Below are positions 1 through 64,000 of a DNA stretch of 64,000 nt, in pieces. The stretch covers positions 806,001 through 870,000 of the forward strand of contig JAOTON010000767.1 in the NCBI GenBank assembly GCA_034440635.1. Direction: 5' to 3'. Made by a program: the position numbers and the translations under genes. This DNA is from Lepas anatifera (Eukaryota > Arthropoda > Thecostraca > Lepadidae). The notes below the pieces were generated by a model. The model was given only the letters and a program-made list of their open reading frames with translations, did not search any database and was not told where the DNA came from. Each line of letters opens with the position of its first letter. Position 1 is the stretch's first letter.

Positions 1-160
1 AGTCACCGTGCTGCGACTCTGCCGAGTCAGAGTGGGAGCGTCACTGTCACGACTCTGCTGAGTCAGTGTCGGAGGATCACTGTCGCGACTCTGCCGGGTC
101 AGAGTCAGAGGATCACTGTCGCAGGTCATGCCAACGCGACTCTGCCGGGTCTTACGGCAC
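1..160. repeat. Short minisatellite fragment at the left edge
   Basis: Imperfect tandem copies of a roughly 30-50 base unit containing GACTCTGCCGAGTCAGAG and CACTGTCGC, truncated by the window edge. The unit has an internal palindrome (GACTC..GAGTC). No gene is seen. Confidence 0.7.
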
Positions 161-1126
161 AACCAATCAAGGCTGAAGGCTAGAGGCACCTGTGCAGGTG
201 CACATTTCTATAGTCCGGAACGTTCGACTTTTCATGCGTATGACATACTAAATATATGTCTGTTTGTTCATCATTTATCACGACCGGAAAGGATGGTAAT
301 GAATGGCAGATGTCAGCTTTATTTATGCATTGCTGCAGCAGGCTATGGTGACCAGTGTCGTCTTCCTTAGAGAGGCCAGGAGGGAATTTGCTACACCATA
401 AGTACCATTAAAACCGTGGTACCTGTCTTTAACTCAACCCCCAATGCACCTCCGATTCACCTTCGCCTCAGAGGGACAAGTTCTAAAAAGGCTCTCTTTA
501 TCGGCCGCTATGGGAGATAGAAAAAGGCAGAGGGAGGCAGATAGCCAATGATTGATTCCGAAACCGGATCAGTCATGGCCCTAGAATACTACGTTTTTTC
601 AAGTTCTATAAGTTGTTGTTCAGGGTTTTCTGACGGTGTAAGGCTAATGAAAGTTTCGGATATAATATTTTGAAGGGTTTTCCAACAGAGTCAATCTCAA
701 GGAAATCAAAGCAGAAGTGTTTTCCATTCCCTCTCAAAACCTCCCAACGCCCCATGGCCTTGAGCAGTAGAACACTCCCGGCGTCAAAAGACTGACGTCA
801 GCCATTCATGTGGTCAGGCAACTTGAATTATATTAGTCATATTTGTGTCATATATTATAGTCATATTATATCATTATTTATGTCATGACAGTCAAAAAAT
901 GAAACTTAAACAAAGGTTTGATCACCATTCATTGCAAAACTTGAACTCTCGCCCGAAAACCGGCTTTAGTACCCACCAGGTGACCTTAAAAGCCCAAAAG
1001 TCAACACTTTAAGCCAGAGCCTTGATTGTGGCCCACGATACCACTCTTTTGAGATGCTAGATGCAACTCTGAGATTCTCATTCATTTTACGTCGCATCAT
1101 TCCAATTACCCATTCCTGTACAGCAC
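161..1126. other. No gene recognised
   Basis: AT-leaning non-coding sequence with short direct repeats (GTCATATT-type, about 835-875). The open frames are short and show no family resemblance. It leads into the first copy of block A. Confidence 0.6.
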
Positions 1127-3664
1127 AACAACAACAACCTCGGCCTGCGGCCTCGGCAGGTGCCGCTCCGGCGCAGGAGAAGCCGGTGACAATGTACGTT
1201 AGGCAAACAGTTCGATTGACAGGCGAGTGTTTTCAGCAGTATGATACTTATACCAACGCAATTTTCGGACTTTAGGTCTTGTGTTCTCATTATGACTCCA
1301 TTCAATCCCCTTTGTAAGCCCATGTTTTCCTAAATTAGCATGTCTCTGCACACTGCGCCACGTTTGCCCTCTGTTCATGTCATCAAATAAATAAACACAC
1401 GTATAATGGTTGTTTTGTTAAGTAAAGACTGGGCATGACCAGAAGAAAGGAGATACAATATAAAATATGATGGGTTTGCCGACCGTATTTCACCTATACC
1501 TGCAGATTTTCACCCAATTCAGCCAATTTGTTAACGAGTTAGCTTCGGTTACCCTAAGTCCCAGTCCGCATGCGCAGTAACGTCTGCAGTGAATGAGAGC
1601 AAAGATACCGTTATAGTTGACTGAAGCATGTTAATATGCCGTTTGTTTGTCTCCTGGTCTAAATGATCCCTTATAGCCTATTATTCCTTAGAATTCCTAC
1701 TGCACATGCGCATAATAGTGCAGCGTCATAATGCCATCAATTAGGATTAGCAGATGATATTCTGCTTTTACTCGCAAAAATTTGAGCGAAATCGGTCTAT
1801 TGGCTCCCGAGATAGCCTCCATGACCATAAGTTCTAATGCGCATGCGCACTGACCTTTGTTGTTACCAAGGGTGACAAAACATTCATGCTAACTTTAAGC
1901 ACGTTGGCTTTCCCTCTGTTCAGGTCCTCCTCTGAAATATCCTCGCCTTTCAGGCTTATTTTCATAATTTCTTCTGCGCATGCGCAGAGCAGTGCAGCTT
2001 CAATGACATTTTTGACTTACATTTCGTGCTATTCTTTTGTTTACAAAATTTCAAGAAAATCGACCCGTAGGTTGCCGAGATAGCCTCTGTTACCATTAGT
2101 TCCAGTGCGCATGCGCAGTGACCTTTTGTTGACCTGAATACCACATTCGAAATCTGCATGGTCGATTGCCTCTCATTGATATTGTTCGGTAATTTGGTAC
2201 GGAGTGCAACGAAATCTTCAATCTTTCATATGCTTATATACATACATGGTGGCTATTCAAATGGTGGTAGATACAATGGGCGGAGCTAGGGGCTGAACTC
2301 CCCCCCCAATGTCAGAATATCTATGGTTAATACAAACACAGAAGCTGTTCCGAGGCAATGGCGGGGAAGGCTCCAGTCCCGTACCAGCCCCCATCCTCAC
2401 TGCTCCCCCGTCCGAAATGTCTCCCATGAGCTATCTCAGCACGCCTCTGGACCCTGCTACCGTTCCCTAGATGCCTGAGGGCATCACTGCTCACTTCCTC
2501 GGATCTCTAAACACGCCTCGGCACCCTCTGCCCTCTAGTCAGGTTCCCGTCCGCCCCGACCGGCTAGCCACCCGCTGTATGCACTCGGATAGAAATGTTA
2601 TGCCTTTCTTGCACGCATTTACCGGCTGCAGCCTACTGCCGCAGCACAGAAGGTCCATGCAAGAAGGGCAGAATGACGTCACTACTGCTTCGGGAAAAAC
2701 GGGACCGAAGTATTTTGCCCCTCAGTGGCGAACTAGTCGTCGGAGCGTCATGAAACAAAAACGGCAGAGCTCATAATTTCCCATACTACAAGTATAGAGA
2801 GAGCCATATATCTCAGTTGAGTATAAAGGCACTTTATCACGTGATGAATCTATTACAACCTATGAAAACCGCATCAAATTCAGTCTTTATCATCATATAG
2901 CTCAAAACCTATGGGAGACGCGCGGGTATGGTCAGGCAGACGGTTGTAGAACTTGAGCCGGGCTTTTTTGGTACCAATTTCGAAAAGAAAATTTGGAAAT
3001 ATATAGTCATAAATTCCCAAAAAACAAAAAAATATTGTATTTTTTGCAGAAAAATATTTCCCATTAACTCAGAAATTTGAGTTTAGAATATGTTGTTGTA
3101 ATGACAATACCCATCTCAACAAAGAAAACTGCGTTCAAAAATATCCAGAATTTTGAAAGTTATATGGTTTTAAAGTTTTAGGCCATAATTGCAATGTTTT
3201 GGAAAAAGGGCCAAAACTGACCTTCAAAATTATGCTTTTGGTTCAGTTTAGTGTCTATGCAGTAATGCACAGTCCATTCTGTCTGTAAAAATCCAGTTTG
3301 GAACACCTAGCATCATATCTTCAGATATTTCGAACTTATAACTTTGGTAATGCATTTCACTACAAGTTGGAGGTAAAAGTTTCAAAAAATCATTTTGGAA
3401 GTACAAATTTAGATTTTTTGCTTCAAACTTTGAGCAACAACTGGTAATTGTTTGTGTGTAAAAGAGTGTAAGTTTGAGAGCTGTAGACTAAAAATAGAAA
3501 AATAGAAAAATAAAAGTTTAGAAAAATATAATCCAAAATTTTGGAAAAGTTTTTGCAAAATTCGAAAATCTGCAGCCGTCGGGATTTTTATGGGTTCCTG
3601 CCTTTCATCCCTGCAAGTTTCAAGTATCTGATACCAGTCCTCAGAACAGACAACAACTACTACT
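1127..3664. mobile_element. Dispersed repeat block A, copy 1
   Basis: About 2.5 kb repeated nearly base for base at 7527-10064 (offset 6400, with a few substitutions such as near 1853, 2019 and 2688, and small homopolymer differences near 2960). It starts at a CAA microsatellite followed by CTCGGCCTGCGGCCTCGGCA and ends in an AT-rich module with AAAAATAGAAAAATA runs. Internally it has degenerate subrepeats of 130-140 bases, each with a GCGCATGCGC palindrome (about 1838, 1978, 2108). No transposase-like frame is present, so it is non-autonomous or unclassified. Block orientation is unknown. Confidence 0.8.
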
Positions 3665-4760
3665 ACCTCGGCCTGCGGCCTCGGCAGGTGCCGCTCCGGC
3701 GCAGGAGAAGCCGGTGACAATGTACGTTAGGCAAGCAGTTCGATTGACAGGCGAGTGTTTTCAGCAGTATGATACATATACTAACGCGATGTTGGGACTT
3801 GAGGTCTAATGTTCTCATTCTGACTACATTCAGTCCCATGTGTAAGTCCATGTTTTCCTAAACTAACATGTCTCTGCACACTGCGCCACGTTTGTCGTCT
3901 GTTCATGTCATCACATAAATAATCACACGTATAAAGTTTGGTTTGTTAAGTAAAGACTGGCTATGCCCAGAAGAAAGGAGATACAATATAAAATATTATG
4001 GGTTTGCCGACCATATTTCACCTACACCTGGAGATCTTCACACAATTCAGCCTATTTGTTGCCGAGTTAGCTTCGGTTATCCTAAGTCCCAGTCCGCATG
4101 CGCAGTAAAGTCTGCAGTGAATGAGAGCGAAGATACCGTTATAATTGACTGAAGCATGTTGGTATGTCGTTTGTTTGTCTCCTGAACTAAACTATCCCTT
4201 ATAGCCTAATATTCCTTAGAATTCATACTGAGCATGCGCAGCACAATGCAATGTCATAATTCCGTGAATTGGGATTAGCAGATAGTATTCTGCTATTACT
4301 CTCAAATTTTTAGCCCAATCGGTCTATTGGCTCCCGAGATAGCCTCCCTGACCATAAGTTCTAATGCGCATGCGCACTTACCTTTGTAGTAAGCAAGGGT
4401 GTCAAAACTTTCATACTAAATTTAAGCATGTTCGCTCTCCTCTGTCCATGTCCTCTTCTGAAATATCCTCACCTTTAAGGCTTATCTTTAAGATTTCTAC
4501 TGCGCATGCGCAGGGCAGTGCAGCTTCACTATGACATTATTTGTGGTTTTCACTCCGTGTCATTTTCTTGTTCACAAAATTTCAAAAAAATCGACCCGTA
4601 GGTTGCCGGGATAGCCTCTGTTACCATTAGTTCCACTGCGCATGCGCAGTGACCTTTCATTGACCTGAAGACCGGATTCAAAATCTGCATGACCGATTTC
4701 CTCTCATTAATATTGTTCGACAATATGGAATAGAGTGCAACGAGATTTATATATTATTTA
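3665..4760. mobile_element. Diverged, truncated copy of block A (A')
   Basis: Starts exactly where copy 1 ends, with the same CTCGGCCTGCGGCCTCGGCA opening. It follows the first ~1.1 kb of block A with many substitutions, and keeps the GCGCATGCGC palindromes (about 4368, 4503, 4638). It lacks the later part of block A. The head-to-tail junction at a CTACTAC microsatellite suggests insertion into, or slippage at, the microsatellite. Confidence 0.75.
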
Positions 4761-4889
4761 CATGTCTAAATACGATAGCGGATACAAGGGGCGAGGCTAG
4801 TGGGCTTAAGTCCCCCCCATGTGAAAATGCCTAGAGCTATAGCATGAGCAAAGGATGTTTGGAGGCAATGGCAGAGAGGCTGGAGCTAA

Positions 4890-5150
4890 AAGGTGAATTC
4901 AGGGTAGCGGGGGGGATAGGAGGCACGTGCACCCCCCCTTTGGTCGATCCTCAGCACCCCCTGAAATGGCCACGGCGCCCCTCAAATATTCGATGGCACC
5001 CCTGAAATGTCACTTCCCACCCTTTCCCCTAAGATGCAAAAATTGGCGCCCATCGGAAGGATTTTACGTGTCAAAAGTTGCGCTCTATGCTCCGGATTAC
5101 ACCCCTTGCCCTGCGGACGGTGCCTCCTCTATTGGTAATCCTTGATCCGC
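4890..5150. mobile_element. Degenerate element related to 62990-63200
   Basis: Shares a word series with the right end of the window: CCCCCTGAAATGG, CACGGCGCCC, then TTCCACCC-like and TCCTGGATC-like segments in the same order. The TGATCCGCC end runs straight into the 50-bp minisatellite, whose unit also carries CTGGATCCGCC. This suggests the minisatellite grew from this element's end. Confidence 0.55.
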
Positions 5151-5880
5151 CTATGCTCAAGCTCCTTAGCCCCACCACCGAACTGATATCCTGGATCCGC
5201 TAATGCTCCAACTCCTGAGGCCCATCCCCGTACTGATGTCCTGGATCTGCCTATGCTCGAGCTCCTCAGCCCCACCCCTTACTGATGTCCTGGATCCGCC
5301 TATGCTCGAGCTCCTTAGCCCCACCCTTCGTACTGATGTCCTGGATCCGCCTATGCTCGAGCTCCTTAGCCCCACCTCCGTACTGATGTCCTGGATCCGC
5401 CTATGCTCGAGCTCCTTAGCCCCACCCCGTACTGATGTCCTGGATCCGCCTATGCTCGAGCTCCTTAGCCCCACCTCCGTGCTGATGTCCTGGATTCGCC
5501 TATGCTCGATCTCCTTAGCCCACCCCCGTACTGATGTCCTGGGTCCGCCTATGCTCGAGCTCCTTACCCCCCCCGACTGATGTCCTGGATCCGCCTATGC
5601 TGGAGCTCCTTAGCCCCACCCCTACTGATGTCCTGGATCCGCCTATGCTCGAGCTCCTTAGCCCCATCCCCGTATTGATGTCCTGGATCCGCTTATGCTC
5701 GAGGTCCCGAGTTCCAACCCGCTCCTGATGTCCTGGATCCGCCTATGCTCGAGCTCCTTAGCCCCACCCCGTACTGATGTCCTGGATCCGCCTATGCTCG
5801 AGCTCACTAGCCCCACCCCGGTACTGATGTCTTGGATCCGCCTATGCTCGAGCTCCTTAGCCCCACCCCCATACTAATGG
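5151..5880. repeat. 50-bp minisatellite, short allele (~14 copies)
   Basis: The unit is about 50 bases and includes CTGATGTCCTGGATCCGCCT, ATGCTCGAGCTCCTTAGCCC and CACCCCCGTA. Most copies keep BamHI (GGATCC) and XhoI (CTCGAG) hexamers. Copies differ by one or two bases in the C run. Open frames in it change phase with the C-run length and are not genes. The same array is about three times longer at 10557-12765. Confidence 0.95.
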
Positions 5881-7526
5881 CCTGGATCCGCCACTGCTTA
5901 TTAAGTTTATTTAAGCAGGGAGTGCAAGGAGTCACGTGTCATGGTATCACCACAAAGAGGTTTATTCGGCTGGGAAAGAAATGGTGTGCAACGGTGGATC
6001 CTTTGGCCAGTGCTACCTATGGTTAGAGGATGCATTAACTAGTGGGTAGATAGATAGACAGATGATAAACTTTTATTGGACGGAAACAATATGACAGGTA
6101 TAACAAATAGATTGACGCAAAAGCCCGAAGGCTTAAGTGGTGGGGCCTCTCTTATCTCTCTCATAAAACACATCACTTTTACCGGACCTATCACACACAT
6201 ACACAGTAAGATTTGGACACACATAAAGAAACAAAACACAACAAACCAAACAAGCAAACCAGTTCCTGACCACCATTTTGTTTTTTATTCGTCGCAAGTC
6301 GCCGCAGCGAGCGGGACCCTACCGCACGGCCGCCACCCGGCCGTCCGACTGATATGAATATCTAATAGACAACGCGCCCGCCGCACGAGTAGAGGAGCCG
6401 AAACGAGACAGACTACCCTGCCACCACCGGGCATTCGCGCTGGTCTATAGCATGCGTAGATAGCTATGGTATCTGTCTCGCATAGCAGCTACCAGTGCGC
6501 CGCCCGCAGCCACGCTACGGCCGAACGGCGGGGTGAGGTTTCGAGCGGAAAACTTACTAGCATTGTGTATTACATTTAATTAAAGGTACACTGTTGTTGC
6601 TATGATATGCAACCTGTTGCGATGGCAAGATATGTCTTTGAACTAGCTTTTTGCCGAATTTCATCCACTTCCATCTATATTAACCATTCGAAATCCTGGT
6701 GTGAAGCAAAAATGAACCGATAAAATTACCACTTTGAAATGTATTTTACGGCTGATAGCGCGGAAGCCGTAAGAGATAAGTGGGGGGTATGAGTGAGAAA
6801 AATGACGGCAACGAAGTTTTCTATCCAGCCGTGTTAAGTTCAATACCGTAGCTATCATGGTCTGGAAACCAGGGGGCTGAGAATAAAAATTTTAAAAACT
6901 TATATTTTATTTTTGCCTCTAAAATAAAAAGTTTCAGTCTGAAAGTTTTTATCTCTAAATATATAATAAAGGAGGCTATTCTCTTTTATTATCTGAAATG
7001 GGAACTAATTTATCTTAATTAGATCGGAAGATATAAGGGTTTGACTGATATTTTGGGAAATGCAGACCTTCGCAGAATGGGCCAAAAAGGACCCTTAAAT
7101 TTCCGTTTTTGTTTTGTTTCTGTGTTTGTGCAGTACTGCACAAACCGGCCTTTAAATTGGTATTTGACTCAGAACCTGAACTGCTGTAGCTTCAGATATT
7201 TCGAGCCTGTAGTTTAGACTATGAGTTTTATGCCAAATTTAGGGTGCAAAGTTTAAAAGCTAATTTGGAGCCTTAAATTTATAACTTTTTCTTTCAAACT
7301 TTTTGTGTGATCTACAAATTTCCCTGATGTAAAAGGGTGCAAGTTTGAAGACTGTAGATGAATTAGCAAAAAATAGAAAAATAAAAGTTAAAAATCACAT
7401 AATGCAAAATTCTGGGCAAAATTTTGAAAATTTTGAAAATTGACAACCGTGGTGCTTATTCATTTGGAAGTGCCTTCTATCCACAAAAGTTTTAGGTCTC
7501 TGATACCAGCGCTCAGAACAGACAAC
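5881..7526. mobile_element. Dispersed repeat block B, copy 1
   Basis: About 1.65 kb nearly identical to 12761-14408 (offset 6880 at the left). It begins GGATCCGCCACTGCTTATTA, has a GC-rich middle (6300-6540) and an AT-rich 3' module from about 6640 ending in CAGACAACAACAACAACAAC. The AT-rich module is related to the end of block A and to 34845-35780. No coding capacity is seen. Confidence 0.8.
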
Positions 7527-10064
7527 AACAACAACAACCTCGGCCTGCGGCCTCGGCAGGTGCCGCTCCGGCGCAGGAGAAGCCGGTGACAATGTACGTT
7601 AGGCAAACAGTTCGATTGACAGGCGAGTGTTTTCAGCAGTATGATACTTATACCAACGCAATTTTCGGACTTTAGGTCTTGTGTTCTCATTATGACTCCA
7701 TTCAATCCCCTTTGTAAGCCCATGTTTTCCTAAATTAGCATGTCTCTGCACACTGCGCCACGTTTGCCCTCTGTTCATGTCATCAAATAAATAAACACAC
7801 GTATAATGGTTGTTTTGTTAAGTAAAGACTGGGCATGACCAGAAGAAAGGAGATACAATATAAAATATGATGGGTTTGCCGACCGTATTTCACCTATACC
7901 TGCAGATTTTCACCCAATTCAGCCAATTTGTTAACGAGTTAGCTTCGGTTACCCTAAGTCCCAGTCCGCATGCGCAGTAACGTCTGCAGTGAATGAGAGC
8001 AAAGATACCGTTATAGTTGACTGAAGCATGTTAATATGCCGTTTGTTTGTCTCCTGGTCTAAATGATCCCTTATAGCCTATTATTCCTTAGAATTCCTAC
8101 TGCACATGCGCATAATAGTGCAGCGTCATAATGCCATCAATTAGGATTAGCAGATGATATTCTGCTTTTACTCGCAAAAATTTGAGCGAAATCGGTCTAT
8201 TGGCTCCCGAGATAGCCTCCATGACCATAAGTTCTAATGCGCATGCGCACTGACTTTTGTTGTTACCAAGGGTGACAAAACATTCATGCTAACTTTAAGC
8301 ACGTTGGCTTTCCCTCTGTTCAGGTCCTCCTCTGAAATATCCTCGCCTTTCAGGCTTATTTTCATAATTTCTTCTGCGCATGCGCAGAGCAGTGCAGCTT
8401 CAATGACATTTTTGACTTATATTTCGTGCTATTCTTTTGTTCACAAAATTTCAAAAAAATCGACCCGTAGGTTGCCGAGATAGCCTCTGTTACCATTAGA
8501 TCCAGTGCGCATGCGCAGTGACCTTTTGTTGACCTGAATACCACATTCGAAATCTGCATGGTCGATTGCCTCTCATTGATATTGTTCGGTAATTTGGTAC
8601 GGAGTGCAACGAAATCTTCAATCTTTCATATGCTTATATACATACATGGTGGCTATTCAAATGGTGGTAGATACAATGGGCGGAGCTAGGGGCTGAACTC
8701 CCCCCCCAATGTCAGAATATCTATGGTTAATACAAACACAGAAGCTGTTCCGAGGCAATGGCGGGGAAGGCTCCAGTCCCGTACCAGCCCCCATCCTCAC
8801 TGCTCCCCCGTCCGAAATGTCTCCCATGAGCTATCTCAGCACGCCTCTGGACCCTGCTACCGTTCCCTAGATGCCTGAGGGCATCACTGCTCACTTCCTC
8901 GGATCTCTAAACACGCCTCGGCACCCTCTGCCCTCTAGTCAGGTTCCCGTCCGCCCCGACCGGCTAGCCACCCGCTGTATGCACTCGGATAGAAATGTTA
9001 TGCCTTTCTTGCACGCATTTACCGGCTGCAGCCTACTGCCGCAGCACAGAAGGTCCATGCAAGAAGGGCAGAATGACGTCACTACTGCTGCGGGAAAAAC
9101 GGGACCGAAGTATTTTGCCCCTCAGTGGCGAACTAGTCGTCGGAGCGTCATGAAACAAAAACGGCAGAGCTCATAATTTCCCATACTACAAGTATAGAGA
9201 GAGCCATATATCTCAGTTGAGTATAAAGGCACTTTATCACGTGATGAATCTATTACAACCTATGAAAACCGCATCAAATTCAGTCTTTATCATCATATAG
9301 CTCAAAACCTATGGGAGACGCGCGGGTATGGTCAGGCAGACGGTTGTAGAACTTGAGCCGGGCTTTTTTTGGTACCAATTTCGAAAAGAAAATTTGGAAA
9401 TATATAGTCATAAATTCCCAAAAAAACAAAAAAATATTGTATTTTTTGCAGAAAAATATTTCCCATTAACTCAGAAATTTGAGTTTAGAATATGTTGTTG
9501 TAATGACAATACCCATCTCAACAAAGAAAACTGCGTTCAAAAATGTCCAGAATTTTGAAAGTTATATGGTTTTAAAGTTTTAGGCCATAATTGCAATGTT
9601 TTGGAAAAAGGGCCAAAACTGACCTTCAAAATTATGCTTTTGGTTCAGTTTAGTGTCTATGCAGTAATGCACAGTCCATTCTGTCTGTAAAAATCCAGTT
9701 TGGAACACCTAGCATCATATCTTCAGATATTTCGAACTTATAACTTTGGTAATGCATTTCACTACAAGTTGGAGGTAAAAGTTTCAAAAAATCATTTTGG
9801 AAGTACAAATTTGGATTTTTTGCTTCAAACTTTGAGCAACAACTGGTAATTGATTGTGTGTAAAAGAGTGTAAGTTTGAGAGCTGTAGACTAAAAATAGA
9901 AAAATAGAAAAATAAAAGTTTAGAAAAATATAATCCAAAATTTTGGAAAAGTTTTTGCAAAATTCGAAAATCTGCAGCCGTCGGGATTTTTTATGGGTTC
10001 CTGCCTTTCATCCCTGCAAGTTTCAAGTATCTGATACCAGTCCTCAGAACAGACAACAACTACT
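7527..10064. mobile_element. Dispersed repeat block A, copy 2
   Basis: Near-identical to 1127-3664. Together with the flanking minisatellite and block B this shows a tandem duplication of a composite unit of about 6.4-6.9 kb. The few differences are substitutions and homopolymer length changes, so the duplication is recent or homogenised. Confidence 0.85.
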
Positions 10065-10074
10065 ACTACTACTA

Positions 10075-10148
10075 CTACGGACAACAGAGAACGAAAAACT
10101 GTCAGTATAGAAGCCGTTTCTCACTTCGTTCGTCACCGGCTTCTGACC
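10075..10148. repeat. Hairpin-capable module (AGAAGCCG...CGGCTTCT)
   Basis: A ~70-base segment with an inverted repeat, AGAAGCCG and CGGCTTCTGAC, enclosing TTTCTCACTTCGTTCGTCAC. It recurs as two tandem copies at 14415-14549. It sits at the end of block A as it sits at the end of block B, so it may be the terminal hairpin of the repeat family. Confidence 0.6.
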
Positions 10149-10149
10149 T

Positions 10150-10556
10150 ACTACCTCGGCCTGCGGCCTCGGCAGGTGCCGCTCTGGCGCAGGAGAAGCC
10201 GGTGACAATGTACGTTAGCCAAACAGTTCGATTGACAGGCGAGTTTTTTCAGCAGTTTGATACTTATAACAACGCAATGTTGGAGTTTTAGGTTTTGTGT
10301 TCTCATTATGGCTCCATTCAATCCCCTGTCTAGGCCCATGTTTTCCTAAATTAGCATGTCTCTGCATACTGCACCACGCTTGCCCTCTGTTCATATCATC
10401 AAAGAAATAAACACACGCATAATGTTTGTTTTGTTAAGCAAAGACTGGGCATGACGAGAAGAAAGGAGATACAATATAAAATATGATGGGTTTTCCGACG
10501 GTATTTCACCTATACCTGCAGATTTTCACCCAATTCAGCCTATTTGTTACCGAGTT
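10150..10556. mobile_element. Truncated third copy of the block A start (A'')
   Basis: About 400 bases following the start of block A (CTCGGCCTGCGGCCTCGGCA). It breaks off at TTACCGAGTTATGCC, directly into the 50-bp minisatellite. In the first composite unit the equivalent segment is about 1.1 kb, so this copy carries a deletion or an earlier break point. Confidence 0.7.
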
Positions 10557-12765
10557 ATGCCCCAGCTCGAGACCTCAGCCCCACCACCGAACTGATGTCC
10601 TGGATCCGCCTATGCTCGAGCTCCTTACCCCACCCCCTTACATATGTCCTGGATCTGCCTATGCTCGAACTCCGTAGCCCCACCTCTATACTGCCCTGGA
10701 TCCGCCTATGCTTGAACTCCTTAGCCCCTACCCCTACTGATGTCCTGGATCCGCCTATGCTCGAGCTCCCGAGCCCCACCCACGTACTGATGTCCTGAAT
10801 CCGCTTATGCTCGAGCTCCTTAGCCCCACCCCCGTACTGATGTCCTGGATCCGCTTATGTTTTAACTCTTTAGCCCCTACCTGTTTTAACTCTTTAGCCC
10901 CTTGATGTCCTGGATCCGCTTATGCTCGAGCTCCTTAGCCCCACCCCCGTACTGATGTCTTTGATCCGCCTATACTCGAGCCCCTTAGCCCCCCTACTGA
11001 TGTCCTGGATCCGCTTGTTCCTCCTCCACCCTACTTGTCCTTCCGCTTTCTCCTTCCCCACCCCGACATTCTTCCCCTTCTACCCTTAGCCCCACCCCCG
11101 TACTGATGTCCTGGATCCGCCTCTGCTCGAGCTCCTTAGCCCCACACCCATACTGATGTCCTGGATCCGCCTATGCTCGAGCTCCTTAGCCCCACCTCCG
11201 TACAGATGTCCTGGATCCGCCTATGCTGGATCTCCTTAGCCCCATCCCCGTACCGATATGCTGGATCCGCCTATGCTCAAACTCCTTAGCCTCTACCCCC
11301 GTACTGATATCCTGGCTCCGCTTATGCTCGAGCTCCTTAGCCCCACCCCCGTACTGATGTCCTGGATCCGCCTATGCTCGAACTCTTTAGCCCCTACCCC
11401 GTCCTGATGTCCTGGATCCGCTTATGCTCGAGCTCCTTAGCCCCACCCCCGTACTGATGTCCTTTATCCGCCTATACTCGAGCCCCTTAGCCCCACCCCC
11501 GTACTGATGTCCTGGATCCGCCTCTGCTCGAGCTCCTTAGCCCCACACCCATACTGATGTCCTGGATCCGCCTATGCTCCAGCTCCTTAGCCCCACCCCC
11601 GTACAGATGTCCTGGATCCGCCTATGCTCGATCTCCTTAGCCCCACCCCCCGTACTGATGTCCTGGATCCGCCTTTGCTCGAGCTCCTTAGCCCCACCCC
11701 CGCACTGATGTCCTGGATCCGCCTATGCTCGAGCTCCTTAGCCCCACCCCCGCACTGATGTCCTGGATCCGCCTATGCTCGAGCTCCTTAGCCCCACCCC
11801 CGTACTGATGTCCTGGATCCGCCTATACTCGAACTCCTTAGCCCCTACCCCCTACTGATGTCCTGGATCCGCCTATGCTCGAGCTCCTTAGCCCCACCCC
11901 CGTACTGATGTCCTGGATCCGCCTATGCTCGAGCTCCTTAGCCCCACCCCCGTACTGCCCTGGATCCGCCTATGCTCGAGCTCCTTAGCCCCCACCCCCG
12001 TACTGATGTCCTGGATCCGCCTATGCTCGAGCTCCTTAGCCCCACCCCCGTACTGATGTCCTGGATCCGCTTATGCTCGAGCTCCTTAGCCCCACCCCCG
12101 TACTGATGTCCTGGATCCGCCTATGCTCGAGCTCCTTAAGCCCCACCCCCGTACTGATGTCCTGGATCCGCCTATGCTCGAGCTCCTTAGCCCCACCCCG
12201 TACTGATGTCCTGGATCCGCCTATGCTCGAGCTCCTTAGCCCCACCCCCATACTGATGTCCTGGATCCGCCTATGCTCGAGCTCCTTAGCCCCACCCCGT
12301 ACTGATGTCCTGGATCCGCCTTTACTCGAGCTCCGTAGCCCCACCCCCCGTACTGATGTCCTGGATCCGCCTATGCTCGAGCTCCTTAGCCCCACCCCCG
12401 TACTGATGTCCTGGATCCGCCTATGCTCGAGCTCCTTAGCCCCACCCCCGTACTGATGTCCTGGATCCGCCTATGCTCGAGCTCCTTAGCCCCACCCCCA
12501 TACTGATGTCCTGGATCCGCCTATGCTCGAGCTCCTTAGCCCCACCCCCGTATTGATGTTCTGGATCCGCTTATGCTCGAGGTCTCGAGTTCCAACCCGC
12601 TCCTGATGTCCTGGATCCGCCTATGCTCGAGCTCCTTAGCCCCACCCCCGTACTGATGTCCTGGATCCGCCTATGCTCAAACTCACTAGCCCCACCCCGG
12701 TACTGATGTCTTGGATCCGCCTATGCTCGAGCTCCTTAGCCCCCACCCCCATACTAATGGCCTGG
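10557..12765. repeat. 50-bp minisatellite, long allele (~44 copies)
   Basis: Same 50-base unit as 5151-5880, expanded to about 2.2 kb. It is interrupted near 10860-10905 and 11010-11085 by degenerate or unrelated stretches. Units such as CTATGCTCGAGCTCCTTAGC are highly uniform from 11100 on, suggesting recent amplification. Confidence 0.95.
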
Positions 12766-14408
12766 ATCCGCCACTGCTTATTAAGTTTATTTAAGCAGGG
12801 AGTGCAAGGAGTCACGTGTCATGGTATCACCACAAAGAGGTTTATTCGGCTGGGAAAGAAATGGTGTGCAACGGTGGATCCTTTGGCCAGTGCTACCTAT
12901 GGTTAGAGGATGCATTAACTAGTGGGTAGATAGATAGACAGATGATAAACTTTTATTGGACGGAAACAATATGACAGGTATAACAAATAGATTGACGCAA
13001 AAGCCCGAAGGCTTAAGTGGTGGGGCCTCTCTTATCTCTCTCATAAGACACATCACTTTTACCGGACCTATCACACACATACACAGTAAGATTTGGACAC
13101 ACATAAAGAAACAACAAAACACAAGAAACCAAACAAGCAAACCAGTTCCTGACCACCATTTTGTTTTTTATTCGTCGCAAGTCGCAGCAGCGAGCGGGAC
13201 CCTACCGCACGGCCGCCACCCGGCCGTCCGACTGATATGAATATCTAATAGACAACGCGCCCGCCGCACGAGTAGAGGAGCCGAAACGAGACAGACTACC
13301 CTGCCACCACCGGGCATTCGCGCTGGTCTATAGCATGCGTACATAGCTATGGTATCTGTCTCGCATAGCAGCTACCAGTGCGCCGCCCGCAGCCACGCTA
13401 CGGCCGAACGGCGGGGTGAGGTTTCGAGCGGAAAACTTACTAGCATTGTGTATTACATTTAATTAAAGGTACACTGTTGTTGCTATGATATGCAACCTGT
13501 TGCGATGGCAAGATATGTCTTTCAACTAGCTTTTTGTCGAATTTCATCCACTTCCATCTATATTAACCATTCGAAATCCTGGTGTGAAGCAAAAATGAAC
13601 CGATAAAATTACCACCTTGAAATGTATTTTACGGCTGATAGCGCGGAAGCCGTAAGAGATAAGTGGGGGTATGAGTGAGAAAAATGACGGCAACGAAGTT
13701 TTCTATCCAGCCGTGTTAAGTTCAATACCGTAGCTATCACGGTCTGGAAACCAGGGGGCTGAGAATAAAAATTTTAAAAACTTATATTTTATTTTTGCCT
13801 CTAAAATAAAAAGTTTCAGTTTGAAAGTTTTTATCTCTAAATATATAATAAAGGAGGCTATTCTCTTTTATTATCTGAAATGGGAACAAATTTATCTTAA
13901 TTAGATCGGAAGATATAAGGGTTTGACTGATATTTTGGGAAATGCAGACCTTCGCAGAATGGGCCAAAAAGGACCCTTAAATTTCCGTTTTTGTTTTGTT
14001 TTTGTGTTTGTGCAGTACTGCACAAACCGGCCTTTAAATTGGTATTTGACTCAGAACCTGAACTGCTGTAGCTTCAGATATTTCGAGCCTGTAGTTTAGA
14101 CTATGAGTTTTATGCCAAATTTAGGGTGCAAAGTTTAAAAGCTAATTTGGAGCCTTAAATTTATGACTTTTTCTTTCAAACTTTTTGTGTGATCTACAAA
14201 TTTCCCTGATGTAAAAGGGTGCAAGTTTGAAGACTGTAGATGAATTAGGAAAAAATAGAAAAATAAAAGTTAAAAATCACATAATGCAAAATTCTGGGCA
14301 AAATTTTGAAAATTTTGAAAATTGACAACCGTGGTGCTTATTCATTTGGAAGTGCCTTCTATCCACAAAAGTTTTAGGTCTCTGATACCAGCGCTCAGAA
14401 CAGACAAC
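12766..14408. mobile_element. Dispersed repeat block B, copy 2
   Basis: Near-identical to 5881-7526 with scattered single-base changes and a three-base insertion in the CAA run near 13113. It completes the second composite unit. No coding capacity. Confidence 0.8.
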
Positions 14409-14549
14409 AACAGACGACGAGACCGGAAAAACTGTCAGAATAGAAGCCGTTTCTTACTTCGTTCGTCACCGGCTTCTGACGGACAACAGAGAACGAAAAA
14501 CTGTCAGTATAGAAGCCGTTTCTCACTTCGTTCGTCACCGGCTTCTGAC
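14409..14549. repeat. Two tandem copies of the hairpin module
   Basis: Two ~68-base copies in tandem, each with AAAACTGTCAGWATAGAAGC and ending CACCGGCTTCTGAC, as at 10075-10148. The repeat complex ends here. Confidence 0.65.
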
Positions 14550-16549
14550 ATGCGTGCTTAGTTCCAGGCCACCTCCGCCCAGCGAATCATGCCTAAGTAA
14601 TTTCTCCCGGCGGACAAATCCGGTGCAGACATTCTGAGTGCTCCGCGACAGCCGGCCCTCGAGGGTTGTCTGAGCCCCGCGCACGCCACTCGCTGCCGAT
14701 TCCAGCAGCTTCAGCCGGAAATTCCAGCCTGGCGTGCAGCGTGCAAAAACGCTCCAAAGGGACGGCAGGCACCAGCAACACGCGGACATGTTGAAGCTGG
14801 TGACGGCACTCATGGATCCAGCCGCTGGACTAAAATGGGCTCCGGCACGTGGCGACTTCACCAAACGAAACACTCCTCTTTCAATAAATTATTGTTCATA
14901 GCATTCTGTACCAGCTGGAAGTTTTTTTTGTATTTCCTGGACACAATGGCGTTGACATTTTAAGGATAATGAAAAACTATAGCCTCCGGCTTGATACATA
15001 AAAATAAGAACATAAGTTTATAAATTTCACGCACCAAGATTCATATAACTCCGGTTATTTTCCTGAGCAAGGCCGATCAGAGGGGGCGGCATCTCCAGTA
15101 TCCAAACGGGGCGACACAAACTGGGAGAACAGCACATGAAACTCGGAATTTTGACCAGATTCCCCGTTAAAAATTTCTTTCATTCAAAAGCGTTCTCCAC
15201 TCGTACTAATTGAAGGTAGAAAACCGTGGCCAATATAAATCCACTTAGGTCCCAACATACTGACTGTGCTAGAACACGATTCACTCGATACGATAAACAC
15301 GAATCATTAGTCACAATAATCAGCAATAAAAGCCCCAAAATCCAGCTCCAGGTTTTCTGTCGGTTTCAAAACATCAGAAAGTGCAAAGCATGGCCAGAAT
15401 AAACTACGGCGCCCTCCTAAACCAACTAATGCCGTTCACCGACCAAGCGCAGCCTCGCGCAGCCTGCAATTCATTCGAACAGCCACGCGCCCTGTTGCAC
15501 CAGGACAACGCCGTATCCACACTCCATGTGCAGCGCCCCGATGCAACAGTCCGGTCAGACCTCCGCACCATGCCGAACCGACCAAAACCGCCATGCGTTT
15601 TTTGGCCCGGCAATTGCTGCCCGTCTCTGGGGTGTGCGCTGTTTAATTAGGGTTTCTGTGTCCGGCGTACGCCTCGTCGGCCGAATACAGCGGCCAGCGA
15701 CTGAGAAACGACAGCGACGGCGGAGCGGGCGCCGACGGCGGGTACACAGCCCTATTACACATTGATCGGCCGCTGCGGTAAATGGTTCGGCTGTCTGGAG
15801 CCGCGGAAAACACGAATTGGGCGCGGTCCCGGCGGCGGACGGCAGAGCAAGGCGGCCACCATACACTAAGGTGATTACACGGCCGGTGCAGAAACGCCTG
15901 TAGAGGCGAAACGCGAGGCGAGGTGATGTGTTACATTTGTGGAAGTGTGAAGTCAGGGCGATAACGCTTCGTAGCTAGGGTAGTTTGCTTCGCAACGAAA
16001 ATGCCGATACCAATCAAGTGATCTAATGTTTCAGACCGAGAGGATGGCTAGGTAGACAAAATGTGGATTAAGAACTGACTGGTCGAATGTTGAAAAAAAC
16101 TAGGCGCAAAATAGCCTTATACAGAAATCCCAACATAGAGACTCACACTTCAAAAGATGTTGGAATAGGCATCCGTTGCTGCGTTTTCTTTGAGGTCTAT
16201 AAAAGAGAAATTGGGTCACATACAAGTAGCGAAACACGTTCAAAGCAGCGTTCCTCCGCAACTTTACGGTTCATCCGTTCTAGTATTGGAAATAATTTCC
16301 CCGGCTGCGGGCTAATGATAAAATTGGCCTTTGCAGTCGGACACATCGCGTGCTTGGTACAATCCGAACCTTTGAAGCCTGGGCCTGAGTTTTTTTGCCA
16401 AAGGTTTCGTGCTAACGTGTCAAAATTATGCCATTGACTGGTTTTCAGCCGTCCGAACTCCATAAGAGTAGGCGAACAACAGAAGTCAGCAAACGCATTG
16501 AATATGGTAGGCCGATAGCGCCCCGCCGCTCGTCACCAAAACTCACTCC
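14550..16549. other. No gene recognised; GC-rich patch at 15380-15900
   Basis: The longest open frames (about 100 codons, both strands) overlap each other and match no family I know. 15660-15900 is CpG-rich and might be regulatory, but I see no exon with paired splice sites that I can defend. Confidence 0.5.
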
Positions 16550-16553
16550 TTAA

Positions 16554-17567
16554 CACGCGCCCTGCTGGGGGGCGAAATTCGCCCGCCCCTCCTGGTTTTC
16601 CCCAGATGACGCGAAAACGAAGTGACGCAGAACAACGAAAATTCCAGCACCTTATCCCTGATGAATTTTACACATCTGACCAAATTTTTGAGTTAAGGTC
16701 ATGTCAGGTCAAGGAGCTATTCAAGGTCAAGTGACCCGACCTCAAAACCTAAAATCACGAGTTTGAAGCAGCGCCCAGGGAACATCAGCGAACCGATCAG
16801 TTTGAAACTTCCACAATATAATGTCATCAGGGTCTACAAATCTGCTATCTCGGAATTTTGATATTTCTGACCTAAGGTGGGGTCAATTTTTTTGGTCACC
16901 CCATTATGAGTCTACATATGGTGAAAAATAGAATGGGCTCGTTTTTAGTAAATACTGGATAGATAAAGCTGAAAATCCTCAAACCGTCTATTCTTACCAT
17001 GATCTTGACCATAAAGTTGAGTTTTTGAGCATCTGACCTCTCAAAGGTCATGTCCGGTAACGGGAGCATAGAGTGATTGTTTTGCCAATAACTCCTCACT
17101 GAATTGAGATAAAGCTCCCATTTTGCTTGCACTGTGCTTATATTGTCACGGGGAGTCAATTGATATGCAACATGGTCATACCAGGTCACTCTGTGACCCT
17201 GACCTAGCTCGAGGTCACGTCATTTTCACTATTTGACCTAGCAAGGTCATATTATACATCATTCGATTCGCCGCGATGAGAGAAATCCAATGATGCATAA
17301 AGGTTTTTTTCTAACTCTCCTGAGTACAGATCTAGACAGAGGAACGTACACCTCGCTGTTGTAAGCCTATGGAGCCTTCTTTGACCTGTGCTGACCTCAA
17401 TATTGATCTGACATAAAAATACTCCCTATAACTTCTATTCATCTCGTCAAGAGCTTTCGAACGCCGCCCGTAATTTTTCTTTAGCTTTCGTTGGAAATGA
17501 GATACGGAGGGGGCGAAAAACGCCCCCAGCGGGGCGCGTCATGCAAGGGACCCCAGCGGGGCGCGTG
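16554..17567. mobile_element. ~1.0 kb TTAA-flanked MITE-like element, rich in AGGTCA half-sites
   Basis: TTAA occurs at both ends (16550-16553 and 17568-17571). Terminal inverted repeats are visible: left CACGCGCCCTGCTGGGG, right (reverse complement) CACGCGCCCCGCTGGGG. The right end repeats the GGGGCGCGT motif twice. The interior holds about a dozen AGGTCA/TGACCT hexamers, some 5-10 bases apart. There is no transposase frame. A TTAA target site is used by piggyBac and Kolobok families, and I cannot choose between them. Confidence 0.8.
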
Positions 17568-17571
17568 TTAA

Positions 17572-19579
17572 ATTACCGGCGATGTCGGATACTGAAAAAC
17601 CATTCACAGAGGCGTGCGCGTGGCCAGACGACCGTTGGCGACAAAATACGACACCTTCTAATCGGCGGGTGTAGCAAAGCGATCAGCGCCGGCCCGCACC
17701 GGTCGATTATTCAATACTGACGTGGGCGGCCAGAAGCCGAGCATATCACCCGGAACAACTTCTTAGAACTGCTTAGTAGCGACAAGTGCGAAAGCAGTTC
17801 ACAACTACGACGCTTGGACACGGTGTTCCCTGCAATATAACCCGATCGGATATGGCTGTAACAGGAACTCAGGCAAGGTAACACGGCGTCCTGTTCACCT
17901 CCGCAATCACCTCACTAAAAACTATCTAGCATATTGCATTCTGTGCGAATGATTTAGCTCAGTCCGGGGATTATCCCTGCCGACAGCTAAGCGTCCTTAT
18001 TTCGCAATAAAAGCCATTTTGACTTTGCTTGCTTTTGGCAAGTTGATACAAGTTGATGATGATCTCACATGTACTTACACCACAGCACATATGTGCCTGA
18101 TATGCCACTTCAAAGAACAGCCGCAGCTTCAAAATAGCTCAGCTTTATGCATTTCCCACCCTGGTATTCAAAATATCGATCTATGAGCTGATTGCCACAC
18201 ACAGAAAGACCTTCCCAAGACGATGGCAACTGCATTATAAGCACATGTGGAAAAGTAAGACCCGAATAGGAAATGCGAAATTATGGATGCACCGATACTT
18301 CGGACACGTGCGAAAGACAAAGCGGTTAAGTAGGCCAAATAACAACAACCAGAAGTGGGTCAATCGATGTCCCAGGCCCGTGTTTGTCTTTGACCCGGCC
18401 AAAGCGGCCAATCCCGACCTACACCGCATTAACATGATAGACAGAGGGTCAATTGTGCCGCCGGGCGTAACCCGGGCGCAACCAGAAGTTCTGCCAGTTT
18501 TAGAGGACAATTTGGGGTCGCCGCCGGAAAAAGCCAGTTTCTCATATGAAGGGGACTGATTATCCCTTTCCTTTGAAGGTCTTTGAAGGCGCTCTCACAT
18601 ATGGTTCTCCTGTTCAGAACTTTCCCCGGATGCTGTATCTAAATTACCCATATTTGGAAAAAACATGACTATGCAGCCGGCTTTCCAAATTGCTTGCATG
18701 ATACAATATGACGATGACTGTATATTGCAGAGCATTGCATATACCGTCATTATTGCAAATGCTGCATCATTGCAGAGATTGTTATCCATCCTTATCCTTA
18801 CTGTCTTCTTCCAAGGTTTTCATTAATTCATATCCATTACAACGGTGCTTGAAATCACCATGTGTGGAAATGTTCGCAGAATAAAAGATAAAAACAGATT
18901 TTGGTCAGTCTCATTCAGGAAGCGACGGAGTAATATCAACAAAAATCTGAATGATCAGTAGTGACTTGATATTCCTACACAAGGGTCCGCCCAACTGAAC
19001 CGTAGCCGCTTGTCGCGGCGCGTTTCACACTTGGCCTTTCTTATACCCGAAACATCAAGCATCGTCATGTGGACCGCACGACGGTGTCATTCCATTGACA
19101 TTGTACAGTTAGTGGGCTTTCCGAGCGTTCCTATCCCAGTCGGTTCCAGAACAGAGCAGCACCCCTGGCGGCTCACACCAACGGAGGCCTACCCAACTAC
19201 TACATACCATCCCCAAGGACAGGTATGTCCGCATGCTTGCAACACAATACGGTCGCAGTCAAAACAACCAATCGTAACCTAACCGTCCAGTCCAATGGCG
19301 GGGCAGGCCGCTAGAAACCACAGCGAGCTACGCAGCTGAGAGGCGCCGGCGACAGCGGCGTGTCTGGGCGGCGTGTCTGGCCGGCGGGCGCCGGCGGGCG
19401 GCGTTCGGCCCGACCGGGATTGAATCAGCGACACGGGTCTCCTGAGGGAGGGTGGCCGCTGCTTCAGACCCCCGCGAGACCCGGGCTGATCAGGGGCCGG
19501 TCCTAGATTGAACGGCGGACGGCGCGCCCCGTCACAGCCCGGTCCGGGTCCCCTGACTCCACTAAAAACACGCCGCTGG
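17572..19579. other. No gene recognised
   Basis: Mixed-composition intergenic sequence. An open frame at 18245-18559 (+, 104 codons) has no recognisable domain and no flanking splice logic. 19320-19560 is GC-rich with GGCGTGTCTGG-type direct repeats. Confidence 0.5.
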
Positions 19580-19960
19580 CTCTGGACCTGTTCTAGAACA
19601 CGTCACTGACTGAACGTGTTCTTAAACACGCCACTGACTCTGGACGTGTTCTAGAACACGCCACTGGCTCTGAACGTGTTCTAAAACACGCCACTGGCTC
19701 TGGACGTGTTCTAGAACACGGTACTGGCTCTGGACGTGTTCCCTGACTGACGAGCTTCACTAAAACCACTCCTAGCTCTGGTTTTCTCCCCGACGGTGGA
19801 ACTTCACTAAAAAAACCCACCCCTGGCTCTGAACTTGTCACCTGACGGAGGAGCTGCACTAGAACCACCCCCATTTCTGGTCGTATCCCCGACGGTGGAA
19901 CTTAACTAAAACCACCCCCATTTCTGGTCTTTCCCCTGACCAAGGAGCTGCACTAAAAGC
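19580..19960. repeat. Two adjoining minisatellites; first carries TTCTAGAA palindromes
   Basis: 19580-19740 repeats a ~31-base unit of the type CACGCCACTGGCTCTGGACG plus TGTTCTAGAA. Some copies contain the perfect palindrome GTGTTCTAGAACAC. 19741-19960 repeats a longer unit with GGAGCTGCACTAAAACCACC and CCTGACGGTGG. Non-coding. Confidence 0.8.
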
Positions 19961-21688
19961 GCGAGCTTCTTGTGTGTGTGTGTGTTGGAGCTTTTGGGCG
20001 TTTTTAGCAGCTTGGCAATATCACGCCCAGCTTCTTTGTCTTTAGTGGGGGGGAGTAAAAATATGAATTAAAGATAGATTTACCATGTCCGTCATATCGG
20101 TTGCATAGGAAATGCAATCTGCAGCACCGAGAGCTTCTTCCTAAAGGCCAGTTGATCGTTGTCAAAGTGACGACACTGTCACAGGCGATCTGCAATTGCG
20201 AAACATTTATGAAGATTGGCGTAATCAAATCCAATGTTCTCACGTCAACAATGTTGACAGAAATGTTGTGAAACTGCACGCGCCGCAACAAGCGGCATCG
20301 GTACCTCATCTCTCTTGACACTTCCTTTACCTTCTTCCGTCACTTTCCTTTGTTACTTTACTCGGCCTGTGCTCATGTTTGATCTAAGGATTTTCGTGCG
20401 GCGCCTGCCGCTGGACTTAAACGCTGATGTCTTAATCTCCTGTCGTGCATTTTAACCATACTTATGTGTGTGTGTGTGCGCGCGCAAATACATGTCATGG
20501 CTACAAATGAGAATGATCCGTCCGACTGCACACGCTGCTTGTCCACGGGATGATGATGATTGGAGTTTCAGGGAACGTCAGCAGCTAAGGCCATATGCGG
20601 TTGTCCACGATGGTATCCCCTCCGAGACAAGACAGCCGGCTCACGGATCTATCTGATTACAGTATTCATGAGCCTGTGACTTTGCTATGGATCCTAACGC
20701 CCGAAACAATGATTCACAATTCCCAGTCCGCCGCCGCTGCATCATTTATCTCCATATCACATTATTAACCTTGCACAGCGCTGCAACAACGAGGGGGCGT
20801 TTCGCAGAGGCGCCAGAGGCCTACAAGGTCGGGATAACTAAGCCATCAGCCGGCACCCAGTCCAAGCACGCTCAAACCCAAATGCGGCTGCCGGTGCCGG
20901 CTCAGTACAGCATTCTCAGCCCAGCTCAGACGCCCGCTCGCTGATGTCATAAGCCACCCCATACTTACACCCATGGACGTGATCCATTAAACTATTATGG
21001 GTGCCATTTCCGGTGGAGCCGCGGTGACACGGTCGCCCAACAGGCCATCACAGGTCAGACTGGCCACCACAAGTGGGTCGCCACTTCCCTATCGATTACA
21101 CAAAGCTTTAGTTAGGCGCACTTCAGGCTACTGCAGAGACCTTTCGGGTCTGGATTGGGTTCATTCGGGTGTCTGATGTCGCTTCCGAGGGCAGGCTTGG
21201 TTTGGTGTCGGATGAACCAGCTTGCTGGCAGTGCGGCAAACCAACTGACGCCGTAACAAAACGTCCCAATAAATGTGTATACACGTCAGGTAAATGGCCA
21301 TTTCCCTTTGCGAGAAATCACCGTCATTGAGGTTCTGCGTACCCGATTCAGCCCTCGACAATGACACAAGCTTCCAACACAAAAATCCAACTTCCAGATT
21401 CAACAGGTGCGCGTGGCTTACATTCATAAAAACAATCAGCTGTCTCATCTTTGAAGCCTCTCGGTGAGCACACTTATAGGGCACAATATGGCTTTGGAAT
21501 GCGTGAGCCTCCCGACTCCAATGATTAAAAATGACGCAGACGGCGACGGCAACAATGGAAACGGCAACGACGACGACGACGACGACGACGACGACAACTA
21601 TGACAACTATAACGACAACAACGACGACGACGATGATATCATATATAAGACGCCTCTAAATATAAAAAGTGGAATGCTAACTGCAAGC
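19961..21688. other. No gene recognised; simple repeats (TG)n and (GAC)n
   Basis: Short (TG)n runs at about 19970-19984 and 20465-20480, and a (GAC)n/(GAY)n tract at about 21536-21640. The open frame over the GAC tract is low-complexity Asp/Asn and not supported as a gene. Confidence 0.55.
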
Positions 21689-21985
21689 AGGGGCGGACGC
21701 AGACTCGAGTTTGGGGGAGGAGGGGAAAACCCATGTCTGTCGCTCCTCCTGGGCGGGGGGGCGTGCCATTTGGGTGCTCGACAGACCTAGTATAAGACTT
21801 CCTATCCCACTACATGATCGCTCTCCTGGGGGGAGTGGGGAGCGAAGATTTAATTGCTCGACAGACCTAGTGTAAACACCCTTTTTCAAAAACAATTATC
21901 CGGTCTTTGGGGGCAAGATAATTTGGCCCCCCTTCCAGCGCTTTGGGGGGGGCATAGCCGGAATCCCCCCTGCGTCCGCCAATGC
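21689..21985. mobile_element. ~300-bp MITE-like element with GGCGGACGCAG ends
   Basis: The left end GGGGCGGACGCAG is mirrored by CTGCGTCCGCC at the right end. G- and C-runs lie next to both ends, and an internal direct repeat (TGCTCGACAGACCTAGT) occurs twice. No coding capacity. This type of end is common in non-autonomous DNA elements of invertebrates. Confidence 0.6.
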
Positions 21986-22204
21986 CTGCAAGTTCGGTTC
22001 GTGTATTCCCCAGCGTCTGCAGCGCTCCAAGAACAACAGCACTTTTCGAGCAGAAAAGAAAGAAAACATGCATGACCCTAAATCGGCTCTTGGAAACAAA
22101 ACAGTTTCGAGCCGCCAACGCGGGACAAAGAGCTTTCAAAATGGCGTATTTAATATGCGGTCTCAGTGTCAGCAGAGCAGCAGTGAGTGCCTTGTTCTTC
22201 TTAA

Positions 22205-22653
22205 GGGAATGTGGCACCTTGGTCGAATCCTGGAATTTAGTGTAATTAGGCGTACTCTTAGCCGAAAATAATGAAACCACTCATGACTTCTCTGGAAAAT
22301 GTACAATAAGCTCAATATTTTGATTTTTCAAATACTCCTCTAGGAAAAGAAATAAATATCTGCCTGTGGATGATGTCATGATCTGGCAACCACTACCATA
22401 CTCGAAAAGCTTCAAGGGCTACGATTGGCTGATTCTCATCGTGACGTCAGCATATGTCGTCACACCAACAGCCGTGAAAACTGTGGCCTGCTGCTGGGGG
22501 TACATGAGGGGTACATTGCAGGTAGGTTTTAGTTTTTTTCTACGGAAATCTCGAGTTTCAAGACAAATGATATATTGAGTACCGGATTTTCCGACTTCCT
22601 TTACAACTTGGCTATCTCAGTTAAAATCACGTTATGAAGGTGCCACCTTCCAT
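22205..22653. mobile_element. ~450-bp TTAA MITE, copy 1
   Basis: TTAA at 22201-22204 and 22654-22657. Left end GGGAATGTGGCACCTTGG, right end (reverse complement) ATGGAAGGTGGCACCTTC. About 80-90% similar by eye to 41669-42117, including CGTGACGTCAGCATATGTCG and the run TTGGCTATCTCAGTTAAAAT. No coding capacity. Confidence 0.85.
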
Positions 22654-22657
22654 TTAA

Positions 22658-24392
22658 GTTGTATATCATCGATTGTGCGATACCCAGAGAGTTCAATGGA
22701 TATTTTTCAGACATGCAGCTGCCACCATTGTGGCCCGAGAAACACACACAAAGTCCATAACTGAAAGCAAACATCTTCAGGCGGACCATACAACGAGAAT
22801 AACCTCGGACAGGACTGGGCCTCTTCCAGAAATACCGGTTTCGCGCAGTGCAAACATCGTTCCCCGAAATCAGCTCGAAAACAACTTGGAAAGAGAAAGT
22901 GGGCAACAAAGCACAGAAACGCCATCATCTGAGACCACCTTCACATCTGACAGAGAAAAACAGCCCAAAATCAAGCGGAACATGAAGCAGGCAGCAGAGC
23001 CGGGTGAATGGGACGTTAGGAACCTCCCGACTCGGTAACGGCACGAGAACGAGTGTCGGAACTGGGCCCGCCGGTACCAGCCGACCATCTCAGAGCGCGC
23101 AGCTCCAGAATGGCCCAAATAACCGAGGCGCAACTCCGCCCGGCGTCCGGTGTCGCTACTGAAACTGCATCACGAAGCGGCGGCGGCGGCGGACGCTACG
23201 GAACGGTTAATTCTGACGCGGCCGCGTGTGGCGGGCCGGTATTATGTGACGGCGGCGGCGGCTGTGCCGATGTCGTGAGGAAAGCACCAGTTGCAGAGCC
23301 TCGTCGATCGACCTAGCTATCCGACCGCTGAATAATTCATCAGCTGTCGCGCTCGACGTGGCGGACCCCACGCCAAGGCGACACGCCATACCGCGCAACA
23401 TGGTTCCGCCGTCAGGCAAGCGGAATGGAGCAGGCGGCGGAAACAGCAGCCGTCGCACAACTGACTCGTGTCCTGCCACACGATTCTCGTCAGATCGAGT
23501 CACACACCAGTAGAAAGTGGAAACGCCAACTCATGCCTGCTTCTTAGAACTCCTTCGAAGCTGAACCCAAGCGCTAACTTTGCTAACGAGGCCAAACAAG
23601 TTTGGAGTTTGCAAAGAGGAGTTCTGGGTAGGGCGGCAGGTGACTCCCTCCCGCTCATTCACGGCCAGAACAAAGTCAACGAGGTAATACCAGTCGAACC
23701 ATTTCTTCTATTATTCAACGGGAAGCCCGCACAGCACCATCGTCTAAATCTAGTGCCACCGGCTTCCGGCGAATCAAAACCAACCAGGTGTGGTCTCGGC
23801 CAGCCAAATGCAAAACCACGCAACAAAATCTCACACTTCAGGTTGAAAGCAGAAGCAGCAGGTGCCGTTTCCGGCGGCACCAGGTCGATGTCGTCTCCAC
23901 ACCACACTGGGGAGTGTCCGGGGGCGAGGGGGGTGGGTCCGTGCCCGGGGGCGAGTCTGCCGGCCGTCTGATCTGGGCCAGCACAGCCCCGCCAGACACG
24001 CCTAATGCGGGTAACAGGCGCGCCTGAGGCGTCGCAGAGGCGCCGGGCGGCCGGCATCGGCCGGGCCCGGCACGTCTCTGCGGCGGCCGTCCGTCTTACC
24101 CACTGTCGGCACACGACGGCCGGGGGCCGCCCCCGCTGTCATGGGGACAGGCACCGCTGTCAGACATGCCCGGCGGACGTTTGTCACTTCACGGGACTGC
24201 TCGCTGCTGACGAGTCAGTTCTGGCTCTTTGTTCGAGGGCGGGTTATCGCGGAGTCTGTTGAAATCGCAGCATTCATGAACGGGGGGTGTGATAGTATGA
24301 CACAGCGTGGCGCCAGAACCACAAGATGCACGATGAGTCATACTACGCGTCTCAATTGCTTCGAGACAGTATTCTCAAATAAAATCAGCCGC
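22658..24392. other. No gene recognised; GC/CpG-rich at 23030-23500 and 23850-24200
   Basis: Several overlapping open frames of 80-170 codons on both strands, which is expected in GC-rich DNA. None has a recognisable motif or a convincing exon boundary. The CpG density would fit a promoter or first exon of an unseen gene, but this is speculation. Confidence 0.45.
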
Positions 24393-24548
24393 TATCATAG
24401 GCGGATCCAGGATCTCCAATGCGGGCGAGACATATGATCGGGGGAATCTAGACGAGACGGGCGGGGGGAGGCGTGACCATTTCACGGGGTGCCTAGTGTC
24501 AATATGGGGGGAAGTGCTCGCTGCCCCTCCTGGATTTGCGTATGGCGA
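24393..24548. mobile_element. ~150-bp MITE-like element with GGATCCAGGA ends
   Basis: Left end ATAGGCGGATCCAGGATC, right end CCTCCTGGATTTGCGTAT, which are imperfect inverted repeats of each other. A G-rich body. Same end type as the element near 63470 and a solo end near 27080-27105 (GGCTGGATCTGCCACTGGG). Confidence 0.55.
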
Positions 24549-27500
24549 CTATGTTCGCTTATAGTGGAGTTTTCCTCGTAGGTGCAGCTTTCCACGCCTG
24601 ACTACTTCGATTCTTACATATACATCCTGCGAAAGCTAAAACATAAAAAATAAATAAATGCAAACAATTACGCGTACTCCTAAAACGAAATGATGATTCT
24701 TGAAAAAATGTAGGTTCAGTAAATTAGCCGAGATGTCTCGGTAAAACAAAATCATACCATGCCTATCAAAAAGCTGTCTCATGTTTTGACATCAGCTAAT
24801 ACAGGACGATTTTCCATCTGGGGCCGAGATAGGACAATTATCAGGGCTAAATGACTCGAATGAAATCCGCACGGCGCAGGATTTCAGCCGAGGACAAATC
24901 CACTGCGAAAGGTAATTCAAACATGAATTTCCACTGGCTGCACCTGGACAGAAGCAGGCCGTCGGCAGGAGGTAAAAACAACGCGCCCTTCAAAATACGG
25001 AGAACTAATCTCGCTTCGCAGACAAATTCCTAGAACAGGTATCGTGGAAATCAATACCCATCATTCACCAGAGATAATATTTATTTATTTCAAAACGGTG
25101 CAAGATTCTTACCGCCCCTCGAACTACTCTCATCGAATGCTCATACCAAAGCCAAACATCGTTCGAGCACCAAGCGAGCCATCACCATCACCACTTGTGG
25201 AAGGAACCGCAGGACATGGCACCCTGCTGGGGCGTAAAACGTGCACTCTGGATTAACCGACACCACCGGCCATGAATAGTTCATAAGGCCACAAAGCATT
25301 GAACCGTTTGGTTTGCCATGCTATTCAGCATTGATACGGCTGAATGTTCGGCTCAAATGGACAGTTAGTACCGCCTCACCATGGAGCCCGGTGGGGAAGA
25401 ACCAGAACGAAGAGGGCTCCCATTCAGTATCAAAACTACGCCGCGCAAGGCCCGCGCCAGTCCTACGAAGACTTACCCCTTTAGTGGGGCTCTCCCCAAC
25501 ACTAAAATTGACTCTCCCTAGGTTAAGCCAATAGGACAACATCGCACCTGTCACGCAAATAGTGAGCGATACCTGGCCTATTCCTATAATCCAACCAGCC
25601 CTGTAAAACGTCCCAAGGCAGTGACGCAACTGATTTAGGCAGCACACTTCGCAAAAGAATATTCAGGGGCAGAATTATGCTTATTGCACACAAGCGCAGA
25701 AAATCCATTGCAAAGGACCAATGGATATGTCAGTATCTGCAAGCCCGGGAAGGCGAAGTGGTTATATTCCACGGAATGGGGATCAGCTGGTATTTCCGGG
25801 CCAAAAGTTCCACTTTCGGAAATGTACATCAGGCCACCAAATTGGCTATTTCACAGTAATTGCCATGCGTACATTTCTTTGTTTCCAGGTGAATAGCCCC
25901 AGCGATAACAATTTCGCAGCCTGGGGTTTGTTCAGACAACGTGCCAAAATTAGACACCGTGGATGTTGCCCTCCGCGACGGACACCCCTATACTTAGCTA
26001 TGCAGCTTCAAAACAGCTTCGCTGCGGCGGCTGCTTTCTCTGGCAGAGAAAGGCTTTCTGTGGAAAACAATTCCGCGAGGGTGATCAGATTACAGAGTAG
26101 CTGCCTCGAGCATAAAACATACCTCCAGGAGGGACGTGGCGTCGTCCCGTAAGGCAAAAAAAGCACCCTAGTACTTACAAATTTCAAATACAATGCGAGT
26201 AGAGATCAGGTATTCTGCTAAAGTGCTATGCAAATTACGAAAATGTAGTCTTAATAAAACGACTTTATACACAAATAATGTCATTATTTCTATTCCTCGA
26301 CTCGTCTCAACCTTAGGAGTTAGTTCATCTCATTATCTGAACCCTATAATTTAATTAAACATAGATACCATACGCTTATGCAATGTGATCGAGCTGCTTT
26401 CACGCTTTCTTTTCTCTGATAAAAGACATGGTATCTTTTGAAAGCAAATTATGATTCACTTATGGAGCACTTGAGACTAAAGCTTATGCTAGTCAACAAT
26501 AGAGCCAAGGTAAACAGCTGCCTCATGTTGATACCTGAACCATCCCAGTGAAGCTTCAAAAAACGCGTACCGCCACGCTGCGAAGTCCTGTCAACAGTAA
26601 TTCTACAGCCAGCTTTGGCATTAAATAAGAATGGGCAGGATCGTTTCCGCTATGCAACTCCGAGACACCGGGGAAATCAACATACCTACATAACTCTGGT
26701 GGTACTTCATTACGGGTTGGACAATGTTATAAAAGTACTACCGGTCCAGTTATGTTCCCGCGTCTTCCGGGACTAAGCAGCACTGGTACAGCACATCATC
26801 AAAACTAGCCTGTACCATACTGTAAGCAAACACGGATATAGACCTCTTATGATGGCGGGTGGGAGGCAAAGGGTAATTTTAGGTGAGTTCTTGGTATGAA
26901 AAGTCATTAGGTTGATGGTAAGTAATCTGAAATGGACCCGGCGACGTTTTGCTTATCGACTCTTGGGTTTAGCCCTAAAACCTACCGTCTAGTTAAATTT
27001 TGGCATACTATCACCGCGTGACATTTTTTCTTCCTTTTTCTTACTCATCGACATTGGCTTGCCCCCCCTCCTCCCCAAACCTACCGGCTGGATCTGCCAC
27101 TGGGTAGGGATTCTGAAATACGGGGACGCTGATGACAGCACCCTGTTCTCCCGGCTCCGAGGCTGTGTCAACTCAGCATCACTACAGCAGCAGGATGTCC
27201 GCCGTCCTGACATAACTGGTACACATCCCCGGTCCCTGGAGGCTGCTGTTGCAAGGCTGTCAGCATGAGTGCCTACGCATGACGCCCTTTCCCGGTAGTG
27301 TGTAGTACAAATTAGCCGGTGGTACAGTCGGCTACGACAGAATTCAGCGCGAGGAATCATGAAGAACCACGCAGGAGACGGCTTCCCAACCGTCACATAA
27401 GCCAAACAGGCCGCAAACATCGTCTCCGGTGGACGGAATTATCCATTAAAAGGCGCTGGGTGTCATTTACTAACGTGCGGCGCGAATAACCGCACTTTCA

Positions 27501-30500
27501 CGTAAACGAACATATCTTAAATCCTAAAAGCAAACATGCACTCAAATGGCGCATTGACAAAGTATCCTTCTGAATGTTTGCAGACCAGTGCAGGTCTCAT
27601 CGAGTCATATAAAAACATTTTCTTTTCAAGCAGACTCACACTATAGAGCAAGTTTCAAAAGACAGTTATTTGGAGACCGCATTGTGGGTAGCCAGTGGTA
27701 CACCCAACACCAACAGCCTTACAGTCAACTGCCACCACCCAAAACGTCTTACTCCCACAGATCATTGTTGTTCGCCGGTAAATTCAACAGCACCGCACGG
27801 TCCGACAATCAAATGGCTTCACGCCGGCCAGGAAATCAATTGGCCGGGCCGGGCCCGTCACTGTGGCCGTGCGCCCTGCGCCGTATATCAGGTGCAGGCA
27901 ATGGGAAGCGGTGCTATATTGCCGCTCGGCACCGCCGGTGTTGCACCGGACGGCATTGACGGCGCTCCAGTCACACTAATGGCGCACCGCAGTGAGCAGG
28001 TGCCTAATGAACGGAAAATGAAACGGCTGGCGACGAGACCGAGCCCGGCTCAATTTCGGCTTGTGAAAGTAACAGCTCAAACGGTTTTGAACGGTGTTTT
28101 GGAATGTGTAATGTTGTAATACATTAAGACTGTGTGAGATGGTGAGAAATACACTTTGTCGGCCGGCGCTCACTATTTTGAAGATTAAATTCTCAAAAAT
28201 GTACAGTGGGCGGTGTGAGAAATATCATGGGCCTGGCTATGAGCCATAAAACGCAGAACGCTGAACTTAAAATACTAAAATAAGTTCAGGTGCACTCTCA
28301 ACCATAACTAATAATCCCATATTTTATGACTGATTGCAACAGGTAATCAGTCTCAAGATCATTCACCTCAGTCAAGAAGACATTGAATGCAAAAATATGT
28401 GACCATAGCTTGTTTTCGCTACATATGAACTAGCAAAAGTGGCACGTTCTTTAGCAAATACTAGACCACGGCTCATCCATTCCAAGCAATTATTTCACAT
28501 GATCAACCCATTAGTACCCCGCTTATTCTTAATTCAAAGAAAATAAACATATGGTCATGGATTTATGATTATTATGCAAATGGAAACGAGTTTTGCCTTT
28601 AGTGTTAAGGGCTATATCACTTAGGTTGGGCTGTATAGGGCATGATATTAATATGGCCACGGGCTGTCAATTTCGTACCACCACACAGGGACCTGAAATA
28701 CGCCGCGACTGTGCCTCGAAAAATAAACACTGCAGGTTGCACTGTATGCTGCAGGGTTAATGATAGCCACGGGCACCCATGGGTTGAAACATCGGTCTAA
28801 TTCATAACAGATCTTACAAGGTTGAAAATTGGTTCAAACCGCTGTATTTAAGCAAGGCCATATCCGTGCCTGATCTGCAGCGAGGCCGAGCAGCCTCACC
28901 GGACGGAAAAGTTCCAGCGCAGGGCGCCAGACCACTGAATTATTCGCCAGAAAGAAGCGCACATTTATAATTCAGCGGGGAGTCTGATCTGAGAATTTCT
29001 CCGGATCCAGACCAGAACGGAGGATGGCTCATGTAATTCTAAAAGGAGGCATTATTGCGAGCTGATGGCACATCCACTTTTCAGGCGATCCCGCACCAAA
29101 TGTTAAGGCTCAGAGCAGCACGTCCGCGGAATCGCACAGATTACTAACGGGCCATTTTAACGCCACACGTTCCGTCTTGAGCCCGGAAAATGGAGCAAGT
29201 CGTGATGACTGCCGACCGTACAGAGGCTGCATGATCTATGTACTCGGGGAGAGCTCGTTTACCTCAATTTTAAGCTGTTAGCGAACACGGCCGAAGTCCA
29301 TTTCGAAGTTACCGAGCCGCGCCCAGCCCATAATGTAACATGCCCGGTAACAAGCGACAGGTCAAGTTAGGCCTGAGCTCGAGTCTCGCTAATGATGTGT
29401 TGAATGATGCTGCACTAACTTAGCGATAACTTTGATCAACCACTTCGGTGTATTCGAGGCCAGAGCACAGGTGGGAGGAGAGGAGGGGAGGCGCTTCCGC
29501 CAGGGTCGATGCCACCGAGACAAAACTGGCGCAACCGGATCACAAACGCTAAATGGGGAGTGAGCGAGAACACACGGCAACTGGGCGGCGCCCGGTGTTT
29601 ATAATTCAGACCGGTTCAACTCTCTAATGGCGTCTAGTGGCGGTGAGGTACCCCCCCCCACCCGCGTGCAGCACTGCTGCGCTAACTTTGCCTTGTGTCT
29701 GATTGGTGGCGCAAGGTTCGACATCCACCACTGTCTCCCAAAACACAGCTAGACCAGGAAGCCTTCACCGCGAGGCCATAGAGCGCCCACGTAACTCGTC
29801 CGTGCCGCAACAGGAACGGCACAGACCGCTCACATATGCAGCACACAATTTGTCGCCTTTCCATAATAAATGAGGTTTGGCGCACAACTGGCGTACTGGG
29901 CCGGGGGATGGGCGTTGTGCGTGGAGCGGCGGCCGTCCCGCCGCCCGGTATAAGCAGCTCAGTGGCGTGTGAAGCGCCAGCTGGCTACTGGCCCGGCCCG
30001 GTGCATGCTAATGAAATCGTGCACGTCCGGATACGAACCGACCGACAGGCCATCACTCTAACGCTCGTTTGCACTGGAAATGACTGAGGAGGAAATCACA
30101 CTGCGCTCAGTCAGAAAAGGCCAGCAATACCTTCTTTTAGAAAGTCAAACTAAAAGTTAGAAAACTAAAAAAAAAAAAACAGATAAGCCGCACTGTGCCG
30201 ATAATCGGTAATTGCGCGTCGCCCACAACAGAAAAGTATGAGGCAAGTCAAAAGGTTCATCATACGACCCACGCAAACATGCCTCCAGGCACAAAAACTT
30301 TCACAGTGAGAAAACTTCAGCAGGGAAACTTCCAGCTACTTCCAATCCCCGCGCACTCACCCACGGGAGGACAAATGGGCGTGCTTTCAGCGTGAGTGGC
30401 TCGGATTTAGCGGAGCTGGCACGGGCTGGAAAGAACTTTGTCAGGAGGTGGATAGAAAACAGTTCACCCCACACAGAACACTACAACTAGAACACTTCCA

Positions 30501-31204
30501 ACACAAGCCCACGTGTAAGCGTTTCAGGGATGAGCTATTCAAACACAGCCTCACAAGACGGGTGGGCGACCATCAAAATCCAGCAACACGTGTCTCAACG
30601 TTCAGCTATAAGCCACATTTCCAGCTACGGCTTCAGCAACACCACTGTACTCCCACCGACACTGACCACCCGACCTTTCCATCCTCCCACCACACGGGCC
30701 GGGCAGCAGCTCATTTGCACACCTGGAGGCACACTCGACATATACATTTATGCCAGACACATGAACAGCCTCCGGATGGTACCGACCGCGGGAACGGCCC
30801 AATCGACTATGTATGTGGGTGTCTGGTACGTTACACACCTGTTTGGTCTCTCGAAAAGAAGGACCATGGGGCATCTCCGTACCGCGGAGCATGCAAACGA
30901 CGCCCAATCAAAGCAAGGGAGACTACCCGAACTCGGCCGAACTTAAACAAGGGAGTGAGCGCGCGACGGACCTGCAATGGACCAACCGGTCATAAACAAG
31001 GAGGGGAGCGCGAGTTTGACGTATTTGTACCGTTTGAGCTCATGTAGCGGCTTTGATGGTGCGACCTTGCTGGATAGTACGGTTCGTTCCTGAACGGCTA
31101 CTCAGTATCCAGGGTAATTGTCACCCTCCCACCCGATTGGTGCAGCCCTGCCCAGAGCGGGGCACCCACGCAGCACAGTCACAGCACGCAGGAGCGGGAC
31201 TGAC
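24549..31204. other. No gene recognised
   Basis: Unique-looking sequence with many short open frames on both strands, none recognised. If the PPP4R4-like gene continues, its last exon(s) and 3' UTR should be in this stretch or further left. I searched for the basic RSQSF-type tail and did not find it. The longest frame (30448-31047, +, 199 codons) has no identifiable domain. Confidence 0.5.
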
Positions 31205-31309
31205 CTTGTTGCGGGCGGGCGGAGGAGTGGAGGCGCCGGCTGCTGCCCCGGTCCGGACCGGGATCCGACCACCCCGGGAGAGACGCCGCTCGTCCGTCCC
31301 CGACCTCGG
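31205..31309 (-). CDS. PPP4R4: PPP4R4-like exon 16 (last exon placed)
   Basis: 105 bp, 35 codons, phase 0 at both ends: PRSGTDERRLSRGGRIPVRT, GAAAGASTPPPARNK. Acceptor CTGTTCCCCAG, donor AAG|GTCAGT. The pattern (basic, IPV, small/Pro/Ser-rich, basic) resembles human SLPKNIPISVPGPSSVTPST SKEIKKSK, but the tail is low complexity, so this match is weaker. If the donor is not used, the frame reads on for 28 more codons to a TGA at about 31118-31120. I found no exon for the human RSQSF-containing tail further left. Confidence 0.6.
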
Positions 31310-32044
31310 CTGGGGAACAGCGACAGCGTCGGCACTCAGCGGTCTCAAACTCTTCACACTCAGAGCGCTTGCATGTAGCGGATACACTGGAAGTCTCGGC
31401 TTTGATTTGCAGTTTTGTGATTTTAGGCCGCTTCAGCGTCTAGGCTATATCGCTATATATTTGGTTTGCAGTTTGAGCTGCTTAAATCTCGCCCTAATAG
31501 ATTTGATACCCTCACTCAACAAAGGAGGGGTCGGTTCTGTCCTCCTAGCAGTTTGGTAGCTTAGAAAGATAGACACGGTAGATAGCAGCGTGTTGCCTGT
31601 GGCCTGAAATGTCCGACGGCATATAATTGTTGGCTGTAGGTCAATTGGTGACCTTGACATGTCACGTACATGAGCCAGTCATGCTGAAATCACATAAAAC
31701 ACAGCCACGACGCGCTTTCGTACCAACTTTTAGCAACGAAATAAACACCAAAAACGTGTTTTTGAGACATTTGAAATAATCTGCATTTGAAATGTCATAC
31801 TTCAAACATCTATAGATCAAAACTGGCCCCTGCAGCACGATATAACCTGGCGAGTTTTGGCTAATCCGAGTACGCGAGCAACAGCAGTATCAGCAGCACG
31901 ACATTCAATGCACTTGAATGTTTCGGCATATAGTGCTGCCCATGTCAAATGAGGTCATTTCAGGTTACTGACCTTGGAAGGTCAAAGGTAAATGAGCCAG
32001 CCGAGTACTATCCATGTGCTCAGCAACTGATGTTAGCAGCATAC
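31310..32044. other. Intron 15 (3' part), no other feature
   Basis: Between exon 16 and the 21-bp minisatellite. It contains several GACCTTG/AAGGTCA hexamers (31650-31990) but nothing coding. Confidence 0.6.
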
Positions 32045-32715
32045 GCAGACAAGTGTTAGGTTACACCGGTACGGGTGTTAGGTTACACCGGTACAGGTGT
32101 TAGGTTACATCGGTACAGGTGATAGGTTACACCAGTACAGGTGTAGGCTACACCGGTACAGGTGTTAGGTTACACCGGTACAGGTGTTAGGTTACACCAG
32201 TACAGGTGTTAGGTTACACCAGTACAGGTGCTAGGCTACACCGGTACAGGTGTTAGGTTACACCAGTACAGGTGTTAGGTTACACCAGTACAGGTGCTAG
32301 GTTACACCGGTACAGGTGTTAGGTTACACCAGTACAGGTGTTAGGTTACACCAGTACAGGTGCTAGGCTACACCGGTACAGGTGTTAGGTTACACCAGTA
32401 CAGGTGTTAGGTTACACCAGTACAGGTGCTAGGCTACACCGGTACAGGTGTTAGGTTACACCGGTACAGGTGTTAGGTTACACCAGTACAGGTGTTAGGT
32501 TACACCAGTACAGGTGCTAGGCTACACCGGTACAGGTGTTAGGTTACACCAGTACAGGTGTTAGGTTACACCAGTACAGGTGCTAGGCTACACCGGTACA
32601 GGTGTTAGGTTACACCGGCACAGGTGCTAGGTTGAACCAGTACAGGTGTTAGGTTACACCGGTACAGGTGTTAGGTTACACCAGTACAGGTGCTAGGTTA
32701 CACCGGTACAAGTTA
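32045..32715. repeat. ~21-bp minisatellite (~30 copies) inside the gene
   Basis: Unit TTACACCGGTACAGGTGTTAG, alternating with variants ACCAGTACAGGTGCTAG that form a higher-order pattern of about three units. It lies in intron 15. No splice-site derivation is apparent from the flanking exon edges, unlike the arrays at exons 4, 9, 11 and 14. Confidence 0.92.
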
Positions 32716-33361
32716 TTTAGGGTCAGCGACCTTGTTTGACCTTTCATATGGTTGGTTGCTGGGCTTGAGTGACTTCAATGACAGATTGTCACAGTTGTAG
32801 CAATTTGGCGGTTGGCTATCGATAGCTTCAATGGCTTTATGGACTTTGACCACTCTAGGTAATGATCTTCTTAGGACGGACATGAGAAATCCAGGTAAGT
32901 GTAACACTTGTTATCAGGATTTGGTTTTTATTTACGCCAGCACGCGGATACGAGGTTGCGGGTTTTTGGGTTCGCGAGGGTGTAATAAAGCCAAGCGCAT
33001 TGACATCCGTGCCAGATTGTTGTTCCAAGATCAGGAGCAGCGAGAAAGAAAGATAAGACCTCGTGCAAGCTGTTACAAATGGCCCCATACCTTCATGACT
33101 TAGCACAAAGCAAGCTTGGAATGTGTGTGAAATTGAACTTGGTTCACATACCCCGGGCAACATTGCACTACATCAAACCGTTATTTTTGTGGTAATCTCG
33201 AAAAATATGGAGCGCAGGGGTGGAACCGACCCCTCTTATAGCGGCAGTTAAAGATGCAAAAATACAAATCAATTGCTCTACTCTTCATTACACTTTCCTT
33301 CTACTTTTCTCCTCTCACCTCTCTCTACCTCTCTCACCTCTCCTCTCTCACTTCACTCTCT

Positions 33362-33363
33362 CT

Positions 33364-33413
<50 letters not shown>
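33362..33413. repeat. (CT)n microsatellite abutting the exon 15 donor
   Basis: About 22 uninterrupted CT dinucleotides on the plus strand, preceded by a looser CTCTCACC-rich stretch from 33300. On the gene strand it is a (GA)n tract that begins within the donor itself (GTGAGAGAGA). Confidence 0.95.
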
Positions 33414-33414
<1 letters not shown>

Positions 33415-33415
<1 letters not shown>

Positions 33416-33528
33416 TGTTGTGCCGACGGTGAGGGCTCCAGCTGCAGCTGTTCCTGCCGCAGTCGTCTCCGATCCTCCACGTCCGCCTCCAACACCAGCG
33501 AGGGACGGCTGGGCGTCTCCATGGCAAC
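33415..33528 (-). CDS. PPP4R4: PPP4R4-like exon 15, charged linker after the HEAT domain
   Basis: 114 bp, 38 codons, residues about 651-688: VAMETPSRPSLVLEADVEDR, RRLRQEQLQLEPSPSAQQ. Acceptor GATGTGCCCAG, donor CAG|GTGAGAGAGAG. Phase 0 joins exon 14 to give DKIE-VAMET, like human DRMEMSMDA. The EDRRRLRQEQLQLE helix corresponds to the human KEREELLLLEMEQLEKE stretch. A (GA)n tract grows straight out of the donor. Confidence 0.82.
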
Positions 33529-34554
33529 CTGGGCACATCCCACAGCGCTAGATCCTCCCATCCCACAGGGCTCGCAGCGTCAGATCCAAACGTGACGAAA
33601 TGTGACTTTCACTGAAGGTATATTCTAAATCAGCATTGTTTACATAAGCGATAGTGCTATTGGTTTGTATCTCAGATTGTCACAAGTTGAACGCGGGAAC
33701 ACTGGGGAGGGGCAGACCTCTACCATTCGTTATTCAAAGGGCAAATCAGCTCCGCGCCAGGCATTTGCGCAGTCATTAGCAAACCCTGAGGTTTCGGAAA
33801 GTCCACGGTCAGAAAAGATCACACCAGCTACCATTCTCAGGGGAGTGAAGTCAGTGCCAGTGCCGGGACGGCGTCGGCGGCTGTACCAGTTCCGGGCACA
33901 CTTTTACAAGTCGGGCGGGCGGAGGCGACGGCGTAGCAGGGATAATGGATTAACGCAATTACGTGGGCTCAGGACGCGCACTGACATTTACACTGTTCGA
34001 GAGGCCGGCGGCGACAGCGCAAACACTGAAGCACACGACGTGTGGACGTGTCGCGATGGGTAGGTATACCACTCCCTAAGCTAACTGCTACACAGCGTGA
34101 TACCCACACCTCACTCCAGCCTCATGCTAACAGTGTATAATACAGTCAGTTGGTGTCAGCAGCGATATGATACCGTAGCACTGTAGACTGGTAGATCAGA
34201 AGCTGCAGGGTCGCTCAGGCATTCCAAGACATGGCCATGACTTTTGTTTTCGTTCTGCTGTATTCACTGATTCGTCGAGCTTACAAATACTCAACTGGCA
34301 TAGATCAGACGGTACAGACTTTCGCACTACTGTTCTCGGGGAAAAAGCCCTGCATGACCGGGCCCACTGTCGTTTGGAGACAGTGCTTGGCACAAGAGAA
34401 GAACCCCGGTCTGCGACCTGGGCTAACGCCCCACCGGCGCAGGACAGCCGCATGACAATGTGCCGAAAGCAGACCATATTTCCTTCTCAATGTATCTCTT
34501 CATAAGCCTGTAGGTCAGCGTTATCATTCTTTTCTTTGAAATAACTAATAAATA
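33529..34554. other. Intron 14 segment, no other feature
   Basis: Non-coding. A short stretch near 34330-34470 resembles degraded element sequence (CACCGGCGCAGGACAGCCGC is similar to the start of block A), but it is too short to call. Confidence 0.5.
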
Positions 34555-34635
34555 GCTCACGGTCAACCCCGAATTCGAACCAGGCCACCCCTGCTCACGA
34601 GACAGGTCCTCTAACCACTAGACCACTGCGCCATG
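34555..34635 (-). mobile_element. tRNA-derived SINE head
   Basis: On the minus strand GGCGCAGTGGTCTAGTGGTT, then AGAGGACCTGTC, and TGGTTCGAATTC. These are a type-2 promoter A box (TGGTCTAGTGG) and B box (GGTTCGAAT) at tRNA spacing. The acceptor stem does not pair well and there is no clean anticodon arm, so it is a SINE head rather than a tRNA gene. Confidence 0.65.
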
Positions 34636-34844
34636 CTGTACCGACTCCCACTAGCCTTACACCTATGACCCGTCAGGAGGTCACTGGCCGGTATCACTCA
34701 ATCTAAACGATGCCGTGGTCGTGGCGCCGGGTGCTGTGTTCGTACAGAAAAGGCATGGTATAAAGTTGCTTCTAGAAGACGAACGAAACATTATATTGGC
34801 CTAGAATTACTTGTATCGGCGACAGAGGACCCTAAGCTAGCCTC

Positions 34845-35780
34845 ATGCCAAATTTCATCCGCTTCCATTCATTTTAAGGCCTTGAAACCATAGTGAGAAG
34901 CAAACATGTTCCGAGAAATTTAGCTCCTTGAAATACCCTTTCGGGCGAAGTACTCGAAAGCCGTTGGAGATAAGTGGGTAGTGTAAATGAATGAAATGAA
35001 CGGAATTGATTTTCCTATTCAGCCATATTAATTCTGAGCTTGTGAGTGACATGTGCTCGGAACCGAGAAGCTACAAATAAAAGGTTTTCTACTAAAATTA
35101 TATGTATACATATAACACAAAGAATTTCAATATCACAATATCCATCTCCAAATATTATCAAGCGTAAGCAATGTTCTTTCATTATCTGAAATGAAGGCGC
35201 ATTAGTCGCGATATTAAGATTCGAATGAAATGTGAAAAAATGCAGTCCTCCGGCAGAATGGCAAAAACTAGGTCAGAATGTTACGTTTTCCACTGGAAGC
35301 TATGTCTAAGCACAATAAAATTGACATAGCTGCCTCCAGGTGGCTGTCTTTAAACTAACTGAAGCGTGCCTTCTGACATTTCGAGCTTATAAATCGGCCG
35401 CAAAATTTCAATAGCTCTCTTGGCTTTTATCAGAAATAATGCGTTTTTCCGTAATAAGTATCGTCGGACCAGTTCGAAATTTTTTTCTTAGGTGACCCCT
35501 GTTGCTTATTCAAAAGGAGGCAAATTTCAAGTTCGTCGCTTAAGAAATAAAAATTAGAAAAATGCAAAATTGAAAACATTTGTTCCAAAATTTCTCAAAA
35601 ACTATTTTGAATTTAGATTCGGGGGCCTTATTTTGGGCGTCTAGCGTAAAAGGGCTATCACCCTCCACAATTGCAGAGCCCTGGCATCAACTGTCAGAAC
35701 CGCCAAGCGGCCAGAATAGAGCCTCTTGAGAAATCTCAATCCGCTTCGCTCCATGGACGTCGCCATGCGGCTCTGACGCG
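34845..35780. mobile_element. Diverged copy of the block B 3' module
   Basis: Follows 6650-7530 in order with many substitutions: TTTCATCCGCTTCCATTCAT, GAGATAAGTGGG, TTTCGAGCTTATAA, and AGAAATAAAAATTAGAAAAA-type runs. It ends with a GTCAGAACCGCC...GCGGCTCTGAC inverted repeat comparable to the hairpin module at 10075. It lies in intron 14. Confidence 0.65.
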
Positions 35781-37394
35781 AATGATTTCAGTATTATATA
35801 TTACGTTCTACTGTTATCTAGGGTTTGAAGCAAGACAGTGCTCCACGAAATAAAGTTTCTCCAGATACGAGACGAGGAGGTGACTTGTCAGCTATGTGCC
35901 CTGAAAATGATAAAGCACTATGCGAAAATCATCACATATGAAACGTAAGAAACTTCAAATAGAGATAAAGACGATTCTGTCGTGTGAAACCAAAAGTTTG
36001 GACGTTCACAAATGTAGATTTTTTGTGGTTTCCTGTCGAAAACTGTCTGAAGATATATGTGTTATGTGTAAGCCTCAACTGCAGATTAACTTGTAGTTGT
36101 TAATTTGAATATATATTTTATACAAGCTGTCCAAGCTACGGTTATTGTCCTATGAAAGGAATGAAATCAAGGACAACGACGTTTTACCTCACTGTACAGC
36201 GAATGAATGAACCTGCCGCGAGTTTCGGCCTTTCAACTTTCATTTCCATACATAAGCCTCCCATTTTAAAAGATAGACATTCAGACGGAGCCTGTTTAAC
36301 TACGCAAGCGAAACAACTCGAGAACACCGGCACGCTGGTTTATGAAACAAAAGTGCTTTCAAGACGTTAATTGAGCCTGAACGGACTCACAATAATCTGC
36401 ATTCGTCACAGATAAGAACCTAAATAAGTAATCCACACGTCATTCATGGACATCTAAAAAAATTAGAAAACGTTTTCCGTAATACACCTACAACCAATTT
36501 CAATCTACCAATGACAACAATAGAGCAAGGTAATTCCCCTACCAGCTTCTAACTTTCGATCGCAAGCATACGCCACAATACTTCCCAGCACCGGGTGCAC
36601 CTCCCACACTGCGTGGTAAGCCATGAAGCACTTTCCGATTAAATTTCATCACAACTGTGCCCCAGCTCAACATCCTACAGGTCGACCCACTACACTTCAA
36701 AGTTGGCAGCGGGTCGTAACTCGGACCACTTCTCTCTCTGAAGTGCATAATTGATCCTAACTTGTCGCCACCGAGCGCAGAGTGTGACTGCAACTTTCCA
36801 CCGGCGACGGGCGTTTACGTGTCAATTCCGCCCGAGATGGGCCTCCAGTAAACGGACCAGCTGCTCCCCTGGTGACGCCGCAGGACCGCCCACTAGTCCA
36901 TGGCGGTGACGGCCGTTTGTGACAATGATGGAACAGACAGGCAAAGAATGAAATAGAAACCCACGCGATACGGTTTCAGCTCGGTTTCCCACACCGGTGC
37001 CACGTAACCGCGGTTAAGTATGTCGTTAGCGGAGAGCCGTGGGACGTTTGACTTTGGCAACACAAGAGGGAGCGACCATTAGCTTTAAACACGTCACGTG
37101 TTACCGTGAACTAGTATTCAAGATAGTGGCATCATGCAAAACATTTAGTTGCAATACAGAAAAGTTACCATAGCGACCAGCTCAACGACAATAAGCGAAA
37201 TTCAAGTCGATTATGACTGGAATTGTAAGATACATCAACTACTAAGGATATACCCGGAAAAATCCGATTCGGGACCCCGGACCCCGCCATCCCCAATCTC
37301 GTACAGCGGGAAGACAGTGGTACCTTCTTGTTGGTACCTCCACTGGAAGCTCCCATTTTCTCCAACCGTATACAGTCAGTGTTACACCCATATA
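35781..37394. other. Intron 14 segment, no other feature
   Basis: Unique-looking non-coding sequence between the diverged block B copy and the donor array. No open frame worth calling. Confidence 0.5.
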
Positions 37395-39240
37395 TCTTCC
37401 CCTGCTCACCTCGATCTTGTCCAGCTGATGATGATGCTTGGTGTTTTAGGGCACTCGTTCTTGTCTAGCTGTATGCTGGCGGGACCTCCTGCCCCACCCC
37501 TGGGTCCACCCCTGCTCACCTCGATCTTGTCCAGCTGTATGGTGGCGGGACCTCCGTGCCCCACCCCTGGATCCCCCTGCTCACCTCGATCTTGTCCAGC
37601 TGTATGTGGCCGGACCTCCGTGCCCACCCCTGGACCCCTGCTCACCTCGATCTTGTCTAGCTGTATGGTGGCGGGACCTCCGTGCCCACCCTGGGTCCCT
37701 GCTCACCTCGATCTTGTTCAGCGTATGTGGCCGGACCTCCGTGCCCACCCTGGATCCTGCTCACCTCGATCTTGTCTAGCTTATGGTGGCGGGACCTCCG
37801 TGCCCGCCCCTACCCCTACTCACCTCGATCTTGTCCAGCTGTATGCTGGCCGGACCTCCGTGCCCACCCCTGGATCCCCCTGCTCACCTCGATCTTGTCT
37901 AGCTGTATGGTGGCGGGACCTCCGTGCCCACCCCTGGGTCCCCTGCTCACCTCGATCTTGTCCAGCTGTATGGTGGCGGGACCTCCGTGCCCCACCCCTG
38001 CTCACCTCGATCTTGTCCAGCTGTATGGTGGCGGGACCTCCGTGCCCCCCCTGCCCCTGCTCACCTCGATCTTGTCAGCTATATGTGGCGGGACCTCCGT
38101 GCCCACCCCTGGATCCCCTGCTCACCTCGATCTTGTTCAGCTGTATGGTGGCGGGACCTCCGTGCCCCACCCCTGGATCCCCCTGCTCACCTCGATCTTG
38201 TCCAGCTGTATGGTGGCGGACCTCCGTGCCCGCCCCTGGATCCCCCTGCTCACCTCGATCTTGTCCAGCTGTATGGTGGCGGGACCTCCGTGCCCACCCC
38301 TGGATCCCCTGCTCACCTCGATCTTGTTCAGCTGTATGGTGGCGGGACCTCCGTGCCCCACCCCTGCTCACCTCGATCTTGTCCAGCTGTATGGTGACGG
38401 GACCTCCGTGCCCCACCCCTGGATCCCCTGCTCACCTCGATCTTGTTCAGCTGTATGGTGGCGGGACCTCCGTGCCCCACCCCTGGGTCCCCCTGCTCAC
38501 CTCGATCTTGTCCAGCTGTATGGTGACGGGACCTCCGTGCCCCACCCCTGGATCCCCTGCTCACCTCGATCTTGTTCAGCTGTATGGTGACGGGACCTCC
38601 GTGCCCCACCCCTGGATCCCCCTGCTCACCTCGATCTTGTCCAGCTGTATGGTGGCGGGACCTCCGTGCCCTGCCCCTGGATCCCCTGCTCACCTCGATC
38701 TTGTCCAGCTGTATGGTGGCGGGACCTCCGTGCCCAGCCCTGGATCCCCCTGCTCACCTCGATCTTGTCCAGCTGTATGGTGGTGGGACCTCCGTGCCCC
38801 ACCCCTGGATCCCCCTGCTCACCTCGATCTTGTCCAGCTGTATGGTGGCGGGACCTCCGTGCCCCACCCCTGGATCCCCCTGCTCACCTCGATCTTGTCC
38901 AGCTGTATGGTGGCGGGACCTCCGTGCCCCACCCTGCTCACCTCGATCTTGTCCAGCTGTATGGTGGCGGGACCTCCGTGCCCACCCTGGATCCCCCTGC
39001 TCACCTCGATCTTGTCCAGCTGTATGGTGGCGGGACCTCCGTGCCCTGCCCTGGATCCCCTGCTCACCTCGATCTTGTCCAGCTGTATGGTGGCGGGACC
39101 TCCGTGCCCACCCCTGGATCCCCCTGCTCACCTCGATCCTTTCCAGCTGTATGGTGGCGGGACCTCCGTGCCCACCCCTGCTCACCTCGATCTTGTCCAG
39201 CTGTATGGTGGCGGGACCTCCGTGCCCCACCCCTGCTCAC
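37395..39240 (-). repeat. Donor-site minisatellite after exon 14 (~30 copies)
   Basis: A ~62-base unit (55-65). On the gene strand each unit holds CCGCCACCATACAGCTGGAC, then AAGATCGAG|GTGAGCAGGG, then GGATCCAGGGGTGGG and GCACGGAGGTCCCG. The first ~29 bases equal the last ~29 bases of exon 14 (which reads CCATCATACAG), so every unit carries exon end plus a consensus donor. Units nearest the exon are the most regular, and those around 37440-37900 are decayed (TATGTGG, CTAGC variants). Open frames inside it (up to 704 codons on the plus strand) follow from repeat composition. Confidence 0.97.
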
Positions 39241-39434
39241 CTCGATCTTGTCCAGCTGTATGATGGCGGTGCGGACGGCGGCGGCGGCGTCGCGGTCCTG
39301 TTCGCTGATGAGCAGCTGGCGCACCACCGCCTCCAGCTGCTGCAGACGCCGCTTGTCGGCCGGAAGCCGCAGCGTCGCCTTCATCCGCGCCAGCAGCAGA
39401 CACAGGCCCCGCCGGATGTTGGGCACCGGGTCGT
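39241..39434 (-). CDS. PPP4R4: PPP4R4-like exon 14, bracketed by acceptor and donor arrays
   Basis: 194 bp, residues about 585-650: DDPVPNIRRGLCLLLARMKA, TLRLPADKRRLQQLEAVVRQ, LLISEQDRDAAAAVRTAIIQ, LDKIE. Acceptor TGTTCCCACCAG, donor GAG|GTGAGC. Matches the human DPVANVRMKLCYLLPKVKST, LKIPADKHLLQQLE and LELDRMEM blocks, including the end of the HEAT region. The 60-bp array upstream repeats its acceptor and first bases. The ~62-bp array downstream repeats its last ~29 bases and donor. The copies contiguous with the exon were chosen as the real sites because they give the family length. Confidence 0.95.
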
Positions 39435-40950
39435 CTGGTGGGAACAGAGAGGCGGAGGTCTGAGGGGCCCGGCAGATGTGAGGCACCGGGTCGTCTGGTG
39501 GGAACAGAGAGGCGGAGGTCTGAGGGGCCCGGCAGATGTGAGGCACTGGGTCGTCTGGTGGGAACAGAGAGGGGAGATCTGAGGGGCCCGGCAGATGTGA
39601 GGCAGAGGGTCGTCTGGTGGGGACAGAGAGGCGGAGGTCTGAGGGGCCCGGCAGATGTGAGGCACACGGGGTCGTCTGGTGGGGACAGAGAGGCGGAGGT
39701 CTGAGGGGCCCGGCAGATGTGAGGCACCGGGTCGTCTGGTGGGGACAGAGAGGCGGAGGTCTGAGGGGCCCGGCAGATGTGAGGCAGGGGGTCGTCTGGT
39801 GGGGACAGAGAGGCGGAGGTCTGAGGGGCCCGGCAGATGTGAGGCAGAGGGGTCGTCTGGTGGGGACAGAGAAGGCGGAGGTCTGAGGGGCCCGGCAGAT
39901 GTGAGGCACCGGGTCGTCTGGTGGGGACAGGGAGGCGGAGGTCTGAGGGGCCCGGCAGATGTGAGGACAGGGTCGTCTGGTGGGGACAGAGAGGCGGAGG
40001 TCTGAGGGGCCCGGCAGATGTGAGGCACGGGGTCGTCTGGTGGGGACAGAGAGGCGGAGATCTGAGGGGCCCGGCAGATGTGAGGCACGGGGTCGTCTGG
40101 TGGGGACAGAGAGGCGGAGGTCTGAGGGGCCCGGCAGATGTGAGGTACAGGGGTCGTCTGGTGGGGACAGAGAGGCGGAGGTCTGAGGGGCCCGGCAGAT
40201 GTGAGGCACGGGGTCGTCTGGTGGGGACAGAGAGGCGGAGGTCTGAGGGGCCCGGCAGATGTGAGGCACGGGGTCGTCTGGTGGGGACAGAGAGGCGGAG
40301 GTCTGAGGGGCCCGGCAGATGTGAGGTACCAGGGGTCGTCTGGTGGGGACAGAGAGGCGGAGGTCTGAGGGGCCCGGCAGATGTGAGCCACGGGGTCGTC
40401 TGGTGGGGACAGAGAGGCGGAGGTCTGAGGGGCCCGGCAGATGTGAGGCACGGGGTCGTCTGGTGGGGACAGAGAGGCGGAGGTCTGAGGGGCCCGGCAG
40501 ATGTGAGGCAGGGGGTCGTCTGGTGGGAACAGAGAGGCGGAGGTCTGAGGGGCCCGGCAGATGTGAGGCAGGGGGTCGTCTGGTGGGGACAGAGAGGCGG
40601 AGGTCTGAGGGGCCCGGCAGATGTGAGGCAGGGGGTCGTCTGGTGGGGACAGAGAGGCGGAGGTCTGAGGGGCCCGGCAGATGTGAGGCAGGGGGTCGTC
40701 TGGTGGGGACAGAGAGGCGGAGGTCTGAGGGGCCCGGCAGATGTGAGGCAGGGGGTCGTCTGGTGGGGACAGAGAGGCGGAGGTCTGAGGGGCCCGGCAG
40801 ATGTGAGGCAGGGGGTCGTCTGGTGGGGACAGAGAGGCGGAGGTCTGAGGGGCCCGGCAGATGTGAGGCAGGGGGTCGTCTGGTGGGAACAGAGAGGCGG
40901 AGGTCTGAGGGGCCCGGCAGATGTGAGGCAGAGGGTCGTCTGGTGGGAAG
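39435..40950 (-). repeat. Acceptor-site minisatellite before exon 14 (~26 copies)
   Basis: A 60-base unit. On the gene strand: GCCTCACATCTGCCGGGCCC, CTCAGACCTCCGCCTCTCTG, TCCCCACCAG|ACGACCC. Each unit ends with a pyrimidine tract plus CAG, followed by the first ~7 bases of exon 14. The nearest copies are 60 and 120 bases from the real acceptor and in frame, and later units vary by a base or two. The oldest edge is near 40950. Confidence 0.97.
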
Positions 40951-41079
40951 AAGTGTATAAAGGAAAACATGAACACAGATTCAACAAAGAACAACTCTAC
41001 GCGACCGAGAAGAACTTTTTCGGACAGTAAGTTAGAAAAAGTGTGGAGCCGCATCGCAAAAAAATCTGAGAAATAAAAT

Positions 41080-41165
41080 AGCGATCAGGTGGTTTCTCAG
41101 CATGCTGTCACATGGCTATCTCAGTTGAACTCTCATCATAAAGGTGCCACCTTATTTTTAACATC
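41080..41165. mobile_element. 3' fragment of the TTAA MITE family
   Basis: GGCTATCTCAGTTGAACTCT and AAAGGTGCCACCTTATTTTTAA match the right ends of the elements at 22205 and 41669. The left part is missing. Confidence 0.6.
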
Positions 41166-41472
41166 ATAGAATAGCCAGAATAGCACAGACCTTACCACGA
41201 CGCTGATGCCGGGGAGGTCTGTATACATTTCGGCCAGACGAAGACTCAGATATTCAACTTCATAAGTAATCTATCGCTCCCACCAGCCTTCTCGCAAAGC
41301 TCTTTAAATCTACCCAAACGCCGCAAAACACCACATCGCTGTACAAGAAAGCACAAGCTGCTCAGCAACAACTGCTCAAATGCACGGACACCGAACCCCC
41401 ACCTCTGCCAGCCAACAACAGACCAACTAGCCAACGAGCCAACATACAACAACTGCCAGCTAGCCAACATAC

Positions 41473-41598
41473 CAACGAGGGCCAGAGCGGTGGAGAAGAA
41501 ATACTGCTTGAAGTAGGCCTTGGAGAACATGTCGAGCACTAGGGCGCAGATGTCCAGGTACAGCTTCCTCATGTGACAGCTGTCGCTCTGCCCCAGCT
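41473..41598 (-). CDS. PPP4R4: PPP4R4-like exon 13
   Basis: 126 bp, residues about 543-585: ELGQSDSCHMRKLYLDICAL, VLDMFSKAYFKQYFFSTALA. Acceptor CTCTCCCCAG, donor G|GTATGT. The LGQ...R..LD.C...... FSK..F..YFF pattern is diagnostic for PPP4R4. Short direct repeats (GTTGG and TTGGCTAG-like) follow the donor for about 70 bases, a weak echo of the edge arrays elsewhere. A TTAA-flanked MITE lies about 70 bases upstream of the acceptor. Confidence 0.93.
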
Positions 41599-41668
41599 CT
41601 GGGGAGAGGAGACGGGGTCGTGTCGGCTCTGCGTGGGTTCGGGAGTGAGCTGTGACGAGTGAGATTAA

Positions 41669-42117
41669 GGGGAATGTGGCGCCTTGGTCGAATCCTGGAA
41701 TTTAGTGAAATTAGGCGTACTTTTAGCCAACAATAATGAAACCACTCATGATTTATCTGAAAAATGTACAATAAGCTCAATATTTTGTTTTTAAAAATAC
41801 TCCTCTAGAAAAAGAAATAAATATCAGCTTGTGTATGATGTCACGATCTGGCAACCACTACCATATTTGAAACGCTTCAAGGGCTTCAATTGGCTGATGC
41901 TCATCGTGACGTCAGCATATGTCGTCACACCAGTAGCTCACAACAATGGCCGCCGGCGACGGGGGCTGATGGGGGCTGGTGTCAGGTAGGTTTTAGCTTT
42001 TTTCTACGGAAATATCGAGTTCCAAGACAATTGAAATATGGAGTACCGGGTTTTCCGACTTGCTTTACAACTTGGCTATCTCAGTTAAAATCACGTTGTG
42101 AAGGTGCCACATTCCCT
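41669..42117. mobile_element. ~450-bp TTAA MITE, copy 2, in intron 12
   Basis: TTAA at 41665-41668 and 42118-42121. Ends GGGGAATGTGGCGCCTTGG and (reverse complement) AGGGAATGTGGCACCTTC. Closely similar to 22205-22653. It lies about 70 bases upstream (gene sense) of the exon 13 acceptor. Confidence 0.85.
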
Positions 42118-42121
42118 TTAA

Positions 42122-45100
42122 GTGGAACGATTGCGAGTTGGTCCCCTCCTTTCCGGACCCAGCCACGCAATGCAGTTATCCAGCATCTTGACGCGGCTAG
42201 TACGGTACAGGTGATAGCAAGTGCTTATTCTGGAAACGGAAAGGAATATCTTTTCATGTTAAGTGGGGAACAAGTTATTGTCGGGGAGGAGTGAGCCACG
42301 AAACCACAAAAATGACCATGCGTCTTTTATTCCGAATATTGACGTTTGTGGCGCTTAAAATTCCGTATGACGAAATCAGTTAATAATAGAAGGAATTGTT
42401 TAAACACTCTCGATGGGTCAATATTTGGAAAAATATAGTAGAAACTGATGGCTAAAAATTTATTACCAGCAATACGAATAAGAAAAACAATGACAGCCCT
42501 CTCCTAATATTTTAAGAAATAATTATGAATAATAGACTTTAAACAATTCAGATATTTCAAACATGTCCACAAAGTTCTCGGTCTTGATCACGTCCCCTGA
42601 ATAAATACATAGACTCTATTTTTAAAATCATTTCAAATACGATGAGCATCATGTCTTTTTATTCCAGTCAAGACTGTTGAATCGTTAAACCAATGTTTCT
42701 TCTCCCTTTTCTCTCCTGCAATACCTAGACTGGTATTTCACCTAAGGCTTTTCAAACTACAGTGGATACTGTGGGTACTGCATGCGTTGCACGAACATTT
42801 TTGGTTTGAACATAAAAATAGGCACTGTTAACCTCCCACATTCTCAATATGCACCTCCGCCTCCTAAATCCTAATCAACCAACGATTTTCCGCAAGAAAG
42901 ATCACAGCCGTCCCTTACGGGCCTGCTCAGCTGATAAGCACCGCACTAATCGGCGTCTTTTATTATTGAAGCTCCGCGTTACATCCAGTCCGCCGTTTCC
43001 CTGGCTCCAGCGGTCCGTTCGGTACACACAGTGAGTCAGCGCAACAGACAAAAAACTAATGGCGCAATCTCCTAAAGGGTGATGTTTGTGCTGGAACGCG
43101 GCAGACGCACGTACGCGATAGCGATCTTTGCCGAGTTGACATGGCAATGCGGTAAACACGCACGCATGTTTCGCATGCCTACCGGTCCAAAAAGAGCAAC
43201 GAGTCAATTCACTTCGACCCACTTAACTTAATCAGACTCAGACGTGCTTACTCCATGGTTCGTGTGATAATGCGAGTCCAGTACAAACAGAGATGAGTGG
43301 AGCCAGAATATACGACAACGGTTCCTCTGCACTGACGCTGCCCAGTGGAGTCACAAGTAATGGCGACACTGACCGCGGGTTTTTAACGGCCCCTATACAA
43401 CAGCAGGACCCGGTGCTTTACAAGCAGCTCCAACGCACCAATGAACCAAGTTCGTTTTTAGGCTATTTGTGCCAGTCTTTAACAGGCATAATTGCCCAAT
43501 TATATGGAGCCTGGCTGAGCTATTGGAAAAGAGCAATCAACAAGCCACAGGGCTAATTTATGGTTATGACGCTGGGGCGGTTTAACAAGACGAAGAAGCT
43601 GTGCCTCTAGTGCTGAAAATTATATTTCCCTCACACTCCAAAGGGCAGGTCAATGAATGAAAAAGGAGCTCACGCCCGCATTCATTCGATACTTCTCTAT
43701 TTTCGTCAGAGAAAATACGTAGTGTCGTAATATCCTTTCGTATCTGGATCTATTACCGAACACGACGGGCAACATACTAAATTCATATTGGAGGATAAAA
43801 TAAGGCCTCCACAAAGAAGCCTAGGCTTGACCTTTCACCACCTGGAGAGGGAGAGTCTTACCGAATCCCCCCCTCCTCGCCCCCCCCAGTTCTTCGGGGA
43901 TGATTCCCAGCCGAATTGTAAACGAAACACATCACTTTGCATACCTGTCAGGTGATCCACTTGACATCTTTTGACATCTGATGCACTAAATTGACATCAG
44001 ATCGACAAATTATGACGCCATTTCTAAAGGTTTGTGAGGCGATTCCGATCTTTTAAAATGAGTCATACCAATCCAGCGTGTAACTCGGCCCCTAGCACAG
44101 CTATATTAAATTTCCAAACACTATTCGGAAGCTTTTGAAAAGAAAGTCGGGGAAATGCTATCCATTTTGAGGTCAGGTTAACAACCAGGCCACCAGAGGC
44201 CACCGAAGGTCACTTTGAATTAGCTTGTGTATATATTTTTTAACGACACAATGAAGAGGAATTAATGTTATGTCGTAGTGACGAGCATAATCCAATGATT
44301 CGAATAATAAAAATATATATATACAACTGGGCTTTCTCCCACTTTGACCTGATGTCAAGGTTACCAAGTGACCTAACATGACCATGCCGTATCATTCACA
44401 TCCTTAGGTTACGCCGAACACATGGCTGTCTTTGGCTTGCGTCTAGGACTAACGGTTCCCGAGATATAATGGATTTCCTAAATCGGCCTGAACTTGATCT
44501 ACTTTGGCTCCCGGTGTGGTCATAGATCAACGGATATACTATAGAGTTAATTAACATTTCCCTTAAAGTTTAGAAAGTAAAAAGATAGGATTAAGTTTTT
44601 AAATACCGATATTTTGCCTTTGAGGCTTCATCAGAGTACATTAAAAAGCACAAAAACATACGACCACTCGATTGAAATTCGATACAGGAGGGACGAGTCC
44701 AGTTTTTTCAGCATAAAAATTGAGATGAGTATCGCCTCCGAATAAGGCTTCTTTTTAGTATTTGAAAAAACTATCATCGGATATTATTTGAATTTGGTTC
44801 AAGAGTAAACAACGGTAGGGCGCTCTGAGCACATTTTCGATTTTTCCCTATTAACGTTGGTTTCCGAGATCGTAGCGTGAGAAGGAGGGTTCGGTCAGGT
44901 CCCCACAGGCGGTGGTGGCAAGGAAGAGCCCAGGCGGTGCCCGGTTAGCGTGTGGGCGTGCCCATGACAAAGACAGGACACAATACCAACAAGCGATCTC
45001 GCATTTAAAGAGAGCTTGGACACCCGGATCGCTCTTCAGGTCGGGCCAAAGTAAGCAGACCAACACAGGTGCAAGGCAGCAGCCTCGCTCGTGCAGCAAC

Positions 45101-46754
45101 CCACTTCCCCACCACTAAAACGCAACAGTGGTAATCTGATCACGAACGCACCGTCCGTCCCCAGGCTACAACCTCGGACAGACTACCATGGCGGAGCTGG
45201 TTGGCAGCACGGCCCCGGGGACCACGGGGTCGTTAGCAGGGGCAGCGATAAGGCCAGGTCGGCGCTCCCAATGCCATCGCGGACGTCCACCGCGGGCACG
45301 GAGCACGCTCGCCGGTGACGCACTCACCCCCACGACCTGACGCTGGGCCGTATTTTTGGACAGGGAGAAGACTGGAGGCTGGTGGACACTAGGTTCGCGG
45401 GGAGTCAGCAGGTTCGGCCGGGGTGATACGGAGGCGCTCCGGACGCTGCGTCACAGGGTTTGCACCCGCTGTGTGTTGCGCGGCCCGGAGGAATTAGCTT
45501 GGAACTGCGATACAAACGCTCCACAAATGATAATGCCGCGCACCCACGCCAACGGAAAATGTTTAAAAAACGAGGCTTACGCTGACAGGAAACAGATGAT
45601 GCCCAACTCCGCCACCTTCAATACGGAGTTGGGCTTGCTTTCTAGTTGGAGCAGTTTTAGGATTGTTGGCAAGCACTTTCACTCTTTACTGGCCAGGAAC
45701 TATATTTACTGGCCAGGAACTATTTTACTGGCAGAAACTATATTTAATGGTCAGGAACTATATTTAACATAATACAAACACCCACACCCCACACCGACTG
45801 CGGCCGTACCAGGGTTACCTTGGCCAGTAAATATAGTCTTATATTAAAGACCTGTCGTCGACAAATATTCCAACTTTGTGTATATAAGTAAATAAGTGAT
45901 ATTTGACGCAGATCAAAAGTTCGGCTCGGTGGCCTACCTCCATCATTCCGCATCATTTTCATCCTGAGAGCAACAGTGCACCATTTGGGCCCAGTCTTAG
46001 CCCAGTTTAACCCCATTTCCAATGCCAACTTTCACCCACTGAATAACAGCTGAACTAGACTTCGTCTTTCAAGCTAACTAACTATTTCGCTGAGTGCCAC
46101 ATGCAATATATTCTACATTTTGTAATGGTGCTCGGTGTTTACCAGAAGCCGTGAAATAACCAACTGTAGCGAACTATCAGTCAAGCGGTTTTCAACGGCC
46201 ATCGGCGACGGTAATCAACTTAACCGCTCGGCGCTTAGATAATTAGGGATTCCCTAACAAGCCACCGCTGACGTCAAACCGAACAAACAGCGGGAGCGTT
46301 ATTGTCAGAGCCAGTCACGCCTGAAATAGAACCTGGCCTCAACAACTGTCCCTGGGTCATACTGAATTCTAGCTCAAGCACTACTGACCACCAGTCCAGT
46401 AACTCTTCAGAGCCGAAAGCTAATATCAATCTTTACCATTCACCGATGCTAGCTTTTAGCCACGGGTGGTACCAAACACTATCTTTAAGGGGAGATTGAA
46501 ACTGCTAAATCTTGAAAAACACAGTGTTCGAGGAAAATTGGGGCATTATTGGGCGTTTCGGTGACACCCTAGAGTGGAGATGAACATAGCCCGGATGCCC
46601 CCCCCCACCCCACCCCCTAGGGACCGCCAGCGCGTTCGACCATTGTTGGTAACTGCCAGCCCTAAAAGTAGAAGACGAGCCCCAGATCAAGCGCACTATT
46701 TGGAACACCCTATTTCGCCGTCGTCACCTTGTTCCGCAGTGCTGGCGAGCTCAC
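42122..46754. other. Intron 12, mostly featureless
   Basis: No further exon is needed, because exons 12 and 13 join in phase 1. 44160-44400 is relatively rich in AGGTCA/TGACCT hexamers. A small tandem repeat with an inverted copy is listed separately at 45680-45840. No other gene is seen. Confidence 0.55.
45680..45840. repeat. Small tandem repeat (TTTACTGGCCAGGAACTATA) with an inverted copy
   Basis: Four imperfect ~25-base copies between 45685 and 45770, followed at about 45818-45835 by the reverse complement (TTGGCCAGTAAATATAGT). This gives hairpin potential. Confidence 0.7.
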
Positions 46755-46860
46755 CTTCCACGATGCGTGCGCAGATGATGTTGCGGTGCTCGATCTGCCG
46801 CACGTGCTGAAGAAATACCAGCAGAGTCCCGGCAGCAGCCTGGCGACACGGCACTGGACG
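46755..46860 (-). CDS. PPP4R4: PPP4R4-like exon 12
   Basis: 106 bp, residues about 509-543: RPVPCRQAAAGTLLVFLQHV, then RQIEHRNIICARIVE. Acceptor CCCTCGGCAG, donor G|GTGAGC. Aligns with the human VLPVQKAASRTLCIFLRYNR KQEQRHEVIQKLIEQ segment. Phase 0 in, phase 1 out. No tandem repeat touches either splice site. Confidence 0.92.
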
Positions 46861-48011
46861 CTGCCGAGGGGAGGGGGTTCTTATTTAGGGGCGGCGCCGT
46901 CAGGAGCAGTCTACACTTAAACAGCTGCAACACGCGTCGGTAGCATGTTGTACGGAAACGTGAATTCGCGTCAAAGAAGCAGCAAGGGCCAACATCACGC
47001 AGACGTTACGCTACCGAGTGTAGCGCTCGGATACATGATATATGGAATATATGGAAGATTAATTGTGGTTCTGTTTCACGCAGCACTGGTTGCGCTGTTC
47101 GGGTTCCTTGACATCTGCATATGAATTGCGGAGGTCTCGGGCGGTTAGTCTGACACAGACTCACATAGTTGTATGAAAAGAAAAACATGGCACGCCGTCC
47201 AGCGGCTAAAATACCCAGCAGTATTTTGGAACGCTCATGGAAGCAAGGTTCGAGGAGGGCGCGATAAAAGCTTACATCATAGAAGTGCGCAATTGTGACA
47301 AACCATTGATATATTCTAGTTCGAAAGGACCAGATAAATACGCTGATGCAATACGCCACCGATTGATGACTTCAAGCGCCTCAACACTAAGCCCCTTGGC
47401 TGTCCGGCTGCAGCTGCTCTAGGTAACATTTTTCGCAACAGTTCTACGCAGGCGCCCACCACCGCGTTAAAAAACTCCGAGCGCTCTCTATCATTCCAGA
47501 CTGCACCATCGTGTACCTCTTACATTAAAACCAAACCGCATAGCAACTAGCAAAAAATAAAAGCAGGAATCACTCCAGAGCCTGGTTGGAAGGCAGGGGT
47601 GTCCGGGCTAACGGGCGCGACGGAAATTGGTCTGACACGGTGGCCGGTGTTCGGGCGTCGCGAGACAGCTCCATCCCATCTCCGAGCCTCGGCGGAGAGG
47701 CACGAGCCCGCCGACCCGGCTCTGATTTTATAGACAGCAGCCCCCGGAGACCGGCACGTCGCACCGGCCTCCATCTTGTCCGTGTTGCCATTGGAGCTCC
47801 GCGCCATGCTGACCCAAACCCGATTTCAACGGGGAAGGTCGGACAACACACCCCGGTGTGCTCTCACTCAAATAGCACTACCCGCAGCGCGATTGAATCG
47901 TCTCAGGCCACGTCAGCTCTGGCAAAGGTAGGATCCGTAGGAAGGTGTTCGTCATACAACACCTCTCGGAACAGGGCGGCTTTGTGCTGCCGCTGCCGGC
48001 CGGCGCCTCAC
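46861..48011. other. Intron 11, no other feature
   Basis: GC-rich near 47590-47900. Open frames on both strands here (up to 177 codons, plus strand) run across the exon 11 complement and have no independent support. Confidence 0.55.
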
Positions 48012-48194
48012 CACAGTGTGCAGCTTCTGGAAGATGGTGGGCACCCAGCAGTGGTACAGGTGGTCCGGGGGGAAGCAGTCTGCCAGGCTGCTCAGTCGCT
48101 CCAGGAGGCCGGCGTGTAGCCGCCACCGGGTCGTGTTGGCGATCACACACTCACACGTCATCAGCGCCGCCGTCAGTTCAGCCACCAGCTCCGG
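48012..48194 (-). CDS. PPP4R4: PPP4R4-like exon 11, preceded by a splice-acceptor array
   Basis: 183 bp, 61 codons, residues about 448-508: PELVAELTAALMTCECVIAN, TTRWRLHAGLLERLSSLADC, FPPDHLYHCWVPTIFQKLHT. Acceptor CACTGTCAG and donor GTGAGG. Aligns with the human LPDLIPALTAAEQ.. WRTHEKLLQKYACLP.. region, about four residues shorter at its start. The acceptor and the first ~9 exon bases (CCGGAGCTG) recur through the array at 48195-48760. Confidence 0.92.
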
Positions 48195-48760
48195 CTGACA
48201 GTGACGTCACACACATCAGATCCGGCTGACAGGACGGTGACGTCACACACATCAGCTCCAGCTGACAGGACAGGGACGTCACACACATCAGCTTCGGCTG
48301 ACAGGACAGGGACGCCACACACACCAGCTCCGGCTGACAGGACAGGGACGTCACACACATCAGCTCCGGCTGACAGGACAGGGACGTCACACACATCAGC
48401 TCCGGCTGACAGTGACGTCACACACATCAGTTCCAGCTGACAGGACAGCGACGTCACACACATCAGCTCCGACTGACAGCACAGTGACGTCACACACATC
48501 AGCTCCGGTTGACAGTGACGTCACACACATCAGCTCCGGCTGACAGGACGGTGACGTCACACATCAGCCCCGGCTGACAGTGACGTCACATACATCAGCT
48601 CCGGCTGACAGTGACGTCACACACATCAGATCCAGCTGACAGGACGGTGACGTCACACACATCGGCTCCGGCTGACAGCACAGTGACGTCACACACATCA
48701 GCTCCGGTTGACAGTGACGTCACACATATCAGCTCCGGCTGACGGCCACGTTACAGTTGC
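48195..48760 (-). repeat. Acceptor-site minisatellite before exon 11 (~15 copies), with a CRE palindrome in most units
   Basis: Units of 27-40 bases. On the gene strand: TGATGTGTGTGACGTCACTG, TCAG|CCGGAGC. Each unit carries a TGTCAG acceptor plus the first bases of exon 11 (CCGGAGCTG), followed by a TG-rich stretch and usually TGACGTCA or GTGACGTC. Variants insert CCGTCCTG or TGTCCTG. The array decays after about 48740. Confidence 0.93.
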
Positions 48761-49829
48761 ATAACACATATCAGCACTCCCATCAGCCGCACGGACAAAT
48801 TCGGCTGACGGCGATGCTGTCACAAAACACATTCCACTGGAGAGCAAACTATTCGCTCGCACGTGACCCCGCCTTGCGTGTTGGGCAGGCGAGGCTCATC
48901 TGTCTGTCCCCGACGTAGACAGACACAAGCACCAATACGAGAATTGATGTGTCTGATTGTGAACTGTGCCTAGTTCGGAGGAGGGCAATGCAGCAGTCAT
49001 TGTTGACGGGTGGGCACACATTTCTAAATGTGCTACGGACTGCATCCGATTAAATGTCCTCGTTATGTCCACCAGAGTCCATTAGAATCCCCGCCGAAAA
49101 CGTGGCCGGCAGGTCGTGAAACTCGGCTCTAGTCTATTGATCTCGCATGTTCTAAGACGACTGCTGAGAAGTGCTGGCGCATCGTCATTGTTAGGAAAAT
49201 TATGGCAAAAATGACCATTATCTGCCACTGACATATTGGTGGTTTAGATCAGTTTATACTTTTTAGATTGCATTTACTCAGCCTGAGTGGTGATCATGAG
49301 CTGAATGCCGAACAGACATCTCTCGTTATCTCTTGTTAACGCATCTCCAACAGCAAAGAACCAGCGGCATATAAGGGTCATTTCTGCAATAATTTATAGT
49401 GTTTGCTAAAGTAATTGCAGAAGTGTTTGCACTAGACTACTAATAATGATCGCTTCTGACGCAATAGCCCTTTATAGGGCTTAACATGTTAATGACTGAC
49501 GAAATGAGCATTACTTACCAATTGTTTCTTGACATTTTAGATGCATTAACAAACAAAAAAGCGACACAACTGTTTAACACTCAGCGCATGTATTCGTACC
49601 AGAATCTTACGAAAAAAACTAGTGCAGAATCCTGATTCTCTCCGCACAGATTCTTCGTCAATATATCGTTTTTCAAAAGAATTCGCACGACATGACGTCA
49701 TTTGTATTCATTTCATGTATTCACCTGATGTACAACTCCATCATTACCAAGCGGCACTGCGCAATAAACTGATATAATAAGCAGTCACTGTAACTACTGC
49801 AAGAGGCGTCGATCAATGCGATGCCAGGG
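48761..49829. other. Intron 10 segment, no other feature
   Basis: Unique-looking non-coding sequence. Nothing recognised. Confidence 0.5.
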
Positions 49830-50235
49830 AAGCTCTCGCCAGCGCAGCTGCTGCAGTGTACAGCTGCAGATCTCTGTGGGGGCACACATGGGAGTCGCCA
49901 GCTGCTGCAGTACACAGCTGTAGATCTCTGTGGGAGGCACACATGGGAGTCGCCAGCTGCTGCAGTACACAGCTGCAGATCTCTGTGGGAGGCACACATG
50001 GGAGTCGCCAGCTGCTGCAGTACACAGCTGCAGATCTCTGTGGGGGGCACACATAGGAGTCGCCAGCTGCTGCAGTACACAGCTGCAGATCTCTGTGGGG
50101 GGCACACATGGGAGTCGCCAGCTGCTGCAGTGCACAGCTGCAGATCTCTGTGGGGGCACACATGGGAGTCGGCAGCTGCTGCAGTACACGGCTGCAGATC
50201 TCTGTGGGGGCACACATGGGAGTCGCCAACGGGGA
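49830..50235 (-). repeat. ~54-bp minisatellite with an acceptor-like site per unit (~8 copies)
   Basis: On the gene strand: CTGGCGACTCCCATGTGTGC, CCCCACAG|AGATCTGCAG, CTGTGTACTGCAGCAG. Each unit contains a good acceptor (TGTGTGCCCCCACAG|AG). It lies in intron 10, but no PPP4R4 residues are missing here, so there is no matching known exon. PstI (CTGCAG) and BglII (AGATCT) hexamers recur. Confidence 0.92.
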
Positions 50236-50486
50236 AACGGAGCGACAAGGCCCTCACCTTTTAATTGGAATATTTTCATATATCAGCTCGTCTGAACGGA
50301 TTTACCGACACCAGGAACGTTACAAGGAGTCTAAATCTGAATATATATTACCTTCCTTTCGAAAGTTCGCTTTTCTGACAGTGAGGAGTTTTCACTGAAA
50401 ACTGTTTCTACCGACCTTCAGTCAGTGGAGAAGCTCTCGGGGAATATAAAGCACGGATCCAAGGGGCGAATGCGGCGGCTGGAAGC

Positions 50487-50719
50487 ACCTGCAAAATTGT
50501 GCTTGAGCCCCCACAAATAGGTAATCCCCAGATCGTTTCGCCGTAGAATATTGTCGATGTATCACTATTCGCTCTTCGCAGACAGGACAAATTGGAGACA
50601 GATTCTGTCTCCAATTTGCCCTGTCTGCGAAGAGCGAATAGTGATACATCGACAATATTCTACGGCGAAACGATCTGGGGATTACCTATTTGTGGGGGCT
50701 CAAGCAAAATTTTGCAGGT
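50487..50719. repeat. 233-bp near-perfect palindrome
   Basis: Symmetric about 50603 (GGAGACAGA t TCTGTCTCC). The arms run 50487-50602 and 50604-50719 with only a few mismatches (for example GTGCTTGAGC versus GCTCAAGCAA). No spacer apart from the single central base. It sits in intron 10 and its right arm leads into a SINE-like tail. Confidence 0.95.
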
Positions 50720-50875
50720 AAGCCACTGGTCCCGGGTTCAAGTCCCGGCGGAGCCTCTGAATAGGTCGATCTGATCCCCAAAATCCCTTCCGACAGGGTG
50801 AGAGTTGGCGACGCCGTATGACCCTGGCAGTTGGTGCGTCGTTAAACCCCAACAATTATTATTATTATTATAAGG
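50720..50875 (+). mobile_element. SINE-like sequence with a B-box-like motif and ATT tail
   Basis: CCCGGGTTCAAGTCCCGG (B-box-like), then GGCAGTTGGTGCGTCGTTAA, ACCCC and (ATT)n. The GTTAAAC...microsatellite ending is shared with the SINE at 54588-54800. The head is replaced by the palindrome. Confidence 0.55.
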
Positions 50876-51883
50876 AGACAGAATCTGGTCCCAAAAATAT
50901 ACGAAGGCCGTCCTTACGTGAATTCTTCTTTATTAAGAAGTGCGGGTAGTGGCGCCCTGCTTCAGTGGTATTGTTTGAAGAGAGACACTGAGAAATTCAC
51001 CCTTTCCCTGGCGGCATCCCCCCTTCCTGGCAGGGAATTTTTCCGTCAGCGTTGTTTTAAACGGCATCGAAGACAGCCACACTTGTATAATCCCAAAGGC
51101 ACTTCTCACGAAACAAAAGGGCGCCCCAAAATAGCCGATTTGCCACCCTTAACCACCTTTAACCCTTTCCACCCTTAACGAAATCCTGGATCCATCCCTC
51201 AAGAAGATGCATCATGCTCCTACCGTTTCGATGTCAGCATACCTGGCAGTATTTCTCGCCGCCACCTTTCCTGCTGTATCGCAAAGGTGATCTAATGGCT
51301 AGAACTCCAAAACAGCCGCTCTTGCGAGTTGGTAAACATTCTCCGGTTCCCATAAATCACTCCAAACACTTCACAATGAATAATTCAAGCTCCCACAAAG
51401 GTGTGAATTTCCACAAAAACTATCAATATAAATCAGCTTGAAGAACGCCTTAAGTCAACGGAGAAAATATAGCTCACAGGGGAAATAAGCCGCAATGCCT
51501 AGCTCTAAAGTAGCAGGTCAATGCGAGCTCTGGTGTCCCCGTCGGGGCTTTAAAACGTTTTAATTTCCAGACGCATCGGAAAACGACCACGGCTGGACGT
51601 TTCCGTTACTGGATGGATGTTCGCAGTCGGTTCACATTGCGTTACAATAGGTTGTCCCAGCTTCAACTTCGATGATTCACATGAAAATACCCTTTCTGTG
51701 ACTTGTGAGTACCTCTGAACTCTACATTAACATAGTAAATGTAACAATTAATAACGTATTTTGTACAAATCAAACTTATCTTAACAAAGTATACTCAGTC
51801 AAAACACGTGTCAGTGCTGAGGCCAATCCACACTTACAGCTACATTTCCCACACCCCGACCTCCCACCTGTTCTCTACACTAC
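50876..51883. other. Intron 10 segment with degenerate element sequence
   Basis: 50900-51190 carries GGCGCCCTGC, GGGCGCCCC and a solo TCCTGGATCC end near 51185, like the degenerate elements at 4890 and 62990. The rest is featureless. Confidence 0.45.
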
Positions 51884-52042
51884 CTTGGCGCTGGGGCCGA
51901 GCACGCCGTGGCGGACGAAGGTGCTGAGGGTGAGCGGCAGCCGCTCCACCACCGCCGCCAGCACGTCCACGTTGTCGTCCTTCAGCAGGTGCACCAGCTC
52001 CGAGTGGACCTGCCGCACGCTGGCGCCCAGCAGCCGACACAC
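51884..52042 (-). CDS. PPP4R4: PPP4R4-like exon 10
   Basis: 159 bp, 53 codons, residues about 395-447: VCRLLGASVRQVHSELVHLL, KDDNVDVLAAVVERLPLTLS, TFVRHGVLGPSAK. Acceptor CTCCGGCAG, donor AAG|GTAGTG (a weaker donor). Aligns with the human SKLLNSGVYLIHKELITLLQ DESLEVLDALIDHLPEILEL region, so this is a HEAT helix pair. Phase 0 at both ends. Confidence 0.92.
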
Positions 52043-52861
52043 CTGCCGGAGGCGGCCGGGGCTGTGAGCCGAGCCTCCCGGGAACTCCAGGCCGTGGTGA
52101 CGGAGCACGGGGGTTGTACAGGGTCAAGCTGCGCCACGGAGCGACTGTGCAGGCTAGAGAAGAACAGAGGTGGCTTTCCAGTCTGTGCCAAAGCCGTCAC
52201 CATGGGAAGAGAGAACTGAATAAAGCAAAAGACAAGTAGAAGACCCGCGGAGGGGAATCATCCCAGCTTGCGAAAGTCAGCCCAAAATGGCTGAGTCACA
52301 CCTATGAAGCGAACTCTGTACAATTTCACGTCATTAATCGCGTAAAACGACAGATATCACTTTCACTTGACCGGCACTGGTGACTTGAGCTGATATGGCC
52401 CAACCCTAAAATATTGGGGAAAGTTGCGGAATCGATCAAGAATAAGGTGTGGCAAGTACGGAGGCGCTTCACGCCGCCGTTTTTTTAGTGCCGCAGGAAA
52501 ACCCGAGGCGGTGTTCAAACACCCCCTCAACGGGGCGAGGGATAACAACCTACTCCCACCGAATACGATTGAAATGAGAACGAATACATTAAGAAGAAAG
52601 ACACTTTCTATACAGATTGAATAGTTAGTTCTATAATAAATGTTTAAATTATCGTAACATATGTATAGTTAATAGGGTGGTTCTAGATATTTATCCACCA
52701 TGGTATTTTCTCTTGGTATATAGTACTTAGCGTCTTTAGCACAAACCAGTGTCTGTGCGAACGCGCACTGGGTTGAGGATACCAACATGAATATTGTTGA
52801 GGGCCCCTATGAAGTGCAATACAAATAATCAAATAAGAATAGCATCCCCTGTGCGCGCCGT
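52043..52861. other. Intron 9 segment, no other feature
   Basis: Non-coding between the exon 10 acceptor and the exon 9 donor array. Nothing recognised. Confidence 0.55.
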
Positions 52862-53563
52862 GGCTACGTGTCACCTCGTGAAACCCGCCATCGAATCCGC
52901 TCCTCCCTGCTCTACCTAAACCTAACGCCATGTGACCCGGCGTAGAACCCGCCCCTCCTCTGCTCTGTCTGCGCCTCACCTCGTGAAACCCGGCATCAAT
53001 CTCACCCCTCCCTGCTTTGTCTGCACCTCACCTCGTGAAACCCGGCGTAGAATCCGCCCCTCCCTGCTTTTTGAAATTTTTGTCTGCGCCTACTCGTGAA
53101 ACCCGACGTAGAACCCGCCCCTCCCTGCTGTCTGCACCTCACCTCGTGAAACCCGGCATCATTCCCCTCCTGCTTTGTCTGCCCTCCTCGTGAAACCCGG
53201 CGTGATCCGCCCCTCCCTGCTTCTGCGCCTCATCTCGTGAAACCCGACGTGAACCCGCCCCTCCCTGCTTCTGCACCTCACCTCATGAAACCCGACGTGA
53301 ACCCAGTACCCACCCTCCCTGCTCTGTCTGCACCTCCATCGTGAAACCCGGCGTAGAACCCAGTACCCACCCCTCCCTGCTTTGTCTGCACCTCACCTCG
53401 TGAACCCGGCATCAAACTCACCCTCCCTGCTGTCTGCACCTCACCTCGTGAAACCCGACGTAGAACCCAGTACCCGCCCCTCCCTGCTCTGTCTGCACCT
53501 CACCTCGTGAAAAGCGACGTAGAACCCAGTACCCACCCCTCCCCTGCTCTGTCTGCGCCCCAC
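52862..53563 (-). repeat. Donor-site minisatellite after exon 9 (~13 copies)
   Basis: A ~52-base unit (44-63). On the gene strand: GCCGGGTTTCACGAG|GTGAG, GTGCAGACAAAGCAGGGAGG, then a variable GGTGAGATTGAT or GGCGGGTTCTAC segment. Exon 9 itself ends GCCGGCTTTCACGAG|GTGGGG and continues CGCAGACAGAGCAGGGGAGG, so the real junction is unit one. Most copies have a better donor (GTGAGG) than the real one (GTGGGG). Copies far from the exon are more diverged. Confidence 0.95.
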
Positions 53564-53761
53564 CTCGTGAAAGCCGGCGGCCACCAGGCGGCGGACGGGC
53601 GGGTGCGGGTCGAAGACCAGGTCGGTGAAGGTGGCGTGCAGGTTGGCTCGGCTGAGGTCGCCCTCCGCCAGCAGCAGCATCGCCGGGAAGTTGAAGGCGC
53701 AGGCCTCGCAGCACTCCCTGTACCGCTCGCTGGGGTCCAGCTGGGGTACCAGGTCTGGCAT
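53564..53761 (-). CDS. PPP4R4: PPP4R4-like exon 9
   Basis: 198 bp, exactly 66 codons, residues about 329-394. It starts MPDLVPQLDPSERYRECCEA and contains CAFNFPAMLLLAEGDLSRAN, ATFTDLVFDPHPPVRRLVAA and GFHE. Acceptor TTCTCTCAG, donor GAG|GTGGGG. Matches the human KNCAYNFPAMIVFVDPKNF through PEVPVRYTIAICFYEV segment. Copies of its last ~15 bases plus the donor form the array at 52862-53563. Confidence 0.93.
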
Positions 53762-54587
53762 CTGAGAGAACCGGGGACGCGGTCTTCACTGAGCACGGGG
53801 GGTCTTTAACGCAGGTCAGGTGGGACAGCAGACGCTGAGAGAATGGAGACGTTTTGTTGGTGAATGTGTATGATAACACAGAACTTAGTAAAGCCCGAAC
53901 GCTGGGCTCGAGGTTACCCAGAATAGCCTGTGCCATGCTGCCGTGTCAAGAAATAATGGGTATATCCCATGTATTGTCAATGAGAAATGCCATTTTTTCG
54001 TCTACATGACAGCAATGTCCAATGTTCAACGATTGCCGAATTTTCCGCACACAGTTATTCATTAGTATAAAATATTTACGCCAATCGCTGGTAAAACTCT
54101 ATCGGAGAGCTTAACATCTGATCACGGCCCAGGTACAACTGTGAACGGAAGCAACTCGATAGCTCTCGCTCTGATACGATTTCGAAAGGGCGCCACTGCT
54201 GCTCCTTGAACACATCCGGTGCTGAGTGGATTCCTCCCGAAACAGTGGGTGGAAGCTAATACCGGATTGAGGAGCCTCGAAGAATTATAAACCCGTGTTC
54301 AAATGAAAAGTTCGCTATTTACCAGTAAAATTAAGCGGCAGTGGCCACTGATAATGTTACAGAACCTGGCCCTTGGTCCGATGCCACTGCAAACAGTCAC
54401 TTAGATCGTACTGAAAACTAATACCAACCAGCTAATAAATATCTTGGTCACGAAAAATGCAATTTATCATATCTAACACCAAGCGGAACACACAGTTAGG
54501 AGTGTAGGATGGAACGCAACAAGCAAAACCCATGAGACTGACTCGCAGAAAATGCTGGGAGAGAGTGTAGCTTGTAGTACATGTGTA
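53762..54587. other. Intron 8 segment, no other feature
   Basis: Featureless between the exon 9 acceptor and the SINE. Confidence 0.5.
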
Positions 54588-54800
54588 GCCGCCCCGGTAG
54601 CTAAGTTGGTAGAACGTTGGGCTCCGGCCCGCTGCTCAGAAGCATGCAGTTGCAGTGTATGTCCAGGCTTGGGATCGCTTCCCCTGAGACGCTCCGGCGC
54701 TCAATAGTTTACCCGACGTACAGGTCGGCTGGCAACTGACTGGTGAGATGGCGACCTGAGCGGGGCGGCCGTTCCTGTGCTTTGTGGGACGTTAAACTTT
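54588..54800 (+). mobile_element. tRNA-derived SINE, antisense to the gene
   Basis: Head GCCGCCCCGGTAGCTAAGTT, then GGTAGAACG (A box); B-box-like CTTGGGATCGCTTCC; body with CTGGTGAGATGGCGACCTGA; end TGTGGGACGTTAAACTTTGG. The layout is typical of invertebrate tRNA-SINEs. It lies in intron 8. Confidence 0.75.
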
Positions 54801-55945
54801 GGCTTCTAAATCAATCCTTCATTGTGGGAGTTGCACATTCGGGTGGTGGGGTCGGGGTCTCCTTGACAAGTCCATTGATGACTTTAGTGAGACTCCGACT
54901 CCAACAGCCGAACTGGGAACAACTTGGACAAAAATTTATATAAAAATATATGAATTCAAACTTAATTCCCACCAGATCCCACTTGTGCAGTTCGCCCCTC
55001 GGTCAAGCTAAAGAACAGCTCAATACAATCCGTAAACACCGGAGGTGATATTTACGGCTGTATTTTCGTCGGATCTGGAACACATAAAACTGTTCACGTG
55101 TCACAGACACCCCAGAAAGCTCCCACACTAAACCCCATAAATTCCTCAGGCGAGTCACCACGCCACCGTGCTTTTCAGTCAGAAACAAACGGCCAATCAA
55201 TTATGTCGCGCCTCTTTCATGCACGCGGGGATCGATCCAAGCCTCAACGGCGCCAAGACACACTGGTGTGAGCTTTTGGCAGACATTGATTTTACAGCCT
55301 TCCGCGCCCTTAGTGATTGTCGCCGAGACTAAGTGACGGTTTTAGGTGCGGCCCGTGCACGGCGTGTGGCCGCGGGTTGTTACCATCGCGGTGCGGTATT
55401 TGTGAATGCAGCGTGCATTAGCGTTTCTTACACCACACAAGGCGCAAACTGTGATTGCAGACGTCACACCCCGGACAGCACAACACACAACACCGAGGAC
55501 TGGCGATGGAATCCTCCTCCGGGTGGGGGACCAAGTTCCCAGTGAACTTGCAAAAATGTTGTTAATTAGCAAAGGATTGATAAATGGGTGATATGTGACG
55601 GAGCGTTTCTCGGTGGTACTCTAGAGTAAACGTTACAAAATATATGAATATCTCAAATAAAACCAAATGAAATGCTACATTTCTGATTTGTCAGCGAAAT
55701 GCACAGTCGGATTCTATTATATGGTGCCGGACCATCCTAGACAGATGCTAAGAATCGTCCCGTTGGATCTTTGGAGCACCCCAGTGATGACCATTATGCT
55801 GATTATTAAACGTGAGATTGTCAAATCTCCTAACCCGGCATCCTAGCTCAGCACACATACAGTCATACTCATCGACAGAAACCTAATCACACTATAAGCA
55901 GCGCAAGACGGACGTTTCCCAGTCGTGTATCCCATTCCCCCGTAC
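54801..55945. other. Intron 8 segment, with a short repeat shared with intron 7
   Basis: About 55545-55610 (TTAGCAAAGGATTGATAAAT, then GGGTGATATGTGACGGAG) recurs at about 56378-56422 on the other side of exon 8. No gene is seen. Confidence 0.5.
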
Positions 55946-56052
55946 CGGATTGAGCTCGTTGCGGGCGGCCGCCGCCTTGTGCAGGTTCTTCAGTCGCGCC
56001 ACATTGCCGTAGAAGTCGAGGAAGGTCTGCTTCTGTTCCACGCTGAGGTACT
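55946..56052 (-). CDS. PPP4R4: PPP4R4-like exon 8
   Basis: 107 bp, residues about 292-328: EYLSVEQKQTFLDFYGNVAR, then LKNLHKAAAARNELNP. Acceptor TGCTGAGCAG and donor GTACGG. Corresponds to the human FTPDQHLRFLEFYKKLCTLG region (helical F.DFY/FLEFY core). Phase 1 in, phase 0 out. Introns on both sides are free of tandem arrays next to this exon. Confidence 0.88.
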
Positions 56053-56689
56053 CTGCTCAGCAGGAAACAGTACTACCGTCAGACAAGCTGGCTAGTTCCT
56101 GGGCTTAAACACACGCCAACCGTCACAAAGTATCGCGCCCGCCGCAACACCGGCAGCGCATATGGCCACAACAATGTGTGTTTGGTACGCAGCAAAGACG
56201 GGAGCAGCCAACTCAGTGACCTGGGTAGGTGGGAGCTTTGGCCGTGAGATCTTCCGCGCTATAGCGATCTGGCCACGGATGAAGAAGCGGATAACATTTC
56301 TAGAGGACTGGGTGACGGATGCAAGATACGGTTTCCACAGGGTAGAGGAAAGGCTTTCGGTTAGCTTGCAAACAAAATTGTTGATTAGTAAAGGCTTGAT
56401 AGATGGGTGATATGTGACGGAGAGTCAAACGAACATTTGACCGCTCAGAGCGGTGAAAGGCACAGGGGGCCAGGCAGTGTAGCTTTAAGTAAGAAAAAGG
56501 GCGTCCATTGGCGACTGAGCAGCTTTTTTCCACATAGTATATCAGCTTGATACAACTTGATACAAAAACATCCTCTCACTGTAAAAACGCAACGCTCACT
56601 CGACATAGTACGCCGATGTAATACGATTTCTGAGCGCCCATACAGCAAGTAGCACCAGATCAAGCCAACGACCTGCCGCCCCCGCCCTG
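56053..56689. other. Intron 7 segment, no gene
   Basis: Contains the second copy of the GGGTGATATGTGACGGAG repeat (to about 56422). Otherwise featureless. Confidence 0.5.
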
Positions 56690-57350
56690 CCCCCCCCACC
56701 TCCCCTCGCTCATCACCCCTGTGCCGGGACCAGCAGTCCGCCCCCTCCCCCCTCATCACCCCTGTGCCGGGACCAGCAGTCCGCCCCCCTCTCCCCTCAT
56801 CACCCCTGTGCCGGGACCAGCAGTCCGCCCCCTCATCACCCCTGTACCGGGACCAGCAGCCGCCCCCTCCCCCTCATCACCCCTGTGCCGGGACCAGCAG
56901 TCCGCCCCTCCCCCTCATCACCCCTGTACCGGGACCAGCAGTCCGCCCCCTCCCCCTCATCACCCCTGTGCCGGGACCAGCAGTCCGCCCCACCCCCTCC
57001 CCCTCATCACCCCTGTGCCGGGACCAGCAGTCCGCCCCACCCCTCCCCCTCATCACCCCTGTACCGGGACCAGCAGTCCGCCCCACCCCTCCCCCTCATC
57101 ACCCCTGTGCCGGGACCAGCAGTCCCCCACCCCCTCCCCCTCATCACCCCTGTGCCGGGACCAGCAGTCCCCCAACGCCCCTCCCCCTCATCACCCCTGT
57201 ACCGGGACCAGCAGTCCGCCCCCCCTCATCACCCCTGTACCGGGACCAGCAGTCCCCCCCACCTCCCCCTCACTCATCACCCCTGTGCCGGGACCAGCAG
57301 TCCGCCCCCTCCCCCTCATCACCCCTGTGCCGGGACCAGCAGACCGCCCC
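56690..57350 (-). repeat. ~40-bp GC-rich minisatellite starting just after the exon 7 donor (~15 copies)
   Basis: On the gene strand: GGCGGACTGCTGGTCCCGGC, ACAGGGGTGATGAGGGGGAG. The first unit begins within about 8 bases of the GTCAGT donor (GTGGGGGCGGTCTGCTGGTC). Unlike the arrays at exons 9 and 14, the unit does not include exon sequence. Variants are mainly in the G-run length and CACAGG versus TACAGG. Confidence 0.93.
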
Positions 57351-57357
57351 CACTGAC

Positions 57358-57481
57358 CGTTGAGACCGGCGCAGAGTCTGCCCAGCAGACGCGCGATGAC
57401 CGGCAGGGACGAAGTCACGCGCCTCGTAGCTCGACTCGCACACCTTGGTCGCCAGCGGGATGATGGTCTGCGTGCACGTCT
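57358..57481 (-). CDS. PPP4R4: PPP4R4-like exon 7, contains a one-base frame slip
   Basis: 124 bp, residues about 251-292. Acceptor TCGCGGCAG, donor GTCAGT. The first part reads TCTQTIIPLATKVCESSYEA. The second part, in the next frame, reads SLPVIARLLGRLCAGLNG. Both halves match consecutive human sequence (SQTILPLVKSFCEKSFKA followed by SLSFHLGKLCHGLYG). The switch falls at about 57425-57432, and removing one base there would restore the frame and the family length. A GC-rich minisatellite begins a few bases past the donor. Confidence 0.85.
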
Positions 57482-58442
57482 CTGCCGCGAGCCAACAGCT
57501 GGTGACGCAGCTGAACCCCATGTGTCGCACGTGACACGTACTGCTATGTTATGTCGCCTGATAGTTAGTCGAATTACGTAAGCGTTACTGCATATCAGGT
57601 TGCAGACTGTATCAAGTCATATTCCACAAAGGCCTGTCAAGTCAATGATCTGTTTCACCCTGTGTAAGAAACCGGCTTCAAAATGTTGCATTTTTGGCTC
57701 AACGATCAAACTTTTACGATCCCTGCCGGTTTTCAGACCAACCGACTATGCAACGCGCTGCGGAAACCTTCCGTGTAATGTACCAACGTCCGCTTGAAAG
57801 ACCTACCGGAAACCGAAATTGACTCCAATAGCATGGCGACGAAACACGCTGGATCAACTTAGAAGTGAAGCAGCCTCTTAGCAGCAATGCAAAAGTACGC
57901 AACATAACAATTCAACCCATGATCCATTCTAAGGCCTGCGCCTCATTGTTTTGCATGTTTTTCCAAGTGAAACATGAAGCAAAATTTGTATTTTAAAATA
58001 CAGAAATAGAGAGGAAAGCGCGGATACGGAGGGCGCTCTAATACAGATATAGGACTTGTTCCAGCACCTCATCTAACCCCCTTCAAATCTCCTCCAGCAC
58101 ATGTAGAACATTCCTATAGAACTCTTCTGTCCAATAGGAAGCCAGATAAGAGCACTCTTCTTTTTTGTGAGAAAGTTTGAGGAGGTTGGAGGGAGCACTG
58201 GAATAAGCCCATACATGGACCCCGTCTCCAACATATCCGTACTCGTTCCCTGGTTATGTTAATGACGCCACGACAGAGCAGAACAGGGCAGCAGTACATT
58301 CTCTTCTGCATGTAGAGAATCTGAAGGTATCAGTTCCCGATATTAGGTCAGCGACGGTTTAACATTCTTAACAACACTGAGCTACGACACATACCGACCG
58401 TTTCGGCCTCCGTCACGGTTCTGTCTGGCTGCAGTTCCTCAC
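57482..58442. other. Intron 6, no other feature
   Basis: Unremarkable non-coding sequence between the exon 7 acceptor and the exon 6 donor. Confidence 0.55.
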
Positions 58443-58557
58443 CGTCATCCAGAATGTCCAGCATCTCGACAAGTGTGCGGAAGGCAGCCAGCCGGACCGT
58501 GACCTCCTCGTCACTCGCCAGCTCCACTAGCTCCGGGATGATGGCAGCGCGCGTCTC
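58443..58557 (-). CDS. PPP4R4: PPP4R4-like exon 6
   Basis: 115 bp, residues about 214-251: ETRAAIIPELVELASDEEVT, then VRLAAFRTLVEMLDILDD. Acceptor GTGCTTCAG and donor G|GTGAGG. The VRLAAF.TLV..LDI core is nearly invariant in PPP4R4. The aligned human segment needs one more residue between exons 5 and 6, consistent with a single base lost from the G run right after the acceptor. Ends in phase 1, matching exon 7. Confidence 0.92.
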
Positions 58558-58986
58558 CTGAAGCACAGGTTGCCATCGCCGTCACTAGATGGCAGAAGCT
58601 GTCGGCATAGCGCACTAGCCTACACTGGACGGGTTTGTCAGGGACTGGAGGTCACAGAGAGAAGAAAAATGAGCAAACTATACCTAACCCAGCTTTGTGC
58701 ATTATATGAACTCTGACCTGAGATTTTAGGAGTTTATTTTGCACGGACAAAGCTTTCCACGAAAAAAGACTTGAAACACGCACGGACGATACGAAGCTTA
58801 TTTCCTATGAGCGGGATATCTAAGAAACAATGGATATTTTACTTTACCTTAACATTTCAGCTCATCAAAGCCATCCCTCCTCGACAAACCGGTAAACTAT
58901 TAACTATTAAATCAACCACACGTTATCACATAATCCTGTCATTTTCCTCAATACCACATAAGTATAGGATCAGGGGCAGTATTTAC
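58558..58986. other. Intron 5, no other feature
   Basis: AT-rich non-coding sequence. I looked here for an alternative exon 6 start that would repair the phase and found none: the only other upstream AG with a pyrimidine tract gives the wrong frame. Confidence 0.55.
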
Positions 58987-59100
58987 CTGAGGTCCCAGCC
59001 CCTGGCCACGGGCCCAAGCTGGGCGCACATGGCGGCCCGCACTTCGCAGTCCACGTCCTGACACAGGGACTGCACGCTCGCCAGCAGCTCCGTCTGGATC
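58987..59100 (-). CDS. PPP4R4: PPP4R4-like exon 5
   Basis: 114 bp, residues about 175-212: TIQTELLASVQSLCQDVDCE, then VRAAMCAQLGPVARGWDL. Acceptor CTGCGCGCAG and donor AG|GTAAAT. SLCQDV..EVR..MC.QL is a family hallmark. The exon ends in phase 2, but exon 6 only makes sense starting in phase 0, so one base appears to be missing at the junction. No alternative GT in this exon repairs the frame. Confidence 0.9.
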
Positions 59101-59314
59101 CTGCGCGCAGGGTCTGAATGTCAGAGATCGTACCGTTGTCCACACATCGAAACACACACGGCATGATTTACTATTATCGCCTACGACATATGGCTCCTTG
59201 ACATGATCCATCGGGCCTCTGCACAACCGTTTGCGTAACACTAAGATATCAATCTGTCCACCGATTTTTTATCATTAAAAATTTGACTGTGTCCGAATTA
59301 CAGCCAACACTCAC

Positions 59315-59421
59315 GTGTAGGGGTCAAACTTGGAGGCCATTTTGCCGATTAGCTTGCAGCCGGCCACACGTGAAGCGGCGGTGTGACTGAGCTGACTCTT
59401 TTCGACGGCCACGCCCAGAAT
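59315..59421 (-). CDS. PPP4R4: PPP4R4-like exon 4, with duplicated upstream acceptors
   Basis: 107 bp, model residues about 140-174: ILGVAVEKSQLSHT, then AASRVAGCKLIGKMASKFDPY. Acceptor TCTGTCTCAG and donor GTGAGTG are both strong. The segment aligns with the human NPLVSKAQLSQTVQSRLVSCKILGKLTNKF block. An identical acceptor plus exon start lies 69 bases upstream (exon position 59490). The sequence between is open, so use of that site would add exactly 23 in-frame residues. I chose the 3'-most acceptor because it gives the family length. Confidence 0.9.
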
Positions 59422-59785
59422 CTGAGACAGAGAAGTTACTATGGTTACAGTATGACTGAGCTGACTCTTTTCGACGGCCACGCCCAGAATCTGAGACAGA
59501 GAAGTTACTATGGTTACAGTGTGACTGAGCTGACTCTTCTCCACGGCGTTAACTATGGTTACAGTGTGACAGAACTGATTATTATCCACGGCAACGCCCA
59601 GAATCTGAATCGAGGCAGGGACGTCACTACGGTTACAGTGTGAATGAGCTGAGTCTTCTCCACCGCAGAATCTGACAGAGGCGTCACTATGGTTACAGTG
59701 TGACTGAGCTGACTCTTCCCTACGGCTATGGCCAGAATCTGAGACGGAGGCATGGGCGTCACTATGGTTACAGCAGGAGCCAGTG
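59422..59785 (-). repeat. Acceptor-site repeat before exon 4 (~5 extra copies, 2 near-perfect)
   Basis: A 60-69 base unit. On the gene strand: CTGTAACCATAGTAACTTCT, CTGTCTCAG|ATTCTGGGCG, TGGCCGTCGAAAAGAGTCAG, CTCAGTCA. It contains the pyrimidine tract, acceptor and the first ~38 bases (13 codons) of exon 4. The copy at 59422-59490 is nearly perfect, and the next ones are shortened (59540-59720). The open frame runs unbroken from about 59800 through the exon. Confidence 0.93.
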
Positions 59786-61064
59786 AATCCTCCGACAGTC
59801 ACCGTATGTACATATCACAAATATCGCATTTTGTTAGAAAACACTACTTGCTCCACAAAGGCAGGTACGCCGTTGGTCGGTTCACTCAATCGAGACAAGG
59901 CTAACACGCACATTGACGGGAATCTGAGCCACCTTCACCTTGATGGGGGCGGTACCCGCACCTCACCCCTAAGATCTCGAGAGCCACGCTAGTTAGGGGA
60001 AAACGGAAAACGGTGTTAGGTAGCCTGACCCAAACTCTAAAGAAAAGCGCCGTCCGGTCGAATTCAGAACGTTTTTGTCACGTCGAATTCAAGGTCACCA
60101 AAGGCCAAAACTTGCCACTTTAAGGATATAATAGGAGGTAACTGAGGACAATACTTTTCAGGCACTGCATCTGACGTAGAAGAGCTATGAAAAAACTAGG
60201 GACTACACCTTTGGAATCCTCTCTGCAAGCCGCGTCCTATGATATATAATGTGACCTTGCTCCTGACCTAGAGTACGGTCACGATGCAAATGCGCCAAAA
60301 CATTCTTCATTAGGACTGCAGGGATAAGACAAACCCAATGGCATCAAGTCAAGCGTTGTATATCCATTCCCAACGAAGTTAGAGAGTTTAAACTATTTTG
60401 TCCATGTTTTTCTGATGAAAGTATGATTGTCCGTCTGTAATTGACCCTAAGCCATGAATATAAAAAGGTCGATCAATTTTTTTTTAGTACGGGGAGGGGC
60501 ATTAAGGTGATATTAATTTTCAGACCTAAATATTAACCCTTTTCTTGCCTATGCTACTACTTTTTGGAGGTGAAGTCACTTGATCTGCGCTGGTGAACTG
60601 ACTTGAAATGACCTGGATCCCAAATTTTGACGTAAGTTACAAAAGGGATCGTACAAAAGGTAAACAAATTAGAGAGGCGCTGCGCTCCGCCGTTTTCAGA
60701 CCATCTGTCAAAGTCCGATGGAGCAGGGGGCGGGCACCCATCCCGAAATGTGCCCGCTTAGTAAGGATCAGTGATGCAATAACATCTTAGAAAGAATACC
60801 GAAGTATATTTTAAGCATCCTACGACATTTTGAAGTCAGATCTGATACTGAACTTAGTCGTGGTCAGATGCTGAGTGTGACATCGTTGACTCTCCATTTG
60901 ACCTGCTCAACATATCCAAATTAGAAAAAACAGGGACAGGTAATGATATTGTTACCATAATTTACACCATCTATTCTATTCTTCTGCTTCCTCTTGAACA
61001 GGTGCCCTCGCCGCACCGGCACGCGCTTCTTCACGAGCACCACCGTCTCACCAGCCACACATAC
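59786..61064. other. Intron 3, no other exon; AGGTCA-rich stretch at 60060-60610
   Basis: Exons 3 and 4 join in phase 0, so none is missing. AAGGTCACC, GTGACCTTG, TGACCTAG, AGGTGAAGTCA and GAAATGACCT hexamers are scattered through 60060-60610, as in the MITE at 16554. No open frame of note. Confidence 0.5.
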
Positions 61065-61138
61065 CTCCTGCTGGATGATATCGGCAGGCAGCAGGTCGAT
61101 CACGTCCAGAAGCGTCTCCAGCCAGGCACCCGCGACCG
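61065..61138 (-). CDS. PPP4R4: PPP4R4-like exon 3
   Basis: 74 bp, model residues about 115-139, reading AVAGAWLETLLDVIDLLPAD and then IIQQE. Acceptor TTTTTCAG is before 61138 and donor GTATGTG follows 61065. The WLETLL.VI..LP motif is one of the most conserved PPP4R4 stretches. Phase 1 in and phase 0 out fit both neighbours. No repeats flank this exon, unlike exon 4. Confidence 0.93.
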
Positions 61139-61567
61139 CTGAAAAACCACGGAGCAACAGCGTCACAGAGCGAAACTAAAGCCAGAACCAGTTCACTCGA
61201 CTAAACCAAGAGATGCCAATTCAGACGCATGGCCGGTATGCGAAAAAGAGACTCAGAAATAAATCCAACGTGAAATTTGCACGATGTTACCGAAAATAAC
61301 ATGCCAAGCCACCAATCGCACCAAAGATCGAAATCAAGCCAGCTAGAGCTGGCTACCAGGCTAGTTGTCAAATCGTATAAGCAAGTGAAAACGTGTCCAC
61401 AAAAATATGAGAATCAAAAATTGTACTAACACATGGGCCACAAAGATCATGGGGGCTCACCAGTTAACTTTCCGTTCCCTTGATCCAATATAGCCAAAAT
61501 GCTCCCACAATAGCACCGCAGCACACGAAAATAGTCCCTCAGTCTCCATACCCCCGTTACCACTAAC
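61139..61567. other. Intron 2, no other feature
   Basis: Non-coding, flanked by clean exon 2 donor and exon 3 acceptor sites. Confidence 0.6.
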
Positions 61568-61818
61568 CCGGATCCTTGCTGTCGACAGAGATGAGAATGC
61601 TCTGCAGGAACGTCTGCGTGAAGGTGGACTGAGGCAGTAGTTCCCGCTGCAGCACCGCCAGGAAGGAGGCGCTGGCGGCGCGCTGGAACTCGGGCGGCGA
61701 CACCGGCAGCGACTGGGTGACCCGCGGCACCACCTCAGCTAGGCAGCCGGCCGCGTCGGAGCTCATCAGACGGGGCAGCGCCTCCACCGCCGACACACGC
61801 TGGCCGGGGTCGCCGGCG
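61568..61818 (-). CDS. PPP4R4: PPP4R4-like exon 2, first conserved HEAT block
   Basis: 251 bp, model residues about 31-114. Acceptor ..CTGACGCGCAG precedes 61818, and donor GTTAGTG follows 61568. It begins AGDPGQRVSAVEALPRLM and continues through FQRAASASFLAVLQREL, TFTQTFLQSIL and DSKDP. It aligns with the human block that starts SAGQDVQGTSV and runs to the HRDTG region, with matching spacing. Ends in phase 1, compatible with exon 3. Codon use is strongly GC-rich, like the other exons. Identification as the start of the HEAT scaffold is confident. Confidence 0.92.
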
Positions 61819-62110
61819 CTGCGCGTCAGAGAGGGAGTTACTGGCGCCGGCCCCGGCACCCGGGCTCTGCGTGAAGGGTTTGGAACGTGGGCGGACCTGC
61901 CTGACGCTCCACACACAGTATCCAGATGTTGGTTAATACAGCAGCATAGGCTCTGTGAGGGTATCATTAACCAAAACACAGTTTGCTATACACAAAATAG
62001 CGTCACGATGCTTTACCAAGTGCCTCACATGCCAATGCAAGAAACAAGCTTCCATAATTCTATCTTGCCTGTGTTCGGTATTCTCAGACATATCCAGAAG
62101 CCGCACTCAC
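61819..62110. other. Intron 1 (if exon 1 is real)
   Basis: About 290 bases with GTGAGT at the 5' side and a CTCTCTGACGCGCAG acceptor. A frame runs through part of it, so an unspliced or alternative start cannot be excluded. Confidence 0.45.
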
Positions 62111-62202
62111 CCGTCGGGGACATCGCAGAGCGCCTCGCCACCCTCGGCGGCCGGCCGGGACGTCTCCAGGCCGGCCACGCGCAGCTGCAGCGGCAGCGGC
62201 AT
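62111..62202 (-). CDS. PPP4R4: PPP4R4-like exon 1 (candidate first coding exon)
   Basis: ATG at 62202-62200 opens 30 codons (MPLPLQLRVAGLETSR...) ending in a consensus donor GTGAGTG (62110 downward). An in-frame TAA sits directly before the ATG, so the frame cannot extend further upstream. The exon ends in phase 2, which matches the start of exon 2 (GG|C, Gly). The peptide has no clear similarity to the human N-terminus, which is longer (about 55 residues before the first conserved block). This may be a divergent or alternative first exon, with the ancestral one beyond 62202 or outside the window. Choice of start rests only on the upstream stop and the donor. Confidence 0.5.
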
Positions 62203-62799
62203 TTAGCGCCACCTATACAGCCTCCGCTGCGACACTAGCGCCACTAGCGAGCGTTGGCAACAACCGGCGTCGGTCGGCGCGCGCGCCGCCGACGCCTGCC
62301 GAACAAACACAAGCGAGCGTTGGTCTCTAGCGTAATTACTACCATAAAAGCATGCCAGGACTAGCGTAAGCAAAATGCGAATCACTGATGAACAGAAAGC
62401 GCACCATGGTGGACGGAATGAAGCACAGTTTTTCCAGTTTTTTTCAAGGATGGCACGGCGAAATGTTCCACCTCAGCTGTTGGGGAGGTTCCTTACTACC
62501 GTATCACGCTTCGACGCATCAACCCCGGAAGTCATAAGGAATAACCAGCTCTCACTCTGTTCGTAGGCACGGAAGAAAATCAGAGGGCATTTTCCTCAGG
62601 ACACTTCCGGCTTCGAAAGTTTGAAATATCCAGCTCAAAACGCAACCGTGCTCGTATGGTTTTAGTCACAAATTTTCACAGAGAGGGGGAACAGTGAGTG
62701 GAAGGCGACGTGTGAGCTTATTAGAATTATTCAAGATTTTTCCCGATAGAATTCACTGGCGAGCTGGCCGGAAAATTAGGATAATTCACGTAGATCCAT
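62203..62799. other. Upstream sequence with a CpG-rich patch (62205-62310)
   Basis: GCGACACTAGCGCCACTAGC and GGCGCGCGCGCCGCCGACGC make a short CpG-rich block directly upstream of the candidate first exon. This fits a promoter or 5' UTR, but no initiator or other core element can be assigned by eye. Confidence 0.4.
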
Positions 62800-63490
62800 A
62801 GGGATCCAAGGTGAGCACTTGCCCCCTCCCAGGGGCGCCGCCACGGAGTTTGTGCAGGGGGACGGACCGGGGGCGAATTTTGGGCATATTCGGTACCTGA
62901 CAGAAATATGACAATGGACCCAAAAATTTGGGGGATGTCCCCCTGGTTCATCAACAGGTGGGACACGTCCCCCCGTCCCTCCCACTTTTGGCGCCCATGC
63001 CCCCTCCCCGATTTAACCTCGTTGCCCCCTGAAATGGTCACGGCGCCCACTTGAGAGGTCGATCGCGCCCCCTAAACTATCGCTTTCCACCCCCCCCCAG
63101 GTGCAACTATTGGCATACCAGGATTGGATGTGGCGCCCCCTCCTGGTTCGGATGGAGGCTCCATTTCGACCGCCCATTCCCCATCAGAAATCCTGGATCT
63201 GCCTATACAGACGCAGATGTAGACCCAACACGATGGCCGGGAAAAAGCGAGAAATCATCGACTGGGTTTCAGATTTCGAGTGGACTTCCCCTAGTTCCCC
63301 GTCTGAGGGAAGCGTTCCCCCGACAGTGGCGGATATAAGGGTACACGGGGGCTACGGGAGCCCAAGCCTCCCCCAAATGTCCGAGCGCCTACAGCAGATG
63401 CATAGCCAGAGGCTGATCCGAGCAATGGCGAGAGAGTCTCGATCCCTTTAGCCCCCCCACAAACGAAGGTCTGGATCCGCCACTGGTTCC
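62800..63490. mobile_element. Degenerate non-autonomous element(s) with GGATCCGCCACTGG end
   Basis: Polypyrimidine/GCGCCC-rich sequence sharing order with 4890-5150 (CCCCCTGAAATGGTCACGGC, TTTCCACCC, ATCCTGGATCTGCCTATA). It ends at 63472-63487 with GTCTGGATCCGCCACTGG. The open frames in it are fragmentary, so no product is called. Confidence 0.55.
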
Positions 63491-64000
63491 ACAGTTTCAA
63501 CGCACGTTCCTCACTGAAGCAGCCACCCCCAAGCAGGACTCATTTGTTTGGATTGCTGGAAACCTGCATCGTGTGATCCTGCATTCAAGCGTGCTCATTC
63601 TCTGATACCGCAGATCATCAGTGACGGATGACTAACACCTGTTCCCGCCAGGCAACAGTGACGAGTTGCCCAACTATGCACGATTCATCGTGCTGTTTTG
63701 CCGGGAGCTTTGGCTGGCTGTGACACGGTGAACATGAGTGTGGTGGGCCGGCTCGTGACCTTGCCGCTTGTCGCTCCCCAGTGCGTGATTGGTCGCATAG
63801 CCAGCTAGCGACGGCGGCGTGAACTTATTCCGAATAGAATACGAATGCCACATTGTCACGCAAAAGTGTCAAGCTCACTTGTCTACTATTCGGCATGGAA
63901 TGGAATGTCAATGTTTAGAATTTACAATCGAGCTGGTTAATTGTACTTGAATAAACGAGTGGACCGCATTCACGTGTTAACACAGCGAGGGAACCGCCTC
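63491..64000. other. No gene recognised
   Basis: Unique-looking sequence at the right edge. The true 5' exon of the PPP4R4-like gene may lie beyond it. Confidence 0.5.

Follow-up and report, generated by a model that had tools for sequence, protein, structure and literature searches.

Why do minisatellites in one arthropod gene lie against its exons, with repeat units that contain the exon edge and splice site they touch? The question is raised by a window of 64,000 nucleotides, the whole stretch of DNA analysed, from Lepas anatifera (GCA_034440635.1, contig JAOTON010000767.1, positions 806,001-870,000), in which the arrays occupy 37395..59785. An earlier note, made from the sequence alone, had placed arrays of this kind at the acceptors of exons 4, 11, and 14 and at the donors of exons 9 and 14, and all five are present at these edges.

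Five junction arrays in one gene

The gene is modelled on the minus strand with 14 exons and 27 edges (the start of exon 1 is not counted). We regard it as probably PPP4R4-like by comparison with the vertebrate protein; the HEAT matches in Pfam were weak and did not reach the curated cut-off, and a PDB search with the protein returned no relative. Spliced exons 8 to 14 give one open frame of 357 aa that reads through at the real junctions, and a search of the 1.04 Gb assembly with this part of the protein hit a single locus. The exons concerned and all seven arrays of the gene are as follows (window coordinates; exon portions of units were judged by eye).

37399..39268, minus strand: exon 14 donor array; unit about 54-65 bp, made of about 26-28 exon nt, the donor GTGAGC, and an intron part
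39241..39434, minus strand: exon 14, with junction arrays on both flanks
39405..40949, minus strand: exon 14 acceptor array; unit 60 bp, about 30 exon nt plus about 30 intron nt; 25 units
48012..48194, minus strand: exon 11
48183..48741, minus strand: exon 11 acceptor array; unit 31/36 bp with about 12 exon nt; 16 units
49845..50228, minus strand: free array in intron 10, away from exon edges, used as internal comparison
52870..53575, minus strand: exon 9 donor array; unit about 44-60 bp with about 10-12 exon nt
53564..53761, minus strand: exon 9
56690..57353, minus strand: array next to the donor of exon 7, with its start at about +5 to +8 in intron 7; unit without the donor splice site
59315..59421, minus strand: exon 4
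59384..59773, minus strand: exon 4 acceptor array; unit 69 bp, about 38 exon plus 31 intron nt

Thus five of the 27 edges carry an array whose unit joins exon edge, splice site, and intron edge, and the arrays at 56690-57353 and 49845-50228 are not junction-derived. Counting the real junction (slash, exon-intron boundary), ATCGAG/GTGAG occurs 30 times in the exon 14 donor array, CACCAG/ACGACC 26 times in the acceptor array of the same exon, and CAG/ATTCTG five times in the exon 4 array. On the same count, the exon 9 array has 12 copies of the exon edge, seven of which read CACGAG/GTGA. AG and GT splice signals are kept in many units. Along the exon 14 donor, exon 14 acceptor, exon 9, and exon 11 arrays, no trend in age with distance from the exon was detected (Spearman, not significant); the exon 4 array has too few units.

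The seven arrays gave no BLAST match to each other (E 1e-3), as expected from the earlier claim that their units are unrelated, nor to the rest of the surrounding 264 kb (E 1e-5). When a 306-bp piece of the exon 14 donor array was compared with the whole 1.04 Gb assembly, it returned its own locus and, at other places, two matches of 35-50 bp, in a search that ignores very common words and scored only three candidates. These results support the local origin that had been proposed, each array from its own junction.

When arrays were placed at random with an exon overlap of at most 40 nt, as observed, the mean number of touched edges was 0.30, and none of 5000 draws reached five. Naive random placement was rejected as a null; on average it touches 5.2 edges (P 0.59), because randomly placed arrays swallow whole exons.

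Junction arrays in other genes

The process suspected from this one gene does recur in the genome. Among 87 exon matches to myosin and kinesin, 10 of 174 edges (about 6%) carry a clear junction-derived array, counting two edges per match although a domain does not always end at a splice junction; these comprise 4 of 110 myosin and 6 of 64 kinesin edges. Three further arrays adjoin an edge, and one kinesin exon (L073) has arrays on both sides. Other arrays lie near exons without containing an exon edge (L030, L049, L059, L065, and three beside SART-1 exons), and in one case (L048) the exon part of the unit is doubtful. The classes clear, abutting, and near were assigned by eye, distances were measured from match ends, the ungapped overlap script gave values that are too high for some exon parts, and the tandem-repeat finder (TRF) counted arrays from 60 bp upward in the myosin sample and from 40 bp upward in the kinesin sample.

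The myosin sample took 55 of the 79 matches listed, from 40 regions, leaving out a single-exon copy, one match with three stops, and 22 others, and keeping the possible second copies C153, C151, and C176. For kinesin, 32 of the 128 matches listed were taken, all without inner stops and mostly in order of E-value; C35 and C480 (likely second copies) and matches containing stops were passed over, as was, without a rule, at least one match in the ranking (C2055:574825).

Near the window, a SART-1 gene has junction-derived arrays at two acceptors and a kinase-like gene has one at an acceptor. These cases were found by starting from arrays rather than exons and are excluded from the rate. Besides the arrays of the gene, the 264 kb contain 27 arrays of 150 bp or more, about eight of which had their flanks examined closely; the SART-1 array at 949644-949756 is smaller than the 150 bp floor.

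The length of such an array can differ between copies of an exon. The 51-bp donor array of one kinesin exon has 11 units in contig C1057 and 18 in C480, each array with variants of its own, and the two contigs are 99.7% identical in the exon and 98.2% in the distal intron and next exon (652 aligned columns, 22 gap columns excluded). The two copies are probably haplotypes rather than recent paralogues.

Origin of the arrays

We consider it likely that the arrays are minisatellites of the mirage type, i.e., tandem duplications spanning a junction that were amplified and tolerated. Such an array would begin with a short tandem duplication over the exon-intron junction, taking in from 5-6 to about 40 exon nt, the splice site, and the intron edge, and some joints may have formed at a few nucleotides of microhomology or with filler. 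By eye, the joint shows GCTG microhomology at the exon 11 acceptor, 1 nt of microhomology at exon 4, and GCTG with a 2-nt filler at the C1057 donor. Unequal exchange or slippage would then expand the duplication into an array and lengthen the intron. The array could be tolerated, and be neutral, because the exon-proximal copy leaves the coding sequence intact and retains a splice site, presumably the one in use, so that normal splicing would still be possible. In both exon 14 arrays and in the exon 9 array, part of the unit cannot be seen in the distal flank, being either missing there or too far diverged. A plain contiguous duplication therefore does not suffice, and one has to invoke filler or a subsequent loss. 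The lack of an age gradient in the four arrays examined, and the arrays near exons that contain no exon edge, also count against this account. Growth was always into the intron, as had been noted; this direction needs no special mechanism because coding constraint suffices.

The strongest competing account dispenses with any special event at junctions: minisatellites would form wherever DNA is G+C-rich, exons would be G+C-rich islands, and selection would remove arrays inside exons and leave those that cross an edge. We rate this as possible, though on balance doubtful. Six of the seven arrays in the gene have a G+C of 0.59-0.73, arrays of at least 150 bp make up 10.1% of the 264 kb that comprise the window and its surroundings, and no array of counted size lies wholly within any of the 87 matches; the exon 4 array, however, has a G+C of only 0.49. 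Windows of 60 bp with a G+C of at least 0.60 account for 35% of 110 myosin edges versus 8% of 1474 nearby intron windows, a 4.4-fold difference obtained with arrays masked in the intron set and unmasked at the edges. In a zone test of the 15 arrays near the 87 matches, 13 end within -44 to +10 of a match end (P 1.3e-9 uncorrected), and this excess persists when the 4.4-fold factor is applied (P 7e-4 for the broad count of 13 of 15, and 0.02 for the strict count of 10 of 15). Under the same factor, the strict count gave P 0.05 before the replicate, and the kinesin sample by itself falls short of significance (P 0.18). The excess is thus partly accounted for, because edges are G+C-rich and selection would remove arrays inside exons. 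Of the earlier suggestion that AG/GT junctions seed the process, the edge excess stands, weakened by the correction, and seeding by AG/GT as such gained no support. We advance only tentatively that exon edges may be true hot spots, where a standing mutational process goes on making junction minisatellites at about one edge in twenty; one candidate would be microhomology-mediated tandem duplication where base composition changes between exon and intron.

Arrays could also be kept by selection if the additional splice sites adjust splicing or make it more varied, acting as decoys, in-frame extensions, or steps in the removal of long introns. Intact cores in nearly all exon 14 copies (30 donor, 26 acceptor), a kinesin 51-nt unit that by eye is in frame and stop-free, and exon 9 copies that read GTGAGG where the real donor is GTGGGG are in keeping with such a role. 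It is nevertheless improbable, given that splice-core columns seem no better conserved than the remaining columns of these arrays, the length of a unit is often not divisible by three, and array sequences differ between genes. That long-read assembly inflated or created the repeats is more improbable still: single-base frame breaks in the gene (at E5/E6 and in E7) and 1-nt indels between array copies are what an imperfect assembly would leave, but copies share consistent substitutions, the kinesin array occurs in two contigs with different copy numbers and its own variants in each, and the same anatomy is found in unrelated genes. Mobile introns of the introner type, or a dispersed satellite with a preference for splice sites, would explain why many genes are affected and yet can be almost wholly discounted, since every clear unit includes coding sequence from the edge of its own exon, the seven arrays in the PPP4R4-like gene match neither each other nor the rest of the 264 kb, and the 306-bp piece of the exon 14 donor array had no long match at other loci in the assembly search described above. 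An introner family has one sequence scattered over many genes, which is not the pattern found in these comparisons.

Related systems and consequences

The founding paper on mirages is said to be Canestro 2002, and Zhuo 2007 reportedly described human introns derived from tandem arrays. The earlier note knew of no described system of this kind; in the available portions of two reports, lancelet mirages have the same structure, being minisatellite-like tandem duplications across the exon-intron boundary at acceptors and donors in Adh3, the globins BflGb6 and BflGb9, troponin C, and PGBD5 (PMC3087553, PMC3902484). As presented there, gene by gene, many units contain splice signals, copy number varies between haplotypes, RT-PCR shows normal splicing, and somatic instability is reported (PMC3087553, PMC3902484). 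The arrays described here share the boundary-spanning position, the unit with exon and intron edge, and the presence at both acceptors and donors, and length instability between haplotypes is seen if C1057 and C480 are haplotypes and not recent paralogues. They differ in having an arthropod host, to which COX1 and the exon layout of muscle myosin also point, in reaching 25-30 units, in flanking both sides of one exon, and in having a measured rate per exon edge.

Other systems are related in part, as far as the available text of each source goes. The Rogers model of intron gain by tandem genomic duplication likewise multiplies AG/GT-like signals, but there duplication within an exon creates a new intron, whereas here existing junctions are duplicated and the intron is lengthened (review, PMC3443670). 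In human segmental duplications, variable internal tandem repeats include minisatellites at exon-intron boundaries that alter gene structure, as here, although those cases concern recently duplicated genes (PMC2812944). Tandem repeats such as UBC contain dual-specific splice sites, tandem AG/GT motifs that likewise could act as 3' and 5' sites, but the UBC repeats are coding units, unlike these arrays (PMC10809524). For another crustacean, Daphnia pulex, a term search of the main text of a tandem-repeat study (PMC3152781) found no occurrence of splice, exon-intron, intron-exon, or exon boundaries.

What is new here is a further lineage for mirage-type arrays and a first rate, at about 6% of edges. 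Junction arrays would confound gene prediction because every copy resembles a splice site and the arrays are often open in frame. The rate of 10 in 174, together with a length-variable array, would let splice-site duplication, intron growth, and possibly intron gain be followed within one population. If junctions are indeed a mutational hot spot, a genome of about 100,000 exons (an assumed order of magnitude) would hold on the order of ten thousand such arrays. In an arthropod, these would then rank among the main influences on intron length and offer a large reservoir of alternative splice sites that vary.

Arrays at exon edges of the PPP4R4-like gene

The gene, which we take to be PPP4R4 (tool searches returned only weak HEAT matches for its product), has 14 recognisable exons on the minus strand, from 62202 to 39241 of the window, and its spliced exons 8-14 give a single 357-aa frame. 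One-base frame breaks, inside exon 7 (57481-57358) and where exons 5 and 6 disagree in frame (58987/58557), appear to be indels from the assembly or a damaged allele. The gene's span holds seven arrays at least 150 bp long, five of which overlap exon edges and have a unit that joins the exon edge to its splice site and the adjoining edge of the intron (junction arrays).

Acceptors of exons 4, 11, and 14 (E4, E11, E14), minus strand: junction arrays
Donors of exons 9 and 14 (E9, E14), minus strand: junction arrays
56690-57353, just inside intron 7: array with no splice site in its unit
Intron 10: array free in the intron, not at an exon edge

The five junction arrays claimed for this gene in the earlier note are thus all present, and their units are unrelated, as it had stated: no common sequence was detectable among the seven arrays. 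Random placement with arrays barred from covering exons touched a mean of 0.30 edges, and 0 of 5000 draws reached five; edge overlap in this gene therefore exceeds chance, provided that arrays may not cover exons (placement without this limit is uninformative, with a mean of 5.2 touched edges and P 0.59). Nearly all E14 array copies keep intact splice cores, so that each end of this exon would face about 25-30 candidate splice sites.

Intron 10 also holds a palindrome (50487-50719) with two 116-nt arms, 98% complementary and 1 nt apart. Elsewhere in the window, 2301-3666 and 8701-10069 share 99.5% identity over 1369 bp, 6.4 kb apart. After each comes an array whose 50-bp unit is TCCTGGATCCGCCTATGCTCGAGC (5139-5892 and 10565-12772); this is a duplicated segment or a repeated element.

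Junction arrays in other genes

The assembly comprises 1,044,440,039 bases in 2126 contigs. We sampled the edges of 55 of 79 myosin-head and 32 of 128 kinesin exon matches, fetched with short flanks (L-numbers denote the fetched regions), and counted the first 75 of these 87 a second time. Fifteen arrays lie near the sampled matches; arrays in two further genes on C729, the contig that carries the window, were found by starting from arrays.

L038, L041, L056, L061, L070, L073 (both sides), L077, L098, L103: ten clear junction arrays
L048, L059, L065: three arrays abutting the exon edge
L030, L049: two arrays 43-45 bp away from the match
C729 948004-948427 and 949644-949756: junction arrays, SART-1 gene (neighbouring exons over the Pfam SART-1 cut-off, the two array-bearing exons below it)
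C729 946569-946895, 950191-950398, and 951981-953384: arrays beside SART-1 exons, ending at or before the acceptor
C729 966625-967158: junction array, acceptor in a kinase-like gene (above the PK_Tyr_Ser-Thr cut-off)

Clear junction arrays occur at 10/174 sampled edges (5.7%, 95% interval 2.8-10.3) versus 5/27 in the PPP4R4-like gene, which was picked for its arrays (Fisher p 0.035); the final 12 kinesin exons of the sample, which served as a replicate, account for 2/24 edges. Together with the SART-1 and kinase-like genes, these edges bear out the recurrence within this genome suggested in the earlier note. At L065, L059, L030, L049, window 56690-57353, and C729 950191-950398 and 951981-953384, the exon is not included and the array ends at or just before the edge.

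Some myosin and kinesin regions have stop-to-stop frames of 500-1540 aa with several exon matches each, probably because their introns are made of open, G+C-rich arrays. One myosin gene has four matches that all fall on a single stretch of the domain, presumably like muscle myosins with alternative exons. COX1 of this genome translates with the invertebrate mitochondrial code and looks barnacle-like; with the myosin layout, this suggests an arthropod host. Several mitochondrial COX1 copies, including L091 (C609:133779-134478), are likely nuclear transfers, since they lie inside contigs at least hundreds of kb long.

Composition, length change, and formation

Arrays of at least 150 bp, G+C-rich for the most part, fill 10.1% of the 264 kb formed by the window and its surroundings. 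G+C reaches 0.60 or more in 35% of the 60-base windows at myosin match ends versus 8% of those in nearby intron, and with this 4.4-fold factor the P for array crowding at edges falls from 1.3e-9 to 7e-4 (13/15 arrays) or, counted strictly (10/15), from 1.1e-6 to 0.02. Much of the crowding is therefore due to composition and purifying selection, though perhaps not all of it; taken by family, myosin had a factor-adjusted P of 0.014 before the replicate, and kinesin one of 0.18.

Where both array ends are legible, some joints show microhomology, read by eye as GCTG at E11 and at a kinesin donor, and as one base at E4; both E14 arrays and the E9 array would require filler or subsequent loss at the joint. 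Once formed, arrays appear to change in length: the same 51-bp donor repeat has 11 units in contig C1057 and 18 in C480, which are 98-99.7% alike outside the array. This pair, the one compared in sequence, looks like two haplotypes kept apart, as do C431/C1554 and C35/C79; in the C431/C1554 myosin pair the gap between two exon matches is 11.9 versus 4.6 kb, a difference of ~7 kb. In the tested arrays of the PPP4R4-like gene, divergence showed no trend as copies lay farther from the exon, the expected outcome if copies are exchanged throughout an array.

Relation to lancelet mirages

The earlier note knew of no described system of this kind, a view that does not hold. Lancelet 'mirages', known from genes for Adh3, globin, troponin C, and PGBD5, have the same structure, and their length is unstable between haplotypes; RT-PCR and earlier data on the Adh3 and globin cases suggest that regular splicing is undisturbed (PMC3087553; PMC3902484). 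Minisatellites at exon-intron boundaries are also recorded in human (PMC2812944). Literature searches on crustaceans, barnacles, and mirages, covering mainly open-access papers, gave no arthropod case among the entries listed, and terms for splice or exon boundaries are absent from the main text of a Daphnia tandem-repeat survey. Relative to the lancelet mirages, the new elements are another lineage and a first estimate of the rate.
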